Shown in pieces: positions 1-64,000 of a stretch of DNA of 64,000 nucleotides (position 1 is its first letter; the number at the start of each line of letters is the position of its first letter). The DNA comes from Pseudomonas sp. R5-89-07 (lineage in GTDB: Bacteria > Pseudomonadota > Gammaproteobacteria > Pseudomonadales > Pseudomonadaceae), in the NCBI RefSeq assembly GCF_003851685.1, contig NZ_CP027727.1, positions 5,933,146 to 5,997,145 of the forward strand, read 5' to 3'. The position numbers and the translations under genes were made by a program. The notes below the pieces were generated by a model. That model was not told where the DNA came from. It made no database searches and was given only the letters and a program-made list of their open reading frames with translations.

Positions 1-240
1 GGCCTGGCCGAAGCGGTGGAGCCCGGCGGTTATCTGGTCTATACCGGCCAGCCGTGGCACCCGCAGCTGGAACTGATCGCCCGCGCCTTGACCAGCCACC
101 GCCAGGGCCAGGCCTGGGTGATGCGTCGGCGCAGCCAGGCGGAAATGGACCAGCTGGTGGAGGCGGCGGGCTTTCGCAAGATCACCCAGCGCGTGGATGA
201 ATGGGGCATTTTCACGGTGTCCCTGGCGCAGAAGATCTGA
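1..240 (+). CDS. C-terminal end of a SAM-dependent methyltransferase-like protein (YnbC-like), truncated by the window
   Basis: The frame is open from base 1 and ends at TGA 238-240, so only the last 79 residues are present. They include a GGYLVYTGQPWHPQ segment and end in GIFTVSLAQKI, which fits the last strands of a class I methyltransferase fold. The assignment rests mainly on context: in E. coli ynbABCD and in Pseudomonas equivalents, a hydrolase/methyltransferase fusion (YnbC) precedes a PAP2/dual-specificity phosphatase (YnbD), and that is the next gene here, two bases downstream. The N-terminal part, including any hydrolase domain, lies outside the window. The family is likely; the substrate is unknown and probably a lipid headgroup. 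Confidence 0.65.
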   Translation, partial: GLAEAVEPGGYLVYTGQPWHPQLELIARALTSHRQGQAWVMRRRSQAEMDQLVEAAGFRKITQRVDEWGIFTVSLAQKI

Positions 241-242
241 GC

Positions 243-1541
243 ATGCGCGAACCCGGCCTGTTCAAACCCGCGCTGCTGTGGCTGCTGCTGTTGGCGCCGC
301 TGTTTTTCAGCACCTACGGCCTCGCCACCTGGGTGACCAACCAGCGCAGCGACGTGGGCACGCTGGTGTTCGGCTGGGAAACCCATATGCCGTTCTGGGC
401 CTGGACCATCGTGCCCTATTGGTCCATCGACCTGCTCTACGGTTTTTCCCTGTTGCTGCCGAGCACCCGCCACGAACTCAGGCAACACGCCCTGCGCCTG
501 CTGACGGCCCAAGTGATTGCCGTCAGTTGCTTTCTGATCTGGCCGCTGCGCTTCACCTTCGAACGGCCAGAGCTGGATGGTGTGTTCGGCTGGTTGTTCG
601 CCGTACTGGCCGGCTTCGACAAGCCATTCAACCAGGCGCCTTCCCTGCATATCGCGCTGCTGGTGATCCTGTGGGTCATGTACCAGCGCCATACCCAGGG
701 CTTCTGGCGCTGGGTGGTACACGGCTGGTTTGCGCTGATCGGTGTTTCGGTACTGACCACTTATCAACATCACTTTGTCGACTTACCCACAGGCGCCCTC
801 GCAGGTTGGTTGTGTGTGTGGCTGTGGCCGGTGGAACACGCGAGCCCGCTGCTCAGCGCGCGACTGACGCAGGACCGCAAACGCGGTTGGCTGGGCGCAC
901 GCTATGGCCTGGGCGCGCTGGCGATGGTGTTGCTGGCGCTGACCCTGGGCGGCTGGGGGTTATGGCTGCTATGGCCGGCGGTGTCCCTCGCGCTGGTGGC
1001 AGCCAATTACTGGCTGCTTGGCGCCGAGGGTTTCCAGAAACGCAACGATGGCCGGCTGACGCCTGCGGCGCGCTGGCTGTATGCACCCTACCTGGCCGCC
1101 GCCTGGATCAATTCGCGGCTGTGGACGTGGCGCCATCCACAGCCCGACCTGATTGTGGATAACGTTTGGCTAGGGCGAATTCCTGCGCGGAGCGAGCAGC
1201 AACCATTCACGGCCATCGTCGACCTCTGCGCCGAATTGCCGATTCATCCACAGGGCCGTGCCTATCAGTGCATGCCTGTGCTGGACTTGATTGCGCCAAC
1301 CGCCGCCGAATGCCGGCAAGCCGCCGAAGCCATCGAACGCTTGCGCTCGAATGGCCCGCTGCTGGTGTGCTGCGCCCTGGGCTACTCGCGCAGCGCAACG
1401 GCCATTGCGGCCTGGCTGTTGCACAGTGGGCGCGCGACGACGGTGGATCAGGCGCTGACTATTATTCGTACAGCGCGGGCCCGTGTGGTCCTGCATCCCG
1501 CACACCGTTTAGCTTTGGAGGGTTTGCCCCATGCCCGCTGA
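243..1541 (+). CDS. PAP2 / dual-specificity phosphatase fusion membrane protein (YnbD-like)
   Basis: A 432-residue inner-membrane protein. The ATG at 243 is preferred over the in-frame ATG at 201 because it lies just after the upstream stop. The N-terminal half has several hydrophobic helices and PAP2 motifs: PSLH near residues 133-136, then a His/Asp segment (HHFVDLPTG). After further membrane helices the C-terminal ~120 residues form a tyrosine/dual-specificity phosphatase domain with the CX5R loop CALGYSR (Cys377, Arg383). The same two-domain order is known in E. coli YnbD. The start is tightly coupled to the methyltransferase gene, and the end overlaps the next gene by 11 bases, so this is one operon. 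It probably dephosphorylates a phospholipid intermediate, though the exact substrate cannot be read from sequence. Confidence 0.85.
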   Translation: MREPGLFKPALLWLLLLAPLFFSTYGLATWVTNQRSDVGTLVFGWETHMPFWAWTIVPYWSIDLLYGFSLLLPSTRHELRQHALRLLTAQVIAVSCFLIWPLRFTFERPELDGVFGWLFAVLAGFDKPFNQAPSLHIALLVILWVMYQRHTQGFWRWVVHGWFALIGVSVLTTYQHHFVDLPTGALAGWLCVWLWPVEHASPLLSARLTQDRKRGWLGARYGLGALAMVLLALTLGGWGLWLLWPAVSLALVAANYWLLGAEGFQKRNDGRLTPAARWLYAPYLAAAWINSRLWTWRHPQPDLIVDNVWLGRIPARSEQQPFTAIVDLCAELPIHPQGRAYQCMPVLDLIAPTAAECRQAAEAIERLRSNGPLLVCCALGYSRSATAIAAWLLHSGRATTVDQALTIIRTARARVVLHPAHRLALEGLPHAR

Positions 1542-1974
1542 TATGGAGTTGCAAGTGGTCGCCAGCCTGCTGCGCCGTGGACGTTCGCTGGACCAGTTAT
1601 CCACAGGGCTGACACTGGTGGGCGTGCTGTTCGGCCTTATCCAGTTGTTGATGCCGAGTGTTTCAATCATCTGCCTGCTGCTTGCCTTGTGGATGATCAT
1701 CCTCGGGCTTTTGCAGAAATACTGGGCGCTGCGTGTTGCGTTCGACGCCGACTTGTTTGCCGTGCTGGCCCGCGACACCGAGCGCACGGCCGACCTCGAC
1801 CAGGCCCTGCAAACCCTTGGCCTGCAATCGCCCAAGCGCGCCGGCCGGCCGTGGGCCGAACGCCGTCGTGGTGCACTTAAACTGCTGCGCAAGCAAGCCT
1901 GGTTACTCGGCGCCCAAGCGCTGCTGACCCTGGGCGTGATCCTTGCCAGCCCTTGGCTACCTTTCGCCGGATAA
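1531..1974 (+). CDS. Small conserved membrane protein of the lipid operon
   Basis: A 147-residue protein starting at ATG 1531, inside the end of the phosphatase gene. A hydrophilic start (MPADMELQVVASLLRRGRS) is followed by two adjacent hydrophobic segments at about residues 22-60. A charged middle region (around FDADLFAVLARDTERTADLDQAL) comes next, and a third hydrophobic stretch ends the protein (LGAQALLTLGVILASPWL). I do not recognise a named family. The translational overlap upstream and the 9-base gap to the acyltransferase show it belongs to this operon, so a supporting role in membrane lipid processing is an inference from position only. Confidence 0.7.
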   Translation: MPADMELQVVASLLRRGRSLDQLSTGLTLVGVLFGLIQLLMPSVSIICLLLALWMIILGLLQKYWALRVAFDADLFAVLARDTERTADLDQALQTLGLQSPKRAGRPWAERRRGALKLLRKQAWLLGAQALLTLGVILASPWLPFAG

Positions 1975-1983
1975 GGAATTCCC

Positions 1984-2604
1984 ATGTTCGAACCCGTAGT
2001 CGCCACGCTGATTACCTCCATGGCCCGCACCGTTACAGGCGCCCGCAGCCTGTGGCTGGGTTGCGCTCCGGTGCCGGTGCAACGCATCTATTTCGCCAAT
2101 CACAGCAGCCACGGCGACTTTGTGCTGGTGTGGGCCTCATTGCCGCAGAACCTGCGCAAATTCACCCGCCCCGTGGCCGGCAGCGACTACTGGAACAAGA
2201 GCGCGCTGCGCCGCTACATCATCAACCGTGTGTTCAACGGCGTGCTGATTGACCGTGAGCGCAAGGAGCCTGTGGATAACCCCCTGCAGCCGATGCTGGC
2301 CGCGCTGGAAGGCGGCGACTCGCTGATCATCTTTCCCGAAGGAACGCGCAACCTGGAGGACGGCTTGCTGCCGTTCAAAAGCGGCCTGTACCACTTGGCA
2401 AAAAGTTACCCACAGGCCGAGCTGGTTCCGGTGTGGATAGCCAATCTCAACCGCGTCATGCCCAAAGGCCGCGTCCTGCCATTGCCCTTGTTATGCACCA
2501 CCAGCTTCGGCGCGCCACTGCACCTGGAAGAAGGCGAAGACAAAACCGCGTTTCTAGCCCGCACCCGCGACGCCCTGCTCGCCCTCGCCCCGGAGCATTC
2601 CTGA
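1984..2604 (+). CDS. 1-acyl-glycerol-3-phosphate acyltransferase family protein
   Basis: A 206-residue PlsC-like acyltransferase. It shows the catalytic HX4D motif as HSSHGD (His40, Asp45) and the phosphate-binding block FPEGTR at about residues 116-121. These two motifs define the glycerolipid acyltransferase superfamily. There is little hydrophobic sequence at the N terminus, so it is probably membrane-associated rather than multi-spanning. It lies 9 bases after the small membrane protein and one base before the CdsA-like gene, an arrangement that fits acyl transfer to a lysophospholipid followed by activation of the phosphatidic acid with CTP. The acceptor and acyl donor are unknown. Confidence 0.85.
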   Translation: MFEPVVATLITSMARTVTGARSLWLGCAPVPVQRIYFANHSSHGDFVLVWASLPQNLRKFTRPVAGSDYWNKSALRRYIINRVFNGVLIDRERKEPVDNPLQPMLAALEGGDSLIIFPEGTRNLEDGLLPFKSGLYHLAKSYPQAELVPVWIANLNRVMPKGRVLPLPLLCTTSFGAPLHLEEGEDKTAFLARTRDALLALAPEHS

Positions 2605-2605
2605 G

Positions 2606-3538
2606 ATGGATAGCCAAACCTTGATGTTATTCGGCGGGATCGGCGCGATTCTGGTGACCGCCTCCCTGATCGGCCTGATCCTCAAGCTGCGCACCCGTGG
2701 CACACCCAATGCAGTGATCAACAATCTCAACGCCCGCATCAACGCCTGGTGGGTGATGGTGCTGGTGATCGGCATTGCCTTCTGGCTTGGCACCGGCGCG
2801 GTGATCCTGCTGTTCTATGCCGTGTCGTTCTATGCCTTGCGCGAATTCCTCACCCTCACACCGACCCGGCGCAGCGACTACCCCGCCCTGGTAGCAGCGT
2901 TCTACCTCGCCCTGCCTCTGCAGTACGTGCTGATCTACGCCGACTGGTACGGGCTGTTCTCGATCTTCATCCCGGTCTACGTGTTCCTGCTGCTACCGAT
3001 ACTCGCCTCGCTGGGCGGCGACAGCACCCACTTCCTGGAGCGCGCATCGAAGGTGCAATGGGGGCTGATGATCGCGGTGTTCTGCGTGTCGTTCGTCCCG
3101 GCGCTACTGACCCTGGACATCCCGGGCTATGAGGGCCGCAACCTGCTGCTGATCGCCTATCTGGTGATCGTGGTGCAACTGTCGGACGTGCTGCAGTACG
3201 TGTGCGGCAAGCTGTTCGGCAAACACAAGATCGCACCCAACCTCTCGCCGTCCAAAACCGTGGAAGGTTTTGTCGGCGGGATCCTGTTGTCGTCCCTGAT
3301 CGGTGCAGCGTTGTGGTGGACCACACCGTTCAACCCCTGGCAGTCGTTCTTGATCGCGCTGTTGATCAACCTGCTGGGGTTTGCCGGTGGCATCGTGATG
3401 TCGGCGATCAAGCGCGATCGCGGCGTAAAGGACTGGGGGCATATGATCGAAGGCCACGGCGGCATGCTGGACCGACTGGATTCGGTGTGCTTCGCGGCGC
3501 CGATCTTCTTCCACCTGGTGCGTTACTGGTGGACCTGA
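2606..3538 (+). CDS. CdsA-like phosphatidate cytidylyltransferase (YnbB-like)
   Basis: A 310-residue polytopic membrane protein of the CDP-diglyceride synthetase family, which makes CDP-diacylglycerol from phosphatidate and CTP. The family features are SPSKTVEGFVGG near residue 215 and the C-terminal signature IKRDRGVKDWGHMIEGHGGMLDRLDS, which carries the conserved acidic metal-binding residues. About eight hydrophobic helices can be counted. Because it lies with a YnbD-like phosphatase and an acyltransferase, it is more likely the accessory YnbB-type enzyme than the essential housekeeping CdsA, which is normally near the lipid/Bam genes. The gene ends the operon and is followed by a REP pair. 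Confidence 0.87.
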   Translation: MDSQTLMLFGGIGAILVTASLIGLILKLRTRGTPNAVINNLNARINAWWVMVLVIGIAFWLGTGAVILLFYAVSFYALREFLTLTPTRRSDYPALVAAFYLALPLQYVLIYADWYGLFSIFIPVYVFLLLPILASLGGDSTHFLERASKVQWGLMIAVFCVSFVPALLTLDIPGYEGRNLLLIAYLVIVVQLSDVLQYVCGKLFGKHKIAPNLSPSKTVEGFVGGILLSSLIGAALWWTTPFNPWQSFLIALLINLLGFAGGIVMSAIKRDRGVKDWGHMIEGHGGMLDRLDSVCFAAPIFFHLVRYWWT

Positions 3539-3572
3539 TCTCCAGCCCTCTCAAGACCAACGAAGCACAAAA

Positions 3573-3662
3573 TGTGGGAGGGGGCGTGCCCCCGATGGCA
3601 GAGTAACAGTCACCGGACGGGTTGGCTGATACACCGCAATCGGGGGCAAGCCCCCTCCCACA
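3573..3662. repeat. Pair of inverted Pseudomonas REP palindromes
   Basis: TGTGGGAGGGGG begins the first copy (3573-3596), and the same unit is inverted at 3639-3662, separated by 42 bases. Each unit carries its own small palindrome (GGGGGC-GCCCCC). This is the REP doublet (BIME-like) arrangement typical of P. fluorescens intergenic regions, and the same unit recurs at 41877-41966. Confidence 0.9.
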
Positions 3663-3787
3663 TTGGTTTTGTGGTGCTTTCCGGGTCACTTGGTACACAG
3701 TTCATAAACCGTGCTTCCACGCTTGGCCTATTGCGGCGGGGTTCGGTTGATCCCAGGATTCAGCCAGCCCCCTCATGGAGTCGAATC

Positions 3788-4672
3788 ATGTTTGCTGGTT
3801 TCCAGAAACAACAGCGCCAGGTCAATGGCCTGAACATCAGCTACCGCATCGGTGGCACCGGTCCGGCGCTATTGCTTTTGCACGGCCACCCTCAGACCCA
3901 CGTCATCTGGCACAAGGTCGCCGAACGGTTGGCCGCTGAATTTACCGTGGTCGCCGCTGATTTGCGTGGCTATGGCGATAGCGACAGGCCGGTTGCCGAT
4001 GCGCAGCATTCAAATTATTCAAAGCGTGAGATGGCGCTTGATAGTGTTGAGTTGATGAAGTCGCTGGGCTTTGAGCAGTTCAGCGTGCTTGCCCATGATC
4101 GTGGGGCGAGAGTGGCGCACCGCCTGGCCCTCGACCATCCCCGCGCGATCAAGCAAATCGTGCTGCTGGATATCGCCCCTACCCTGTCGATGTACACACA
4201 AACGAACGAAGCCTTCGCCCGTGCCTACTGGCACTGGTTTTTCCTCATCCGGCCGGCGCCGTTGCCGGAGAGCCTTATCGAGGCCAACCCCGAGCTCTAT
4301 CTGCGCAGTGTGATGGGCAGCCGCAGTGCTGGCCTGCAGCCCTTCACCGCAGAGGCATTCGGCGAGTACCTGCGATGCCTGCAACTGCCCGGCAGCGCAC
4401 GGGGCATTTGCGAGGATTACCGCGCCTCGGCGGGTATCGACCTGGAACATGATCGCGTGGATATCAACGCCGGCAACCAGCTAACGCAGCCGCTGTTGGT
4501 GCTATGGGGCGCCGAAGGCACCGTGGGGCGCTGTTTCGATCCGCTCACGGAATGGCGGCAGGTAGCAACCGATGTACGCGGCAAAGCGTTGCCTTGCGGC
4601 CATTACATCGCTGAGCAAGTGCCAGAGTTATTGCTTGAAGAAGTACTGAGCTTTTTCGCAAGACCGATGTAG
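3788..4672 (+). CDS. Alpha/beta hydrolase of the fluoroacetate/haloacetate dehalogenase type
   Basis: A 294-residue alpha/beta hydrolase. The start is ATG 3788 (MFAGFQKQQRQVNG); an upstream extension would run through the REP region and is unlikely. The oxyanion-hole motif is HGHPQTH (33-39). The nucleophile elbow is HDRGAR with Asp104, as in fluoroacetate dehalogenases where the nucleophile is Asp and the following arginines hold the carboxylate. The catalytic His is probably His272 in CGHYIAEQ. Having Asp rather than Ser argues for dehalogenase or epoxide-hydrolase-like chemistry, not esterase. It lies 87 bases before dctA in the same direction. Dehalogenation is a family inference; the natural substrate could be another small carboxylate. 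Confidence 0.8.
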   Translation: MFAGFQKQQRQVNGLNISYRIGGTGPALLLLHGHPQTHVIWHKVAERLAAEFTVVAADLRGYGDSDRPVADAQHSNYSKREMALDSVELMKSLGFEQFSVLAHDRGARVAHRLALDHPRAIKQIVLLDIAPTLSMYTQTNEAFARAYWHWFFLIRPAPLPESLIEANPELYLRSVMGSRSAGLQPFTAEAFGEYLRCLQLPGSARGICEDYRASAGIDLEHDRVDINAGNQLTQPLLVLWGAEGTVGRCFDPLTEWRQVATDVRGKALPCGHYIAEQVPELLLEEVLSFFARPM

Positions 4673-4759
4673 CCAAGCCACTGGAAAAACCGCCTCGCAG
4701 GCACAGCCAGTGCCTTCGAGCGCTTTTGCTCGCCCGAAAAAAGCCTGGAGATAATAACA

Positions 4760-6064
4760 ATGACAATAAGAAAACTGCTGAGAACGCTCTATGTACAGGT
4801 GATTATCGCCATTGTCTTGGGCATTGCCGTTGGTCATTACTGGCCCCAGGTAGGGGTCGACCTCAAACCCCTGGGTGACGGTTTTATCAAACTCATCAAA
4901 ATGATCATCGGCCCGATCATTTTTTGTACGGTGGTATCGGGTATCACCAGCATGCACGACGTCAAGCAGGTGGGTCGCGTCGGCGGCAAGGCGCTGCTGT
5001 ACTTTGAGGTAGTGTCCACCGTAGCGTTGATGATCGGGCTGCTTGCTGCGCATCTGATACGCCCTGGCGCGGGGTTCAATATCGATGTAAATACCCTCGA
5101 CAGCTCGGCGATCGCCGGCTTTGTGGGGCAGGCCGAACATGGCGAAGGCATTGTCGGCTTTCTACTTCACGTGATCCCTACGACCTTCTTCAACGCCTTT
5201 GCGCAGGGCGAAATACTGCCGGTACTGTTCGTTTCGATCCTCTTCGGTGTGGCGCTGGTCATTGTTGGCGAGAAAGCGCGCCCGCTGGTGAACGTGATTC
5301 ACCAGGCCAGTGAGGTGTTCTTTCGTATTGTCGGCATGATCAGTCGCGTTGCGCCCATTGGTGCCTTCGGGGCTATCGCGTTCACCATTGGCAAATACGG
5401 GTTGGGCGCACTGCTGCCGCTGCTGAAACTGGTGGGCACTTTTTACATCGCAGGCCTGTTCTTTGTGGTGGTTGTACTGGGCAGCATCGCTCGCTGTGCC
5501 GGGGTAAATATCTTCAAGCTACTGGGCTACATCAAGGCCGAACTACTGATCGTGCTGGGCACCAGTTCCTCGGAATCGGCGCTGCCGCAGATCATTCAGA
5601 AACTCGAGAGCCTGGGCGCTTCCAAGGGCGTCGTGGGCATCGTGGTGCCCACCGGGTATACGTTCAACCTGGACGGCACCAACATTTACATGACGCTCGC
5701 CGTGCTGTTTCTGGCTCAGGCCACCAACACCGATTTGAGCCTGGAGCAGCAGCTCACCTTGTTGGCGGTGGCCATGCTGACGTCCAAAGGCGCAGGGGCG
5801 GTGGTCGGTGCGGGCTTCGTAGCCCTAGCTGCCAGCCTGGCCGTAGTGCCTACCGTGCCAGTGGCCGCCATGGTGCTGATTCTGGGTGTTGACCGTTTCA
5901 TGGCTGAGTGCCGCTCACTGACCAACATCATAGGCAACGCGGTAGCGGCACTGGTGATCGCCGCTTGGGAAGGAGAACTGGACCGGCGTCTGCTCGCGCC
6001 AGTGGCGACAAAGCGCAGCGTGCCCGCTGTGCTGAATCAGCCGGAGCACGTCACCGCCGACTAA
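4760..6064 (+). CDS. dctA: C4-dicarboxylate:cation symporter DctA
   Basis: A 434-residue inner-membrane transporter of the DAACS family, carrying succinate, fumarate, malate and related C4 acids with protons or sodium. The N-terminal region ([21 protein letters not shown]) and the later [10 protein letters not shown] and [11 protein letters not shown] blocks are the re-entrant hairpin and substrate-binding motifs of DctA/GltP proteins. Length matches the family. GGAG at 4747-4750 precedes ATG 4760 by about 10 bases. Neighbours are a haloacid-type hydrolase, a DmlR-like LysR regulator and a LeuCD-like hydro-lyase, so this copy probably serves a specialised dicarboxylate pathway. Confidence 0.9.
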
Positions 6065-6173
6065 GCGCATGAGTGGGCGCATGAATGGGCGCAACAGCCG
6101 TCCTTCCAGGCGATGTTATCCTCGCGGTTCACGCCGCCACGTAGCTCTTTTGATGATCTACAAGAAAGACTCG

Positions 6174-7067
6174 ATGCCCCTTCCCGAAGACCTGCGGGTG
6201 TTCCTGACCGTGATCCGCAAGGCCAGCTTTGCCGCGGCCGCCGATGAGCTTGGCGTGTCGGCGGCTTACGTCAGCAAGCGTATCCAGATCCTCGAAAATA
6301 CCCTGGCGACACGTTTGCTGCACCGTACCAGTCGACGTGTCACGCTGACCGACGATGGCGAGCGGGTAAAGGACTGGGCGGCGCGCATTCTGGAGGACTT
6401 CCAGCACCTGGCCGATGAGTTGGTCGACGCCCATGACAGCCCGCGTGGCCGATTGCATATCTGCAGCAGCTTCGGCTTTGGCCGCAATCACGTGGCACCT
6501 GCCCTGGCGCTGCTGGCTGATCGTTACCCTGAGTTGGAAATCCGCCTGGACCTGTTCGATCGGGTGGTGGATATCGTCAGCGAAGGGTTCGACCTGGAAA
6601 TTCGTGTCGGCGACGACATTCCCGGCCAGCACATCGGCCGTCAACTGGTCAGCAACCGCCGCATTTTGTGCGCCGCCCCCAGCTACCTGGAACGCCACGG
6701 GGCACCCACACAGTTGAGTGACCTCGAGCACCATGAATGCCTGGTCTTGAAGGAGCGCGACAACGCCTTCGGCGTCTGGGTATTGGAGCGCGACGGCAAG
6801 CAGGAGAGCGTGCGGGTGGGAGGGCCGTTGTCATCCAACAGCGGCGAGATTGTCTTGCAGTGGGCGTTGCACGGGCGGGGAGTGCTGCTGCGTTCGCTGT
6901 GGGACGCCAAACCGTTGCTCGAACAGGGCGAGCTGGTCCAGGTACTGCATGACTATGGGCAAAGCGCCAATGTGTGGGCCGTCTACCCCACGCGGCTTGC
7001 TCACTCGGGAAAGCTGCGGGCCTGTGTCGAATTTCTGCAGGCGCACTTTGCAGGGTTGTCGATTTGA
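6174..7067 (+). CDS. LysR-family transcriptional regulator, DmlR-like
   Basis: A 297-residue LysR regulator. The N-terminal winged HTH covers residues 1-62 (MPLPEDLRVFLTVIRKASFAAA, then LGVSAAYVSKRIQILE). The opening LPEDLRVFLTV and the substrate domain with CSSFGFGRNHVAPAL resemble the DmlR group, which controls D-malate and tartrate genes. Start 6174 was chosen because homology-like sequence begins there; an in-frame ATG at 6153 would add seven residues. The gene is convergent with leuD-like and follows dctA in the same direction. An activator responding to a dicarboxylate or hydroxy-acid is the natural inference. Confidence 0.85.
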   Translation: MPLPEDLRVFLTVIRKASFAAAADELGVSAAYVSKRIQILENTLATRLLHRTSRRVTLTDDGERVKDWAARILEDFQHLADELVDAHDSPRGRLHICSSFGFGRNHVAPALALLADRYPELEIRLDLFDRVVDIVSEGFDLEIRVGDDIPGQHIGRQLVSNRRILCAAPSYLERHGAPTQLSDLEHHECLVLKERDNAFGVWVLERDGKQESVRVGGPLSSNSGEIVLQWALHGRGVLLRSLWDAKPLLEQGELVQVLHDYGQSANVWAVYPTRLAHSGKLRACVEFLQAHFAGLSI

Positions 7068-7076
7068 GCCAAGCAA

Positions 7077-7096
7077 GGCGCACAGGTTCGTGCGCC
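7077..7096. terminator. Hairpin between convergent lysR and leuD-like genes
   Basis: GGCGCAC (7077-7083) pairs with GTGCGCC (7090-7096) around a six-base loop. It lies between two convergent genes but has no clear T-run on either side, so it may be only a weak bidirectional terminator. Confidence 0.5.
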
Positions 7097-7127
7097 AGCC
7101 AGCACGGCTATCGAGACGGCCATCTCG

Positions 7128-7742
7128 TCACGACAGCCATGGGTTAGCAGCCAGGTACTCGCGCTCGAACGCCCGAATTTCATCGCTGCGCTGCAAGGTA
7201 CTGCCAATGGCATCCAGGCCGAGTAACAGTGCGGTTTTGCGCAGGGTATCGATCTGGAAGGGAACCACTTCGCCGCCGTGCAGCAGGATGGTTTGTTCGT
7301 TCAGGTCGATTGAAATCTCAGCCATCTGTGGCTGCCCGACTATCTCGCCGATGCGCTGCACGGTGGCGGCTTCAAGGCTGATCAGCAGCACACCGTTACG
7401 CTGGCAGTTGTCGTAAAAAATACCCGCGAAGCGGCTGCCGATCAGCGCGCGAATGCCCCTTTGCTTGAGGCCCCAGACCGCATGCTCGCGACTGGAACCG
7501 CAGCCAAAGTTGGGGCCCGCCACCAAAAAGCATGCGCTCTGCCAGGGGGGCATATTGAGCACAAAGGCAGGGTCTGGCTGCCCTGACGGCAAAAAGCGCA
7601 CGTCATGAAACAGCCCCTGTTCCAAACCATTGCGGTCAATGCCCTTGAGAAACTGCTTGGGCATGATCACGTCGGTGTCGATATTGGCCGCCAACATCGG
7701 CGCCGCTGTGCCGGTGACGTGGGTAAAGGAATGGTTGCTCAT
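7128..7742 (-). CDS. LeuD-like small subunit of an isopropylmalate isomerase-family hydro-lyase
   Basis: A 204-residue swivel-domain subunit of the aconitase family. It starts MSNHSFTHVTG, keeps the NIDTDVIMPKQFLK region and the GSSREHAVWGL loop of LeuD proteins. The ATG overlaps the stop of the LeuC-like gene as ATGA (7739-7742), so the two subunits are translationally coupled. The longer open frame from 7946 overlaps leuC and is not the real start. LeuCD-family pairs also include maleate and citraconate hydratases. Next to dctA and a DmlR-like regulator, and without leuA or leuB beside it, this is probably a second, catabolic pair rather than the leucine biosynthesis enzyme. Confidence 0.85.
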   Translation of the reverse strand: MSNHSFTHVTGTAAPMLAANIDTDVIMPKQFLKGIDRNGLEQGLFHDVRFLPSGQPDPAFVLNMPPWQSACFLVAGPNFGCGSSREHAVWGLKQRGIRALIGSRFAGIFYDNCQRNGVLLISLEAATVQRIGEIVGQPQMAEISIDLNEQTILLHGGEVVPFQIDTLRKTALLLGLDAIGSTLQRSDEIRAFEREYLAANPWLS

Positions 7743-9160
7743 ACGCGCTCCCCGATTTGCCGAACATCCGTCAGATGCCCGCTTATTGCAGCGGCTGCCA
7801 CCATTGCCGGACTCATCAGGTGCGTACGTGCCCCGGCGCCCTGGCGGCCTTCGAAATTGCGGTTGGTGCTGGAGGCGCAACGGTCTCCGGGCGCGAGCAC
7901 GTCGTCGTTCATGGCCAGGCACATGGAGCAGCCCGATTGACGCCATTCGAACCCCGCATCCCGAAAAATAGCGGCCAAGCCCTCAGCCTCGGCCTGATCG
8001 CGCACTTCGGTGGAACCCGGCACGACCATCGCACGCACGTGCGGGGCCACGCGTCTGCCGCCGATTACGCGGGCGGCATCGCGCAGGTCTTCGATACGGG
8101 CATTGGTGCACGACCCGATGAACGCATGGCTGATCACCACTTCATTCAGAGGCGTGCCCGCCTTGAGCCCCATGTAGGCCAGGGCACGCTGCATGTCCCG
8201 GCGCAGAATCAGGTCGCTGACCTGCAGCGGGTCTGGAACGCGCCCGTCAATAGCGACGACCTGATCAGGGCTCGTGCCCCATGTGACCATCGGCAGCAGC
8301 GTGCTGACGTCCAGCGTAACCTCATGATCGAACACGGCACCCTCGTCGCTGTGCAAGTTGCGCCACACGGCCACTGCTCGGCGCCATTGCTCGCCTTTGG
8401 GCGCGCGCGGCTTACCCTCGAGGTAGTCGAACACCTTCTGGTCCGGCGCCATGAACGCGCCACGCGCGCCGGCTTCAACAGCCATGTTGCAGATGGTCAT
8501 GCGCGCCTCGACGCTCAGGGCATCAATGGTTGAACCGACAAATTCGATAGCGAACCCCGTGGCCCCGGAGGCGCCGATTTGGCCGATCAGGGCCATGATG
8601 ATGTCCTTGGATGTCAGGCCCGGCGACAAGGCGCCCACGACCCTGACCCGCATGGTTTTCAGGCGTTTGTAGACCAGGGTTTGCGAGGCCAGCAGGTGCT
8701 CGATTTCCGACGTGCCGATGCCAAACCCGAAGGCACCGAGGGCGCCATACGTGGTGGTGTGACTGTCACCCGCCGCAATCACCATCCCTGGAAGGATGAA
8801 CCCCTGTTCGGGCGCGATAACGTGCTCGATACCCTGACGCTTATCCAGAATATCCAACAGCTCGATACCGAAATCCTGACAATTGCGCGACAGGTAGGAG
8901 ACTTGCCGTGCCCCCCCCGCATCGGGCATCACGGCGGTACGTTCAGGCGCGGTGGGGTTCACATGATCGACGACCGCCAACGCCGTTCCAGGACGCCATA
9001 CCTGGCGCCCGGCTTCACGCAGACCACTGAACGCCTGCGGGCTGGTGTATTCGTTGATGACCTGACGATCGATGTACAACAGGACATGGCCCTGCTCGTC
9101 CAGCGAGCAGACCGTGTGCGCATCGATGTGCTTTTGATAGAGGGTTTTGGGGCTGCTCAT
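7739..9160 (-). CDS. LeuC-like large subunit of an isopropylmalate isomerase-family hydro-lyase
   Basis: A 473-residue aconitase-family subunit carrying the 4Fe-4S cluster. Visible family blocks are GDSHTTTYGALGAFGFGIG, FIGSCTNARIEDLR with one cluster Cys, and GCSMCLAMN with the other two, followed by SSTNRNFEGRQGAGARTHL near the C terminus. Length is normal for LeuC. It is the first gene of a two-gene operon with the LeuD-like subunit, transcribed against the LysR gene. The long sequence distance expected between biosynthetic LeuC and this copy suggests a paralogue acting on another C4-C5 unsaturated diacid such as maleate or citraconate, but only assay or close comparison would settle that. 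Confidence 0.87.
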   Translation of the reverse strand: MSSPKTLYQKHIDAHTVCSLDEQGHVLLYIDRQVINEYTSPQAFSGLREAGRQVWRPGTALAVVDHVNPTAPERTAVMPDAGGARQVSYLSRNCQDFGIELLDILDKRQGIEHVIAPEQGFILPGMVIAAGDSHTTTYGALGAFGFGIGTSEIEHLLASQTLVYKRLKTMRVRVVGALSPGLTSKDIIMALIGQIGASGATGFAIEFVGSTIDALSVEARMTICNMAVEAGARGAFMAPDQKVFDYLEGKPRAPKGEQWRRAVAVWRNLHSDEGAVFDHEVTLDVSTLLPMVTWGTSPDQVVAIDGRVPDPLQVSDLILRRDMQRALAYMGLKAGTPLNEVVISHAFIGSCTNARIEDLRDAARVIGGRRVAPHVRAMVVPGSTEVRDQAEAEGLAAIFRDAGFEWRQSGCSMCLAMNDDVLAPGDRCASSTNRNFEGRQGAGARTHLMSPAMVAAAAISGHLTDVRQIGERV

Positions 9161-9348
9161 TAAGCGTTCTCACTCACGGGGACACCTTCGACAGGATAGG
9201 GACCGGGGAGTGGTCATCAAGAGCATCTCTGGAATACATGGCTCTACAGTTCGTGTATCACCGACGGGCCAAATCCCCCTAGGAGCAGATTGCTGGCGAA
9301 GGACGTAACGCGCAGAGATTGGTGCTATGTGGCGTTCTCAGGTTTTTC

Positions 9349-9370
9349 GCGAGCAAGCTCGCTCCTACAG
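9349..9370. repeat. Single REP-like palindrome
   Basis: GCGAGCAAGCTCGC followed by TCCTACAG matches the second common Pseudomonas REP class. It lies in the 230-base gap between the leuC-like gene and the next gene. One copy only is seen here. Confidence 0.7.
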
Positions 9371-9390
9371 TAAATGCGGCTGCGGGCTCT

Positions 9391-9756
9391 TTAAGCGATG
9401 ATTTCGACGTAGCTCGACTCCCCGCCTCCCGTCGCACCCGATAGCCAGCCCCAAACGAAACTCAGCGTCGTGCGCCCGGCGTGATCCACGCCTACCGTGC
9501 CACGTGACCACCCCGCGAGCAGTTCACCTTCCAGGGTTACGCACTGAAATAGCAGCTCGATGGTCTCTGCACCGCTCACCCGCCCGACCTGCGTGCCCGC
9601 GCGAATTCGGCCACCCTGGTAAGTGCTCGAAATCACGCCGTCTTCGATTTGGTAATGAAACACGGTGCCGGTGCCGGACAACCCTCGGGCGTTGTCCGCG
9701 ACCGCAAACCGACGATTGTGCAAACGTGCGTGGACAGTAGCAGAAGGGTGTTGCAT
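9391..9756 (-). CDS. Small conserved protein of the family often annotated as N-acetylglutamate synthase-like
   Basis: A 121-residue protein starting MQHPSATVHAR (ATG 9756). The open frame extends to 9915, but that would run through the glmS terminator and into the transposon end. The body (TVFHYQIEDGVISSTYQGG, then LEGELLAGWSRGTVG and FVWGWLSGATGGGESSYVEI) resembles a short beta-rich family found in many bacteria and commonly labelled n-acetylglutamate synthase without biochemical support. No GNAT acetyl-CoA motif is visible, so that label should not be trusted. Before the transposon arrived it was the first gene downstream of glmS. Confidence 0.7.
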   Translation of the reverse strand: MQHPSATVHARLHNRRFAVADNARGLSGTGTVFHYQIEDGVISSTYQGGRIRAGTQVGRVSGAETIELLFQCVTLEGELLAGWSRGTVGVDHAGRTTLSFVWGWLSGATGGGESSYVEIIA

Positions 9757-9794
9757 CGGTACGCATCCTTGAATTAGGCGAATCCAAAACGTAA

Positions 9795-9823
9795 AAAAGG
9801 GGCCGTTGAAAACAGCCCCTTTT
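9795..9823 (-). terminator. Original glmS transcription terminator, now separated from glmS by the transposon
   Basis: On the minus strand AAAAGGGGC pairs with GCCCCTTTT (9795-9803 with 9815-9823) and is followed by a T-run, a good intrinsic terminator. Joining this flank to the glmS-proximal flank across the transposon (CCCAAAAG on the glmS side, AAAAGGGGC here) recreates a normal glmS downstream region. The insertion therefore fell at the foot of the terminator stem, as Tn7 does in E. coli. Confidence 0.8.
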
Positions 9824-9960
9824 GATCCTACTGAATAAAGTCTGTCGGATCGAGCCCAGCAATTACGGGGGCTAGCCGATGGGTTTATCAGGAATAAAGT
9901 CTGTCGCAACACCATTTTTATGAGGTGGTGTCGTTAGACCTACTAAATAAAGTCTGTCGG
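9823..9960. repeat. Left transposon end with three spaced TnsB-type binding repeats
   Basis: The core AATAAAGTCTGTCG occurs at 9834-9848, 9893-9907 and 9945-9960, all in the same orientation, spaced 59 and about 52 bases apart. The outermost copy is preceded by TGATCCTAC, which puts the repeat about 10 bases inside the terminus. Three separated sites is the arrangement of the Tn7 left end. Binding by TnsB is inferred from this analogy. Confidence 0.88.
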
Positions 9961-10546
9961 AAGCATGCAAGCTATTGATTTCAGATAGTTTTTTATCTAA
10001 AACCGCAAATTCGCCGAGCGCAAGCACAATGGAGCTCCGACGATCGAGATTCCGTCGCGGCGTCGGATGTCCGATGGAAAAACCACTCCTTCCGAAAGTA
10101 ACGCACCTTTATAAAGCGCACAGCCAACACGGTCCAGGTGAGCACCTTTCAGGTCATATGAGAGGTACGCCAATGCTGGGTTAGGAACGGTCCAGTTATT
10201 TCCGCTGATGGGACAGTGCGATCATCTACTGGAGAGGAATCACATCGAATGTTGATCACCCTCAATTCTGTAATCGAACAGCAGTCATCTTAGCCCTTTG
10301 CTGCTCGCTGACCACAGACTGCTAATCTATTCGAGTATGGATTTGGGTTTAGAACTGAGCCCGCTCGTTGTCGCGGTCGGGTACCGTACCCCAATTTGGA
10401 GGTGCGTCAGCCTTGAGCTGGCAAGCGGATAAACTCGGCATAGACCTCAACTAGAGGACGGCGGATGCAAACCCGCCTCTTACTCAATCTGCTATTTGGG
10501 CATCAGCAAGGTGATTATCCAAGCCAAACCGCAAGAGGTAGCGCTT
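9961..10546. other. Region without a convincing gene, inside the left transposon end
   Basis: About 590 bases between the last left-end repeat and the operator-like palindromes of the first cargo gene. Open frames at 9975-10184 (+) and 10465-10647 (+) exist but show no recognisable family, no good ribosome site and no compositional support. I see no other structure here. Confidence 0.5.
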
Positions 10547-10604
10547 GCTGTCATTTTGCCGATATTATGCCGACACACCAGCAAAATGCCCTCAAAATGA
10601 CAGC
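10547..10604. promoter_or_regulatory. Nested inverted repeats upstream of the RHH-type regulator, candidate operator
   Basis: GCTGTCATTTTG (10547-10558) is perfectly inverted as CAAAATGACAGC (10593-10604). Within it ATTTTGC (10553-10559) is inverted as GCAAAAT (10581-10587). The outer arm ends 12 bases before the ATG of the regulator at 10616. Position and symmetry suggest an autoregulatory operator, though a transcript hairpin is also possible. Confidence 0.65.
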
Positions 10605-10615
10605 GAGTATCGTCC

Positions 10616-11512
10616 ATGGCCAGATTAAGCGTTCGCGACTTTCCTGATAACTTGCACCAGCTGCTGCTCCAGTCAGCTGCCAGGCATGAACGCTCGCTAG
10701 AGGGGGAAACCCGGTTTGGCCTCGCGCGCTACCTTGAATCTCTCAAAGCGGCCGAGCCTGAGGCGGCCTCCTTGTGTGAAATTTGGCAGCGCTCTACAGG
10801 CCAGCGCTTGCAAAAGCTATTTGCGCGCTTGCGCGAAGACAACGTTTTTTCCTGGGGCGAGCGCAGCGATTTACCTCACTTGGCCCTAGCCTTGGGGGAA
10901 CCGTCGCCGGCAACGCTGATGAACTGCATCGACGGTCGTGAAGCGCTGCCATTTGATCTGGCGAAACGTATCGCCGAGCGCTACGGGTGCAGTCTGGAGT
11001 GGCTTATCAACGGCTCTAGCTCTATGTTTCCATACCCAGAAATTGGCGGGGACTATCGCGAGTTTTTCGAGCCAGCTATCAGGGACACCGGTATCAATAT
11101 TAAGCTGGTCCGGCTCTGCACCCCTGAGGATGCCGAAGGTAATTTAAGCCGGCATGACGGTACCTTGCTGATGTTCAGATGCAAGGACGACAAACTAAGC
11201 ATTGCCGCGGGGTATAGCGGTCGCTTTTATCTAAATGGTCGTATGGGTGGTGGTGGCCATAGCTGCCTAGAAGGTTTCGTCAACTTTCTTAATGAGAATC
11301 AAAACTTGCAATTCAACGAATACAACTGTGAGGCGCCGATTGACGAATCTGCGATGTGGGACCACCACCCCAATTACTACCTTGATCTCAAACATTGCAG
11401 TCAGGCGTCTTGGCTATACCCACTGCGCGCTGGTAGATCGCCTTCCAGCATTGACTGGATGCAGCAGCACACTTTTATGACTCCAAAGCAAAGCGAGCAG
11501 CTAATTTCATAA
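10616..11512 (+). CDS. RHH N-terminus plus HTH-like middle: putative cargo regulator
   Basis: A 298-residue protein, first gene of the transposon cargo. Residues 1-42 (MARLSVRDFPDNLHQLLLQ and following) look like an Arc/FitA-type ribbon-helix-helix strand and helices. Residues 58-140 (LFARLREDNVFSW to GCSLEWLINGSSSMFP) resemble a Cro/CI-like helical domain in which YGCSLEWLINGSS is the usual end of such domains. The last ~150 residues are not recognised and contain a glycine-rich patch (GRMGGGGHSC). A short nested palindrome immediately upstream is a likely operator. It may regulate the neighbouring zinc-ribbon/HEPN gene 97 bases downstream. The RHH call is fairly clear; the rest is inference. 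Confidence 0.7.
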   Translation: MARLSVRDFPDNLHQLLLQSAARHERSLEGETRFGLARYLESLKAAEPEAASLCEIWQRSTGQRLQKLFARLREDNVFSWGERSDLPHLALALGEPSPATLMNCIDGREALPFDLAKRIAERYGCSLEWLINGSSSMFPYPEIGGDYREFFEPAIRDTGINIKLVRLCTPEDAEGNLSRHDGTLLMFRCKDDKLSIAAGYSGRFYLNGRMGGGGHSCLEGFVNFLNENQNLQFNEYNCEAPIDESAMWDHHPNYYLDLKHCSQASWLYPLRAGRSPSSIDWMQQHTFMTPKQSEQLIS

Positions 11513-11609
11513 GAAAGGCTCAGCTGCTGGGCATTGGCATGGCCCTTAACCCCCGGCTGAATGCCCCAGTTAGGAATGAGGCATGTCTTGGGAATAATAG
11601 GGAGCCAAG

Positions 11610-12872
11610 ATGAATCTTTGTGAGTGTTTTAGGTGTATCACCTGCGGGACTGAAATCGACTGTCGGATAGGGATGTCAAATCGTGACGTCCAACCCTTCC
11701 AGTTCGCCTGCCCCAAATGTGAGGAAAGGATTTCATTTGTATTCGGGCAAGCTGACGCCGAACTGCAGGGGGCTGAGAAGGTCGAGGGTTTTGAGGCTCC
11801 ATTCAAGGGTGAAAAGCCTTTCGTAGACCTCCACCTAGATTTTCCTGTCTATGTTGGGAAGTACAAGATGGGGATGACTACGTTTCTTCGTGTGACTCAA
11901 GAGCTCGGTATGGGAGCGTACTCACATCTTAATCAGCGACTGCATATGCTGAATTACCTCCATCCAGTTCAACGAGATCTGTTCAGCCTCATTACCCAGT
12001 ACAAAAGAGGTGATCTTGATAGTTTTGAAAAAGTTTGTGCAAGGATTCCAGGAGTAACTTTAACATCCAGAAAGAAGCAAGATGTTTTGGCAGCACTGTA
12101 TTCTGCGACTTCAATAATGTCCTCGCCATTTACAATACATGAGCATAACGCTGAGATCAGTGATGTGGCTCCTAAAATTTATTACTGGCTACTTGACAAT
12201 CACCGCGACAAAACCATTGAGTTCATCGACAGTATTTTGAGCAATGGCTTCCTTAAGAATTTACACAACGACTGCCTGTCTTTATATCCAAAATTAGTTT
12301 CGATGGACCTCGCGTTTCGGCCCGCCCTCTTCTATGACTACGCAGATACAGAAGAGTTGGGTGATATTCCAGCCAGGATGTCGACTGCAGACTTTGAAAC
12401 TTGCAATAATTTTTACAAAGACCTTGCTGAAGTATTCTCACGTCAAATAACACTTATTGCTGGTATCAACAATCTACTGAAACGTGGTGACTGCAACCAG
12501 TTCGAACCATCTTTAAAGCATACCAAAAAGGGTATTAGGCCCGGGCTGGAAAGCCTTGACGCCTTTGCCAACGTCGACCTGGGCAACAAAATCGATTTTA
12601 TAGACAAATCATTTTATGCAATAGACCTCGATGCCATCGATAACAAACTTAGGAATGCGATCGCTCACTACAAGTATGACTACAAGGAATCAAGTCAACG
12701 CATCACGTATTATCCGAGCAAGGAAGGCATGAGCCGGGAGAAGTGCTATGAAATCCAATTCATGAGTTTCATTAGAAAGTCACTGCTCCTATTCAGAGAG
12801 GTTCATAGTGTGAACCACATTATTAAGGCGACGCTTTTTCTATGTGTCTTGGTATTGAAAAAGGACATATAA
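11610..12872 (+). CDS. Zinc-ribbon protein with C-terminal HEPN-type Rx4H motif
   Basis: A 420-residue protein not assigned to a named family. The N terminus carries a zinc-ribbon pattern: C9-x2-C12 (CITC) and C34-x2-C37 (CPKC). The middle ~250 residues are helical with no motif I know. Near the C terminus is LRNAIAHYKYDY, in which Arg348-x4-His353 matches the Rx4-6H active-site motif of HEPN ribonucleases; helices flank it as in that fold. AGGGAGCC stands just before ATG 11610. The gene is AT-richer than the chromosome around it, consistent with transfer. Lying between a regulator and a Gabija-like pair, it is a candidate RNase effector of phage defence, but no function is proven. Confidence 0.7.
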   Translation: MNLCECFRCITCGTEIDCRIGMSNRDVQPFQFACPKCEERISFVFGQADAELQGAEKVEGFEAPFKGEKPFVDLHLDFPVYVGKYKMGMTTFLRVTQELGMGAYSHLNQRLHMLNYLHPVQRDLFSLITQYKRGDLDSFEKVCARIPGVTLTSRKKQDVLAALYSATSIMSSPFTIHEHNAEISDVAPKIYYWLLDNHRDKTIEFIDSILSNGFLKNLHNDCLSLYPKLVSMDLAFRPALFYDYADTEELGDIPARMSTADFETCNNFYKDLAEVFSRQITLIAGINNLLKRGDCNQFEPSLKHTKKGIRPGLESLDAFANVDLGNKIDFIDKSFYAIDLDAIDNKLRNAIAHYKYDYKESSQRITYYPSKEGMSREKCYEIQFMSFIRKSLLLFREVHSVNHIIKATLFLCVLVLKKDI

Positions 12873-13031
12873 AAGGCAGGAGGTTATTTCGCATTACTGG
12901 CGAGAGTATAGCTCACTGTCGTAAGGGGTAGGTCGTGGGTAGCCGTCTCGTGCTACGCCCACGCCATATGACGCGAAACTGGCCCTGATCAAACCGATGA
13001 GGGCTGGCCCACGAAACTCACGAATGCACCT

Positions 13032-13054
13032 CCAACCAAGCGTGGCTTGGTTGG
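13032..13054 (+). terminator. Intrinsic terminator between HEPN-type gene and gajB-like gene
   Basis: CCAACCAAGC (13032-13041) pairs perfectly with GCTTGGTTGG (13045-13054) around a three-base loop and is followed by CCCCTTTT. It ends the plus-strand gene at 12872 and lies 50 bases from the stop of the convergent helicase gene, so it may serve both. Confidence 0.75.
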
Positions 13055-13103
13055 CCCCTTTTCGATTCCCCTCAACAACTACCGGATTGCCCTAAGTCAT
13101 GAC

Positions 13104-14534
13104 TTATGCTGGCAAGTGTCGAACTGTCCCGATGATGGTGAGAGATTTCGCTCCTCGGGTCATCGCGACGTACAAATCCTTCGCATCAAGCGAGTCGGCA
13201 TCAAGAATGACGGCGTGGTCATACTCAAGGCCTTTAACCAGCAACGTAGTACCAATCAGCTTGCGGTGGTTGATCGGTCGGCCCGAATGCCTCATCTCAC
13301 GCTGATAAAGAATGCCAGCCTCAACGAGCGTCGTGGCTTGACCATCAATATGAATCTTGAGCACGTTCAAGAAACGATAGAGTAAGTCACGGCGATAGGC
13401 TGATGTTTCGGGGTTGCTCTTCAACGTTTCGAAGAAGGCCTTAAGATGGCTGCTGGACGGGTCAGTCAGATAGTCATTTGCAGCTTGAAGGACCAAAGGG
13501 TATTTAGTGGTCCTGCGCAGCTTGGTTACTTCGCCTCGCCTAGTTCCGGCCGTCAACGCACTGGGTACACCAGTGAGGCATTTCATCGCAAATTTCACTA
13601 CAAGGAGAAACCCCGCCTGAACAGTCTTGACGGCAACAAGCTTTTTGATAAACGAATGCAGATCTTTACCTTCGATTTCCTCGATTGAGGAAAAACGTCC
13701 GGCCATGGTTTTCGCCAAGAGGTGAGTTTTATTCTTGGACTGGCTGTCCCCGCCGTGCAGAGCGATGACGCTCTCATTATTGTTCAGCATCCCACAAAGC
13801 GCCGTGTACTGTTTAGCGGCGAGGTACTCGGGCTGGGTGTAGGTACGAATCACGCTCGGTGGTAGCTGGGCCAGCAAATCAATCTTTTGGCCTAGCTCGA
13901 TCTTTCGCCTCACATTTTTGAGCCATTCGCCAAGTTCCGGACTCTTCGCCTTGACCCACCGCCAAGGGACCTCCAGCTGTCCCAAGCAATCAAATTTGGG
14001 GTAGACGCTGACTTCCCAATCAACGGGCTTGCCATCGTCAAAATCAAATATGGATTGGAGGGGGTCTCCCAACAGTCGGCTTGGAAGAAACTCTGCCAGG
14101 TTGCAGACGAGATCATGTTGTACGTCGGAGCAGTCCTGGTACTCGTCGACGTAGAGACCTATGTAGCTGGACGACACGGCCTCACGAATGAACCTCTTTC
14201 CGAGCAAATGGGAGCAGCACTCGTACAACTTATTCCACTGCTTGCTGGTCGGGTTTTCAATTTTCCAACCAGATGCTTTCGGGTACGCCAGACAGAGTCG
14301 AAGTGCCCAGCTAGCAATCGTATCGACCTGGAACTGGGAAGCACGAACGCCCAAGTCCGCCATTTTGGTTTTTATCGAATTCACGCCGGCAAAAGTGTGC
14401 GTCAGGATAAGCTGCCGGCCACCTGACGCTCGCACCGCCATTGCGATGAGATGAGTTTTTCCAAACCCCGCAGGCGCGATTACATAACCTTTGGAGGTAC
14501 AGTCGTTGAGCTTGATTGCGAGGTCTTCAGACAC
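13104..14534 (-). CDS. UvrD/Rep-like helicase, GajB-like component of a Gabija-type system
   Basis: A 476-residue superfamily 1 helicase. Walker A is APAGFGKTH (20-28), Walker B is DEYQD (130-134), and the C-terminal part has LVKGLEYDHAVI (motif V) and LYVAMTRGAKSL (motif VI). At 476 residues it is much shorter than housekeeping UvrD or Rep but close to GajB. Its start overlaps the end of the OLD-nuclease gene by 8 bases, so the two are cotranslated. In Gabija, GajB accompanies the GajA nuclease in anti-phage defence; the helicase could instead belong to an unnamed class 2 OLD/helicase pair, which is the same general arrangement. Confidence 0.85.
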   Translation of the reverse strand: MSEDLAIKLNDCTSKGYVIAPAGFGKTHLIAMAVRASGGRQLILTHTFAGVNSIKTKMADLGVRASQFQVDTIASWALRLCLAYPKASGWKIENPTSKQWNKLYECCSHLLGKRFIREAVSSSYIGLYVDEYQDCSDVQHDLVCNLAEFLPSRLLGDPLQSIFDFDDGKPVDWEVSVYPKFDCLGQLEVPWRWVKAKSPELGEWLKNVRRKIELGQKIDLLAQLPPSVIRTYTQPEYLAAKQYTALCGMLNNNESVIALHGGDSQSKNKTHLLAKTMAGRFSSIEEIEGKDLHSFIKKLVAVKTVQAGFLLVVKFAMKCLTGVPSALTAGTRRGEVTKLRRTTKYPLVLQAANDYLTDPSSSHLKAFFETLKSNPETSAYRRDLLYRFLNVLKIHIDGQATTLVEAGILYQREMRHSGRPINHRKLIGTTLLVKGLEYDHAVILDADSLDAKDLYVAMTRGAKSLTIIGTVRHLPA

Positions 14535-16233
14535 GCTTCGCCCACTCCCAAAGCCTTCCCAACTCTAAGGCGAGATTTGTTTTGCCGAATCCGGGATCGT
14601 TGAAAGCGGTACTCACCGCCTTGAACCACAGGTCGCCTCTAGTAGTATCCTTGAACCATCCCGCGCTCTTTGCTGCAGCACCAATTGCAGTCCGCAGCTT
14701 GGGGCTATCCCGCCACTCGCTGATGTCAGGGTCCAAAACGTCCTGATACTGCGATCGCACTTGATCGTATACCGGGTAGAAGAGTTCGACTTGGGCGAGC
14801 GTCAAGCTGGCAACTACGGAAGCCCAGGGCAGATCCACAAAAGCCCGCTCCTCAAGCGAAAGTTTGTCGTTCCAGACGTAGGTGGGAATTCCTATTGCAA
14901 CAAGCCCAGCAGCATCAGCGGCTGAGAACTGCTTCTCGGCATCGCCATCAGCTAGTGCCGACACGTCATAGCCAAGCTTTTTAAAGGCAATAGCCATGCC
15001 CTTCACTTTGCTGGCTCCCTTAGCGTCTAGCAACGCCACACCGTGATATGACAATGGATCTTGCCCATTTTCGAGTTGGTGATCGTCTAAGCCCCTTATG
15101 AAACCTACCTCGGTAGCGCCTTCACATACGACAACCTTTTTGGCCAAGAAAGCTTCAGCGCTAGAGCGAATCTTACCCTGAACCTCATGCTCTTCGAGGC
15201 CCTTCTCGGCAGCGGAGACGATCGTCACGACCCCGCCCTTGCTGTGGACGATATGAAGGTCCTGCACCGTGAGCTCGCGAAGCACCATGGGCGAATGGGT
15301 AGTTAGGAAATACTGCCCGCGTTTGTCCTCCCTGATGTGCTTGATGAGACGCGTAATGCGATGGGGCTCGAGGCCGAACTCCAACTCATCGAACAAGGTG
15401 ATATGGCCATCCTCCAGGCCCGCTTTCTGGATTCCACACTGAAGCATCCGGCGAGATCCCAGACCTAACTGGCGCAATGGGATTTCGCCGTCATGCAGGG
15501 AAAGACCGCCGACTTTCAGGTTGATGGACGCCAAGTCAAGATGGGCCTTATAGGCATCAAGTACAGGGACACCTAAGAGCTTCGCAATCTCTTGCGATTT
15601 GGTTGCTGCAGTGTCGAAGTTTGTCAGGGAGACAGCCCGGTCGACATCGAGCGAACTCCTGGCAGTCCTCGATGCATTGGCCAATAACTCGCTCAAGCTC
15701 TGCGCCGCAGTAAGCTTGGCAAGTGCAGTTCCGTTTGCCCAGGAAAGCTCTCGTTCGCTGAAAACGCCGATGAGGCCAACCCCGACCTTGTTTCTATCTG
15801 CCTGTTTAAAAGGCACCCCGTCAGGGTTGCGATCGCACACCACAGCCCATTTCGGCTCCAAGTCCTTCTCAACGGTTAGCCGGGCGGTCAATACGCTTTC
15901 CAGATGATCATCTGGCTCATCAAGCAGCTTTTGAGCTGCCGCATCCCAACCCCGGAGGTACAACCCATATTTATTAAGGGCAGAAAAGTCTGCGGCCAAA
16001 TGCCCGATCGTAATCTCGATGATGATGGGGTCAGCGATTTTGCACTGGTAAAAATCTGAGTCGCTGAGGGCCAGATTCCACTGGGGATGGAATGTGTAAC
16101 GGATGGCCTCCAAAATTGTGGACTTGGAGGAGTCACCTTTACCTATGAGACAAAAAATGTCAGCGGTTGGCACATTCCAATCAAGCGTTTTCACTCCGCG
16201 GAAGTTCTTGATCACGATCTTTCTGATTTTCAC
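14527..16233 (-). CDS. OLD-family ATPase/Toprim nuclease, GajA-like component of a Gabija-type system
   Basis: A 568-residue protein with an SMC/ABC-type ATPase followed by a Toprim nuclease. Walker A is GKGDSSKST (31-39), the signature loop is LGLGSRRM (256-263), Walker B is ITLFDELE (278-285) and the switch His is in TTHSP (311-315). The Toprim part has CEGATE with Glu371 and the acidic DGD at 429-431, the expected metal ligands. Length matches GajA (about 580). It is first in a two-gene unit with the overlapping helicase, the defining Gabija order. GajA homologues are sequence-specific DNA nicking enzymes held inactive by nucleotides and released during phage infection; that regulation is known for the family and not visible here. 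Confidence 0.87.
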   Translation of the reverse strand: MKIRKIVIKNFRGVKTLDWNVPTADIFCLIGKGDSSKSTILEAIRYTFHPQWNLALSDSDFYQCKIADPIIIEITIGHLAADFSALNKYGLYLRGWDAAAQKLLDEPDDHLESVLTARLTVEKDLEPKWAVVCDRNPDGVPFKQADRNKVGVGLIGVFSERELSWANGTALAKLTAAQSLSELLANASRTARSSLDVDRAVSLTNFDTAATKSQEIAKLLGVPVLDAYKAHLDLASINLKVGGLSLHDGEIPLRQLGLGSRRMLQCGIQKAGLEDGHITLFDELEFGLEPHRITRLIKHIREDKRGQYFLTTHSPMVLRELTVQDLHIVHSKGGVVTIVSAAEKGLEEHEVQGKIRSSAEAFLAKKVVVCEGATEVGFIRGLDDHQLENGQDPLSYHGVALLDAKGASKVKGMAIAFKKLGYDVSALADGDAEKQFSAADAAGLVAIGIPTYVWNDKLSLEERAFVDLPWASVVASLTLAQVELFYPVYDQVRSQYQDVLDPDISEWRDSPKLRTAIGAAAKSAGWFKDTTRGDLWFKAVSTAFNDPGFGKTNLALELGRLWEWAKRV

Positions 16234-16260
16234 CAGCCAGCATCCTTCTGAACGTCATCT

Positions 16261-16341
16261 ATGAGTAACGGCGAAACGCAGTTGTAGCGCCTCACCTGGC
16301 TCCCAGGAATGCAGCGGGAGTGGCCATTCGCCGTTACTCAT
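16261..16341. repeat. Long inverted repeat between the nuclease gene and gajA-like gene
   Basis: ATGAGTAACGGCGAA (16261-16275) is perfectly inverted as TTCGCCGTTACTCAT (16327-16341); TCTATG flanks both arms with a 3-base offset. The 51-base loop contains a smaller GC-rich stem (CTCCC with GGGAG). It sits in the 261-base gap upstream of the gajA-like gene and downstream of the 536-residue protein. It could be a terminator-like structure, an operator or a small mobile sequence; nothing decides between these. Confidence 0.7.
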
Positions 16342-16494
16342 CATAGATACATCCTGCGAGTCGGGGGAACTGATCGTAATAATTCGTTTGGGATCGTGTT
16401 AGCTCGCATGCTTTACCGACACCAGCTCTATGTATCTGAATTTCTTGAGCCGCTTTCGTTGCATCAAGCTCGGCTTGGAGCGTCCTCGCAATTC

Positions 16495-18105
16495 CTAAGC
16501 AGGTGAAGACCTCTGTTCCACGCGGGCTCGCTTTCTTTCTCGTTCGGCTTTCCTTGCAGCTCGGTCCCTGCTCAACTCAACCTCTCTCATGGGATGGTTG
16601 ATGAAGTGCTGTTCGTAGGTACGGATCAGACCAGCATCGTGACTTGCCATAACCTGCTCGAAAACGTAATCCGCGTTCCTGGCGACGATTTCGTACTTAT
16701 CGGTTTCAAGGTTTCTATTTGAGATCAGTAACAGCGCCTCGGGAGTGAAATTTCCGCTGCTCCAGATTTCAAACCGCTGCGGCAGGTATCCCCATTCGGA
16801 ATGATGCTTAGCCACTTCGCGGAGTACGGGAATGCGCTTGTCGAGCCATTTGGCGACTTCTGCGTCATCTACATTGCCCAAGGGATGTACTCCCTTGCAC
16901 TCGATGAACACCACGTCTTGATACCTCCTGACTACCAAGACGTCAATTTCGGCCTGCCGGCCAAGGCTGTCCTTAACCTTCCTGTTCACTTCAGGATCGC
17001 CGCCCGGGAACGTGGACTTGGCAATGTGAGCAACTGCAAACTCAAACAAACTTCCTCGCAAAGTAGACCCGGCGCCCTCTATCCGCGAAAGCACGTTGAA
17101 AACCTGATCCAGTGACTCAGGGCTGTCCAAGAGCTTGGCCGTGTTTTCGAGTAATGAGCACAGGCTCTTCAGAGCTCTGGCTACCTCCAGGCCGAAAAGG
17201 CTTTCGGTAGTGGCAGGAATGATGCCCTCTGCTTTTAAGAGCGAGAACGCTTCGGTGGAAAACTCTTCAGCTACAAAAACCTGGAGACAGCGGCTTACCT
17301 TTGAAAGGCTGCGCAGCGTCACGCATTTTTTGACGAATGCACTCAGTTCCTCCGCAGTTACCCGTCCATTCAAAGCAATGTCGCAGACAAAAAATCCGCC
17401 CTTAACGCCGGCAGCCTCAGAATACGAACGCATCGGAAACAGAAATGATGGACCCGCCATATCCCACTGAAACGTACCTACCTGCGGCATCTTCTCTAGC
17501 CCATCGTCCTCACGGGTTTTGACGGCCTCGTAGCTCACCAGCCCCAATTTTCGTGCCCAGTCCTTTACCGCGATCAGCGCCAGTCGCTCTGCAATGTTTC
17601 GAGCCTTGAGTTTGGCCAGCGTGATCCCGTCCTGGAGGGGCATTTCTTGATCGCATCTCACGACGCATGTATCCCCTCCCGGCAGTGCTACCTCCTTGAC
17701 CAGACTCGCGCTGATCAACCGTTCAAGCAGACTTTCGGCCGAGACGTGTTTCAACTGAGCTACCGGCGCTCCACAGGCGATAAGGAAATGAGACCGCAGC
17801 ATGAAGTTAGAGCGCATTTTCAAGGCTTGGAGGGCTGAGTAGTAGGCGCTATTCGTCTGCTGAAGAGCATCAATCAGATTGGAAAAAAATTTCCGCGAGC
17901 CGTAATCGGATCGTAGATACACAAAGCGGGCACGGTGAGGAAAGATTAGGTGGCTCAGCTTTCTCATATCTTCACAGCCCCGCTCGACCCGCTTGCGAGC
18001 GGCCGTAGGAGCCAGGTTGTATTGAGATTCCAGGATCTTCGCGAGCTCACTGCTCAGCATCGGGCCGTTCTTAGCCAGAATTTTCGCTACCGCATCCTTC
18101 GCCAT
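16495..18105 (-). CDS. Protein with PD-(D/E)XK-like motif and predicted winged-helix N-terminus
   Basis: A 536-residue protein I cannot name. Residues 1-60 (MAKDAVAKILAKNGPMLSSEL and following) look like a winged helix-turn-helix. A long central region of about 300 residues has no known motif. Residues 385-405 hold a restriction-endonuclease-like pattern: AEID (Glu386, Asp388), a hydrophobic strand, then FIECKG (Glu402, Lys404), which is the D-x(n)-ExK arrangement of PD-(D/E)XK nucleases. The C terminus is a highly charged basic tail (KAERERKRARVEQ). It reads in the same direction as the Gabija-like pair, 261 bases upstream. Its place in a defence-rich cargo suggests a DNA-targeting effector, alone or as a partner. 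Confidence 0.72.
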   Translation of the reverse strand: MAKDAVAKILAKNGPMLSSELAKILESQYNLAPTAARKRVERGCEDMRKLSHLIFPHRARFVYLRSDYGSRKFFSNLIDALQQTNSAYYSALQALKMRSNFMLRSHFLIACGAPVAQLKHVSAESLLERLISASLVKEVALPGGDTCVVRCDQEMPLQDGITLAKLKARNIAERLALIAVKDWARKLGLVSYEAVKTREDDGLEKMPQVGTFQWDMAGPSFLFPMRSYSEAAGVKGGFFVCDIALNGRVTAEELSAFVKKCVTLRSLSKVSRCLQVFVAEEFSTEAFSLLKAEGIIPATTESLFGLEVARALKSLCSLLENTAKLLDSPESLDQVFNVLSRIEGAGSTLRGSLFEFAVAHIAKSTFPGGDPEVNRKVKDSLGRQAEIDVLVVRRYQDVVFIECKGVHPLGNVDDAEVAKWLDKRIPVLREVAKHHSEWGYLPQRFEIWSSGNFTPEALLLISNRNLETDKYEIVARNADYVFEQVMASHDAGLIRTYEQHFINHPMREVELSRDRAARKAERERKRARVEQRSSPA

Positions 18106-18460
18106 TTCGCCTCCGTAATGCCTATGTCACACAGCGCTATTTATATAACTTGTAAACAAGTGCCGTTCTGCTTGCTGTTTGTATTCTATGAAAAGCCCAA
18201 TTTACAAGGTCTTCCTGGAACCGAGTCAGCGGAAAACCAGAAAAATGTCACAATAGTCGAATCTTGGGCGCCTGCAAGGTGTTGCTTTAGACGCCCGGAG
18301 CCAGGTGAAGGGCCGACATGTGGCCCGATGATCAATGTCGCCTTTCTATCGAGGGAGCAAGATGCAGATCGGCCTGTTTTGTTCTTAGACCAACCCTAGA
18401 GAGCTAAACTGAAGATCTGCGGAGCAGGAGCTGCTGCGCGATGATTCAGAGGGCCTCAAT
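18106..18460. other. Divergent intergenic region, promoter space for the nuclease gene and the BPSL0761-like gene
   Basis: About 355 bases between two divergent genes. The stretch 18120-18190 is AT-rich and would suit promoters, but I find no confident -35/-10 pair or operator. A plus-strand open frame at 17950-18399 is mostly antisense to the nuclease gene and is not considered real. Confidence 0.45.
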
Positions 18461-18748
18461 ATGACCATGCCGAATGAACGTACCCGGGCTGTCATCCAAA
18501 CGGGAGAGTTTCTGCTCGAGCTATCCCGAGATTCCTCGTTACCAGAACGGATACGCCGTGACGCCAAGTTTCTCCTGCGTCATTACCCAGACCAGTTCCA
18601 GATGCTCCTTGCTGGACGGATTGAAGAATCATCAGATTCTGACGTATCCCCATCAGGTCCAGTCTTCAGTTCCTCAATCGAGAGCAGCTATCACTCCCCG
18701 ATCGTTTACGCTGCAGACGCGAAAAAGTCAGATGAACAAATGGGATAG
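18461..18748 (+). CDS. Small BPSL0761-like conserved protein
   Basis: A 95-residue protein starting MTMPNERTRAVIQTGEFLL and continuing with SLPERIRRDAKFLLRHYP, a motif I recognise from a widespread small family labelled BPSL0761 in pseudomonads and Burkholderia. The conserved part ends near residue 50; the tail is low-complexity and serine-rich. The function is unknown. It overlaps the start of the broken sirtuin gene by 17 bases and would have been cotranslated with it. Family members often lie on mobile elements, which fits this site. Confidence 0.7.
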   Translation: MTMPNERTRAVIQTGEFLLELSRDSSLPERIRRDAKFLLRHYPDQFQMLLAGRIEESSDSDVSPSGPVFSSSIESSYHSPIVYAADAKKSDEQMG

Positions 18749-19494
18749 AGCCGTCGTAGCTTTGGCCGTCGCTCGAAAAGTCGTGTTTTTCGCCGGCGCA
18801 GGCATCTCTGCTGCAAGTGGAATTCCAACATTTCGCGACAAACTCATAGGCCTTTGGGAGAAACACGACCCCGAAAGATTGGAAACGGTACAGGCTTTTC
18901 GGGAGAACCCTCAACTGGTTTGGGGCTGGTATCTGTGGCGGCGCTCCCAAGCTGGCCAGGCCCAACCAAACGCCGCTCATCTTTCGATTAGTCGACTGGC
19001 GGCCACCGGCAAACAGGTTTCGGTCATAACTCAGAATATCGATGACCTGCACGAGCGCGCGGGGTCTCAGAACGTCGTGCATTTGCACGGCAGCTTGATG
19101 AATCCGATCTGTTTTGCCTGCTAGCGTCCGGCGGTAATCACAACTGATCAGCTTCAGGTTTGTGCAGAAGGAGAATGGGTAGAGCCGCCCCCGGTGCACA
19201 CGGTGCAATGGGAAACTCCGACCTGGAATTGTGTGGTTTGGAGAGGATCTGCCTGCTGGAGCCTGGAAAGCAGCTATGGCCGCCGTCAGGAATTGCGACG
19301 CCCTGATCTCCGTGGGGACTTCAGGAGTCGTCAGGCCTGCGGCGGATATTCCTGAAATCGCACTGTCATCTGGCGCGACAGTTATCCACGTCAACATTGC
19401 AGACGTTTGCCTGAGGTCCCCAAATGAATTGATGCTGATAGGCGCGGCCGCGCAGGTGTTGCCTGAACTATTGCAGGCGACACCCTCGAGATAA
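18732..19494 (+). pseudogene. Broken SIR2-family (sirtuin) NAD-dependent deacylase gene
   Basis: The reading begins MNKWDRAVVALAVARKVV and has the sirtuin NAD-binding motifs FFAGAGISAASGIPTFRD, VITQNIDDLHERAG and the catalytic HLHGS. It is interrupted twice. An in-frame TAG at 19122-19124 falls right after CFAC, where homologues usually have Lys. Then an extra C in the run of Cs near 19190 shifts the frame; resuming in the other frame restores CTRCNGKLRPGIVWFGE, the second zinc pair, and the end ...QVLPELLQATPSR at 19494. Two independent lesions argue for a real pseudogene rather than a sequencing error. An intact copy would be about 250 residues, a CobB-like size. Confidence 0.85.
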
Positions 19495-19538
19495 AGCTGG
19501 CAGCAGCTCAGCAGGATGTGCGAAGGCTTTCACGGCGC

Positions 19539-20891
19539 TTACTTTGCAGGCCCTCGCGGCTTTGGCGCCCCTTTGGATTCGAATAGCAGTCGGCTGTACG
19601 CATCCTCCAAGCCCTCCCGAGTTTGCTTGGGTAAGGCTGGTTTTTTTTCACGCACGGGCTTCGAAGACGGATTGGAAGGTGAACCTGGCGGATGGAGCTG
19701 TTCGAAAGTCTTACGCTCCTCGGCTGTCAGGGATGAAACAAAAACCTTCTCGCTCACCCGTGCAGCTCGATCGTCCTTGGTGAAGCTCAAGACGTTGGAA
19801 GGCAACGGTACCGGGAACGGACAACGGAGGTCAGGCCTGGCTCCGGTTTTATTCTTATGAATGCTGAGGCGAGCTAGCTCCTCGATATCGTCCCTACTGC
19901 TGGAGTACGAGGCTGAAAGGTAAGCATTGTTGACGTCCTCCAAAGTAATCGTATGGCGACGGGCCGCACGGGCTTCGAGATACGCCACCTTGATCAGTTG
20001 AACCGCCAGACGCTTTATACCGAACGTCCAGCGATACAGCTCATGTACAAGGGCGGCCGGATCTGCGGATACGCGTCGTCCACTCACCCGGATGCATTCT
20101 CGAACATATTCCTCCCAAGCTTTCGAGTCAGGATGGTCCGGCAGCATGACGCGGAGGTCGGATAGAAGCCGTTGCTTGTCCTCACTGTTTCTTGTCAGCA
20201 GTTTGTGGCCCAAGCTGTAGTTCGCCACATAGATCATCGGAATCCCCAGCCCGGCCACGGTGAGGAGAATATCCGTGACCCGGGCTACGCCTTGACCAGT
20301 GCTCTGATGCTGCATCTCTTCGAGCATCATTAGTGATACACCGTCACGATTGACCCTACGCCGGCACTCCGTCAGCAGCTTTGATGTGTTCGCTCTAACT
20401 CCTGCCGCGTCGCCGCCGAGGAAGTCTTCCAACAACTGCCTGCCGCCAGCCTTCCCCCTTGCGCTGGCGTACCAGTACGAGATTAAGGTATGCGGTTCAT
20501 GGTAATGAGCCGATGCATAAGGAGCAGGTCCAGGCATTACCTTCATCAGCGCTCTAATAGTTTGGCTCTTCCCAATGCCAGCAAGGCCGGTAAGGCAAGT
20601 AGGGAACGCCTCCTCCTCAGGGGGGTGATACAGCCGCCGCTGATATTGCTGGTCAGTGGAAAAGCTCTCGGCCGAAAAGCTGCGCGCACGGTCAACGCTG
20701 TCTTTGATGAAGTCCAAAGAAAACTGGTTGGGAAGGAAAATCGTCTTCAGGGCCTCCGACAAACGCTCAGCGGCCAATGCGGGGCTCAACTCCTCAAGAC
20801 CGGTCACCGGATCAGGATGCACTGTAACCAACCGCCGGATATCAGCCAGCGTGTCCGGTCCGTCAAAGCGCCTGGAAAAGATGTTAGTCAT
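19539..20891 (-). CDS. tnsC: TnsC-like AAA+ ATPase, transposition regulator
   Basis: A 450-residue AAA+ protein with Walker A GLAGIGKSQ (102-110) and Walker B LMMLEE (187-192), similar to TnsC/TniB regulators that link target-site proteins to the transposase. A C-terminal proline- and lysine-rich tail (PPGSPSNPSSKPVREKKP) may contact TnsA/TnsB. It is the last gene of the tnsA-tnsB-tnsC operon and overlaps tnsB by 8 bases. By analogy with Tn7, it forms an ATP-dependent assembly on DNA that is recruited by TnsD/TniQ and activates TnsAB. It ends close to the broken sirtuin gene, which is convergent. Confidence 0.88.
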   Translation of the reverse strand: MTNIFSRRFDGPDTLADIRRLVTVHPDPVTGLEELSPALAAERLSEALKTIFLPNQFSLDFIKDSVDRARSFSAESFSTDQQYQRRLYHPPEEEAFPTCLTGLAGIGKSQTIRALMKVMPGPAPYASAHYHEPHTLISYWYASARGKAGGRQLLEDFLGGDAAGVRANTSKLLTECRRRVNRDGVSLMMLEEMQHQSTGQGVARVTDILLTVAGLGIPMIYVANYSLGHKLLTRNSEDKQRLLSDLRVMLPDHPDSKAWEEYVRECIRVSGRRVSADPAALVHELYRWTFGIKRLAVQLIKVAYLEARAARRHTITLEDVNNAYLSASYSSSRDDIEELARLSIHKNKTGARPDLRCPFPVPLPSNVLSFTKDDRAARVSEKVFVSSLTAEERKTFEQLHPPGSPSNPSSKPVREKKPALPKQTREGLEDAYSRLLFESKGAPKPRGPAK

Positions 20892-22917
20892 GACCTTTCC
20901 CCATCAACCGCTTCTGATCGGCGGCATCACGCTCGGCCGATCCACCCTTCGAAGGACGCCCCAACTTGCGAGTTCCACTGTCCCAGGTTTTGCCTGTTGC
21001 GTGAAGAAACTGGGCATTGCGATCCTGGAGGATCGCGGGCTGTTCTTCACGAAGCTGCGCCTTGCCGCGCAGCCGATTCTCATTGAGCACTTGAAGATCC
21101 GACAGCGAAATGTCGACACTGCTGGGGTGGACACTCGCCGGCTTTACAAAGTCGAGTTCGTACAGGACGCCTTCTAACTCAATCCAGATATGCCTGACAC
21201 ACATTGTCATCACATACGCTGTGACAGGTATCTGACCATTGAGCGCAATCTTGTCAAAAACTTCGGTATCAATCAGCTTTGAAGAGTTGTACTTACGGCC
21301 ATAAAAATAAACTCCACTCCTTTTTATGTGCGCCGGATGAGGAGTCAGGAACTCTCGCACAGCGTAGTCAAAACTAACCTCCGTTCCTGCATCGTAACCA
21401 AGATCACTATAAAACTTGTAAATATTATGTGGGGTTGGACTGAAGCCCACCTCCAACATCTCAGGCGTCATCTTCCCCTCAGCATCTGAAGCATGATTAT
21501 CGTAAATAGCTTGAAGAATATGCCGCTTGGACATCTCGACAAAGTTGAGGGAACTATGAAAGTGCGTTGGCTGATCATTGTCAGACTTGGTCCGAGGATG
21601 TGACGACTCAACCGTCGCTTTCGACTGACCCGAATGGGTAGGAGTCAGCTCAAGCCGGGATAACCAACTCATCATTTCGCCACGAGCAACTGCTTGTGAA
21701 CGGATCGGTACGCCCATGGTAGAGCCGGGCCCACGGTCGAAGACGATGTTTTGTGGCAGACCGTAAGTTGGCCATTCTTCTTCTTTAATGGTTAATCCGA
21801 ACAACGAGGCAAATTTGACTTTGCTAATAGCCATCGAAAAGAGGGCCATGCGGTAAGCTTCCATATTCTCTTTGTTTTCGGAGAAACCCAAGGCGACGAC
21901 AGCTCCAGACTGGCCACATACTCCTCGAACCACACAGGCCGAATCCATAGCGGCTCCTTCGAGCAAACCAGATATTTTGCCTTTTGGGTTATAGCCGTCA
22001 AACTCAACAAGTTGGTTTACGTTGACCAAGTCATGAGAAAAACTTCCAACAAAACCGGACTTCGCTCGAGCCCAACTCGGACCTCTACGCGCTTTCCTAT
22101 ACGCCTTGGTGCTTATCACCTGACCAAGACAGTAATCGTACTGTCCTTTTGTGGGAAATGGCTTACCTTCGGGATGATAGAATTTCTTTTTTCCTTTCGA
22201 TGTTGTTAAAGGAATACAACCGAACTCACCCACCAGCACGTCGCCAAAGATCTCAGTGTCAGATTTCGTTTTATCGTTATATTTAATGAATCCATTTACG
22301 ATAGAAGCCTGCATTTCGGGCGTAGCAGGAAATCGGGATTTGAGCCCCGACTTAAGCGGCCTTCCCAATACTTTTCCGTCTGCTGCCTGTACCCTTTTGC
22401 CTTTCCCACAACGGTTGAACTTGGGCATAAGCGCCCATTTCGAGCGGCCAAACACCAAATATGTAAAAAACCAAAACCTCAACCGGGCTCCGACCTGCTT
22501 GGGGAACTGCTGATCGGCATAGGAGTTGATAATCGATTCAGGCCTGTCGCTCGAGAGGATATCCTCCGCATGTTCTACCAAATGAGCTATGGCGAGGTAA
22601 CGCTTGTTGACCATTTCATCGTAGCTTTTCGTCGGCCTGACTCGATCTTTTTCCAGTTTATCCACCGAAGTGCCGCTGATGGACGTCAACCATGGAGGTG
22701 TGGCGTCACTGCCACATTCCACAAGATCACCATTGGTCAACGCCAGATCAAATTCAGGCCGCGAAAACGTCAGCAAACGCGCAGTGGTGCCTTTTTCATC
22801 AAAAAATACAAGGCGCGCCCTGTTCGCCTTGCCGTCACTTGCAAGGAAATAGTATTCAACATCGTTCGTCAGCCCTTTGAATCCCTCAGGTGCTTTCAGC
22901 TTCGAGCCAGTGATCAT
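20884..22917 (-). CDS. tnsB: TnsB-like DDE transposase
   Basis: A 677-residue Mu/TnsB-type transposase that cuts and joins the 3' ends. The catalytic triad can be read as Asp307 (VEFDGY), Asp394 (IVFDRGPG) and Glu437 (TVESSH). The N-terminal ~200 residues should carry the DNA-binding helices that recognise the AATAAAGTCTGTCGG repeats. A C-terminal tail (KRLMGKGHD) fits a TnsC-contact region. Length is close to Tn7 TnsB (702). It overlaps tnsA by 4 bases and tnsC by 8, so the three are one translational unit. It works with TnsA to excise the element by double-strand cuts. Confidence 0.93.
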   Translation of the reverse strand: MITGSKLKAPEGFKGLTNDVEYYFLASDGKANRARLVFFDEKGTTARLLTFSRPEFDLALTNGDLVECGSDATPPWLTSISGTSVDKLEKDRVRPTKSYDEMVNKRYLAIAHLVEHAEDILSSDRPESIINSYADQQFPKQVGARLRFWFFTYLVFGRSKWALMPKFNRCGKGKRVQAADGKVLGRPLKSGLKSRFPATPEMQASIVNGFIKYNDKTKSDTEIFGDVLVGEFGCIPLTTSKGKKKFYHPEGKPFPTKGQYDYCLGQVISTKAYRKARRGPSWARAKSGFVGSFSHDLVNVNQLVEFDGYNPKGKISGLLEGAAMDSACVVRGVCGQSGAVVALGFSENKENMEAYRMALFSMAISKVKFASLFGLTIKEEEWPTYGLPQNIVFDRGPGSTMGVPIRSQAVARGEMMSWLSRLELTPTHSGQSKATVESSHPRTKSDNDQPTHFHSSLNFVEMSKRHILQAIYDNHASDAEGKMTPEMLEVGFSPTPHNIYKFYSDLGYDAGTEVSFDYAVREFLTPHPAHIKRSGVYFYGRKYNSSKLIDTEVFDKIALNGQIPVTAYVMTMCVRHIWIELEGVLYELDFVKPASVHPSSVDISLSDLQVLNENRLRGKAQLREEQPAILQDRNAQFLHATGKTWDSGTRKLGRPSKGGSAERDAADQKRLMGKGHD

Positions 22918-23900
22918 TCGGGCAGTCCGGCAAAAAGTGAGCCATAGACTTGCAGAACATCCGGCGCATCCGTCACCAATGGATGATCGATAAGAATCGG
23001 GTCAAACAAACTGACCTGTAGCTTACGCTCCCATATGTCTTTGTAGATCTTCGTCAGAAACAGATCACGCCGGCCCCACCGCTGTCCGTAGGTTAAGGCA
23101 ACAGACGCGACTGGCCTCCCATGAGCGACACAGTCACCGACGTCGTGCGAGAAGTCCTCGAGAAGATTCGATTCGAGGCTGATTTCGCGATCATGGTAGC
23201 CGTATAGAAGATCCAAGTTGGCTACCAAGACTGGGTCCAACAGGTCCCTAGAGACCCTCACAGTCCTCATACCTGCACTATGGTAGTACGCCTCTTCCAA
23301 GGCATGTCGCAAGCGAGCTTTCTCGCGGTCTTCTTTCTGTTTCGCCAGACTCTTCAAGCTTCCCCGCGCAACCTCATCAAAATCCATCGCACTCAACTTC
23401 ACTGTCCAGTTCACAACGTAGGGGACTGAGCCTTGCGGCTGGATATAGAGAAGTAGATCGCCCAGGTACGGATGGGGGACCCTCTGGCGTTCACCATCCC
23501 CGTAGGTCACGACTACAGTCGCGTGTTTAAACCCGATTTCCTCCGCTACTAATGATGTTCCCTTCACCGGCAGAAGTTCCAAACCTGCAGCAAAAGGGTG
23601 CCCTTGAAGTGGATGAACATGTGGAATCGGGCTGAGCATCTTCTGCTCGTGCAACTCAAATACGTCAGGATTATAAAGAGCCAGTTGGGCGAAGATTCTT
23701 TCCGGTGTAGAAAGAAGATGCAGTGCTCGGCCCAGCTTCCTGCTATTAAGTCGGCAAATACGAGAGCCCTTGGGCGCTTCACCAGGGACTGCATAAATTC
23801 TAGGTAAGTAGATATCTCCCCACTTGAAGCGGCCTTGTCGACCTATAATGCGAAATAACGATTTTTTAAGATCCACTAATTTTATCCATCGTCCATTCAA
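22914..23900 (-). CDS. tnsA: TnsA-like endonuclease
   Basis: A 328-residue endonuclease that cuts the 5' ends during cut-and-paste transposition. The start is a TTG at 23900 (MNGRWIKLVD); no good ATG precedes it in frame. Likely active-site residues by position are Glu67 (STPERIF, followed by NPDVFELHEQ), Asp148 (YLGDLL) and Lys168 in NWTVK. In E. coli TnsA the residue two before the lysine is Gln; here it is Thr166, which is unusual but common variation is possible. It is first in the operon with tnsB and tnsC, and its 5' side faces a divergent tnsD-like gene. Confidence 0.85.
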   Translation of the reverse strand: MNGRWIKLVDLKKSLFRIIGRQGRFKWGDIYLPRIYAVPGEAPKGSRICRLNSRKLGRALHLLSTPERIFAQLALYNPDVFELHEQKMLSPIPHVHPLQGHPFAAGLELLPVKGTSLVAEEIGFKHATVVVTYGDGERQRVPHPYLGDLLLYIQPQGSVPYVVNWTVKLSAMDFDEVARGSLKSLAKQKEDREKARLRHALEEAYYHSAGMRTVRVSRDLLDPVLVANLDLLYGYHDREISLESNLLEDFSHDVGDCVAHGRPVASVALTYGQRWGRRDLFLTKIYKDIWERKLQVSLFDPILIDHPLVTDAPDVLQVYGSLFAGLPE

Positions 23901-24595
23901 TCCTTACAGGCAACTTATAAAGGCTCACCTGCATCGGGTGAATAAGCAGTCCAATAGCGCGCTGGCACGCCGATGGCTACACCACGCGCAATTTACTTTT
24001 CTCGGGATGAGCGGAGCCGTGCAGGACTTGACGCCCTACGCTAGTGAATGGACAATGGATTCGTCAGGAGTCGAAAGCTGACTTATCCTCAGAGGCCCAA
24101 GGTAGCACTTGGGCCTTTGTCTATCTGGCTCCTGGGTTTTCTATCCAGTTTCCATGTTGTTTTCCTCAGGCCTGAGTAATAGGCCAGCAACTCTCTAATT
24201 TCAGCTGGCTGCACTTTGGCAGCTACATCTTCGTTAATTAGGCAGAACTTGCATCGGCTGTTTGGCGTGCGTTTTCGGTTTTCAGTACTGCCTTTAGTAA
24301 AACGTTACTTAACGCAGCATGTTACCGCCGGAAAATGGCAGTTGACAACTGGAATAATTCAGCGAAGTTGCGCCTCCGGCGGCGGTTTTATGCTGATTTT
24401 CCAGTGCCTTCGGGGCTTAGAGGGCCAAAAACCGGCACATCTAGATGATAGGGAAATAAAAAACTGATGGTAAAAACCAACAGTTATGGGTCCTTAGATT
24501 CGCGAATAACCAGCCGCTGTTTAGGCAGAATGGATACGAAGCACGGGTGCCAGGCCTCTATACTAATCTCTTCTGCCACTCGTCTAGGAGGCCCC
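23901..24595. other. Divergent tnsA/tnsD control region with a hairpin at 24093-24116
   Basis: About 700 bases with no convincing gene. AGGCCCAAG (24093-24101) pairs with CTTGGGCCT (24108-24116) and is followed by TTTGTCT, a probable plus-strand terminator or attenuator. No upstream plus-strand gene is apparent between 23901 and 24090 to be terminated. AT-rich DNA around 24220-24340 would suit promoters. A plus-strand frame from 24467 joins the tnsD gene but homology-like sequence begins only at 24596. Confidence 0.5.
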
Positions 24596-26236
24596 ATGAA
24601 CGCCGCCTCAGGTCAGGAATGGGTGGCAGAACCATTGCCTCGGCTGGACTGGCTACCCGACGAAACGCTGTTTAGCCTATGCAGTCGACAGCATCTAGTA
24701 ATGGGGAACTTAGACCCTGCGACGACATCCAGCGCTATTTTGGGACTGCGTCGCCAATTCATAAAGCATGATATCCCCTGCGGAATTTCAGCATTAGAAC
24801 AAACGGGGTTCACTTACTGGGGCAGTGCAGAGTCTATTCTTCTTAATCACACAATATTTCCACTATTCGCTCCATTTCAAAATAAAGTTAAAATTGAAGA
24901 CGCGATAAAAACTTTAAAAGGCGATCGCATTGACTCAATTAAATATCGACTTGGCCTAGTATCAAGCGGCTTTGGCGCTGAACACCCACTGAAAGCGTGT
25001 CCGCACTGTATGCACGAGGATGTGCACGCTCATGGCGTAGCGTACTGGCACCTCACGCATCAATATCCAGGCGTTCTGATCTGCCCACGCCATCAAGCTT
25101 GGCTTATGGCATCCACCAAAGGCAGACGGTGGTCGGGTCGCTTTGAATGGTCGCTTCCTGCCGAGGAGTTCCTTATCGAGCAGGACTCCTCTCAGAAACT
25201 CTGGTCACGTCCAGTTTTTTTGGCCTTGGCGGACAATGTCATCAACCTTGCGTCCATCGGCCGAGCGACGTCCTTCGAATCATGTACCGTCGCCGCGGCG
25301 TATCGAACAGCTATACTCCACGGGAGCAGATCTGCATCACTGTTCGATCGCACCGAGCCGCTACGCCGCTTTCATCTTTTTGAATCATTGCCGGCAGACA
25401 AAAAAAGCTCCGAGTCATTTGTGAACCAGCTTGTTCGTACCCCACGCAGAAGCATTCATCCTCTGAAACATCTGATTCTGATTGATTGGCTATTTGATGA
25501 CCTGCACTCGTTTCTAGAGGCCTACAAAGCCGAAGTGGCCAGATCAGCCCAGCAAGTGGCAAGCACTCCATCGAGGGTACCTGATAAGCGAGTCTCGCTA
25601 TCAAGCTCTGGGGCTCCAGCCAAAAACGCTCCCAGGCCCAAACGACTAAAAGGCCAACTCAAAGAGGATCTGCTGTCAAAACTGGCTGAGGGCGTATCGA
25701 AACAGGTGCTTTGTGAAGAGTTTCAAATCACTGTCTCCACGATCAATAAGCTGCTACGTGCCCATCCAACGACCTACGCCATAGCACTTAAAGCTAGGCA
25801 CCGCCGCGAGACTGATGAGCACAGGAGTCAGTGGCAACACCTGCACGGTTTGTATCCTGAACTGGGAGTCCAGGCTTTGAGGAACAAAATGCCTCCTCTC
25901 TACGCCTGGCTTTACCGAAACGACAAAGCCTGGCTGGTAGCCGAAGACCAAACCTTCACCAAACCTGCGCACGTGAACAAGCACCATGTTGACTGGGAGG
26001 CCCGGGATTATCGGCTACTGAGCATGTTACGAACGGCGTGCGTTTCGATCGCTTTACCGCAGCGCAGTCCGGTCACAATGGCCCAGCTGTACGCCATGAT
26101 ACCCATGCTCTCGACTTGCCTGGAAAATCGGGACCAATACCACGAGTCCAGAGCATACTTATCTACGGTGCTGGTCGCTCCAAGCCGCAAGATCTCCTCG
26201 ACCACGGATAGCAATAATGCATCCGAGCGTAGATAA
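24596..26236 (+). CDS. tnsD: TnsD-like target-site protein (long TniQ family)
   Basis: A 546-residue TniQ/TnsD protein starting MNAASGQEW at ATG 24596, which has TAGGAGG in front; an in-frame start at 24467 is less likely. Residues 10-55 (LPRLDWLPDETLFSLCSR) are the typical TniQ opening. A zinc finger follows: Cys135, Cys138, His152/155, Cys163, His166 (CPHC to CPRH). The C-terminal half is long and contains an HTH-like stretch (LSKLAEGVSKQVLCEEF and ITVSTINKLL). Tn7 TnsD of 508 residues binds the end of glmS; this protein is of similar size and the element sits at glmS, so it is the best candidate for attTn7 recognition. Confidence 0.88.
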   Translation: MNAASGQEWVAEPLPRLDWLPDETLFSLCSRQHLVMGNLDPATTSSAILGLRRQFIKHDIPCGISALEQTGFTYWGSAESILLNHTIFPLFAPFQNKVKIEDAIKTLKGDRIDSIKYRLGLVSSGFGAEHPLKACPHCMHEDVHAHGVAYWHLTHQYPGVLICPRHQAWLMASTKGRRWSGRFEWSLPAEEFLIEQDSSQKLWSRPVFLALADNVINLASIGRATSFESCTVAAAYRTAILHGSRSASLFDRTEPLRRFHLFESLPADKKSSESFVNQLVRTPRRSIHPLKHLILIDWLFDDLHSFLEAYKAEVARSAQQVASTPSRVPDKRVSLSSSGAPAKNAPRPKRLKGQLKEDLLSKLAEGVSKQVLCEEFQITVSTINKLLRAHPTTYAIALKARHRRETDEHRSQWQHLHGLYPELGVQALRNKMPPLYAWLYRNDKAWLVAEDQTFTKPAHVNKHHVDWEARDYRLLSMLRTACVSIALPQRSPVTMAQLYAMIPMLSTCLENRDQYHESRAYLSTVLVAPSRKISSTTDSNNASERR

Positions 26237-26301
26237 CTTAAGGTCGAACAAGGTCGAAGACTACGACCTCTGCCCGCCAAGACCAAAATGTGAGTAACGT
26301 C

Positions 26302-26490
26302 ATGACCGAAGCCCAACGCTGGACAGTGAAATGCCAAGATCCTGCGGATGGAAGTGGCGACGTCATCATTGACTTGCCGCCGGACCTACTCGCCTGTTTA
26401 GGACTGAGCATCGGCGACGTACTAACCATTGAAGTGATCGGCGGCGCGATAGTTCTGACGCCGAAGTCGAGCGACTCAGCTACACTCTGA
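26302..26490 (+). CDS. AbrB/MazE-type small DNA-binding protein
   Basis: A 62-residue protein (MTEAQRWTVKCQDP) with the swapped-hairpin AbrB/SpoVT pattern: DVIIDLPPDLLACLGLSIGDVLTIEVIGGAIVLTPKS. A GTG at 26290 could add four residues. Such proteins are often antitoxins, but no toxin frame follows within 400 bases, so it may be an orphan or a regulator of the nearby tnsD-like gene, which ends 65 bases upstream in the same direction. Confidence 0.75.
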   Translation: MTEAQRWTVKCQDPADGSGDVIIDLPPDLLACLGLSIGDVLTIEVIGGAIVLTPKSSDSATL

Positions 26491-26937
26491 ATCGCACCGG
26501 CGCGCTTTACCTAATCTTCAAACGGGCGAACGGCACATCTGAGCGGCGGCGTTTGGGCATTGATTGCCGGCGGCGGAAATCCGTATGGGATGTGAATTCA
26601 ACCGTTCGCGAGGGCAGCAATCAGCCAAGAGCGGTAATTACGATAGCTGCCGTTATCCTTACGCTGCTGCTCACATTTTCAGCACGCATGATAAGAAACG
26701 CTCATTTTTGGTAATTTCCATGGATCGAGATGGCGTGCATGCGGGAGACGATATGCATAGTCGTGAAACGTCAATAATGGTTAAAGCGTATGCGTCCGGC
26801 TCACCAATTCAGATTCACAAAATCAGGCACTTAGCGATTATCGCCAGTGCCTTTTTTGTGCCCGCAATACAGCCTCAGTAAAGACACTATATGCCGCGAG
26901 ACGGCTTATCAAACGCAAAGGGTGCCTTAGAGTGGAG
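26491..26937. other. Intergenic region with an intrinsic terminator; possible junction of cargo blocks
   Basis: About 450 bases without a convincing gene. A strong hairpin with AGGCACT (26825-26831) and AGTGCCT (26846-26852) followed by a T-run is a plus-strand terminator, plausibly for the tnsD-abrB unit. Minus-strand chemoreceptor DNA begins at 26938. The abrupt change from transposition genes to metabolic genes suggests a historic insertion point. Confidence 0.6.
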
Positions 26938-29064
26938 CTACACCCTGAACTGTTCCATCAATTTCATCTGTTGAGTGGTCAGGCTATGTAGCTCGCTGGC
27001 AACCTGCGCCGATTCGGTGGCTTGCTCGGTCAGGGTTTCGGTCACACTGCGAATTGCCGAGATATTGCGATTGACCTCTTCGGCGACTGCACTCTGCTCT
27101 TCCGCCGCGCTGGCGATCTGCAGATTCATGTCGCTGATGACCGTGACCGCGTCACTGATCTTGCCCAGCGCCTGAAGTGCCTTTTGGACTTGTCCTACAT
27201 TACTGTGAGCCTTGGTTTGGCTCACGTGCATCGCCACCACGACACCGCGAGTACCGTTCTGGATGCGCTCGATGACCTGGCGGATTTCCTCAACGGAATC
27301 CTGGGTTCGTCTGGCCAAGTTGCGCACTTCGTCGGCGACCACCGCGAAACCACGCCCGCTTTCGCCCGCACGGGCGGCTTCGATAGCCGCGTTGAGGGCA
27401 AGCAGATTGGTCTGTTCAGCAATGCTGCGGATGACTTCCAGGACCGTGCCGATCTGTTCGCTATCGACCGCCAGCGCTTCGACTTCGGCCACCGCCTTGC
27501 TGACGTCCTCGGCTAGGATGCCAATGTCACGGGTACTGCGCTCAATTATGCCGACTCCGTCCCTGGCCGATTGGTCGGCCGCGCGGGCAGCCTGAGCGGC
27601 ATTTGATGCGCTGTTGGCAACATCATGGGCGGTCGCGCTCATTTCGTTTGAAGCCGTGGCCACCTGATCGATCTCACGAAACTGAACCTGCATGCTTTCG
27701 CTGGTCTGCCTAGCAATTAACGAAGACTGATCGGCGGTGCCGCGGGCATCGAGGGTGTTTTGCTTTATCCGGGTGATGGTCGGTTGCAACTTGTCGAGAA
27801 AGCGGTTGAACCAGTTGACCAGTTCGCCCAACTCGTCTTTCTTGCTGTATTGCAAACGTTGGGTCAGGTCGCCATCGCCGCTGGCAATTGCCTTGAGCAT
27901 ACCTGCTACGCGAGTGATCGGCTGGGTCACGCTTGAGGCGGACATCCAGATCAGTAAGCACCCCAGCAGGCAAGCCCCAGTGGCCATCAACAGGGCTTGG
28001 AGGGTGCCGCTGGATTGGGCTTTATCGAACACCCTTTGAAGTTTATCCGCATCGGCCAGCAATACTTGGTGCGGTACGTCGATGGCCACGCCCCAGGCTT
28101 TTGCATCAGCAATCGGTTTGACCGGATAGACCGCCCGGATCAGCCCCCCTTGGTGAAGGATCTTCGGCGTATCACCGTCCAGCGACGCAATGATTTGTTT
28201 ACCCTCCGCGCCAAGCGCTTTCCCCATATTTGCGCCAACCTGGGTGGCGTCGAAGCTGAAGGCGGCGAGTATGCCCGTGTCGGAGAGAATCAGCATACGA
28301 CCCGAGCCATTAAATAAGCTGCTCTGCGCGGCACTGGCAGCTGCCTGCAGTGAGTCCAGCGCGATGTCCAGGCCCACTACACCTATGACCTTGTCGCCGA
28401 CGATCAAAGGTAGGGAGATGGTCGTCATCAATATTCGCTTACCGTCGACGATGTCTGCGAAAGGAGCCATAAGACAAGGTCGCTTGCTGTCCCGAGGGCA
28501 TGTGTACCAGCCGTTATAGGGAGCACCACTGATGCTGAGCGCCGTGCTGCCAAGGTCGCTCTCGTTGATCTGCAGGCTCATCACCTGACCGGTGTCACGG
28601 TTCCAGGCACTGGCGAAGCGCCCCGACTCATTCGACGCACGGGCCGTATCATGGGCGAACTCGGCGTTCTTTCCATCTAAGGCATTACGTTCATAGACCA
28701 GCCATACACCCAGCACTCCGGGATTGCGCTCGAATGTGGTCTTGATGCTTTGATTGAGTTCTTCCCGCAGTGCTGCGGCTGTTAGTCCACGATGGTTTGC
28801 CATATTGCGCAAATCGTTCGCCTCGTCGGCCAGAGCAGTGATGACGGTCAGGCCGGTACCGAAGGTCTTCTGTAAATTCGCAGCCTGCTCAGCAGCTTTT
28901 GCCAGTAGCAGGTTCTCGCCACTGCCGGTCAGCATCTGGCTGCTGGATTGACTGATCATCTGCTTGTTCAGATTGCTTTGATAAAGATTCATGCCGACGA
29001 TCAGGCCCATTACCCCGAGCAGGCAGAGCCCGGATAAAAGCACGATCTTCAAGCGAATAGACAT
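26938..29064 (-). CDS. Methyl-accepting chemotaxis protein with dCache sensor domain
   Basis: A 708-residue chemoreceptor. One membrane helix lies near residues 7-27, a periplasmic region of about 310 residues with dCache features follows ([13 protein letters not shown] and [14 protein letters not shown] to VIGVVGLDI), then a second helix near 350-372, a HAMP segment and the signalling hairpin with [26 protein letters not shown]. dCache receptors of this type bind amino acids, polyamines or related amines. It is transcribed in the same direction as the aldehyde dehydrogenase, permease and amidase-like genes upstream, suggesting chemotaxis toward the substrate of that pathway. The ligand is not determined by sequence. 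Confidence 0.9.
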
Positions 29065-29216
29065 GGGACTGCCTCATGGATGAACAATATGTTTTGTCAG
29101 TCAGATAAGTGCTTCCACCTACTCGGCGTTGGCACTACGCGCAGCCTGCAAAAGCAAGACTGCGCGCTTGTGCGTTTCAGCATTCGTGTGGCCGCAGAGT
29201 CGGCGCCACTGTTCGG

Positions 29217-30641
29217 TCAGTGCTTGACCATCACGTGGCGAATCACGGTGTAATCCTCCAATCCGTACATCGACATGTCTTTGCCGTAGCCGGATTGCTT
29301 TACACCACCGTGTGGCATCTCGCTCATCAGCATGAAATGGGTATTGATCCAAGTGCAGCCGTACTGCAGGCGCGCCGCAAGACGGTGAGCTCGCCCTACG
29401 TCAGAGGTCCACACCGATGATGCCAGGCCATAATCAGAGTCGTTTGCCCAAGACAGTGCCTGCGCCTCGTCTTCAAATTCGGTCACGGAAACCACCGGGC
29501 CGAAAATCTCCCGGCGCACCACTTCGTCGTCTTGTCGCGCGCCGGCAAGTACCGTGGGTTCGAAGAAGTAACCGGGACCTTCCACGCGTTTCCCGCCCGT
29601 CACGACTTCTATGTGTGGCAGTAACCGTGCTCGATCCACGAAGCCGACAACACGGTCCAAGTGCTGTTGGGTGATCAGAGGCCCCAGCTCAGTCTCAGGA
29701 TCATCCTGAAGACCAAACTTGATACTGGATACGGCGATGCCGAGCTTTTCAACGAGGCGAGCGTAAATGCCTTTTTGCGCATAGATCCGGCAGGCGGCGG
29801 TGCAATCCTGGCCGGCGTTATAGAAACCGAAACTACGTATGCCCTCTACAGCCGCATCGATGTCTGCGTCGTCGAAAATGATGACGGGGGCTTTGCCTCC
29901 CAATTCCATATGCATACGCTTAACGGTGTCAGCGGTGCCGGCGATGATATGACTGCCGGTGGCCACTGACCCCGTCAGTGAGACCATCCGCACTTTCTCG
30001 TGGGTAGTGAGCGGCTTGCCTACATTGGGCCCTCGTCCGAACACAACATTGACCACGCCAGCAGGGAAAACCGTGACCATTAACGAGGCTAACTTAAGCG
30101 CCGTCAGCGGTGTCTGTTCGGAAGGTTTGAGGACAACGGTATTGCCGGCCGCCAAGGCGGGAGCCAGCTTCCACGCGGCCATCATCAGTGGATAGTTCCA
30201 AGGCGCGATCGAGGCGACGACACCCACGGGATCGCGCCGAATCATCGAAGTATGGCCTGGCAAATACTCGCCCGCCGCCGAGCCTTGCAAACACCGACTC
30301 GCACCCGCGAAGAAACGAAACACATCGGACACGCCAGGCAGTTCGTCGCCCAAGACGGCCGCGTAAGGCTTGCCACAATTATTCGATTCCAGCCGGGCCA
30401 GTTCTACGGCATGGCTATCGATGAGGTCAGCCAGTTTGAGCAACAACAGCGAGCGATCCTTTGGCGTGGTCTGGGACCAGCTTTCGAAGGCGGCGTCAGC
30501 GGCTTGCACTGCGCAATCAACCTGCGCGGGCGTAGCCTCAGCAATGTCCACTAGTGCGGTCCCCAGAGAAGGGTTCATTACCGCGAGTCGCTCGCCTTCG
30601 CCTGCGACCAATTCGCCGTTGATGAGCATTTTAATGTGCAT
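29217..30641 (-). CDS. Aldehyde dehydrogenase, gamma-aminobutyraldehyde dehydrogenase-like (PatD type)
   Basis: A 474-residue NAD(P)-dependent aldehyde dehydrogenase. Conserved residues are Asn149 (APWNYP), Lys172 ([10 protein letters not shown]), Glu246 (MELGGK) and catalytic Cys280 (GQDCTAACR). The sequence [19 protein letters not shown] and the GQDCTAACR loop resemble aminobutyraldehyde dehydrogenases of putrescine degradation (PatD/YdcW). The start [10 protein letters not shown] at 30641 is preferred over a longer frame to 30797. It follows the permease by about 165 bases and probably oxidises an aminoaldehyde produced from an imported amine or amide. Confidence 0.9.
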
Positions 30642-30806
30642 AGGCGTCTCCAATGAGTGCAGGCGCCAGATGCCTGCACTCAGAAAGAATTTAGATTTAA
30701 CGGACAATAAGTTGCTGACTAAGTCAGCCGTCCAGTTGGGGAGTCGCGACAGGTTTGCGTATCGGCCACATGGTTTTTCATGCAGCCTTAAAGTCACAGA
30801 GGGGCT

Positions 30807-32147
30807 CTATACGGGTATGTCCAACGAGTTCTTGCCTTTCAGAATCCACGCGACGATGCCACCGAGTACGAGCCATGCGACACCGACGAGTTGGGCGTTC
30901 GAGTTCGCGCTGAACAGTGCGTAGCAGAGGACGGCCGCACCCAGTACAGGGGAAACGAGATGTCTGAAGAAAGAGCGATCAGTCTTACCCCTGAAGAAAG
31001 CGATGACAGAAGCATGCAACATCACATAGGCACACAATGCGCCGAACGTGACCATCGTTACGATGGTTTCAATCTGGTCTTTGCCGACAATGGCAATCAC
31101 CAGCGAGAGCGCAGCGACCAGGTATAACGCGGTCGTTGGTGCTTCATTTTTATTAAGTTTGGCGAGCACACGAGGCAGCTTTTTATCGCGTGCCATGCAG
31201 TAGATGACTTTTGTCGTGGTGGCCTGGGAGATAAGTGCATTAGCCAGCAAAGCTATCAGTGCATTCGTCAACGTGATGACCGGCAGGAACCACGTCCCCA
31301 CCACTTGGGTGCTGACCGTGTAAAAGGCAACATCAACGGCGCCGTCCTGATATTTCGACCCCAGGGGAACGAACACAGACGCCAGGTAGACTTGCGCAAC
31401 GAACAGCACGGTCACGATCACCAGCAACAACATCGTCGCCCGCGATACGGTTTTACCGCCCCCCTCGGCCTCCTCATTCAGCGTCGAAACAGCATCAAAA
31501 CCGATAAAGCTCAGAGCGGCGATTGGTACGGCGCCAAACACGGCGGACATACTGAATTGCGACGGGTTATAGAAAGGCGCTAACAGTTGCTCCTTGGAAA
31601 CCGTTCCTCCGGCGATAAGGCCAACCGCAAACACGACGAAAATCGAGAGGACAACCAGCTGGATGACCAGCAGCACCTTTCCCACATTCACATTAACGGT
31701 GATACCGAACAGATTAACGATCATGGGCACAGCGACGAAAATCCCTAACCAAACCACCTTGTCGATGCCGGGAAACAAAGGTTGCAAGGCCGCTGCACCT
31801 AGAACCGCCAGCAACGCGGGAAGCAACAGATAGTCCAGCAAGATGGCCCATCCCGCCATAAAGCCGAATGTGGCATTGGTGCCCTTTGTCACATAGGAAT
31901 AGACCGATCCCGAAAGAGGAATTCGTTTCGCCATTTCGCTGTAGCTGATCGCACTGAACACCATCGCGATGGCGGCCAGCGTATAGGTCAGCGCGGTCAG
32001 TCCATTGGACGTGTTATGAATCGCTCCAAAGACAGAGACAGGAGCAATCGGAACGAAGTAAAGCAACCCGTAGACAAGGACGTCCGTCAGCGAAAGTTTC
32101 TTGCTGAGTTGACCATTATCACTGGGTACGACCAAGGTATCGCTCAT
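30807..32147 (-). CDS. APC-superfamily amino acid/amine permease
   Basis: A 446-residue inner-membrane permease with about 12 helices. The start MSDTLVVPSDNG at 32147 has AAGGGG seven bases upstream; the longer frame to 32261 lacks membrane sequence. APC features include VLVYGLLYFVPIAPVSVFG in helix 1 and SFIGFDAVSTLNEEAEGGGKTVSRA in helix 6. PuuP-like amine and amino acid importers look like this. In context it would import the substrate or product of the dimethylformamidase-like enzyme and the aldehyde dehydrogenase. Confidence 0.87.
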   Translation of the reverse strand: MSDTLVVPSDNGQLSKKLSLTDVLVYGLLYFVPIAPVSVFGAIHNTSNGLTALTYTLAAIAMVFSAISYSEMAKRIPLSGSVYSYVTKGTNATFGFMAGWAILLDYLLLPALLAVLGAAALQPLFPGIDKVVWLGIFVAVPMIVNLFGITVNVNVGKVLLVIQLVVLSIFVVFAVGLIAGGTVSKEQLLAPFYNPSQFSMSAVFGAVPIAALSFIGFDAVSTLNEEAEGGGKTVSRATMLLLVIVTVLFVAQVYLASVFVPLGSKYQDGAVDVAFYTVSTQVVGTWFLPVITLTNALIALLANALISQATTTKVIYCMARDKKLPRVLAKLNKNEAPTTALYLVAALSLVIAIVGKDQIETIVTMVTFGALCAYVMLHASVIAFFRGKTDRSFFRHLVSPVLGAAVLCYALFSANSNAQLVGVAWLVLGGIVAWILKGKNSLDIPV

Positions 32148-32540
32148 TTTTGTTGCCCCTTGACGATTGGCCCGGATTTTCACCCGGACATTATTTAGGT
32201 ACGGTTGCCGCGTGTCGCCAGCATTTGCTGTGGAACCGCGTACCGCTTTTGTTATTTGCACATCGGGACTGGAAAGGACCTATTCACTCAAACACCAAGA
32301 TGGGTCTTTTGACGTTCGATGAATTCAGTTTAGGAGCCCCTCTTACTGTCGACTATCGAACCAGCGAACCGCGCTTTTCGTGTGAGTGCACGGCGCCTTT
32401 ATTGCCATGAACTTGTCGCGCCCAAAGAGCAGCCGGGCGTGGCTGCCCCTTGGGTCCGATCAATGTATGCACTGCAGCATGGTCCGCTCCCCGAGGCCAA
32501 GCATCGGCCGGGCTCCGCACTCATGCATCTGAATGGACGG
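32148..32540. other. Gap between permease and amidase-like genes
   Basis: About 390 bases. Small open frames occur on both strands but none looks like a gene. It is long enough to hold a separate promoter for the permease-dehydrogenase part; no confident promoter or hairpin was found. Confidence 0.45.
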
Positions 32541-34901
32541 TCAATTGCAATCGATGATGACGTCCAGCGCTTCAGGGTGCAGGAACCGCTTGAGCACATT
32601 GCCGGTGAGTCGCGCGACATTGTTGTCGTAACGGTTGTGGGAAAGTGAACCGGTGTAGGCAATTGATCCCACTGAGAACACGCCGCCCCCTCCTGGCAAT
32701 GGACACAGAACGATGTCCGCGCGAACGCGAGACTGCTCGGTCCCGCCAATGCCAGGGATTGATTCGTAGACGTCCTCGGCGGCGAGAAGATAGGCATCCG
32801 ACAATGGCCCGGAAGTCGCCAGGACAAGCGCACCCGGTGGGGCCCCTAATGACGGATCGTACCGGTCGATCTCCGCGCCGGCGGCACCACCGCCCATGAT
32901 TCCAAAGTCGCCAATGCGCTCGTCACTGCCAATCCCTTCAAACGCAAATGCGGCGAGTGGGTCGTAGCTGTCGGTGAGGCGTTCGTAATACGTGCAGCGG
33001 TCGAAGCCTTGCGCGGCGAACCCCACGCCTAGCAGTCGCTGCGGCGCCTTACCCTTGTTGCGCCATAGACCGGCCATTTCACCGGAGGTCTGGTGGCGGC
33101 GATCGCCAAATGGCGACTCGTGGGGGCGTGTACCCGCATCTGACCTGCGTAACTCCATGACATGCCGCTCTTCCGGATCAAATGAAACGGTTGCGAAAAA
33201 ACCGTTTCCGCCCAAGTACATCAAGCGTCCGCCGTTCCCGGTGAAAGCCTCGATCGCGTTGAGTTCGTTGCGTGTCACATATTCTGGATGACTGCCCGTG
33301 ATTAGAACCTTGTAGTCCTTGAGCAGGTCGACGCCTTCGCGATCGAGGTCTTCATCCGTCAGCGCGTCGAATTCACAACCGATTGTGTCGAGCCAATGAA
33401 CGATGCAGAGATCAGCAGGAAGCCCCCATACGCCCTCTGCCTGGAACCAGGCGCGGTGTTTGGGGTTGAGCGTCAGGATGGGGCGCCGAGTGCTGCCGAA
33501 GACGACGCCAGAGCCATCGTTATGGATTTCATAACAGGAACGACCGAATTCAGGATGGTCTTGAAGCGTCAGATCTTGACGATCAATGATCGGTGTCCGA
33601 CTGACGATGATTTCCGCGCCATTGGCTTCAAAGGCTATTCGGTCGTTGGCGTACGCCAGATAAGTCGCCGTAGAGAAAAGCACCGCCACTTCGCGTTTCT
33701 GACGTCCCGGCCTGACGAAAAACGGGATGTATTGTTCAACGCCTGCACTGCTCAGTTTCGCGGCGTATACACCACTCGCGAGATCGTCTGGGACCTGAAT
33801 CTTGAACGCCGTTGGCCACTGGGCGTCGGTGATGTCATCGTCGTGAAAATGGATCGCATCAAACTCGTCAGGTGCCCGCCGAAAGTCGTCGCTCAACCCC
33901 TTAAACCTATGGCCCGCCACTCCCCGTGTCGGCGCGTTGAAGCAGCGTCCATGCAAACCGTTTCCGGACACGTCTACAACATCGCTGAGCAACAGGCCAT
34001 CGTCACGAAGGCTCTTGCCAAAGTGCCAGGCGGCCAGCTCGGAAACAGCCGAATCGCCGAGAGAGGGACGCAGAATGCGGACTCCACCGATTTTTCCGTT
34101 GTAGGCTGCATTCGCCAGCCATCGACCGTCTTGCTGAAAGGCCAGCGCCCCGATCCTGAAGGGGGGTTGGCTTTCAGTCAGTCTCGTGCCGAACCTGAAG
34201 GGGGCTTGGCTTTCAGTCAGTCTCGCGCCGAACGGGACAGTACGTGATTCTGCGCGCAAGGCACTGGCACTCGCTGAGAGACGGTTCATGATGTTGTCGA
34301 TTGGTGTCTGCTCCAGGCAGACCGTCCCGGCATCCGATTTGACACTGACTATGACGCGATACCACTGGTGTGCAATAAGTGGCGTTGCCAATGAAACTTT
34401 CTTTGTCTCACCATCTGCCACCCATATAAACGTTGGCCGCCCTTCCTCCAGTACAAGGGCGTAGCCAGAACAACTTGCCACGGACCAGTTTCCCAAAACG
34501 GCCTGTAGACTCGAATCACTCTCAAATGAGTTCTGCGTTACGTGGTAGGCCCCGAAGTTGCCCGAGCGTGTGCCTTGCGGCAGTGTCGGATAGACATGGG
34601 CTTCAATAACCAAACCGTTAGGGGATCGCAGAAGTCCTTGCTTGTCAGTGATTTCCACATAAGAGCCCGGCTGGCACACATGCTGGATACCCTCGTAGCT
34701 TCCTTCGAACGACGACTCAACAGGCGTCTCAAGGAAACCGGGGCCCGACTCCCCCGTAAACCCGTGTCGAAGCTTCACAAGCGAGGCGTCATATCGCGCG
34801 ACCCCTTCGCAACTTACCTTGAAAGAAAGACTTTCACCCGGCGACACAGAGAATCCGTCGCTATAGCCGAAAATTTGCTGACTGACCTGGTTCATTCTCA
34901 T
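32541..34901 (-). CDS. N,N-dimethylformamidase-like large subunit
   Basis: A 786-residue protein close in size to the 762-residue beta subunit of bacterial dimethylformamidase (hydrolyses DMF to dimethylamine and formate). After an N-terminal beta-rich part, residues ~115-205 form a LamG-like domain (PNGLVIEAHVYPTLP). The C-terminal half carries VAVLFSTATYLAYANDR, LLKDYKVLITGSHPEYVTRNEL and GRLMYLGGNGFFATVSF. Known enzymes use a Tyr/Tyr/Glu-bound iron; Tyr residues in TATYLAYAN and HPEY and Glu in SGEMAGLWR are candidates. It starts two bases after the small-subunit stop. A 39-bp tandem duplication lies inside. The true substrate could be another amide. Confidence 0.82.
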   Translation of the reverse strand: MRMNQVSQQIFGYSDGFSVSPGESLSFKVSCEGVARYDASLVKLRHGFTGESGPGFLETPVESSFEGSYEGIQHVCQPGSYVEITDKQGLLRSPNGLVIEAHVYPTLPQGTRSGNFGAYHVTQNSFESDSSLQAVLGNWSVASCSGYALVLEEGRPTFIWVADGETKKVSLATPLIAHQWYRVIVSVKSDAGTVCLEQTPIDNIMNRLSASASALRAESRTVPFGARLTESQAPFRFGTRLTESQPPFRIGALAFQQDGRWLANAAYNGKIGGVRILRPSLGDSAVSELAAWHFGKSLRDDGLLLSDVVDVSGNGLHGRCFNAPTRGVAGHRFKGLSDDFRRAPDEFDAIHFHDDDITDAQWPTAFKIQVPDDLASGVYAAKLSSAGVEQYIPFFVRPGRQKREVAVLFSTATYLAYANDRIAFEANGAEIIVSRTPIIDRQDLTLQDHPEFGRSCYEIHNDGSGVVFGSTRRPILTLNPKHRAWFQAEGVWGLPADLCIVHWLDTIGCEFDALTDEDLDREGVDLLKDYKVLITGSHPEYVTRNELNAIEAFTGNGGRLMYLGGNGFFATVSFDPEERHVMELRRSDAGTRPHESPFGDRRHQTSGEMAGLWRNKGKAPQRLLGVGFAAQGFDRCTYYERLTDSYDPLAAFAFEGIGSDERIGDFGIMGGGAAGAEIDRYDPSLGAPPGALVLATSGPLSDAYLLAAEDVYESIPGIGGTEQSRVRADIVLCPLPGGGGVFSVGSIAYTGSLSHNRYDNNVARLTGNVLKRFLHPEALDVIIDCN
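34155..34232. repeat. 39-bp tandem duplication within the amidase large-subunit gene
   Basis: Two adjacent 39-base copies (34155-34193 and 34194-34232) differ at two positions. They are in frame and duplicate 13 residues, giving FGARLTESQAPFR next to FGTRLTESQPPFR around residues 225-250. The frame is kept, so the protein gains a short insertion between its LamG-like domain and the rest. Confidence 0.88.
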
Positions 34902-34902
34902 T

Positions 34903-35292
34903 TCATCCGTTATGCGACTGAGAATCCGTTTCGCGCGACTCGGCAGCGAAAAGGGCTCGGCATCGAAGCGAAAAAACGTGACGCAATGCGTCGTCGTAAG
35001 TCAGGAAAATGCCTGGACTTCGAACGAAGTTGCCTGGCTCTCCAATCACAATGTTCCCGACGCCCCATGGCCCGTCGATACCCAGCGAAATGACAATCGC
35101 CTTGCCGGCTATAGACGCCCCGCCTAGCCCACGCACGACCCTTCGAGTCTTGTCATCGTGTGGCCCGAGCGGAGACCGTTCGTAGGCGCCGATCACGCCA
35201 GAGTCGCAGTCGTCACGCAGGCGCTCAAAAAACCGAGCCTGGAACAAAGCGGCCAATTCAGCTTCGCGATCTGAGGAGGTACGCATGGTCAT
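34903..35292 (-). CDS. N,N-dimethylformamidase-like small subunit
   Basis: A 129-residue protein matching the size of the dimethylformamidase alpha subunit (about 132). It begins MTMRTSSDREAELAALF (a second Met at 35286 is also possible) and contains ARFFERLRDDCDSGVIGAYER and GIFLTYDDALRHVF. The stop is one base before the ATG of the large subunit, so the pair would be made in balanced amounts. No other family is suggested by the sequence. It is the promoter-proximal gene of the catabolic block, divergent from the AraC regulator. Confidence 0.78.
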   Translation of the reverse strand: MTMRTSSDREAELAALFQARFFERLRDDCDSGVIGAYERSPLGPHDDKTRRVVRGLGGASIAGKAIVISLGIDGPWGVGNIVIGEPGNFVRSPGIFLTYDDALRHVFSLRCRALFAAESRETDSQSHNG

Positions 35293-35747
35293 TCCCTCAG
35301 TGCGGTAGTTATTGTTGTGTTCATACTTTTCTCTTGCTTGTCAGTCGATTGCGCAGATATCCAAAAATGCGCCTGGCCGCGTTGCGGAGCGCTGGTCCGG
35401 AGGAGATACGCTGACCCCCCTGTACCGGTAGCGATATCGTCCGATGGACCGCGCCCCGCGATCTATCGCATGAGAGAACCAAGATTTTCGTCAGCGTGCA
35501 CGGTGCGCAGAGTGGGTGCACGAGTCTGGTCTTTGCTCGCAACCGGCTCACCTACAGAGCAACGGCTCATGGCATACCTTTGCTTCCGCACCATTGGTCC
35601 GCTTTAACTGGACTTATGCATCCACCGGTTATTATCGAAATATGACACGGCGCTTCCGATGGCTGACTAGGCTGACTAGGCTTGCCTGGAAGTCATGGCA
35701 TAGGGCTTGCTTGAGCTTCTAAGGCAGTGATTTTTTCAGGAGGGCGT
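35293..35747. promoter_or_regulatory. Divergent control region of the amidase operon and araC-type gene
   Basis: About 455 bases. Two head-to-tail copies of GCTGACTAG occur at 35662-35670 and 35671-35679, 70-85 bases before the regulator start. Direct repeats are usual targets of AraC-type activators, so this is a candidate binding site; the evidence is only position and repetition. Confidence 0.45.
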
Positions 35748-36716
35748 GTGGATTCGTTACATTTGATAACCCGGTTCTCGACGGGCGAGGTTCATCCACA
35801 AAGACGTCTTGCTGCCTGGCAGGATTTCATGAGCGATGTCTACTACCCGATAGACGTGGCGGCCTACAACCCGGCATCGTTCTGCGGAGTCATTGAATCC
35901 ACCCAGATCGGCGCGGTCGGAATTACTCGCTTTGCCGCTGATGCGCAACGGGCTGTGCGCCGCAAAGTACATGCCGGACGCGATGATTCGGATTTTTTCG
36001 CGCTAGTCATGCCGACCATGCAAACTGAGCAGTTCACTCACCTGGGTCGATTTGGAGACGTTGCGCCAGGCCAGGTCTCTGTCTTCAATTCCGCAGAAAC
36101 CTATCAGCTGGATATCCCCAACGGCACGAGAAACGTCACAGTAAAAATACCGGCCGACCAATTCAGGGCGATGTGTCCGAAAATTGATGCGCGTTGTGGC
36201 CGCGTCGACGTCGCCAATTCGCGTTTCGTGCCACTGCTAACGCAATTCGCGTTGCAAGCATTGGAAAACGCCTCCTGCCTTTCCCCCGAGCATGTCAGAA
36301 GCTTGGAGAGAGGATTGCTGGAATTGGCTTTCTTGATGATGGATGTACCGGAGACCGATGCAGCGGGGGATTCACGAACGGTCATTGATCACTTCTTTCA
36401 CCGTGTCATGGCGTATATCGCGGCAAACTTTCACGACCCGGATCTTGCACCTGAGCGAGCAGCTCAAGCTCACCGCGTTTCCATCCGCTATGTCCACAAG
36501 GTTTTCCAAGCTCACGATACGACGTTCGGGCGAGAACTTCGTCTTGCTCGGCTCAGGCACGCTCAAAAGCTTCTGCGCGAGAATGCGCTGCACAAGGCTC
36601 GGCCCACGACCATTGCGGAAGTGGCCTACAACTGTGGTTTTTCCAGCCAGGCGCTTTTTTCCGTCCGATTCAAGGAAGCTTTTGGGTACTCGCCTCGAGA
36701 CGAAAAAAGCCATTAG
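35748..36716 (+). CDS. AraC-family transcriptional regulator
   Basis: A 322-residue regulator. GTG 35748 (MDSLHLITRF) is chosen because AGGAGG lies just upstream; an in-frame GTG at 35727 is less supported. The N-terminal part (HPQRRLAAWQDFMSDVYYPI) is of the AraC-binding-like type found in FeaR and similar activators of amine and aromatic amine genes. The C-terminal ~110 residues hold the two HTH motifs (ERAAQAHRVSIRYVHKVFQ and TIAEVAYNCGFSSQALFSVRFKEAFGYSPRD). It is divergent from the amidase-like operon and is its likely activator. Confidence 0.9.
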   Translation: MDSLHLITRFSTGEVHPQRRLAAWQDFMSDVYYPIDVAAYNPASFCGVIESTQIGAVGITRFAADAQRAVRRKVHAGRDDSDFFALVMPTMQTEQFTHLGRFGDVAPGQVSVFNSAETYQLDIPNGTRNVTVKIPADQFRAMCPKIDARCGRVDVANSRFVPLLTQFALQALENASCLSPEHVRSLERGLLELAFLMMDVPETDAAGDSRTVIDHFFHRVMAYIAANFHDPDLAPERAAQAHRVSIRYVHKVFQAHDTTFGRELRLARLRHAQKLLRENALHKARPTTIAEVAYNCGFSSQALFSVRFKEAFGYSPRDEKSH

Positions 36717-36829
36717 TTCCACGCTAGCTCACATCAAATGGATGGCACTCATCGTAAAGTGTCTTTTTTGGCGCCTTCTGCGCCATGCCCTCTATGTTTC
36801 GTCGCATTAGGATGAGGCGATGAACTGCG

Positions 36830-37210
36830 TCAGCGCATGTGCGCGGCTTCCAGCGCCAAGCTCATGTTCATCCCCACGAGCCCGGCTTTTGCCGCCGCAT
36901 AGGCTGCCTCACCCAAGTTGCTGACGCGGGTGCCGGTCGTAGAGCTGATATAGACGATGCGTCCATAACGACGATTCTGCATCCCCGGCAACACTGCTCG
37001 GGTCAGCAAAAATGCAGTGGTCAGATTACGGGCAATAGGGTTGTTCCAGACATCGACGCTCGTATTGGCTACGTCGGAGAACACCTCGGCTTCACCCTTA
37101 ATCGCCATACCCGCGTTGTTCACGAGCACATCGATTTGCCCCCATAGCGATCCAGACCATTTCACCAGTTCGACGCCTTTACCAGTATCGTTGAAGGTGG
37201 GACGGACTAT
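36830..37210 (-). pseudogene. Fragment of a short-chain dehydrogenase/reductase gene
   Basis: The frame contains VLVNNAGMAIKGEA (NNAG motif) and GRIVYISSTTGTRV followed by YAAAK, the catalytic Tyr-x3-Lys of SDR enzymes. The N-terminal nucleotide-binding TGxxxGxG part is absent because a stop lies at 37211-37213. The C terminus also ends early at LALEAAHMR, where normal SDRs continue for about 80 residues. Only the middle ~125 residues remain, so this is a decayed remnant, probably left by rearrangement at the edge of the catabolic block. Confidence 0.8.
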
Positions 37211-37221
37211 CTATAATGGGT

Positions 37222-37253
37222 CGTTTTCTGCCTCTCGCGACGGGCAGAAAACG
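37222..37253. repeat. Perfect 11-bp inverted repeat next to the SDR fragment
   Basis: CGTTTTCTGCC (37222-37232) is inverted as GGCAGAAAACG (37243-37253) with a ten-base loop. It is nine bases beyond the broken SDR frame. It could be a terminator remnant or the trace of a mobile element end; no T-run or partner copy was found. Confidence 0.65.
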
Positions 37254-37428
37254 TACAGAAGCCTTCATTCACTTTCCATGTAAAGCCTCGCATGGCCTAA
37301 CCGATGATCATCACAATGCAGTTCATTCATGTCGCAGTGATCTGGGGATTCAACATTGGCGGCAAGTAGATAAATGTTCTTTCCTATTATGTCTAGAATT
37401 CCTGACGTAAAATGCTTTTGGCCAGTTA

Positions 37429-37815
37429 ATGTCTAGGAAATTAGATGCTATGCGACTCTACATTCAATCGGATCAAGTGCTCGCCGCCACAGTAGGCGCA
37501 CACCTTCAAACGCTGCGGTTGAAGAGGAACATCAGCCTTGAGACCGTAGCGGAGAACGCGGCGATCAGCCGGCAGACCCTGCACCTGATGCTAAATCAAG
37601 GCAAAGGCACCTTGATCAATCTGATCGCCGTTTTGCGCGCCCTCGGCGAGTTGGAGCGCCTGAGTTCGTTGTTGGAGGAGGTGCGGCCCAGTCCGCTTCA
37701 AATCATGCGCATGGAAGGCAAAAAGCGACAGCGCGCCTCCGGCTCTCGTGTTACCTCCGAGGAAGCCAGGGCGGAAGTTGTTCACTCCAGCAAGCACAAA
37801 AACCGCGATTGGTGA
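37429..37815 (+). CDS. XRE-family regulator, HipB-like, without a HipA partner
   Basis: A 128-residue protein with an HTH at about residues 25-75 (LRLKRNISLETVAENAAISRQTLHLML) and a basic tail (GKKRQRASGSRV). A start at ATG 37450 (MRLYIQSDQ) is also possible. In other genomes this type of HTH is followed by a HipA-like kinase as a toxin-antitoxin pair. Here a minus-strand tniQ follows, so the partner is missing. It may now be an orphan regulator, or the remaining half of a lost module. Confidence 0.75.
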   Translation: MSRKLDAMRLYIQSDQVLAATVGAHLQTLRLKRNISLETVAENAAISRQTLHLMLNQGKGTLINLIAVLRALGELERLSSLLEEVRPSPLQIMRMEGKKRQRASGSRVTSEEARAEVVHSSKHKNRDW

Positions 37816-37900
37816 TGAAAAAGCGTGCAGTCCATCTCTGACTTTTTGATGATAGTGAGTCGTGCATCTTGCCAAAATCAACGTGGCTGATCTCGTAAAC

Positions 37901-39004
37901 CTATTGCCGCCTGTAGATACCCGGCGGTGCATTCTTAACGCGTTGAGGTTGAGGTTGAGGACCTTTTTTCTTTGGTCGCTCAAAATTACAGCAGGGATAA
38001 TACACCGGCCGCCAATCCCACATCCCCCAAATTTCTTTAGCGGGGAAAGGGCAACTCCAATATCCCACACCAAATTCATAGTTCTCTTCAACGAAATGTG
38101 TTGATTCCTGGTGGCCTGCGATATAAGTCGACCACAGAGACTCGATCGGCCGAATTTCGTCCCCGTAAGCTTTCACATCAGAGACGAAGTCAGCAAAACT
38201 TTCATAGGTTTCGACTATCGCTTTAATTATAAAATCAGTGGGTTCATCAAGAGGGAGCCTGTTTTTAGACCTAGATTTTTTGACAACTCCAAGCCGCCTT
38301 TCAATATTATCTCCAATATTCCTGTCGGATAAAAAATTCCAGATTTTTTGCTCAAATACTCCGTCTTGATGGATTTTTTCATTTAAGACCGCGAGAACCG
38401 CCTCCTCCGAAAGGTGATGGGTGAATGACAGAATCTCCTGAAAAATCTGCGCTTTCTTCAACTCAAATGGATCTGTGTTCAGCGTCACAGGGCTATCTTT
38501 TAGATGTCGTCCCTCACAGGTCTTCCACATCACCCCCAGACTATGACCTCCATGGGAAAACTGTTTGTCACAAGCCGGGCAGCGTTTGACTAGCTCTACA
38601 TTGTGCTCCGCACAGACTTTAAGCTCACAACAGTGAGCACGCCGCCAGAAAGAAAATCCTAAGCGTTCAATATCTTCTGCAACACAAACCGGACAAAAAC
38701 CTGAAGGTTTTCTAATTGACTCATAGCAACGTGAATAGCTTATATATTCGTTCCTTGAGTAAGAGACATCTTGAGTATTTTTAAAAACTGCCGTGAAAGG
38801 ATAGTTAGTATGCGTGTGCAGAATTTTGTTCAAGCCGTAACAGCCAGACCATCCCAGCAATTCGGCAAGTGTCAAAATATCTGCCCGTGAGGGACTATTT
38901 GGAAACGTCCGAAATACGTCCTCGGAAGAACGTTTTCCTTTAATAAAAAGAGTCCGCTCCACAAAGGAACGCACAGTCTCCTCTGGCTGAATCGCTAGGA
39001 TCAT
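37901..39004 (-). CDS. Second, short TniQ-family protein at the right transposon end
   Basis: A 367-residue TniQ-like protein. The zinc motif is CPVC (Cys104, Cys107), a histidine/cysteine segment (WRRAHCCELKVCAEH, with Cys131 and His134) and CPAC (Cys142, Cys145). The N-terminal ILAIQPEETVRSFVERTL block and LAELLGW are typical of TniQ. The C terminus is short and charged. The gene is AT-richer than the surrounding DNA. It reads in the glmS direction and its start is 159 bases from the glmS stop, with the glmS terminator now moved to the other end of the element. Tn7-like elements with two TniQ proteins can use them for different target sites. Confidence 0.85.
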   Translation of the reverse strand: MILAIQPEETVRSFVERTLFIKGKRSSEDVFRTFPNSPSRADILTLAELLGWSGCYGLNKILHTHTNYPFTAVFKNTQDVSYSRNEYISYSRCYESIRKPSGFCPVCVAEDIERLGFSFWRRAHCCELKVCAEHNVELVKRCPACDKQFSHGGHSLGVMWKTCEGRHLKDSPVTLNTDPFELKKAQIFQEILSFTHHLSEEAVLAVLNEKIHQDGVFEQKIWNFLSDRNIGDNIERRLGVVKKSRSKNRLPLDEPTDFIIKAIVETYESFADFVSDVKAYGDEIRPIESLWSTYIAGHQESTHFVEENYEFGVGYWSCPFPAKEIWGMWDWRPVYYPCCNFERPKKKGPQPQPQRVKNAPPGIYRRQ

Positions 39005-39058
39005 TTTGGGCTTTCAAACGTTGAGCTTCGCCCAGAGTAGGGAGGAGCGGAGGAAAGC

Positions 39059-39099
39059 GTCGCTAGCTACCGAACCCGCGGGGCACAGGCGCTAGCGAC
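39059..39099. repeat. Inverted repeat overlapping the innermost right-end site
   Basis: GTCGCTAGC (39059-39067) is inverted as GCTAGCGAC (39091-39099). The second arm overlaps the first bases of the inner TnsB-type repeat, so it might help arrange the right-end complex or regulate the tniQ promoter. Confidence 0.55.
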
Positions 39100-39140
39100 A
39101 GACTTTATTTAGTTCCGACAGACTTTATTTCGTAGGATCA
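39095..39140. repeat. Right transposon end with two close-packed TnsB-type repeats
   Basis: CGACAGACTTTATTT is present at 39096-39110 and 39116-39130, 20 bases apart, followed by the terminal GTAGGATCA. The terminal sequence is the inverse of the left end TGATCCTAC. Close packing at the glmS-proximal end and wide spacing at the other matches Tn7 right and left ends. Confidence 0.9.
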
Positions 39141-39162
39141 CTTTTGGGTACATCAGTAAGGC
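39141..39162. other. attTn7 insertion site with 5-bp target duplication
   Basis: CTTTT at 39141-39145 is repeated at 9819-9823. The site lies 18-22 bases downstream of the glmS stop codon (39163), close to the +25 position used by Tn7 in E. coli. The recognition sequence is expected inside the 3' end of glmS. Confidence 0.88.
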
Positions 39163-40995
39163 TTACTCCACCGTCACCGACTTCGCCAGGTTGCGTGGCT
39201 GGTCGACGTCGGTGCCTTTAAGCACGGCAACGTAGTACGACAGCAGCTGCAGCGGAATGGTGTAGAGGATCGGCGACAGCGTGTCGTGGATGTGCGGCAT
39301 GTTGATCACGTGAGTGCCTTCGCCGTTGGTCATGCCGGCCTTTTCGTCGGCGAACACGATCAACTGGCCGCCACGGGCGCGTACTTCCTGCAGGTTGGAT
39401 TTGAGCTTTTCCAGCAGCTCGTTGTTCGGCGCCACGGTGACCACTGGCATATCGTCATCCACCAGGGCCAATGGGCCATGTTTCAGCTCGCCGGCCGGGT
39501 AGGCTTCGGCGTGGATGTACGAGATTTCCTTGAGTTTCAGCGAACCTTCCATTGCCACCGGGTACTGTGCGCCACGGCCGAGGAACAGGGTGTGGTTCTT
39601 GTCGGCAAACAGCTCGGCGACTTTTTCCACGGTGCTGTCCATGGCCAGGGCTTCACCCAGGCGGGTTGGCAAACGGCGCAGTTCTTCCACCAGGGTGGCT
39701 TCGACGCCTTCGGCCAGGGTGCCGCGCACTTGGCCAATGGACAAGGTCAGCAACAGCAGGCCGACCAGCTGGGTGGTGAAGGCTTTGGTCGAGGCTACGC
39801 CGATTTCACGGCCGGCCTGGGTCAACAGGGTCAGGTCGGACTCGCGCACCAGGGAGCTGATGCTGACGTTGCAGATCGCCAGACTGCCGAGGAAGCCCAG
39901 CTCCTTGGCGTTACGCAAAGCGGCCAGGGTGTCGGCGGTTTCGCCGGACTGGGAGATGGTCACGAACAGGGTGTCGGGCTGCACCACCACCTTGCGGTAG
40001 CGGAATTCGCTGGCGACTTCGACCTGGCACGGGATGCCGGCCAGTTCTTCCAGCCAGTAACGCGCAACCATGCCGGCGTGGTAGCTGGTGCCACAGGCGA
40101 CGATTTGCACGTTGCGCACTTTAGCGAAGAGCTCGGCGGCTTGTGGGCCGAAGGCGTTGACCAGCACTTGGTTCTGGCTCAGGCGACCTTCCAGGGTGCG
40201 CTGCACCACGGAGGGCTGTTCGTGGATTTCCTTGAGCATGAAGTGGCGGAACTCGCCTTTGTCGGCGGCTTCGGCGCCATCGCGGTATTGCACGGCTTCG
40301 CGCTCGACGGACTGACCGTTCACGTCCCAGATCTGTACGCTTTCACGGCGGATGTCGGCGATATCGCCTTCTTCCAGGTACATGAAGCGGTCGGTGACCT
40401 GACGCAGGGCGAGTTGGTCGGAGGCGAGAAAGTTTTCCCCCAGGCCGAGGCCGATCACCAATGGGCTGCCACTGCGCGCGGCAACCAGGCGGTCAGGTTG
40501 GCTGGCGCTGATCACGGCCAGGCCGTAGGCGCCGTGCAGTTCCTTGACCGTGGCCTTGAGGGCGGTGGTCAGGTCGCTGTGGTCCTTGAGCTTGTGGTTG
40601 AGCAGGTGGGCGATGACTTCGGTGTCGGTGTCTGAAGTGAACACATAGCCCAGGCTCTTGAGTTGTTCGCGCAGCACTTCGTGGTTTTCGATGATGCCGT
40701 TGTGCACCACCGCCAGGTCGCCCGAGAAATGCGGGTGAGCGTTACGCTCGCACGGTGCGCCGTGGGTGGCCCAACGGGTGTGGGCGATGCCGAGGCGGCC
40801 TACCAGCGGCTCGCCGGCCAGGGCCTGGTCCAACTCGCTGACTTTGCCCGGGCGGCGCGTACGCTCCAGCTTGCCGGCGTTGGTGAAGACGGCCACACCG
40901 GCGCTGTCGTAGCCACGGTATTCGAGGCGCTTGAGGCCTTCGATCAGGATGGCGGTTACGTTACGTTCGGCAACTGCGCCAACAATTCCACACAT
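39163..40995 (-). CDS. glmS: Glutamine:fructose-6-phosphate aminotransferase GlmS
   Basis: A 610-residue enzyme making glucosamine-6-phosphate for cell-wall precursors. The N-terminal class II glutaminase domain starts MCGIVGAV with Cys2 as nucleophile. Two SIS sugar-isomerase domains follow ([27 protein letters not shown]), and the C terminus ends [13 protein letters not shown], the conserved region whose DNA is read by TnsD. Its 3' end borders the transposon insertion, and no terminator remains before the element. It lies 10 bases after glmR, so the two are cotranscribed. Confidence 0.97.
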
Positions 40996-41005
40996 GGTAT
41001 TTCTC

Positions 41006-41773
41006 CTAGATGACTGCCGCGCATATCAGCGTAATGCCGCGGGCTTGGATCTGGTCGCGGGCCTCGAGCGGCAGGCGATCATCGGTGATAAGGGTATGGA
41101 CGCTGCTCCAAGGCAGTTCCAGGTTGGGAATCTTGCGGCCGATCTTGTCGGATTCGACCATCACCACGACTTCGCGGGCGACCTCGGCCATGACGCGGCT
41201 CAGGCCCAACAACTCGTTGAAGGTGGTGGTACCGCGCTGCAAATCGATGCCGTCGGCGCCGATGAACAGTTGATCAAAGTCGTAGGAACGCAGCACCTGC
41301 TCGGCGACCTGGCCCTGGAACGAATCCGAATGCGGGTCCCAGGTGCCGCCGGTCATCAGCAGCACCGGCTCATGCTCCAGCTCGCTCAAGGCGCGGGCCA
41401 CGTTCAGGGAATTGGTCATGACCACCAGGCCGGGCTGATGGCCCAGCTCAGGAATCATTGCGGCGGTGGTGCTGCCGCTGTCGATGATGATGCGCGCGTG
41501 TTCACGCAAGCGCCCCACGGCCGCACGGGCAATGGCGCGTTTGTAGGCCGAGACCGGTTGCGCCGCATCGCCCACCAGTTCCTGCGGCATGGTGATCGCG
41601 CCACCGTAGCGGCGCAGGAGCAGGCCGTTACTTTCAAGCGCGGCCAAGTCCTTGCGGATGGTGACTTCCGATGTTTCGAAACGCTTGGCCAGTTCGTCCA
41701 CGCTGACTTCGCCCTGTTCATTGAGCAAGGTCAGGATGTTGTGGCGACGCTGGGGGGTATTTCGTTTCGACAT
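41006..41773 (-). CDS. glmR: DeoR/GlpR-family regulator next to glmS (GlmR)
   Basis: A 255-residue DeoR-type regulator. The N-terminal HTH ([38 protein letters not shown]) is followed by a DeoR sugar-phosphate-sensing domain ([18 protein letters not shown]). The start at 41773 ([11 protein letters not shown]) is preferred over the longer frame to 41812. In Pseudomonas a regulator of this type precedes glmS (PA5550 in P. aeruginosa), and here it is 10 bases upstream in the same operon. It probably adjusts amino-sugar synthesis. Confidence 0.9.
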
Positions 41774-41876
41774 GGTGATGATAAGTTTCGTTTCGAAAGA
41801 TAACGAAGGCAATCAAAACCTATTCGGAACACATCGTCAAGCGTTTGGAAGAGATTCTTCAAGCGACACGGGCCAA

Positions 41877-41966
41877 TGTGGGAGGGGGCTTGCCCCCGAT
41901 TGCGGTGAATCAGCTTGAAAAATCATCGACTGAAAGTCCGCTATCGGGGGCAAGCCCCCTCCCACA
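41877..41966. repeat. Second inverted pair of REP palindromes
   Basis: TGTGGGAGGGGG (in 41877-41900) and its inverse (41943-41966), same unit as at 3573-3662, in the gap between glmU and glmR. Both REP pairs lie outside the transposon and none is inside it. Confidence 0.9.
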
Positions 41967-41983
41967 TTAACGCTGTGGATAAC

Positions 41984-43351
41984 TCAGGTTTTTTTGATTT
42001 TGACTGGGCGTTTCCAACCGTCGATGTTGCGTTGGCGTGCACGGGCGACCGCCAGTTGAGACTTATCAACATCCTGGTTGATGGTTGAGCCGGCTGCGGT
42101 GTTGGAACCATCACCGATAGTGACGGGGGCGACCAGTGAGTTGTTGGAGCCGATGAACACGTCTTCACCAATGGTCGTCTGGTACTTGTTGGCGCCATCG
42201 TAGTTGCAGGTGATTGCGCCGGCACCGATGTTGCTGCGGGCGCCAATCACCGCGTCGCCGAGGTAAGCCAGGTGGCCAGCTTTGGCGTCATCACCCATAT
42301 GTGCATTTTTCAGTTCGACGAAATTTCCCACGTGTGCCCTAGCACCCAGCACCGTGCCCGGACGCAGCCGCGCAAACGGACCCGCATCGCTGCCCTCGCC
42401 CATCACCGCGCCGTCGATATGACTGTTGGCCTTCACCACCACGCCTTTGCGCAGCGTGCTGTCCTTGATCACACAATTGGGGCCAATCACCACGTCGTCT
42501 TCGATAACCACCCGGCCTTCGAGGATCACGTTGATGTCGATCAGCACGTCGCGGCCCACGGTCACCTCGCCACGCACATCGAAACGCGCCGGGTCGCGCA
42601 AGGTCACGCCCTGGGCCATCAGGCGGCGGCCTTCACGCAGCTGATAGTGACGCTCCAGTTCGGCCAGTTGCTTACGGTCGTTGGCGCCCTGCACTTCCAT
42701 CGGGTCGTGGGGCTGTTCAGTGGCAACCACCAGGCCATCACTGACCGCCATCTCGATGACGTCAGTGAGGTAGTACTCGCCTTGGGCGTTGTTGTTGGAC
42801 AGTCGGCTCATCCAGTCGGCCAGGCGATCGGCAGGCACCGCGAGGATACCGGTGTTGCCTTCGGTGATGGCACGCTGGGCTTCACTGGCGTCCTTGTGTT
42901 CGACGATGGCCGCTACCTTGCCCTCGGCGTCACGCACGATGCGCCCGTAGCCGGTGGGGTCGTCCAGCTCAACGGTGAGCAGGCCCATCTGGCCAGGCAC
43001 CACGTGCTTGAGCAGGCGTTGCAGGGTTTCCACTTCGATCAGCGGCACGTCACCGTACAGGATCAGCACGGTGTCAGCGGTAATGAACGGCACCGCTTGG
43101 GCGGTGGCGTGGCCGGTGCCCAGTTGCTTGTCCTGCAATACGAAATTCAAGTCGTCTGCGGCCAGACGCTCGCGTACCACATCGGCACCGTGCCCGATGA
43201 CCACGTGAATGCGCTGCGGGTCCAACTGCCGGGCACTGTGGATAACATGGCCCAGCATGGAATTGCCTGCGACAGGGTGCAGCACCTTGGGCAGGGCCGA
43301 GCGCATGCGGGTGCCCTGGCCTGCGGCGAGAATTACGATTTCAAGAGACAT
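41984..43351 (-). CDS. glmU: Bifunctional UDP-N-acetylglucosamine pyrophosphorylase / glucosamine-1-phosphate acetyltransferase
   Basis: A 455-residue cytoplasmic enzyme. The N-terminal nucleotidyltransferase starts [24 protein letters not shown] (LxxGxGTxM...PK). The C-terminal half is a left-handed beta-helix with hexapeptide repeats ([29 protein letters not shown] and others). It catalyses the last two steps to UDP-GlcNAc, linking with glmS two genes away. Length is exactly usual. It lies between the atp operon terminator and the REP pair, transcribed alone. Confidence 0.97.
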
Positions 43352-43411
43352 GAATGGCTACCAATCCTGGGCGGTCCGACTTCAGACCAAAGAAGTGTTT
43401 TGCAAAAAAAG

Positions 43412-43439
43412 AAAAAGGGTAGCCGAGGCTACCCTTTTT
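43412..43439 (-). terminator. Terminator of the atp operon
   Basis: AAAAAGGGTAGCC (43412-43424) pairs with GGCTACCCTTTTT (43427-43439), a near-perfect palindrome with T-runs on both strands. It follows atpC and precedes glmU in the direction of transcription and could work both ways. Confidence 0.92.
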
Positions 43440-43474
43440 AATCAATCACGCGTGAAGCGTAACGGCAACGCCGC

Positions 43475-43891
43475 TTACTTCTTGCGGATCTGCTGGAGCG
43501 TCCGCAGCTGGGCTGCGGCTTCGGCCAGACGAACTGCAGCAGCGCTGTAGTCGAAGTCTGCACCTTTTTCGTTCAGCGCCTTCTCGGCAGCCTTTACGGC
43601 TTCCTGAGCAGAGGCTTCATCCAGGTCGCCAGCACGTTGCACGGTGTCGGCAAGTACCTTGACCATGTTCGGCTGAACCTCGAGGAAACCACCGGAGATG
43701 TAAAACACCTCCTTTTCCCCGCCTTGCTTGGTCAGAGTGATCGGACCTGGCTTCAAGCTGGTGATCAACGGCGCGTGGCCCATGGCAATACCCAGGTCAC
43801 CGAGTTCGCCGTGTGCAATCACCATTTCTACCAGACCGGAGAAGATTTCCCCTTCCGCGCTGACGATATCGCAATGGACTGTCATAGCCAT
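43475..43891 (-). CDS. atpC: ATP synthase F1 subunit epsilon
   Basis: A 138-residue subunit of the F1 central stalk, with the beta-sandwich part ([36 protein letters not shown]) and the C-terminal helical hairpin ([18 protein letters not shown]). It couples gamma rotation and inhibits ATP hydrolysis. It is the last gene of the atp operon, 44 bases after atpD and followed by a strong terminator. Met at residue 3 is an alternative start. Confidence 0.96.
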
Positions 43892-43935
43892 CTGATTGCC
43901 TCAACCTGATGAGCGCCCGTTGCCGGGCGCCAGGA

Positions 43936-45339
<1,404 letters not shown>

Positions 45340-46200
45340 TTAAACCGCGGCAGCGCCGCCGACGATTTCCGAGATCTCTTGGGTGATCGCAGCCTGACGC
45401 GCCTTGTTGTAGATCAGCTGCAAATCGCTGATCAGATCACCGGCGTTATCGGTAGCGTTTTTCATCGCGATCATCCGCGCCGCTTGTTCAGCTGCGTTGT
45501 TCTCGACCACCGCCTGGTACACCTGCGACTCCACGTAGCGCACCATCAAGCCGTCAAGCAGCTCTTTGGCGTCTGGTTCGTAGAGGTAGTCCCAGTGGTG
45601 CTTGAGTTCCTGATCCGGAGTCGCCACCAGTGGGATCAATTGCTCCACGGTTGGCTGCTGGGTCATGGTGTTGATGAACTTGTTGGATACCACGGACAGG
45701 CGGTCAATCCGGCCTTCCAGGTACGCATCCAGCATCACCTTCACACTGCCGATCAGATCATTGATCGACGGCTCTTCACCCAGGTGGCTGATAGCTGCAA
45801 CGACGTTACCGCCGAAGTTACGGAAAAAGGCCGCACCCTTGCTACCAACAACACACAGATCGATCTCGACGCCTTTTTCGCGGTTTACCGCCATGTCCTT
45901 GACCAGGGCCTTGAACAGGTTGGTATTCAGACCACCGCACAAACCACGGTCACTGCTCACTACCACATAACCCACACGCTTGACTTCGCGGTCGATCATG
46001 AACGGGTGGCGGTATTCCGGGTTGGCGTTGGCCAGATGCCCAATTACCTGGCGGATACGCTCCGCATAAGGACGGCTAGCAGCCATGCGCATTTGTGCCT
46101 TGCGCATTTTGCTGACCGCCACTTTTTCCATGGCGCTGGTAATCTTTTGCGTGCTTTTGATGCTCGCAATCTTACTGCGAATCTCTTTTGCGCCTGCCAT
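45340..46200 (-). CDS. atpG: ATP synthase F1 subunit gamma
   Basis: A 286-residue central shaft subunit. The N-terminal helix ([35 protein letters not shown]) and the C-terminal helix ([35 protein letters not shown]) form the coiled coil that turns inside the alpha/beta ring. Position 50 bases after atpA and usual length make the call secure. Confidence 0.97.
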
Positions 46201-46250
46201 GTAACACCTATCAGGTTAGCAAGCGGGAGCCTTGCGGCTCCCGCTGCGGC

Positions 46251-47795
46251 TTACCAGGTTTGGGTGGCCTTGAACTTCTCGATACCGGCTTTCATGCCAG
46301 CGTCGATATCGTCATTGAAGTCACCCTTCACGTTGATCTTCGCCATCAATTCGGCGTGATCGCGGTTGAAGTAAGCAATCAGCGCTTGTTCAAAGCTGCC
46401 GACCTTGGCGATTTCAACGTCGGTCAGGAACCCACGCTCAGCGGCATACAGCGACAACGCCATGTCAGCGATCGACATTGGGGCGTATTGCTTCTGCTTC
46501 ATCAGCTCGGTAACGCGCTGACCATGCTCAAGTTGCTTGCGGGTCGCTTCGTCCAGGTCAGAAGCAAACTGGGCGAATGCCGCCAGTTCACGGTACTGAG
46601 CCAGAGCGGTACGGATACCACCGGAGAGCTTCTTGATGATCTTGGTCTGAGCGGCACCACCCACACGGGATACCGAAACACCGGCGTTCACTGCAGGACG
46701 AATCCCTGAGTTGAACATGGCCGATTCCAGGAAGATCTGACCGTCGGTGATGGAAATCACGTTGGTCGGAACGAACGCGGAAACGTCGCCAGCCTGGGTT
46801 TCGATGATCGGCAGTGCGGTCAGGGAACCGGTTTTGCCGGTCACTGCGCCGTTGGTGAACTTCTCTACGTACTCTTCGGAAACGCGGGATGCGCGCTCCA
46901 GCAGACGGGAGTGGAGATAGAACACGTCGCCTGGGTAGGCTTCACGGCCTGGTGGACGGCGCAGCAGCAGGGAAATCTGGCGGTAAGCCACTGCTTGCTT
47001 GGACAGATCGTCATAAACGATCAGCGCGTCTTCACCGCGGTCGCGGAAGAATTCACCCATGGTGCAACCGGAGTACGGTGCCAGGAATTGCAGCGCAGGA
47101 GATTCCGAAGCACTGGCAGCCACGATGATCGTGTTGGCCAGGGCGCCGTTTTCTTCCAGCTTGCGAACCACGTTGGCGATGGTCGATTGCTTCTGACCGA
47201 TCGCTACGTAGACGCAGAAAATGCCGCTGTTCTTCTGGTTGATGATCGCGTCGATCGCCAGAGCGGTTTTACCGATCTGACGGTCACCGATGATCAGCTC
47301 ACGCTGGCCACGGCCGACCGGGATCATGGCATCGACAGCCTTGTAGCCAGTCTGTACAGGCTGGTCTACCGACTTACGCCAGATCACGCCTGGAGCAACT
47401 TTCTCGACCGCGTCGGTCTCGGTGTTGCCCAGTGGACCTTTGCCGTCAACAGGGTTACCCAGTGCGTCGACTACGCGACCCAGCAGTTCCTTACCCACCG
47501 GAACTTCCAGGATGCGGCCTGTGCACTTGGCGCTCATGCCTTCAGCCAGACTGGTGTACGCGCCCAATACAACGGCACCTACGGAGTCTTGCTCCAGGTT
47601 GAGGGCCATACCGTAGACGCCGCCCGGAAACTCGATCATCTCGCCGTACATAACGTCGGCCAGACCGTGAATCCGCACGATGCCGTCAGATACGCTGACG
47701 ACAGTGCCTTCGTTACGGGCTTGGGAGGTCACATCGAGCTTGTCGATGCGGCCCTTGATAATTTCACTTATTTCGGAAGGATTGAGTTGCTGCAT
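46251..47795 (-). CDS. atpA: ATP synthase F1 subunit alpha
   Basis: A 514-residue non-catalytic nucleotide-binding subunit. [18 protein letters not shown] opens it, Walker A is GDRQIGKTA, and [26 protein letters not shown] is the subunit's signature region. A large open frame on the opposite strand is only a shadow of its codon pattern. It follows atpH by 21 bases. Confidence 0.98.
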
Positions 47796-47816
47796 TGCTC
47801 TGCTGCCCCTTCAAAC

Positions 47817-48353
47817 TCAAGATTTCAATGCTTCGGCAAGTTTCGCGATTTTGCCGCGAATCGAGCCATCGATAACCAGGTCGCCGGCACGGATAACGAC
47901 ACCACCAATCAGGGATGCGTCCTCCGAAGCTTGCAGGCGCACTTCCCGATTGAGTCGTGCACTGAGAACCTTGGCGAGTTTGTCTTGCTGTTCTTGGTTC
48001 AATGCAAAAGCACTGGTCACTTCAACGTCTACCGATTTCTCTGCTTCGGCCTTGTACAGGTCGAACAGAGCGGCGATCTCCGGCAACAGCGGGAGACGGT
48101 CGTTTTCGGCAATGACGTGAATGAAGTTCTGCACTTTCACATCAAACTTGTCGCCGCACACTTCAATAAAAGTGGCGGCCTTGTCTGCGCTCGTCAGGCG
48201 CGGGGCCTTGAGCACGCGCTGCATGGTGTCGTCTTGCGACACTGCTGCAGCCAGGCCGAGCATGGCTGACCAAGAGGCCAGCTGCTGGTGGGCCTGGGCG
48301 TGCTCGAAGGCTGCCTTAGCGTAAGGTCGGGCCAACGTGGTCAGTTCTGCCAT
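47817..48353 (-). CDS. atpH: ATP synthase F1 subunit delta
   Basis: A 178-residue peripheral-stalk subunit joining F1 to subunit b. It begins [19 protein letters not shown], the conserved start of delta subunits, and has the C-terminal [32 protein letters not shown] block typical of the family. It is 12 bases after atpF. Confidence 0.97.
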
Positions 48354-48365
48354 GATCGCCCTCGC

Positions 48366-48836
48366 TTAAATTTCAGCAGCCAGTTTGTTAACCAGCTCCG
48401 CGTGCGCGTTTTGATCGATTGTGGCACCGAGGATCTTCTCAGCACCGCCGACCGCCAGAGCACCCAGTTGGGCACGCAGCGCGTCTTTGACGCCGTTCAG
48501 TTCCTGTTCGATCTCGGCATGAGCCGAAGCCTTGACACGGTCAGCTTCGACGCGGGCTTTTTCAACAGCCTCTTCGACGATCTGGTTACCGCGCTTCTTG
48601 GCTTGCTCAATGATCTCGGCTGCCTGTGCTTTAGCTTCGCGCAGTTGCTGACCCACTTTCTCGTGGGCCAACTCCAGGTCGCGAGCTGCACGGCTGGCAG
48701 CGTCCAAACCATCCGCGATCTTCTTCTGACGTTCGTGCAAAGCCGCGATGACCGGAGGCCACACGAACTTCATGCAAAACACTACAAAAATGAAGAACGC
48801 AACGGATTGGCCAATCAGGGTTGCATTAATGTTCAC
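48366..48836 (-). CDS. atpF: ATP synthase F0 subunit b
   Basis: A 156-residue stalk subunit: one membrane helix at about 5-26 ([22 protein letters not shown]) followed by a long charged coiled coil ([26 protein letters not shown]). It holds F1 against the membrane sector as a dimer. Length is identical to the E. coli protein (156). It lies between atpE and atpH. Confidence 0.97.
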
Positions 48837-48892
48837 GCCAACACCTCGCTCATTCGTTGTCCATCACCCTAATCACTCGAAAAGTCGAGTGA

Positions 48893-49165
<273 letters not shown>

Positions 49166-49283
49166 TTACGTCGTATGGTTTAGGTTTTTTAGATTTTAAA
49201 GCGGTAAAACAAATCGTTTCATAGCCCTGAAGGGCCACCTTCCCGTTTGACCGGGAAGGACATCAGACTAGTCGAGACTGGTC

Positions 49284-50580
<1,297 letters not shown>

Positions 50581-50654
50581 TCTTGCTCCTCAATGGTCGG
50601 CTGCCGGAAATCAATAACTTGGCATACTTTGTGCCGACAAAATGCGCGCAGAGT

Positions 50655-50676
50655 ATAGGGGCGGTTCTGCCCCTAT
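50655..50676. terminator. Hairpin between parB and atpI
   Basis: ATAGGGGC (50655-50662) pairs with GCCCCTAT (50669-50676). It follows parB on the minus strand but has no T-run, so it is only a possible terminator; the atp promoter is expected in the same 157-base gap. Confidence 0.45.
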
Positions 50677-50737
50677 TCAACTGCCGGGTAGTGATTTCCG
50701 ATCACGCGCTACATGAGTAAATGTTTCAGCGAATGTT

Positions 50738-51610
50738 TCAACGGATATGGGCAAGGACGCCTTGAAGCTCGTCGAGGGAGTTATAGCCGATGATCAATTG
50801 CCCTTTGCCTTTCTTGCCGTGGCGAATTTGCACCGCAGAGCCTAGCCGTTCCGCCAGCCGCTGCTCGAGGCGGGCGATATCCGGATCAGCCTTGGCGGTT
50901 TCGACCGGTGCAGGTTTGCCACTCAACCATTGGCGAACCAAGGCTTCGGTCTGACGAACGGTAAGCCCGCGTGCGACAACGTGTCGCGCCCCTTCAACCT
51001 GTTGATTTTCCGGCAAACCGAGCAAAGCGCGGGCATGACCCATTTCCAGGTCGCCGTGGGACAACATGGTCTTGATGACTTCCGGCAGCGCGATCAACCG
51101 CAGCAAGTTGGACACGGTCACGCGGGATTTACCCACCGCATCGGCCACTTGTTGCTGGGTCAACTGGAATTCGTGCTGCAACCGTTGCAACGCGATCGCT
51201 TCTTCGATCGGGTTGAGGTCTTCACGCTGGATGTTTTCGATCAGCGCCATGGCGATGGCGGTTTCATCCGGCACATCGCGAACCATCGCCGGGATGGTTT
51301 CCTTGCCCGCCTGCTGACTGGCGCGCCAGCGGCGTTCACCGGCGATGATTTCAAAGCGGCCACTGCCGATCGGGCGTACCACGATCGGTTGCATTACGCC
51401 CTGGGCCTTGATCGAGTTGGCCAGCTCTTCGAGAGCCTGAGGGTCCATGTCCCGGCGCGGCTGGTATTTGCCGCGCTGGATCAGGTCCAGGGGCAAGTGC
51501 TGCAGCTCACGTTCATCGGCCTGCACCGCTTGCTCTTCCAGCGAAGTGACGGTCGGACCACTCAGGAGTGCATCCAGTCCACGTCCGAGACCTCGTTTTT
51601 TGACGGCCAT
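50738..51610 (-). CDS. parB: Chromosome partitioning protein ParB
   Basis: A 290-residue CTP-dependent parS-binding clamp. MAVKKRGLGRGLDALLSG opens it; GERRWRASQQAG is the nucleotide-binding box (GERRxRA), and the HTH region is LTQQQVADAVGKSRVTVSNLLRL. It lies nine bases after parA. Together with ParA it separates origin regions. I saw no exact parS site (TGTTCCACGTGGAACA) in this window. Confidence 0.97.
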   Translation of the reverse strand: MAVKKRGLGRGLDALLSGPTVTSLEEQAVQADERELQHLPLDLIQRGKYQPRRDMDPQALEELANSIKAQGVMQPIVVRPIGSGRFEIIAGERRWRASQQAGKETIPAMVRDVPDETAIAMALIENIQREDLNPIEEAIALQRLQHEFQLTQQQVADAVGKSRVTVSNLLRLIALPEVIKTMLSHGDLEMGHARALLGLPENQQVEGARHVVARGLTVRQTEALVRQWLSGKPAPVETAKADPDIARLEQRLAERLGSAVQIRHGKKGKGQLIIGYNSLDELQGVLAHIR

Positions 51611-51619
51611 GGGGATTCC

Positions 51620-52417
51620 TTAAGTTGGCTGGGCAGCAGCGGTGCGTGAATTGCGACGTTGGCGACGCACCATCTCGCCGGCCAGCGCCAGGTAGGCAAT
51701 GGCACCACGGGATGACTTGTCGTAGGCCAGCGCCGGCATGCCGTAGCTTGGCGCTTCGGCCAGGCGAATGTTGCGAGGAATCACCGTGTCGTAGAGCTGA
51801 TCGCCGAAGTGTTCCTTGAGCTGCGCCGACACATCGTTCATCAGGCTCAGACGCGGATCGAACATGGTCCGCAGCAAACCTTCGATCTGCAACTTCGGGT
51901 TGAGCAGTTCGGCGATACGCTTGATGTTATCCACCAGGTCGCTCAAGCCTTCGAGCGCGTAGTACTCGCACTGCATGGGGATAATCACCCCATCGGCGGC
52001 CACCAGGGCGTTGAGCGTGAGCATCGACAGGGACGGCGGGCAGTCGATCAGGATGTAGTCGTAGTTCTCACGGATCGGCGCCAGGGCGCTGCGCAGACGG
52101 CTTTCTTTCATCTGCATTTCCAGCAACACCACTTCCGCCGCAGTCAGGTCGCGGTTGGCCGGCAGCAGTTGGTAACCGCCGTGCTCGGAATAGTGCATGG
52201 CCTGGGCCAGGTCGCACTCGCCGATCAGCAAGTCGTAGACCGAGTTTTCCAGGCCGTGTTTATCCACACCGCTACCCATGGTGGCGTTGCCTTGTGGATC
52301 GAGATCGATCAACAGCACCCGACGCTTGGTAGCGACCAGGGATGCTGCGAGGTTGATGCAGGTGGTGGTTTTGCCCACGCCACCTTTCTGGTTCGCAATC
52401 GCGAATACCTTAGCCAT
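51620..52417 (-). CDS. parA: Chromosome partitioning ATPase ParA (Soj)
   Basis: A 265-residue deviant-Walker ATPase: ANQKGGVGKTTTCINLA at the start, then LIDLDPQGNATMGSG and DYILIDCPPSL. The ATG at 52417 (MAKVFAIANQKGG) is preferred to a TTG at 52435 that would add six residues. It binds DNA non-specifically as an ATP dimer and is driven by ParB-parS complexes. Cotranscribed with rsmG upstream and parB downstream. Confidence 0.97.
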   Translation of the reverse strand: MAKVFAIANQKGGVGKTTTCINLAASLVATKRRVLLIDLDPQGNATMGSGVDKHGLENSVYDLLIGECDLAQAMHYSEHGGYQLLPANRDLTAAEVVLLEMQMKESRLRSALAPIRENYDYILIDCPPSLSMLTLNALVAADGVIIPMQCEYYALEGLSDLVDNIKRIAELLNPKLQIEGLLRTMFDPRLSLMNDVSAQLKEHFGDQLYDTVIPRNIRLAEAPSYGMPALAYDKSSRGAIAYLALAGEMVRRQRRNSRTAAAQPT

Positions 52418-52435
52418 TCTTGCTTGTGTTCCCAA

Positions 52436-53080
52436 TCATGCCGTGCGGCGCAGTATCAGCAGATGGCGTTGGCCTTGGCAACCGGGTACGGCCAAGGCGT
52501 GTTCGCTATCGAGGTGGAAGTCTGCCGGCAATGCTAACAGCTCGTCGCTTGGATGGACGCCCTTCATTGCCAGCCAGCGCGTGTCGCGGTCGCCCAGGTG
52601 GCGTGTCCAGTTGCTGAAGTTCTCCATGCTGCTGAACGCCCGGGAAACAATTCCGTTGAAGGGCTGCTCAGGCGTGAAGGCTTCGACGCGACTGTGGATA
52701 ACTTGCAGGTTGTCCAGCTTGAGTTCGAGTTTGACCTGGGTCAGGAAGCGGGTTTTCTTGCCGTTGCTGTCCAGGCAAGTGACCTGCGACTCCGGGAACA
52801 GGATGGCCAGCGGAATGCCAGGCATGCCGCCGCCACTGCCGACGTCCAGCCAGCGACCGTTTTCGATAAACGGCATCACGCTCAAACTATCGAGCAAATG
52901 GCGCGAGACCATTTCGTCCGGATCGCGCACTGCCGTCAGGTTGTAAGCCTTGTTCCACTTGATCAACAGGGCCAGATAGCCCATCAGCAAGGCGTGCTGG
53001 GCTTCGGTCAGGTCGACGCCCAACTGGCGCGCACCTGTGGATAACTCTTCGGCGTGTTGCGAGGTGACCAACGAACTCAA
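52436..53080 (-). CDS. rsmG: 16S rRNA (guanine-N7) methyltransferase RsmG
   Basis: A 214-residue SAM-dependent enzyme that methylates G527 of 16S rRNA. The SAM motif is [17 protein letters not shown], followed by [14 protein letters not shown] and the [13 protein letters not shown] region, typical of GidB/RsmG. The start overlaps the end of mnmG by 4 bases. Length is normal. Confidence 0.96.
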
Positions 53081-54972
53081 GCGCTTTGCTCCAACTGACG
53101 GCCCGCGCCGCGTTTTTTCAAATGAATCATCAACAGTGAGATAGCTGCCGGAGTGACACCCGGTATGCGCGAGGCCTGGCCAAGTGTTTCAGGCCGAGTT
53201 ATCCCCAGCTTGCTTTGAATTTCCTTCGACAGCCCGGAAATCCCGGTGTAGTCGATATCCACGGGCAGCTTGGTGTCTTCACTGGCGCGCAGGCGAGCGA
53301 TCTCGTCCTGCTGACGGTCGATGTAACCGGCGTACTTGGTCTTGATTTCGACCTGCTCGGCGACCTGTGGATCTTCTGCGCCGCCACCGGTCACTTCGAC
53401 CAGGCCGGCGTAATCGATTTCCGGACGGGATAGCAGGTTCAGCAGGTTGTATTCGTGAGTCAGCGGTGTGCCGAATTTTTCGGCGATCGCATCACCCTGT
53501 TCAGTGCCAGGGCGAACCCAGGTGCTTTTCAGGCGCTGCTCTTCAAGCGTGATGCTCTCGCGTTTTTTGCAGAAGGCCGCCCAGCGCGCGTCGTCGACCA
53601 AACCCAGCTCGCGTCCTTTTTCGGTCAAGCGCAGGTCGGCATTGTCTTCACGCAGGATCAGACGGTATTCGGCCCGGGACGTGAACATCCGGTACGGTTC
53701 CTGGGTGCCCAGGGTAATCAGGTCATCGACCAATACGCCGATGTACGCCTCATCTCGGCGCGGGCACCAGCTGTCTTTGCCCTGCGCACGCAATGCAGCG
53801 TTGGTACCGGCCAGCAAACCCTGGGCGCCGGCTTCTTCGTAACCGGTGGTGCCGTTGATTTGCCCGGCAAAGAACAGACCGCCGATCACTTTGGTTTCCA
53901 GGCTGTACTTCAGGTCACGCGGGTCGAAGTAGTCGTACTCGATGGCGTAGCCAGGGCGAACGATATGGGCATTTTCCATGCCGCGAATCGACTGCACGAT
54001 CTGGATTTGCACGTCGAACGGCAAGGACGTGGAAATTCCGTTCGGGTACAGCTCGTGGGTGGTCAAGCCTTCGGGCTCGATAAAGACCTGATGGCTTTCC
54101 TTGTCGGCAAAGCGATGGATCTTGTCTTCAATCGATGGGCAATAACGCGGGCCGATGCCTTCGATCACCCCGGAGTACATCGGCGAACGGTCGAGGTTCG
54201 CGGCGATGATTTCATGGGTGCGGGCATTGGTATGGGTGATCCAGCAACTGACCTGTTTCGGGTGCTGTTCCTTGGAGCCCATGAACGACATGACCGGGAT
54301 CGGTGTGTCACCGGCTTGCTCGGTCATTACCGAGAAATCTACAGAACGCCCGTCGATTCGCGGCGGGGTTCCGGTTTTCAAGCGGCCGACACGCAGTGGC
54401 AGTTCACGCAGCCGTTTTGCCAGGGCAATCGACGGCGGATCACCGGCGCGGCCACCGGAGTAGTTCTGCATGCCAATGTGGATAAGTCCACCAAGGAAGG
54501 TGCCGGTGGTCAGCACCACGGACTCTGCGAAGAAACGCAGGCCCATTTGCGTAACGACACCGCGTACCTGGTCCTGCTCGACGATCAAATCGTCCGCAGC
54601 CTGTTGAAATATCCACAGGTTAGGCTGGTTTTCCAGGGTTTCGCGCACCGCAGCCTTGTACAGGATGCGGTCAGCTTGTGCCCGAGTGGCGCGTACGGCC
54701 GGGCCTTTACGGCTGTTCAGTACACGAAACTGGATACCACCTTTGTCGGTAGCCATGGCCATCACGCCGCCAAGGGCGTCGATTTCCTTGACCAGGTGGC
54801 TTTTGCCGATGCCACCAATGGCAGGGTTGCAACTCATGGCGCCGAGGGTTTCCACGTTATGCGTCAGCAACAGGGTTTTTACGCCCATGCGTGCTGACGC
54901 CAGTGCTGCCTCGGTACCGGCATGACCGCCGCCGATGACGATCACTTCAAAACGGGAAGGGAAATCCACCAC
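53077..54972 (-). CDS. mnmG: tRNA uridine-5-carboxymethylaminomethyl modification enzyme MnmG
   Basis: A 631-residue FAD protein. The dinucleotide-binding motif is [16 protein letters not shown] near the N terminus, and [17 protein letters not shown] and [12 protein letters not shown] are conserved blocks. It works with MnmE to modify wobble U34. The start appears to be a GTG (54972 or the next codon at 54969). It is separated from its partner mnmE by DnaA boxes and an iron cassette. Confidence 0.97.
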
Positions 54973-55094
54973 GCACCTCGTGCCTGCTTATGTAGGTAAT
55001 CAGGAATTGTTTGTTGAATGAGTTTTAGAGCTTTGGCGGCAAGTATAGGGACTTAGCCCTGCCTAAAGAACCCTTTGCACAAAATTTAACCAGT

Positions 55095-55379
55095 TGTGGA
55101 TAAATCGCGGACAATAGAAATTAAAAGAGAGAAATTTATTAAATCTTTGTTTTTATGTTTATTTCTACTGAGCATGTTTTCTGTGGATAGATCTCCGTAG
55201 GCCTTTATCTACTTTGTGTACAGCGATTCAAAAGGTTGTGGTCATGTGCCAATGAGGGGGTTGGATAAGTGGCGTAAGCCTGTGGATTAAAGTGATGGTT
55301 ATCCACAGCGGGCTTTTCCCTCAGGTTTAAGGCGTGGTTATCAACTGGGCCCAAGGGCGGTTATTCACAGGGCTTAACT
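55095..55379. promoter_or_regulatory. Cluster of DnaA-box-like sequences upstream of mnmG
   Basis: Exact TTATCCACA/TGTGGATAA occurs at 55095-55103 and 55299-55307; near matches are at 55192-55200, 55281-55289 and 55371-55379. The stretch 55100-55220 is strongly AT-rich, like a DNA-unwinding region. It is the only large gap on this side of mnmG (54973-55461). It may be a secondary DnaA-binding or origin-related region near gidA/mnmG, or control of mnmG. Confidence 0.6.
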
Positions 55380-55461
55380 CACTAAAACCGCAGGTTCAAT
55401 GTCGATTCAACGGTGGCTTCGGCGCCAAAGACATCTATTGTGGGAAGACATAAGGGCGGTT

Positions 55462-55480
55462 AATAATAGCGATTATCATT
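55462..55480. promoter_or_regulatory. Probable Fur box upstream of the FecI-like sigma gene
   Basis: The 19 bases AATAATAGCGATTATCATT resemble the Fur consensus (GATAATGATAATCATTATC) at most positions. It is 20 bases before ATG 55500, so Fur with iron would block the sigma factor gene, as in other fecI/pvdS-like systems. Confidence 0.75.
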
Positions 55481-55499
55481 AACCCCCCTTGTCGCGCCT

Positions 55500-56006
55500 A
55501 TGTCCCCTCCTTCTCACACGGAAGCTGTGCAGCACATCTATGAGCAACACCATTCGTGGTTGCATGGGTGGCTTAAAGGTAAATTGCATAACGCCTGCGA
55601 TGCGGCCGATGTGGCCCACGATACGTTCGTGCGTATTCTGGGCGGACGAAACGCCGTACAAATCCTGGAGCCCCGGGATTACCTGGCGACAATCGCAAGG
55701 GGCCTGGTGATTGATCGCTATCGTCGGCATGCCATCGAGCAGGCTTATAAGCAAACCCTGGCGGAGCGTCCTGAAGCCACCGCCATCAGTGAAGAAGACA
55801 AGGCGATCATCATCGAAACCTTGGTGGCTGTGGATAAGGCACTGTCTGGTTTGGGTGAACGTGCACGGCAGATCTTTATGCTGTCGCAGATCGAAGGGCT
55901 GACTTATCAGCAGATCGCCGATCAGTTGCAGGTGTCATTGACCACCGTGAAGAAACACATGATCCGTGCGCTGACCGAGTGTTCACTGATCATGGCCAGT
56001 TTGTGA
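55500..56006 (+). CDS. FecI-like ECF sigma factor
   Basis: A 168-residue ECF sigma factor. Region 2 includes ACDAADVAHDTFVRIL and ILEPRDYLATIARGLVIDRYRR; region 4 has LSQIEGLTYQQIADQLQVSLTTVKKHMIRAL. Such iron-starvation sigmas switch on an adjacent TonB receptor when signalled through FecR. It has a Fur-box-like site in front, and its TGA overlaps the ATG of fecR (56004-56008). Confidence 0.93.
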   Translation: MSPPSHTEAVQHIYEQHHSWLHGWLKGKLHNACDAADVAHDTFVRILGGRNAVQILEPRDYLATIARGLVIDRYRRHAIEQAYKQTLAERPEATAISEEDKAIIIETLVAVDKALSGLGERARQIFMLSQIEGLTYQQIADQLQVSLTTVKKHMIRALTECSLIMASL

Positions 56007-56950
56007 TGCCGGCACCTGACCGTGAGACATTCGAGGCGGCTGCCAGTTGGTACGTGCAGTTCCAGGCACAATCGCCGACGCCCGCCGAGCGGCTGGCCTG
56101 GCAACAATGGCTCAACGGAGACCCTTCCCATGAGGCTGCCTGGAACCAGCTTGAGCAGCTTCAGCGCAGCCTTGGCGCCTTGCCCCAGGACCTCACACGC
56201 CGCGCGTTGACCACCACGCAGCAACGCCGGCAAGTCCTCAAGTGGATGCTGGTGCTCGGCGGCACCGGGTATCTGGGCTGGAATGTGCAACAACATACGT
56301 CCCTGGGGAACGTATGGGCCGACTACCGAACGCCTGTGGGTAAACGTCGACGTATCGAACTGGCCGATGGTACTCAGATCGACCTCAACACCAATACGGC
56401 CATTGATGTGATGTTCGACTCGCGCCAACGGTTGATCCGCCTTCGCGAGGGTGAAGTACTTATCCACAGCGGCAAACGCGGAGGGCAAACACCCTTTTAT
56501 GTGGAGACTCATCATGGTCGGGTCGAGGCGTTGGGCACCCGGTTTACGGTGCGTCTGTTAGCCGATTCCACTCGGGTGGGCGTTCTGGAAGACCGGGTCC
56601 AGCTGTCCCCAATCGATCAGCCGGACCACAACCGAACCCTTGGCACCGGCGAAAGCGCAGATTTTGATCGACGCAGCATAGGCGTTACCCAGGGTTATGG
56701 CAGAACACAAGCGGCCTGGGTCGACGGCCAATTGGTTGTACTCGATGCCAGGCTGGGCGACGTCATCGATGAATTGGCGCGCTATCGCCCGGGTTTGCTG
56801 CAGTGTGACCAAGCCTCAGCTCGCCTGCGTGTTTCCGGCGCGTTCCGGCTGGATTCCACCGATGCGGTATTGGCCAACCTGCAAGCAACCCTGCCGATCC
56901 AGGTGAACTATTTCACGCGCTATTGGGTGTCGGTCAAACGAATCGGTTAA
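56006..56950 (+). CDS. FecR-family anti-sigma/signal-transducing membrane protein
   Basis: A 314-residue protein with a cytoplasmic N-terminal sigma-contact domain (SWYVQFQAQSPTPAERLAWQQWL), one membrane helix near 90-105 (WMLVLGGTGYLGW) and a periplasmic FecR domain (YRTPVGKRRRIELADGTQIDLNTNTAIDV) ending in an STN-like region. It relays the receptor signal to the sigma factor. The start at ATG 56006 is coupled to the sigma stop. Confidence 0.92.
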   Translation: MPAPDRETFEAAASWYVQFQAQSPTPAERLAWQQWLNGDPSHEAAWNQLEQLQRSLGALPQDLTRRALTTTQQRRQVLKWMLVLGGTGYLGWNVQQHTSLGNVWADYRTPVGKRRRIELADGTQIDLNTNTAIDVMFDSRQRLIRLREGEVLIHSGKRGGQTPFYVETHHGRVEALGTRFTVRLLADSTRVGVLEDRVQLSPIDQPDHNRTLGTGESADFDRRSIGVTQGYGRTQAAWVDGQLVVLDARLGDVIDELARYRPGLLQCDQASARLRVSGAFRLDSTDAVLANLQATLPIQVNYFTRYWVSVKRIG

Positions 56951-57041
56951 GTGGAAAAAATTATTCACAGGGGGTTATCTTTTTTTGGCCTGGTTCGGCC
57001 CTGCTGGTAATCACGACGCTATTTTCAGGGCTTACCCACCT

Positions 57042-59474
57042 ATGTGCCTTCCCCCCAAGCTACGCCAGCGACTCTCCTGCCATGCCATCAGCTACGCATT
57101 GCTGCTCACCGCCACGGGCGGCGCGTTGTTGTCCCCAACTGCCGTGGCTGCCAGCGCGACGCAACACTACGCTATCGCTGCCGGCCCACTGGACAGTGCG
57201 TTAAGCCAGTTCGCCGCCAGGGCCAATGTGATTCTGTCCTTCTCGCCCCAGCAGACTTCGCGCCTGACCACGCCCGGATTGGAAGGCGATTACTCGGTGG
57301 ATCAAGGTTTCGCGCTGTTACTGCAAAATTCCGGCTTGCAGACAGTCGCCCAGGCCCCCGGCAGCTATGGATTGCAAGCCGTGCCCACAGGGCAGCTCAC
57401 CCTTGCACCGACAACCGTGAGTGGCTATCAACAGGATGGATTCAGTCAGGACAGTGTTGGGGACGTAGGCTACAAGGCGCAGAACAGCCGCATCGGTACC
57501 AAGACCAGCACGCCGCTGTCAGAGACGCCTCGTTCGGTATCGGTGGTGACCGAGCAGCGTATCAAGGACCAGAAATCGCAGACACTGACCGAAGTACTGG
57601 GTTACGTACCCGGCATTTTCGCACCGCCCTTTGCCGCAGGCGACGGGCTGGCGGGCGATCTGTTTTTCATTCGAGGCTTCAACGCTACGGACTACGGCTA
57701 CGGCCTGCTCAGAGACGGACTACGTGTGCAAGGCAATCGATACGACACCACCAGTGAGCCGTATGGCCTGGAGCGCGTCGAAGTGTTCCGCGGTCCGTCG
57801 TCGCTGCTCTACGGTGAAAACGCCCCGGGCGGTCTGGTCAACCTGGTCAGCAAACACCCAACCGCCAATCCACAGGGCGAGGTGCAATTGGGGTATGGCT
57901 CGAACAACCGACGCCAGGTGGGTGTGGATATCTCCGGGCCGCTCAATGACAGCGACAATATCCTTGGCCGCCTGGTAATGCTTGGCCGCAAATCCGATAC
58001 ACAGACCGACCACGTACCGGATGATCGCGTTTACATCGCGCCTTCCCTCACCCTCAATTTCGACGACTACAACACCCTGACCCTGTTGGCCAACTACCAA
58101 AAGGACCACACCAACCTGGAGCTTGGCCTGCCGGCTGCAGGCACTCTGCTCAGCAATCCCAACGGCAAACTGTCCAAGCACACCATGCTCGGCGATCCGG
58201 ATTGGAATACGTTCGAGCGCGAATCCTGGAGCACCGGCTACGAGTTCAGCCACAGCTTCAACGACGATTGGCAGTTCCGCCAGAATTCGCGATACATGCA
58301 GTCACGCATCAACCGCCATGAGACCTGGCCGGGTGCGCTGAATAACCGCGGCTTTGGCACTCAACTGAACATGACTGCCTACGATCGCTACAACAAGTCT
58401 ATGGTCTATTCCCTGGATAACCAGCTCGAAGGCAAATTCCAGGTCGGTGGCCTGGAAAACACAGTGCTGTTCGGCGCCAGCTACGACCGCACCTCGTTCA
58501 ACCAGGACTGGGATGCCGGCTTCGCCGGTACCATCAATGTGTATAACCCGGTGTACCTGCGGGACCCGCTCACGCCAATCGCTGTGCAGAACACCTTGCT
58601 TGAGCAGCAGATGGAAGGCGTGTATGCCCAGATCCAGAGCAAATACGACCATTGGCTGTTCCTGCTCGGTGGGCGGCAGGACTGGGTGGACAGCGATTTT
58701 CGCGACAAGGTGAACAAGGCCAGCGACATCAGCACCAACGACCGCAAGTTCACCTACCAGGGCGGCGTGATGTACCAGTTCGACAACGGCGTGACGCCGT
58801 ATGTCAGCTATTCCACCGCGTTCGTGCCGGTGCAGCAGATTTCCAACGCCGGCTCCCCATTGAAGCCGATTACCAGCAGCCAATATGAAGTGGGTGTGAA
58901 GTACGAGCCAATCGGCTGGGACACGGCCATGACACTGTCGGTGTACGACCTGCGCAAACAGGACGATACCTATCTGGATGCCACCACCAACAGCTATCGC
59001 CAGGTAGGTGAGAGTCGGGCCAAAGGCGTGGAAGTGGAAGTGAACAGCAACCTGACGCCGAACCTGAACGTGACGGCGGCCTACACCTACACCGACGCAC
59101 GCATTACCAAGGATTCTGCCACCTCTCTGGTAGAAGGCCACCAGATGACCGGCGTTCCCCGCAACCAGGCTTCCGTGTGGAGCAAGTATCGCTTCCTCGA
59201 CGGCCAACTCAAGGGGTTGTCCGTGGGCGGCGGCGTACGTTATTTCGACAGCACCTTCTCCTATACGGCGCCTACGCTGTACGGGAAGTTGGATGCGGGG
59301 AGTGTCACGTTGGTAGACGCCTCGGTGGGCTATCAGATCGACCCGCACTGGTCAGTGGATGTGAACGCCAAGAACCTGTTCGACAAGGAATATGTGGCCG
59401 GTTGCAACGACGCCGGGCGCTGCTACTGGGGTGACAGCCGTACCTTGTTGGGTACGGTGTCCTACAACTGGTAA
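57042..59474 (+). CDS. TonB-dependent siderophore receptor with STN signalling domain (FoxA/FhuA-like)
   Basis: An 810-residue outer-membrane receptor. The ATG at 57042 gives MCLPPKLRQRLSC, a basic start and hydrophobic signal peptide ending near AVAASA. An STN domain follows (LDSALSQFAARANVILSFSP), then the plug (TPLSETPRSVSVVTEQRI, FIRGFNATDYGYGLLRDGLR) and a 22-strand barrel ending in an aromatic residue (LLGTVSYNW). The C-terminal YVAGCNDAGRCYWGD loop resembles FoxA/FhuA-type hydroxamate siderophore receptors. The STN domain plus adjacent sigma and FecR genes makes it self-inducing. The siderophore is unknown. Confidence 0.92.
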   Translation: MCLPPKLRQRLSCHAISYALLLTATGGALLSPTAVAASATQHYAIAAGPLDSALSQFAARANVILSFSPQQTSRLTTPGLEGDYSVDQGFALLLQNSGLQTVAQAPGSYGLQAVPTGQLTLAPTTVSGYQQDGFSQDSVGDVGYKAQNSRIGTKTSTPLSETPRSVSVVTEQRIKDQKSQTLTEVLGYVPGIFAPPFAAGDGLAGDLFFIRGFNATDYGYGLLRDGLRVQGNRYDTTSEPYGLERVEVFRGPSSLLYGENAPGGLVNLVSKHPTANPQGEVQLGYGSNNRRQVGVDISGPLNDSDNILGRLVMLGRKSDTQTDHVPDDRVYIAPSLTLNFDDYNTLTLLANYQKDHTNLELGLPAAGTLLSNPNGKLSKHTMLGDPDWNTFERESWSTGYEFSHSFNDDWQFRQNSRYMQSRINRHETWPGALNNRGFGTQLNMTAYDRYNKSMVYSLDNQLEGKFQVGGLENTVLFGASYDRTSFNQDWDAGFAGTINVYNPVYLRDPLTPIAVQNTLLEQQMEGVYAQIQSKYDHWLFLLGGRQDWVDSDFRDKVNKASDISTNDRKFTYQGGVMYQFDNGVTPYVSYSTAFVPVQQISNAGSPLKPITSSQYEVGVKYEPIGWDTAMTLSVYDLRKQDDTYLDATTNSYRQVGESRAKGVEVEVNSNLTPNLNVTAAYTYTDARITKDSATSLVEGHQMTGVPRNQASVWSKYRFLDGQLKGLSVGGGVRYFDSTFSYTAPTLYGKLDAGSVTLVDASVGYQIDPHWSVDVNAKNLFDKEYVAGCNDAGRCYWGDSRTLLGTVSYNW

Positions 59475-59486
59475 CGAAAAGCCTGG

Positions 59487-60857
59487 CTATTTGCCGATGC
59501 AGAAGCTGGAAAAGATTCGTCCCAACAGATCATCGGAGCTGAAGGCACCGGTAATCTCACCCAGCAGCTGCTGCGCCTGACGCAAGTCTTCGGCCAGCAG
59601 CTCCCCTGCCCCCGCCAGGGTCAGCTGTGCCCGCCCGTGCTCCAATGCTGCGCTGGCATGGCGAAGCGCCTCCAGATGCCTGCGACGCGCACTGAAGCTG
59701 CTTTCCGAGGTCTGCTCATAGCCCATACAGGCCTTGAGATGGTCACGTAGCAACTCCAGGCCATCCCCTGCCGACTTGGCACTGAGGCTGATAGTCACAT
59801 GGCCATCCTCGCTGGTTTCCATAGCGATGGCTTCACCTGTGAGGTCGGCCTTGTTACGGATCAAGGTGACTTTGGCCGGGTCTGGCCGTTGTTCGAGGAA
59901 TTCCGGCCACAATGCGAAAGGATCCACAGCCTCGGGGGCCGTTGCATCCACCACCAATAACACCCGATCTGCTTCGCCGATGGCTTTGAGTGCACGTTCC
60001 ACGCCGATCTTTTCCACCTGGTCGTCGGTATCGCGCAAACCCGCCGTATCAACCACGTGCAACGGCATGCCATCGATGTGAATGTGTTCGCGCAGGATAT
60101 CGCGGGTGGTACCGGCGATTTCGGTAACGATAGCCGCTTCACGCCCAGCCAAAGCATTAAGCAGGCTGGATTTTCCGGCGTTGGGGCGGCCGGCAATCAC
60201 CACGGTCATGCCGTCACGCAGCAATGCGCCCTGCCCGGCTTCACGCAGCACTGTGGATAACTCCTCGCGGACTTTATCCAGCATTGCCAGGACGTGGCCA
60301 TCGGCCAAGAAGTCGATTTCCTCTTCCGGGAAATCAATGGCCGCCTCGACGTAGATGCGCAAGCTGATCAACTGCTCGGTCAAGTTATGCACACGCAAGG
60401 AAAAAGCCCCCTGCAAAGAACGCAATGCGTTGCGCGCAGCTTGTGCAGAACTGGCCTCGATCAGGTCGGCAATGGCTTCGGCCTGGGCCAGGTCGAGCTT
60501 GTCGTTGAGGAATGCCCGCTCGCTGAATTCACCCGGCCGGGCCAGGCGGCAGCCCAACTTCAGGCAACGCTGCAGCAGCATATCCAGCACCACCGGGCCA
60601 CCGTGGCCCTGCAGTTCCAGCACATCTTCGCCAGTGAAAGAGTTGGGGCCCGGGAAGTACAGAGCCAGGCCTTCATCCAACACACTGTCATCGGCGTCCA
60701 GAAAGGCGCCGTAATGGGCAAACCGGGGCTTGAGTTCACGCCCGCTGATCGCCTTGGCGGCCACGCTCGCGAGCGGCCCGGAAATTCGAACGATACCCAC
60801 GCCACCACGACCTTGAGCGGTGGCGACAGCAGCGATGGTTTCACGAGGAGCGCTCAT
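59487..60857 (-). CDS. mnmE: tRNA modification GTPase MnmE
   Basis: A 456-residue protein. The N-terminal formyl-THF-binding domain starts [27 protein letters not shown]; the G domain has [14 protein letters not shown] and [10 protein letters not shown]; the protein ends in SSFCIGK with the catalytic Cys of the CxGK motif. It partners MnmG. The stop is 12 bases from the end of the TonB receptor gene, which is convergent. Confidence 0.97.
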
Positions 60858-60892
60858 CAGCAGGTTCCAGAATTAAAGTGTCGGAAAGCAAA

Positions 60893-60911
60893 ACGCCCCA
60901 CTAGGGGGCGT
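60893..60911 (-). terminator. Terminator of the rpmH-rnpA-yidD-yidC unit
   Basis: ACGCCCC (60893-60899) pairs with GGGGCGT (60905-60911), and the minus strand continues with TTTTGCTTT, so it ends transcription coming from yidC. Confidence 0.8.
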
Positions 60912-60936
60912 CTTGAGTGGTTATCCACAGAGTAAA

Positions 60937-62619
60937 TTACGCCTCGGCTTTTTTGGTGGCCGCTTCGATTTTACGTGTGATGTACCACTGTTGGGAGATC
61001 GACAACACGTTGTTGACTACCCAGTACAGCACCAGGCCCGCTGGGAACCACAGGAAGAAGAAGGTGAAGATGATTGGCATCATTTTCATTACCTTGGCCT
61101 GCATCGGATCCGGCGGAGTCGGGTTCAGGCGCTGCTGGATAAACATGGTCGCGCCCATGATGATCGGCAGAATAAAGAACGGGTCTTTGATCGACAGGTC
61201 AGTTATCCACAGCATGAACGGCGCCTGGCGCATTTCCACGCTTTCCAGGAGTACCCAGTAAAGCGACAGGAATACCGGCATCTGCACCAGAATCGGCAAG
61301 CAACCACCCAACGGGTTGATCTTCTCTTTCTTGTACAGCTCCATCATGGCCTGCGACATTTTCTGCCGATCGTCACCATGTTGCTCTTTCAGCGCAGCCA
61401 GTTTCGGCGCCACGGCACGCATGCGCGCCATCGACTTGTAGCTGGCGGCCGACAGTGGGAAGAAGATCCCCTTGATCAGCATGGTCAGGAAGATGATCGA
61501 GAAGCCCCAGTTACCCACAATGCTGTGGATATGTTGCAGCAACCAGAAAATCGGCTGGGCAATGAACCACAGGAAGCCGTAATCCACAGTCAGTTCCAGA
61601 CCTGGGGACAACTCCTTCAGCACGGCCTGGCTTTTCGGGCCGGCGTACAGGGTAGCGCTGGTTTCAGCCTTGGCACCTGGTGCGACGGTCAGCGCCGGGC
61701 CAGTAAAACCAATGATGTAGTTGCCCTGGCTGTCCTTGCGGGTTTGAACCAGGTTCGCGTCACCCTTGTTCGGGATCCATGCGGTCACGAAGTAGTGCTG
61801 CAGCCAGGCTACCCAGCCACCTTGAACCGTTTCCTTCAGCGCGCCCTTGTCGATGTCTTTCATCGACACTTTTTTGTACGGCTCGTTACTTGTCCACAGG
61901 GCGGCGCCCAGGTAAGTCGCGGTGCCGGTGGCAGTGCTGGAGGAAGGATCGGAGCTGGCGTCACGCTTGAGCTGGGCAAACAGGTTGCCGCTCCAGGCTT
62001 TATCGCTGGTGTTGTCGACCAGGTAAGTGACCTTCAAATCGTACAAACCACGGGTGAAGCTGAAACGCTTGATGTAATTGACGCCGTCGAGGCTGAATTT
62101 CAGGTCGACGTTCAACTGGTTCTGGCCATCAGCCAGTTGATAAGTCTTCTGCTCGGTCGAATAAATCGGACGACCGGTAGCACGTGCATCCGGACCATTG
62201 GTGCCGGTCAGGCCGCTTTGTGCCAGATAAGTACGCTCACCACCGTTATCGAACAGCTGGAACGGAACATCCGGGTGGTCTTGGCGACGTGGATAAAGCG
62301 GCAGCTTCAGCTGCGCAATATCACCACCCTGCGGGTCGATAGCCAGGTCGAGCACATCCGTTTTCACGTGGATGAGGTCTTTGTTGGTGACCACTGGCGT
62401 TTCTAACGGGGCACTTGTCTCGCCATTCGCGCTGGGAACATCGGCACTCGCGGACGCATTGTTACCCAGCGGGGTGTCCGGAATAGCCGGCGCAGCCTGA
62501 TTGGTAGCAACATTCTGAGTCGGCAGGGCAGCCTGGCCGTAGTCTTGGTTCCATTTCAGGACCATGACGTAGGACACGATTGCCAGGGCGACGATCAGGA
62601 TCGTGCGTTTAATATCCAT
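60937..62619 (-). CDS. yidC: Membrane protein insertase YidC
   Basis: A 560-residue inner-membrane insertase. The first helix (TILIVALAIVSYVMVL) is followed by a large periplasmic beta domain and then the five-helix core starting near NWGFSIIFLTMLIKGIFFPLSAASYKSMARM, with the hydrophilic groove Arg in that region. The C terminus ends in a basic tail (YITRKIEAATKKAEA). It inserts proteins with or without SecYEG, including ATP synthase subunit c encoded nearby. Confidence 0.97.
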   Translation of the reverse strand: MDIKRTILIVALAIVSYVMVLKWNQDYGQAALPTQNVATNQAAPAIPDTPLGNNASASADVPSANGETSAPLETPVVTNKDLIHVKTDVLDLAIDPQGGDIAQLKLPLYPRRQDHPDVPFQLFDNGGERTYLAQSGLTGTNGPDARATGRPIYSTEQKTYQLADGQNQLNVDLKFSLDGVNYIKRFSFTRGLYDLKVTYLVDNTSDKAWSGNLFAQLKRDASSDPSSSTATGTATYLGAALWTSNEPYKKVSMKDIDKGALKETVQGGWVAWLQHYFVTAWIPNKGDANLVQTRKDSQGNYIIGFTGPALTVAPGAKAETSATLYAGPKSQAVLKELSPGLELTVDYGFLWFIAQPIFWLLQHIHSIVGNWGFSIIFLTMLIKGIFFPLSAASYKSMARMRAVAPKLAALKEQHGDDRQKMSQAMMELYKKEKINPLGGCLPILVQMPVFLSLYWVLLESVEMRQAPFMLWITDLSIKDPFFILPIIMGATMFIQQRLNPTPPDPMQAKVMKMMPIIFTFFFLWFPAGLVLYWVVNNVLSISQQWYITRKIEAATKKAEA

Positions 62620-62621
62620 GA

Positions 62622-62867
62622 TTACTCGGCCATCGAAGAAGAACGGGAGGTAGGGATAGGCGGAACCGGGTCATAACCACCGGGATTCCACGGATGACAG
62701 CGACCTAAACGACGAAAGGTCAGCCAGCCACCGCGCAGAAGACCATGATTTTCTATGGCCTCTAACGCGTAGCAGGAACAACTGGGGTAGAAGCGACAGT
62801 GGCTGGCCATCAGGGGACTAATGGCATAGCGATAAAACTGGATCGGAACGAGGGCCAGTTTACGCAT
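62622..62867 (-). CDS. yidD: Membrane protein insertion efficiency factor YidD
   Basis: An 81-residue protein with the family pattern [31 protein letters not shown], containing the conserved Cys residues, and GGYDPVPP near the C terminus. It sits between rnpA (8-base overlap) and yidC (2 bases), the standard order. Confidence 0.95.
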
Positions 62868-63267
62868 CGGTACTGTCTACCCCTACAGTTTCGGTGCTGA
62901 CTGCTGGTGCTGGTTTGTGGGTACGCGCCAGACGTTTCCAGAGCTTGCCGAAATGCTGAATCAATTCGGGGTTTTCTACATCCCCCAAGCCTTTGCGCGC
63001 GACGATAACAATATCCCAACCAACCAGAGTCTCCTGGTGGAGGCGAAACGATTCGCGCATCAGACGCTTGAGGCGATTGCGCTCAACGGAGAGCTTTACG
63101 CTCTTCTTGCCGATCACCAACCCGAGACGGGGGTGATCAAGATCGTTGTTACGCGCAAGGAGCAGGAGATTTTTCCCCGGAACCTTGCCGGTGGGGGAGT
63201 CAAAGACTGCCTTGAAATGCCGGGGGGTTAGCAGACGCTTTTCCCGACTGAAGTCCTGACTCACCAC
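62860..63267 (-). CDS. rnpA: Ribonuclease P protein component
   Basis: A 135-residue basic protein that assists the RNase P RNA in tRNA 5' processing. The start is a GTG at 63267 ([22 protein letters not shown]); the longer frame to 63360 overlaps rpmH out of phase and is not real. The RNA-contact motif is [15 protein letters not shown] (RNRxKR). It is 13 bases after rpmH. Confidence 0.95.
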
Positions 63268-63280
63268 CAGTACCGGATTA

Positions 63281-63415
63281 TCAAACTGCCAGACGCGCAC
63301 GACCTTTGGCGCGGCGACGCGACAGGACAGCACGGCCGTTCTTGGTAGCCATGCGAGCACGGAAGCCGTGAGTACGGGCGCGTTTGATGGTGCTTGGTTG
63401 GAAAGTACGTTTCAT
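63281..63415 (-). CDS. rpmH: 50S ribosomal protein L34
   Basis: A 44-residue gene read directly from the sequence. It starts [20 protein letters not shown] (ATG 63415), continues [20 protein letters not shown] and ends LAV with TGA at 63281-63283. This is a canonical L34. It opens the rpmH-rnpA-yidD-yidC operon, divergent from the dnaA gene expected beyond the window. Confidence 0.97.
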
Positions 63416-64000
63416 GGCGTTGTTACCTGGTTCGTCCACAACGGGCCGGAATGGCCCCCGTTTTAAGAGACCGGCGATTCTAGAGAAAGCAAGCCTCTAG
63501 GTCAATTTCCAACCAGCTTTTCCTTTAATTAGATCTCTTGAGGCCACGCTGCCCTTTTCTACTCGCTTGCCGTTCAGAGCAATGCCATAGATATAAAAAT
63601 AAAGAAGGAAGGTATTTAAAGCTTTTCTGTAAAGCTTATAAAAGCTAGAGAGCCGTTCATCTGTGGATAACTGCCTTCAGGCCATATACTTCAAGCTGTA
63701 CAGAGGATGACAACACGGGGGAGAAACGGTGCTCTGCCTGTGCTGCGCTGTCGGATAAGCTGTGTGTGGAATGGGTTGTTATCCACAGGCCAGTTACCCA
63801 CAGACTTTCGACCCTACTTGTGCAACGAGCTTAGGAGTGGTTATCCACAGAGCTTATCCACCGACCACTGGTCGTCTTTTTTTGGGTTAAGACGTTGATT
63901 TTGGCTGGTCTGTGAGCAAGCTACATGTGGATAAGTGGGCGGCTGGCCGCTACAATGGCGGCTGTTTTTGCCTCACCGGCTTTCAACTTAGGGGATATCC
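63416..64000. promoter_or_regulatory. Origin-like region (oriC) with DnaA boxes between rpmH and the expected dnaA
   Basis: About 585 bases without a gene. Exact DnaA boxes TTATCCACA/TGTGGATAA lie at 63662-63670, 63779-63787, 63841-63849 and 63926-63934, with near matches at 63794-63802 and 63854-63862. AT-rich DNA at 63580-63655 could be the unwinding element. The rpmH promoter must lie near 63420-63500. In Pseudomonas this rpmH-dnaA interval is the chromosomal origin; dnaA itself is not within the window. Confidence 0.85.

Follow-up and report, generated by a model that had tools for sequence, protein, structure and literature searches.

A divergent Tn7-like transposon with a 4-bp target duplication behind glmS in Pseudomonas sp. 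R5-89-07

The window, i.e., the 64,000-nucleotide stretch of Pseudomonas sp. R5-89-07 analysed here, is the final 64 kb of one 6.0-Mb contig. Positions 9823 to 39140 appear to be a complete Tn7-like element located behind glmS, with its transposition genes open. With a probability of about 0.88, we consider it an apparently intact, divergent TnsABCD transposon at attTn7, which joins its target with a 4-bp stagger and is guided by a TniQ-type selector. The element departs from the 5-bp duplication by which the Tn7 group is said to be recognised, and is otherwise a Tn7-like element of a known kind. The evidence is drawn from sequence comparison and comprises the ends and tips, a family-wide 4-bp duplication, an empty site, the gene content and conserved residues.

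Boundaries and end repeats

The element, its ends and its target are as follows.

9823..39140, no strand: whole element, both tips included, 29,318 bp; supported by the empty site of two relatives and by a tip position common to 17 elements
9823..9959, + strand: left end, tip TGATCCTAC; three putative TnsB sites from 9834, 9893 and 9946 (spacing 59 and 53)
39095..39140, - strand: right end, glmS-proximal, tip CGTAGGATCA; two tandem putative TnsB sites at 39096 and 39116 (20-bp spacing)
9819..9822, no strand: left copy of the target duplication, CTTT; from the sequence and the family-wide tip rule
39141..39144, no strand: right copy of the target duplication, CTTT; same basis
39163..40995, - strand: glmS, the host target gene; stop codon 22 bp from the right tip

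The 14-mer AATAAAGTCTGTCG is present in exact form at 9834, 9893 and 9946 on the + strand and at 39096 and 39116 on the - strand. These five copies at the element ends are the only exact ones in the 6.0-Mb genome, in which a reversed control pattern had zero matches, and 50 mononucleotide shuffles of the window contained none. A first-pass annotation had given the repeat as a 15-mer ending in G, which holds for three of the five sites; the other two end in C. Its coordinates for a Tn7-like element with both ends were borne out by the end sites, the tips and the empty site, and its placement at attTn7 and its description of asymmetric ends, with three spaced sites on the left and two tight ones on the right, stand as well. 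The element is flanked by CCCCTTTT and CTTTTGGG. An empty site matching the one predicted, CCCCTTTTGGG, is found in two relatives (G120 and G209), in which the left flank of the element is joined straight to glmS.

Tn7 itself has TG...CA tips. The same bases are present at both tips in 15 of 17 elements of the family, the exceptions being G078 (right tip TA) and G002 (left tip TA). Because tips vary within the family, the earlier argument for a distinct lineage from the tip bases (TGATCC vs. TGTGGG) is weak by itself; the lineage claim is upheld by the proteins discussed below.

A target duplication of 4 bp throughout the family

A 5-bp duplication has been described as characteristic of Tn7 and all of its relatives, including the CRISPR-associated transposons. 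The window alone cannot separate 4 from 5 bp, because the fifth base matches there by chance. The two lengths were told apart across the family. Within the genus, 28 of 398 genomes contained TnsB relatives (E 1e-30), and within the class 2 of 369 did (E 1e-10); both counts include the own genome. Elements were loaded from 27 of the 28 carriers in the genus (G097, a fragment, was left out) and from G433, giving 28 in all. The right-end sites were used to build a 16-bp matrix, with which the ends were located, and tips were placed 10 bp outside the outermost site in every element, with no tuning. At these fixed tips, an exact 4-bp repeat was found in 17/17 elements with both ends.

The element could alternatively be a standard Tn7-like one in which the duplication is 5 bp long (CTTTT) and the left tip is GATCC after the loss of one base. 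CTTTT is indeed present on both flanks in the window, and the empty site fits the 4- and 5-bp readings alike. However, a 5-bp repeat was obtained in only 7/17 elements with the left tip shifted by one base and in 6/17 with the right tip shifted, where about 4 of 17 are expected by chance (one base in four matching), which makes this alternative very improbable. Because the family-wide fit is to 4 bp alone, the left boundary is placed at 9823 and the duplication is CTTT. The CTTTT annotated previously was thus one base too long, the extra T being the tip of the element. The annotation had given the left boundary with an uncertainty of one base; the family scan fixes the position.

Nine further elements, inspected by eye under the same tip rule, also have 4-bp repeats, bringing the total to 26/26. 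The repeats are gggg in G143, acat in G352, gttg in G790, ttgt in G201, cagc in G789, ccgt in G792, aagt in G793, aggg in G788, which also has one stray left-type site, and tctc in the copy on plasmid p1 of P. koreensis P19E3. In at least G352, G790, G201, G789 and G792, the two ends are on separate contigs; a pattern search for further end clusters found none in G352, G790 and G201 and extra sites on one contig of G789. Both ends were resolved in 20 of the 28 loaded elements; in G293, G213, G106, G418, G301, G433, G006 and G009, the second end was not located. In a further set of eight genomes, a duplication was read in seven, and no site was found in G791. The second plasmid copy (CIP-10), of which the left end was not located, was not counted. 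The element of Allopusillimonas reads 4 bp (GTAC); it was kept out of the count because its ends are on two contigs and their pairing is not forced.

Empty sites give a similar picture. With exactly 4 bp subtracted, the flanks of the G240 element match the empty sites L039 and L032 with no gap close to the junction, and those of the G000 element, minus 4 bp, join gapless to L019. In the same comparison, L034, L047, L031, L026 and L019 align with gaps near the junction. The empty site of G031/G157 was sought by pattern in 398 genomes and not encountered.

A second Pseudomonas Tn7-like family with sites AATAAAGGTTGTCACA, met through a copy beside the family element in G170, served as a control. 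In the same scan, its duplication was 5 bp in 6/6 elements with usable ends (G180, G066, G067, G113, G176 and G170), all six of which are behind glmS. Two candidates gave no usable result, i.e., G003 (ends found, no duplication seen) and G072 (no motif sites), and a second element in G059 was left out of the count, its far end not being found. The Tn7-like relatives in G032, G005, G030 and contig C30 of G009 showed no end repeats in a quick scan and were dropped as controls. The control family resembles the present one in its site sequence, the 20-bp spacing by glmS, the tnsABCD genes and the location behind glmS, and also in its TnsB, which reaches no rve model, just Mu-transpos_C below cut-off. 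In contrast, its duplication is 5 bp, its tip and outer site are separated by 11 bp, against 10 bp here, and its TnsA, TnsC and TnsD reach the Pfam TnsA, TniB and TnsD models.

A literature search, with subscription papers mostly outside its reach, yielded no report of a Tn7-like element that makes a 4-bp duplication; two published texts contain both terms, and their mentions of 4 bp are unrelated. A natural 4-bp TnsABC lineage would offer a comparison for locating the region of TnsB responsible for the stagger. Searches that demand 5-bp repeats will overlook such elements or place them wrongly.

Transposition proteins and target selection

Five genes of the element are assigned to transposition.

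22914..23900, - strand: tnsA-like endonuclease, 328 aa (family profile, Foldseek, conserved residues)
20884..22917, - strand: tnsB-like DDE transposase, 677 aa (family profile, Foldseek, conserved residues)
19539..20891, - strand: tnsC-like AAA ATPase, 450 aa (Pfam AAA_22 E 1.5e-4, below cut-off; place after tnsB conserved in relatives)
24467..26236, + strand: tnsD, 589 aa, TniQ and TnsD domains (Pfam TnsD 6e-34, TniQ 2.4e-11)
37901..39004, - strand: second tniQ (TniQ2), 367 aa, adjoining the right end (Pfam TniQ 4.9e-9); proposed attTn7 selector

The genes tnsA, tnsB and tnsC are consecutive (23900 down to 19539), and tnsD is divergent from them. The TnsA and TnsB of the window found no match to the TnsA, rve and Mu-transposase models of the Pfam version searched, even at E 10, a result to be read with the HMMER filters in mind, which discard most weak matches. 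TnsA matched an NCBIfam TnsA-like model weakly (E 0.0018, below cut-off), and many TnsB relatives are annotated with the Pfam domain PF27135.1. Homology emerges from profiles: one of 57 TnsB sequences matches the solved Tn7 TnsB (E 7.9e-11) and one of 30 TnsA sequences matches Tn7 TnsA (E 7.7e-8). In Foldseek, the predicted fold of TnsA (pLDDT 91.7) matches 1t0f (E 1.3e-10) and that of TnsB, with a moderate pLDDT of 75.4, matches 7pik (E 9e-22). No variation is seen at D307, D394 and E437 of TnsB across the 57 aligned sequences, or at E67, D148 and K168 of TnsA across the 30; we take these residues to be catalytic from their alignment position and the biochemistry of Tn7. The assignment of TnsC is weak by sequence, its AAA domain match being below cut-off, and the gene order fits. 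Judged by homology, the element is a TnsABCD (Tn7-like) transposon, and its proteins place it in a distinct, divergent lineage.

With Tn7, the element shares homologues of TnsA, TnsB and TnsD, a TnsC-like gene, asymmetric multi-site ends, TG...CA tips and insertion just behind glmS with the right end proximal. It differs from Tn7 in the 4-bp instead of 5-bp duplication, in the second TniQ by the right end and in the orientation of tnsD away from tnsABC; in Pfam scans of 19 ORFs of the element, there was no match to TnsE. Two TniQ-family selectors per element are also found in the dual tniQ/tnsD Tn7-like transposons, of which the available text of one study lists 1,048 tandem loci (Faure et al., 2023; PMC10293859). 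In contrast to those described there, the second gene here adjoins the right end and, in the window, is separate from tnsD. The same text, as far as available, mentions no 4-bp duplication and does not name this family.

In the proposed mechanism, the TniQ-type selector would recognise glmS and recruit TnsC. The element would then be cut at the tips 9823 and 39140, at the 5' ends by TnsA and at the 3' ends by TnsB, and TnsB would attach the two 3' ends to the target with an offset of 4 bp, the right end towards glmS. Gap repair would produce the 4-bp repeat CTTT. We infer these enzymatic steps, together with cut-and-paste movement and present activity. If the element were instead an inactive remnant or a genomic island that has lost its mobility, its G+C content, which is unlike that of the host, would fit. 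This is improbable, given that the five transposition genes are open, that both ends are intact and that further genomes of the genus contain copies whose TnsB is ~90% identical, amid different flanking genes and with cargo only partly shared.

Which of the two TniQ-type proteins selects the target can be judged from their distribution. In 17 of the 28 loaded elements, TniQ2 is present at the right end and glmS follows immediately, with 22-26 bp between the right tip and the glmS stop codon; G301 and G433 were left unassigned in this tally. G352 and G201, also among the 28, have TniQ2 and glmS at the right end. In genomes beyond this set, TniQ2 is at glmS in G788 and G792 and beside other repeats in G793. 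In G059, G170 and G009, TniQ2 is present and end-like repeats of another Tn7-like element adjoin the right end; in G170, this other element is located between the family element and glmS. In G313, TniQ2 is divergent and the element is reversed, 23 bp separating its left end from glmS; the element in G106 runs off its contig. From this tally of right-end TniQ2 and glmS, we infer that TniQ2, not TnsD, is probably the protein that recognises glmS.

The rule that TniQ2 means glmS has exceptions. G790 and G789 carry TniQ2, and glmS was not seen within the 1.5 kb read; both plasmid copies have TniQ2 matches, in P. koreensis split between two frames. These carriers could be explained if TnsD (24467-26236) selects glmS, leaving the short TniQ2 with a different target or an accessory role. 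Such an arrangement would follow the precedent of Tn7, whose TnsD binds the end of glmS according to the part of the literature available, and would agree with the Pfam TnsD domain of the protein and with the distant Allopusillimonas relative, which is next to glmS and has a TnsD-like gene by the right end and no TniQ2 match. Against it, in every element in which TniQ2 and the right end were both located, the gene lies by that end, also where the tnsABC-tnsD block is inverted, and two elements that are not at glmS, G235 and G408, depart from the others in this gene. They have both ends and no glmS within 102 and 82 kb, respectively. G235 has only a much diverged TniQ-like frame of 277 codons by the right end (weak match over 45 residues, E 7e-5) and keeps its TnsD match. 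No TniQ2 was found by the right end of G408, whose TnsD match is broken up and therefore says little on targeting. Selection of glmS by TnsD is a real possibility, appreciably below even odds, and selection by TniQ2 is preferred.

Family distribution and cargo

Among named genomes, the family is represented by 37 loci, of which 36 are from Pseudomonas and one is from Allopusillimonas. Copies with a TnsB identity of 46-47% are also present on two Pseudomonas plasmids; a DNA search of plasmids with the element's left end gave no match. Tentatively, and at somewhat less than even odds, the family may form a Tn7-superfamily branch that is centred on Pseudomonas and extends into the Burkholderiales, in which TnsAB joins with a 4-bp stagger, the right-end TniQ directs insertion to glmS and TnsD directs it to other sites, e.g., on plasmids. 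It would represent a further system for integration at attTn7, with a possible second selector.

The cargo includes the following genes.

10616..11512, + strand: 298-aa protein with a ribbon-helix-helix N-terminus (Pfam FitA-like_RHH 5.4e-8)
13104..14534, - strand: Gabija GajB helicase (PADLOC E 1.2e-162)
14527..16233, - strand: Gabija GajA OLD-type nuclease (PADLOC E 2.5e-201)
16495..18105, - strand: 536-aa protein with a weak nuclease-like C-terminus (PADLOC CARF_PDDEXK 1.3e-4; Pfam NERD 0.018, below cut-off)
26938..29064, - strand: methyl-accepting chemotaxis protein (Pfam)
29217..36716, no strand: amide-catabolism-like cluster (Pfam Aldedh, AA_permease, DMFA2_C 4.7e-86 and AraC domains)
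32541..34901: dimethylformamidase-beta-like protein, in this cluster
35727..36716, + strand: AraC regulator, in this cluster

The cluster at 29217..36716 also encodes an aldehyde dehydrogenase, an amino-acid permease and a 129-aa ORF without a Pfam match, and may specify a pathway for amide catabolism. Gabija is already known as cargo of Tn7-like elements, with 338 such transposons in the available text of an earlier survey (Benler et al., 2021; PMC8649781).

Stacked Tn7-like elements at attTn7

Repeats of other Tn7-like families adjoin the right end of the studied-family element in four genomes, G170 (loci L129 and L128), G059 (L084), G009 (L060) and G793 (L249), and these stacks give the impression that attTn7 was used once more by a later arrival. 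The adjoining repeats are as follows:
AATAAAGGTTGTCACA, repeat of a second Tn7-like family
ATAGTTTGACACA, repeat of a third Tn7-like family, in G009 and G793

In the control-family element of genome G003 (contig C1, near 1405870 and 1428290), a target duplication is not visible, and one flank looks like the reverse complement of the other.

Reversed and diverged copies

The attTn7 copy of Pseudomonas helleri (locus L198; G313:C152) lies in reverse orientation, with glmS 23 bp from the left end. Its TniQ2 is divergent (26%), yet its TnsD is 78% identical to that of the window. Genome G235 carries, by the right end of an element that is not located at glmS, a diverged TniQ-like frame (about 83148-83978 of the joined stretch), which lies on the strand opposite to that of the usual TniQ2.

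Possible derivatives in Pseudomonas nitroreducens TX1

At locus L209 of this strain, a left-type and a right-type site face each other, ~118 bp apart, and one right-type site lies directly against a left end. These arrangements are possibly miniature or nested derivatives of the studied family (coordinates of the reverse complement):
about 5408-5541, site arrangement
about 8429-8590, site arrangement

Further features inside the window element

The sequence around the tniQ2 start, TAGGATCATTTTGGG (window 38996-39010), is similar to the right junction, TAGGATCACTTTTGG (39133-39147), a likeness that may be due to chance. A fragment of a short-chain dehydrogenase (window 36830-37165) is apparently truncated cargo.
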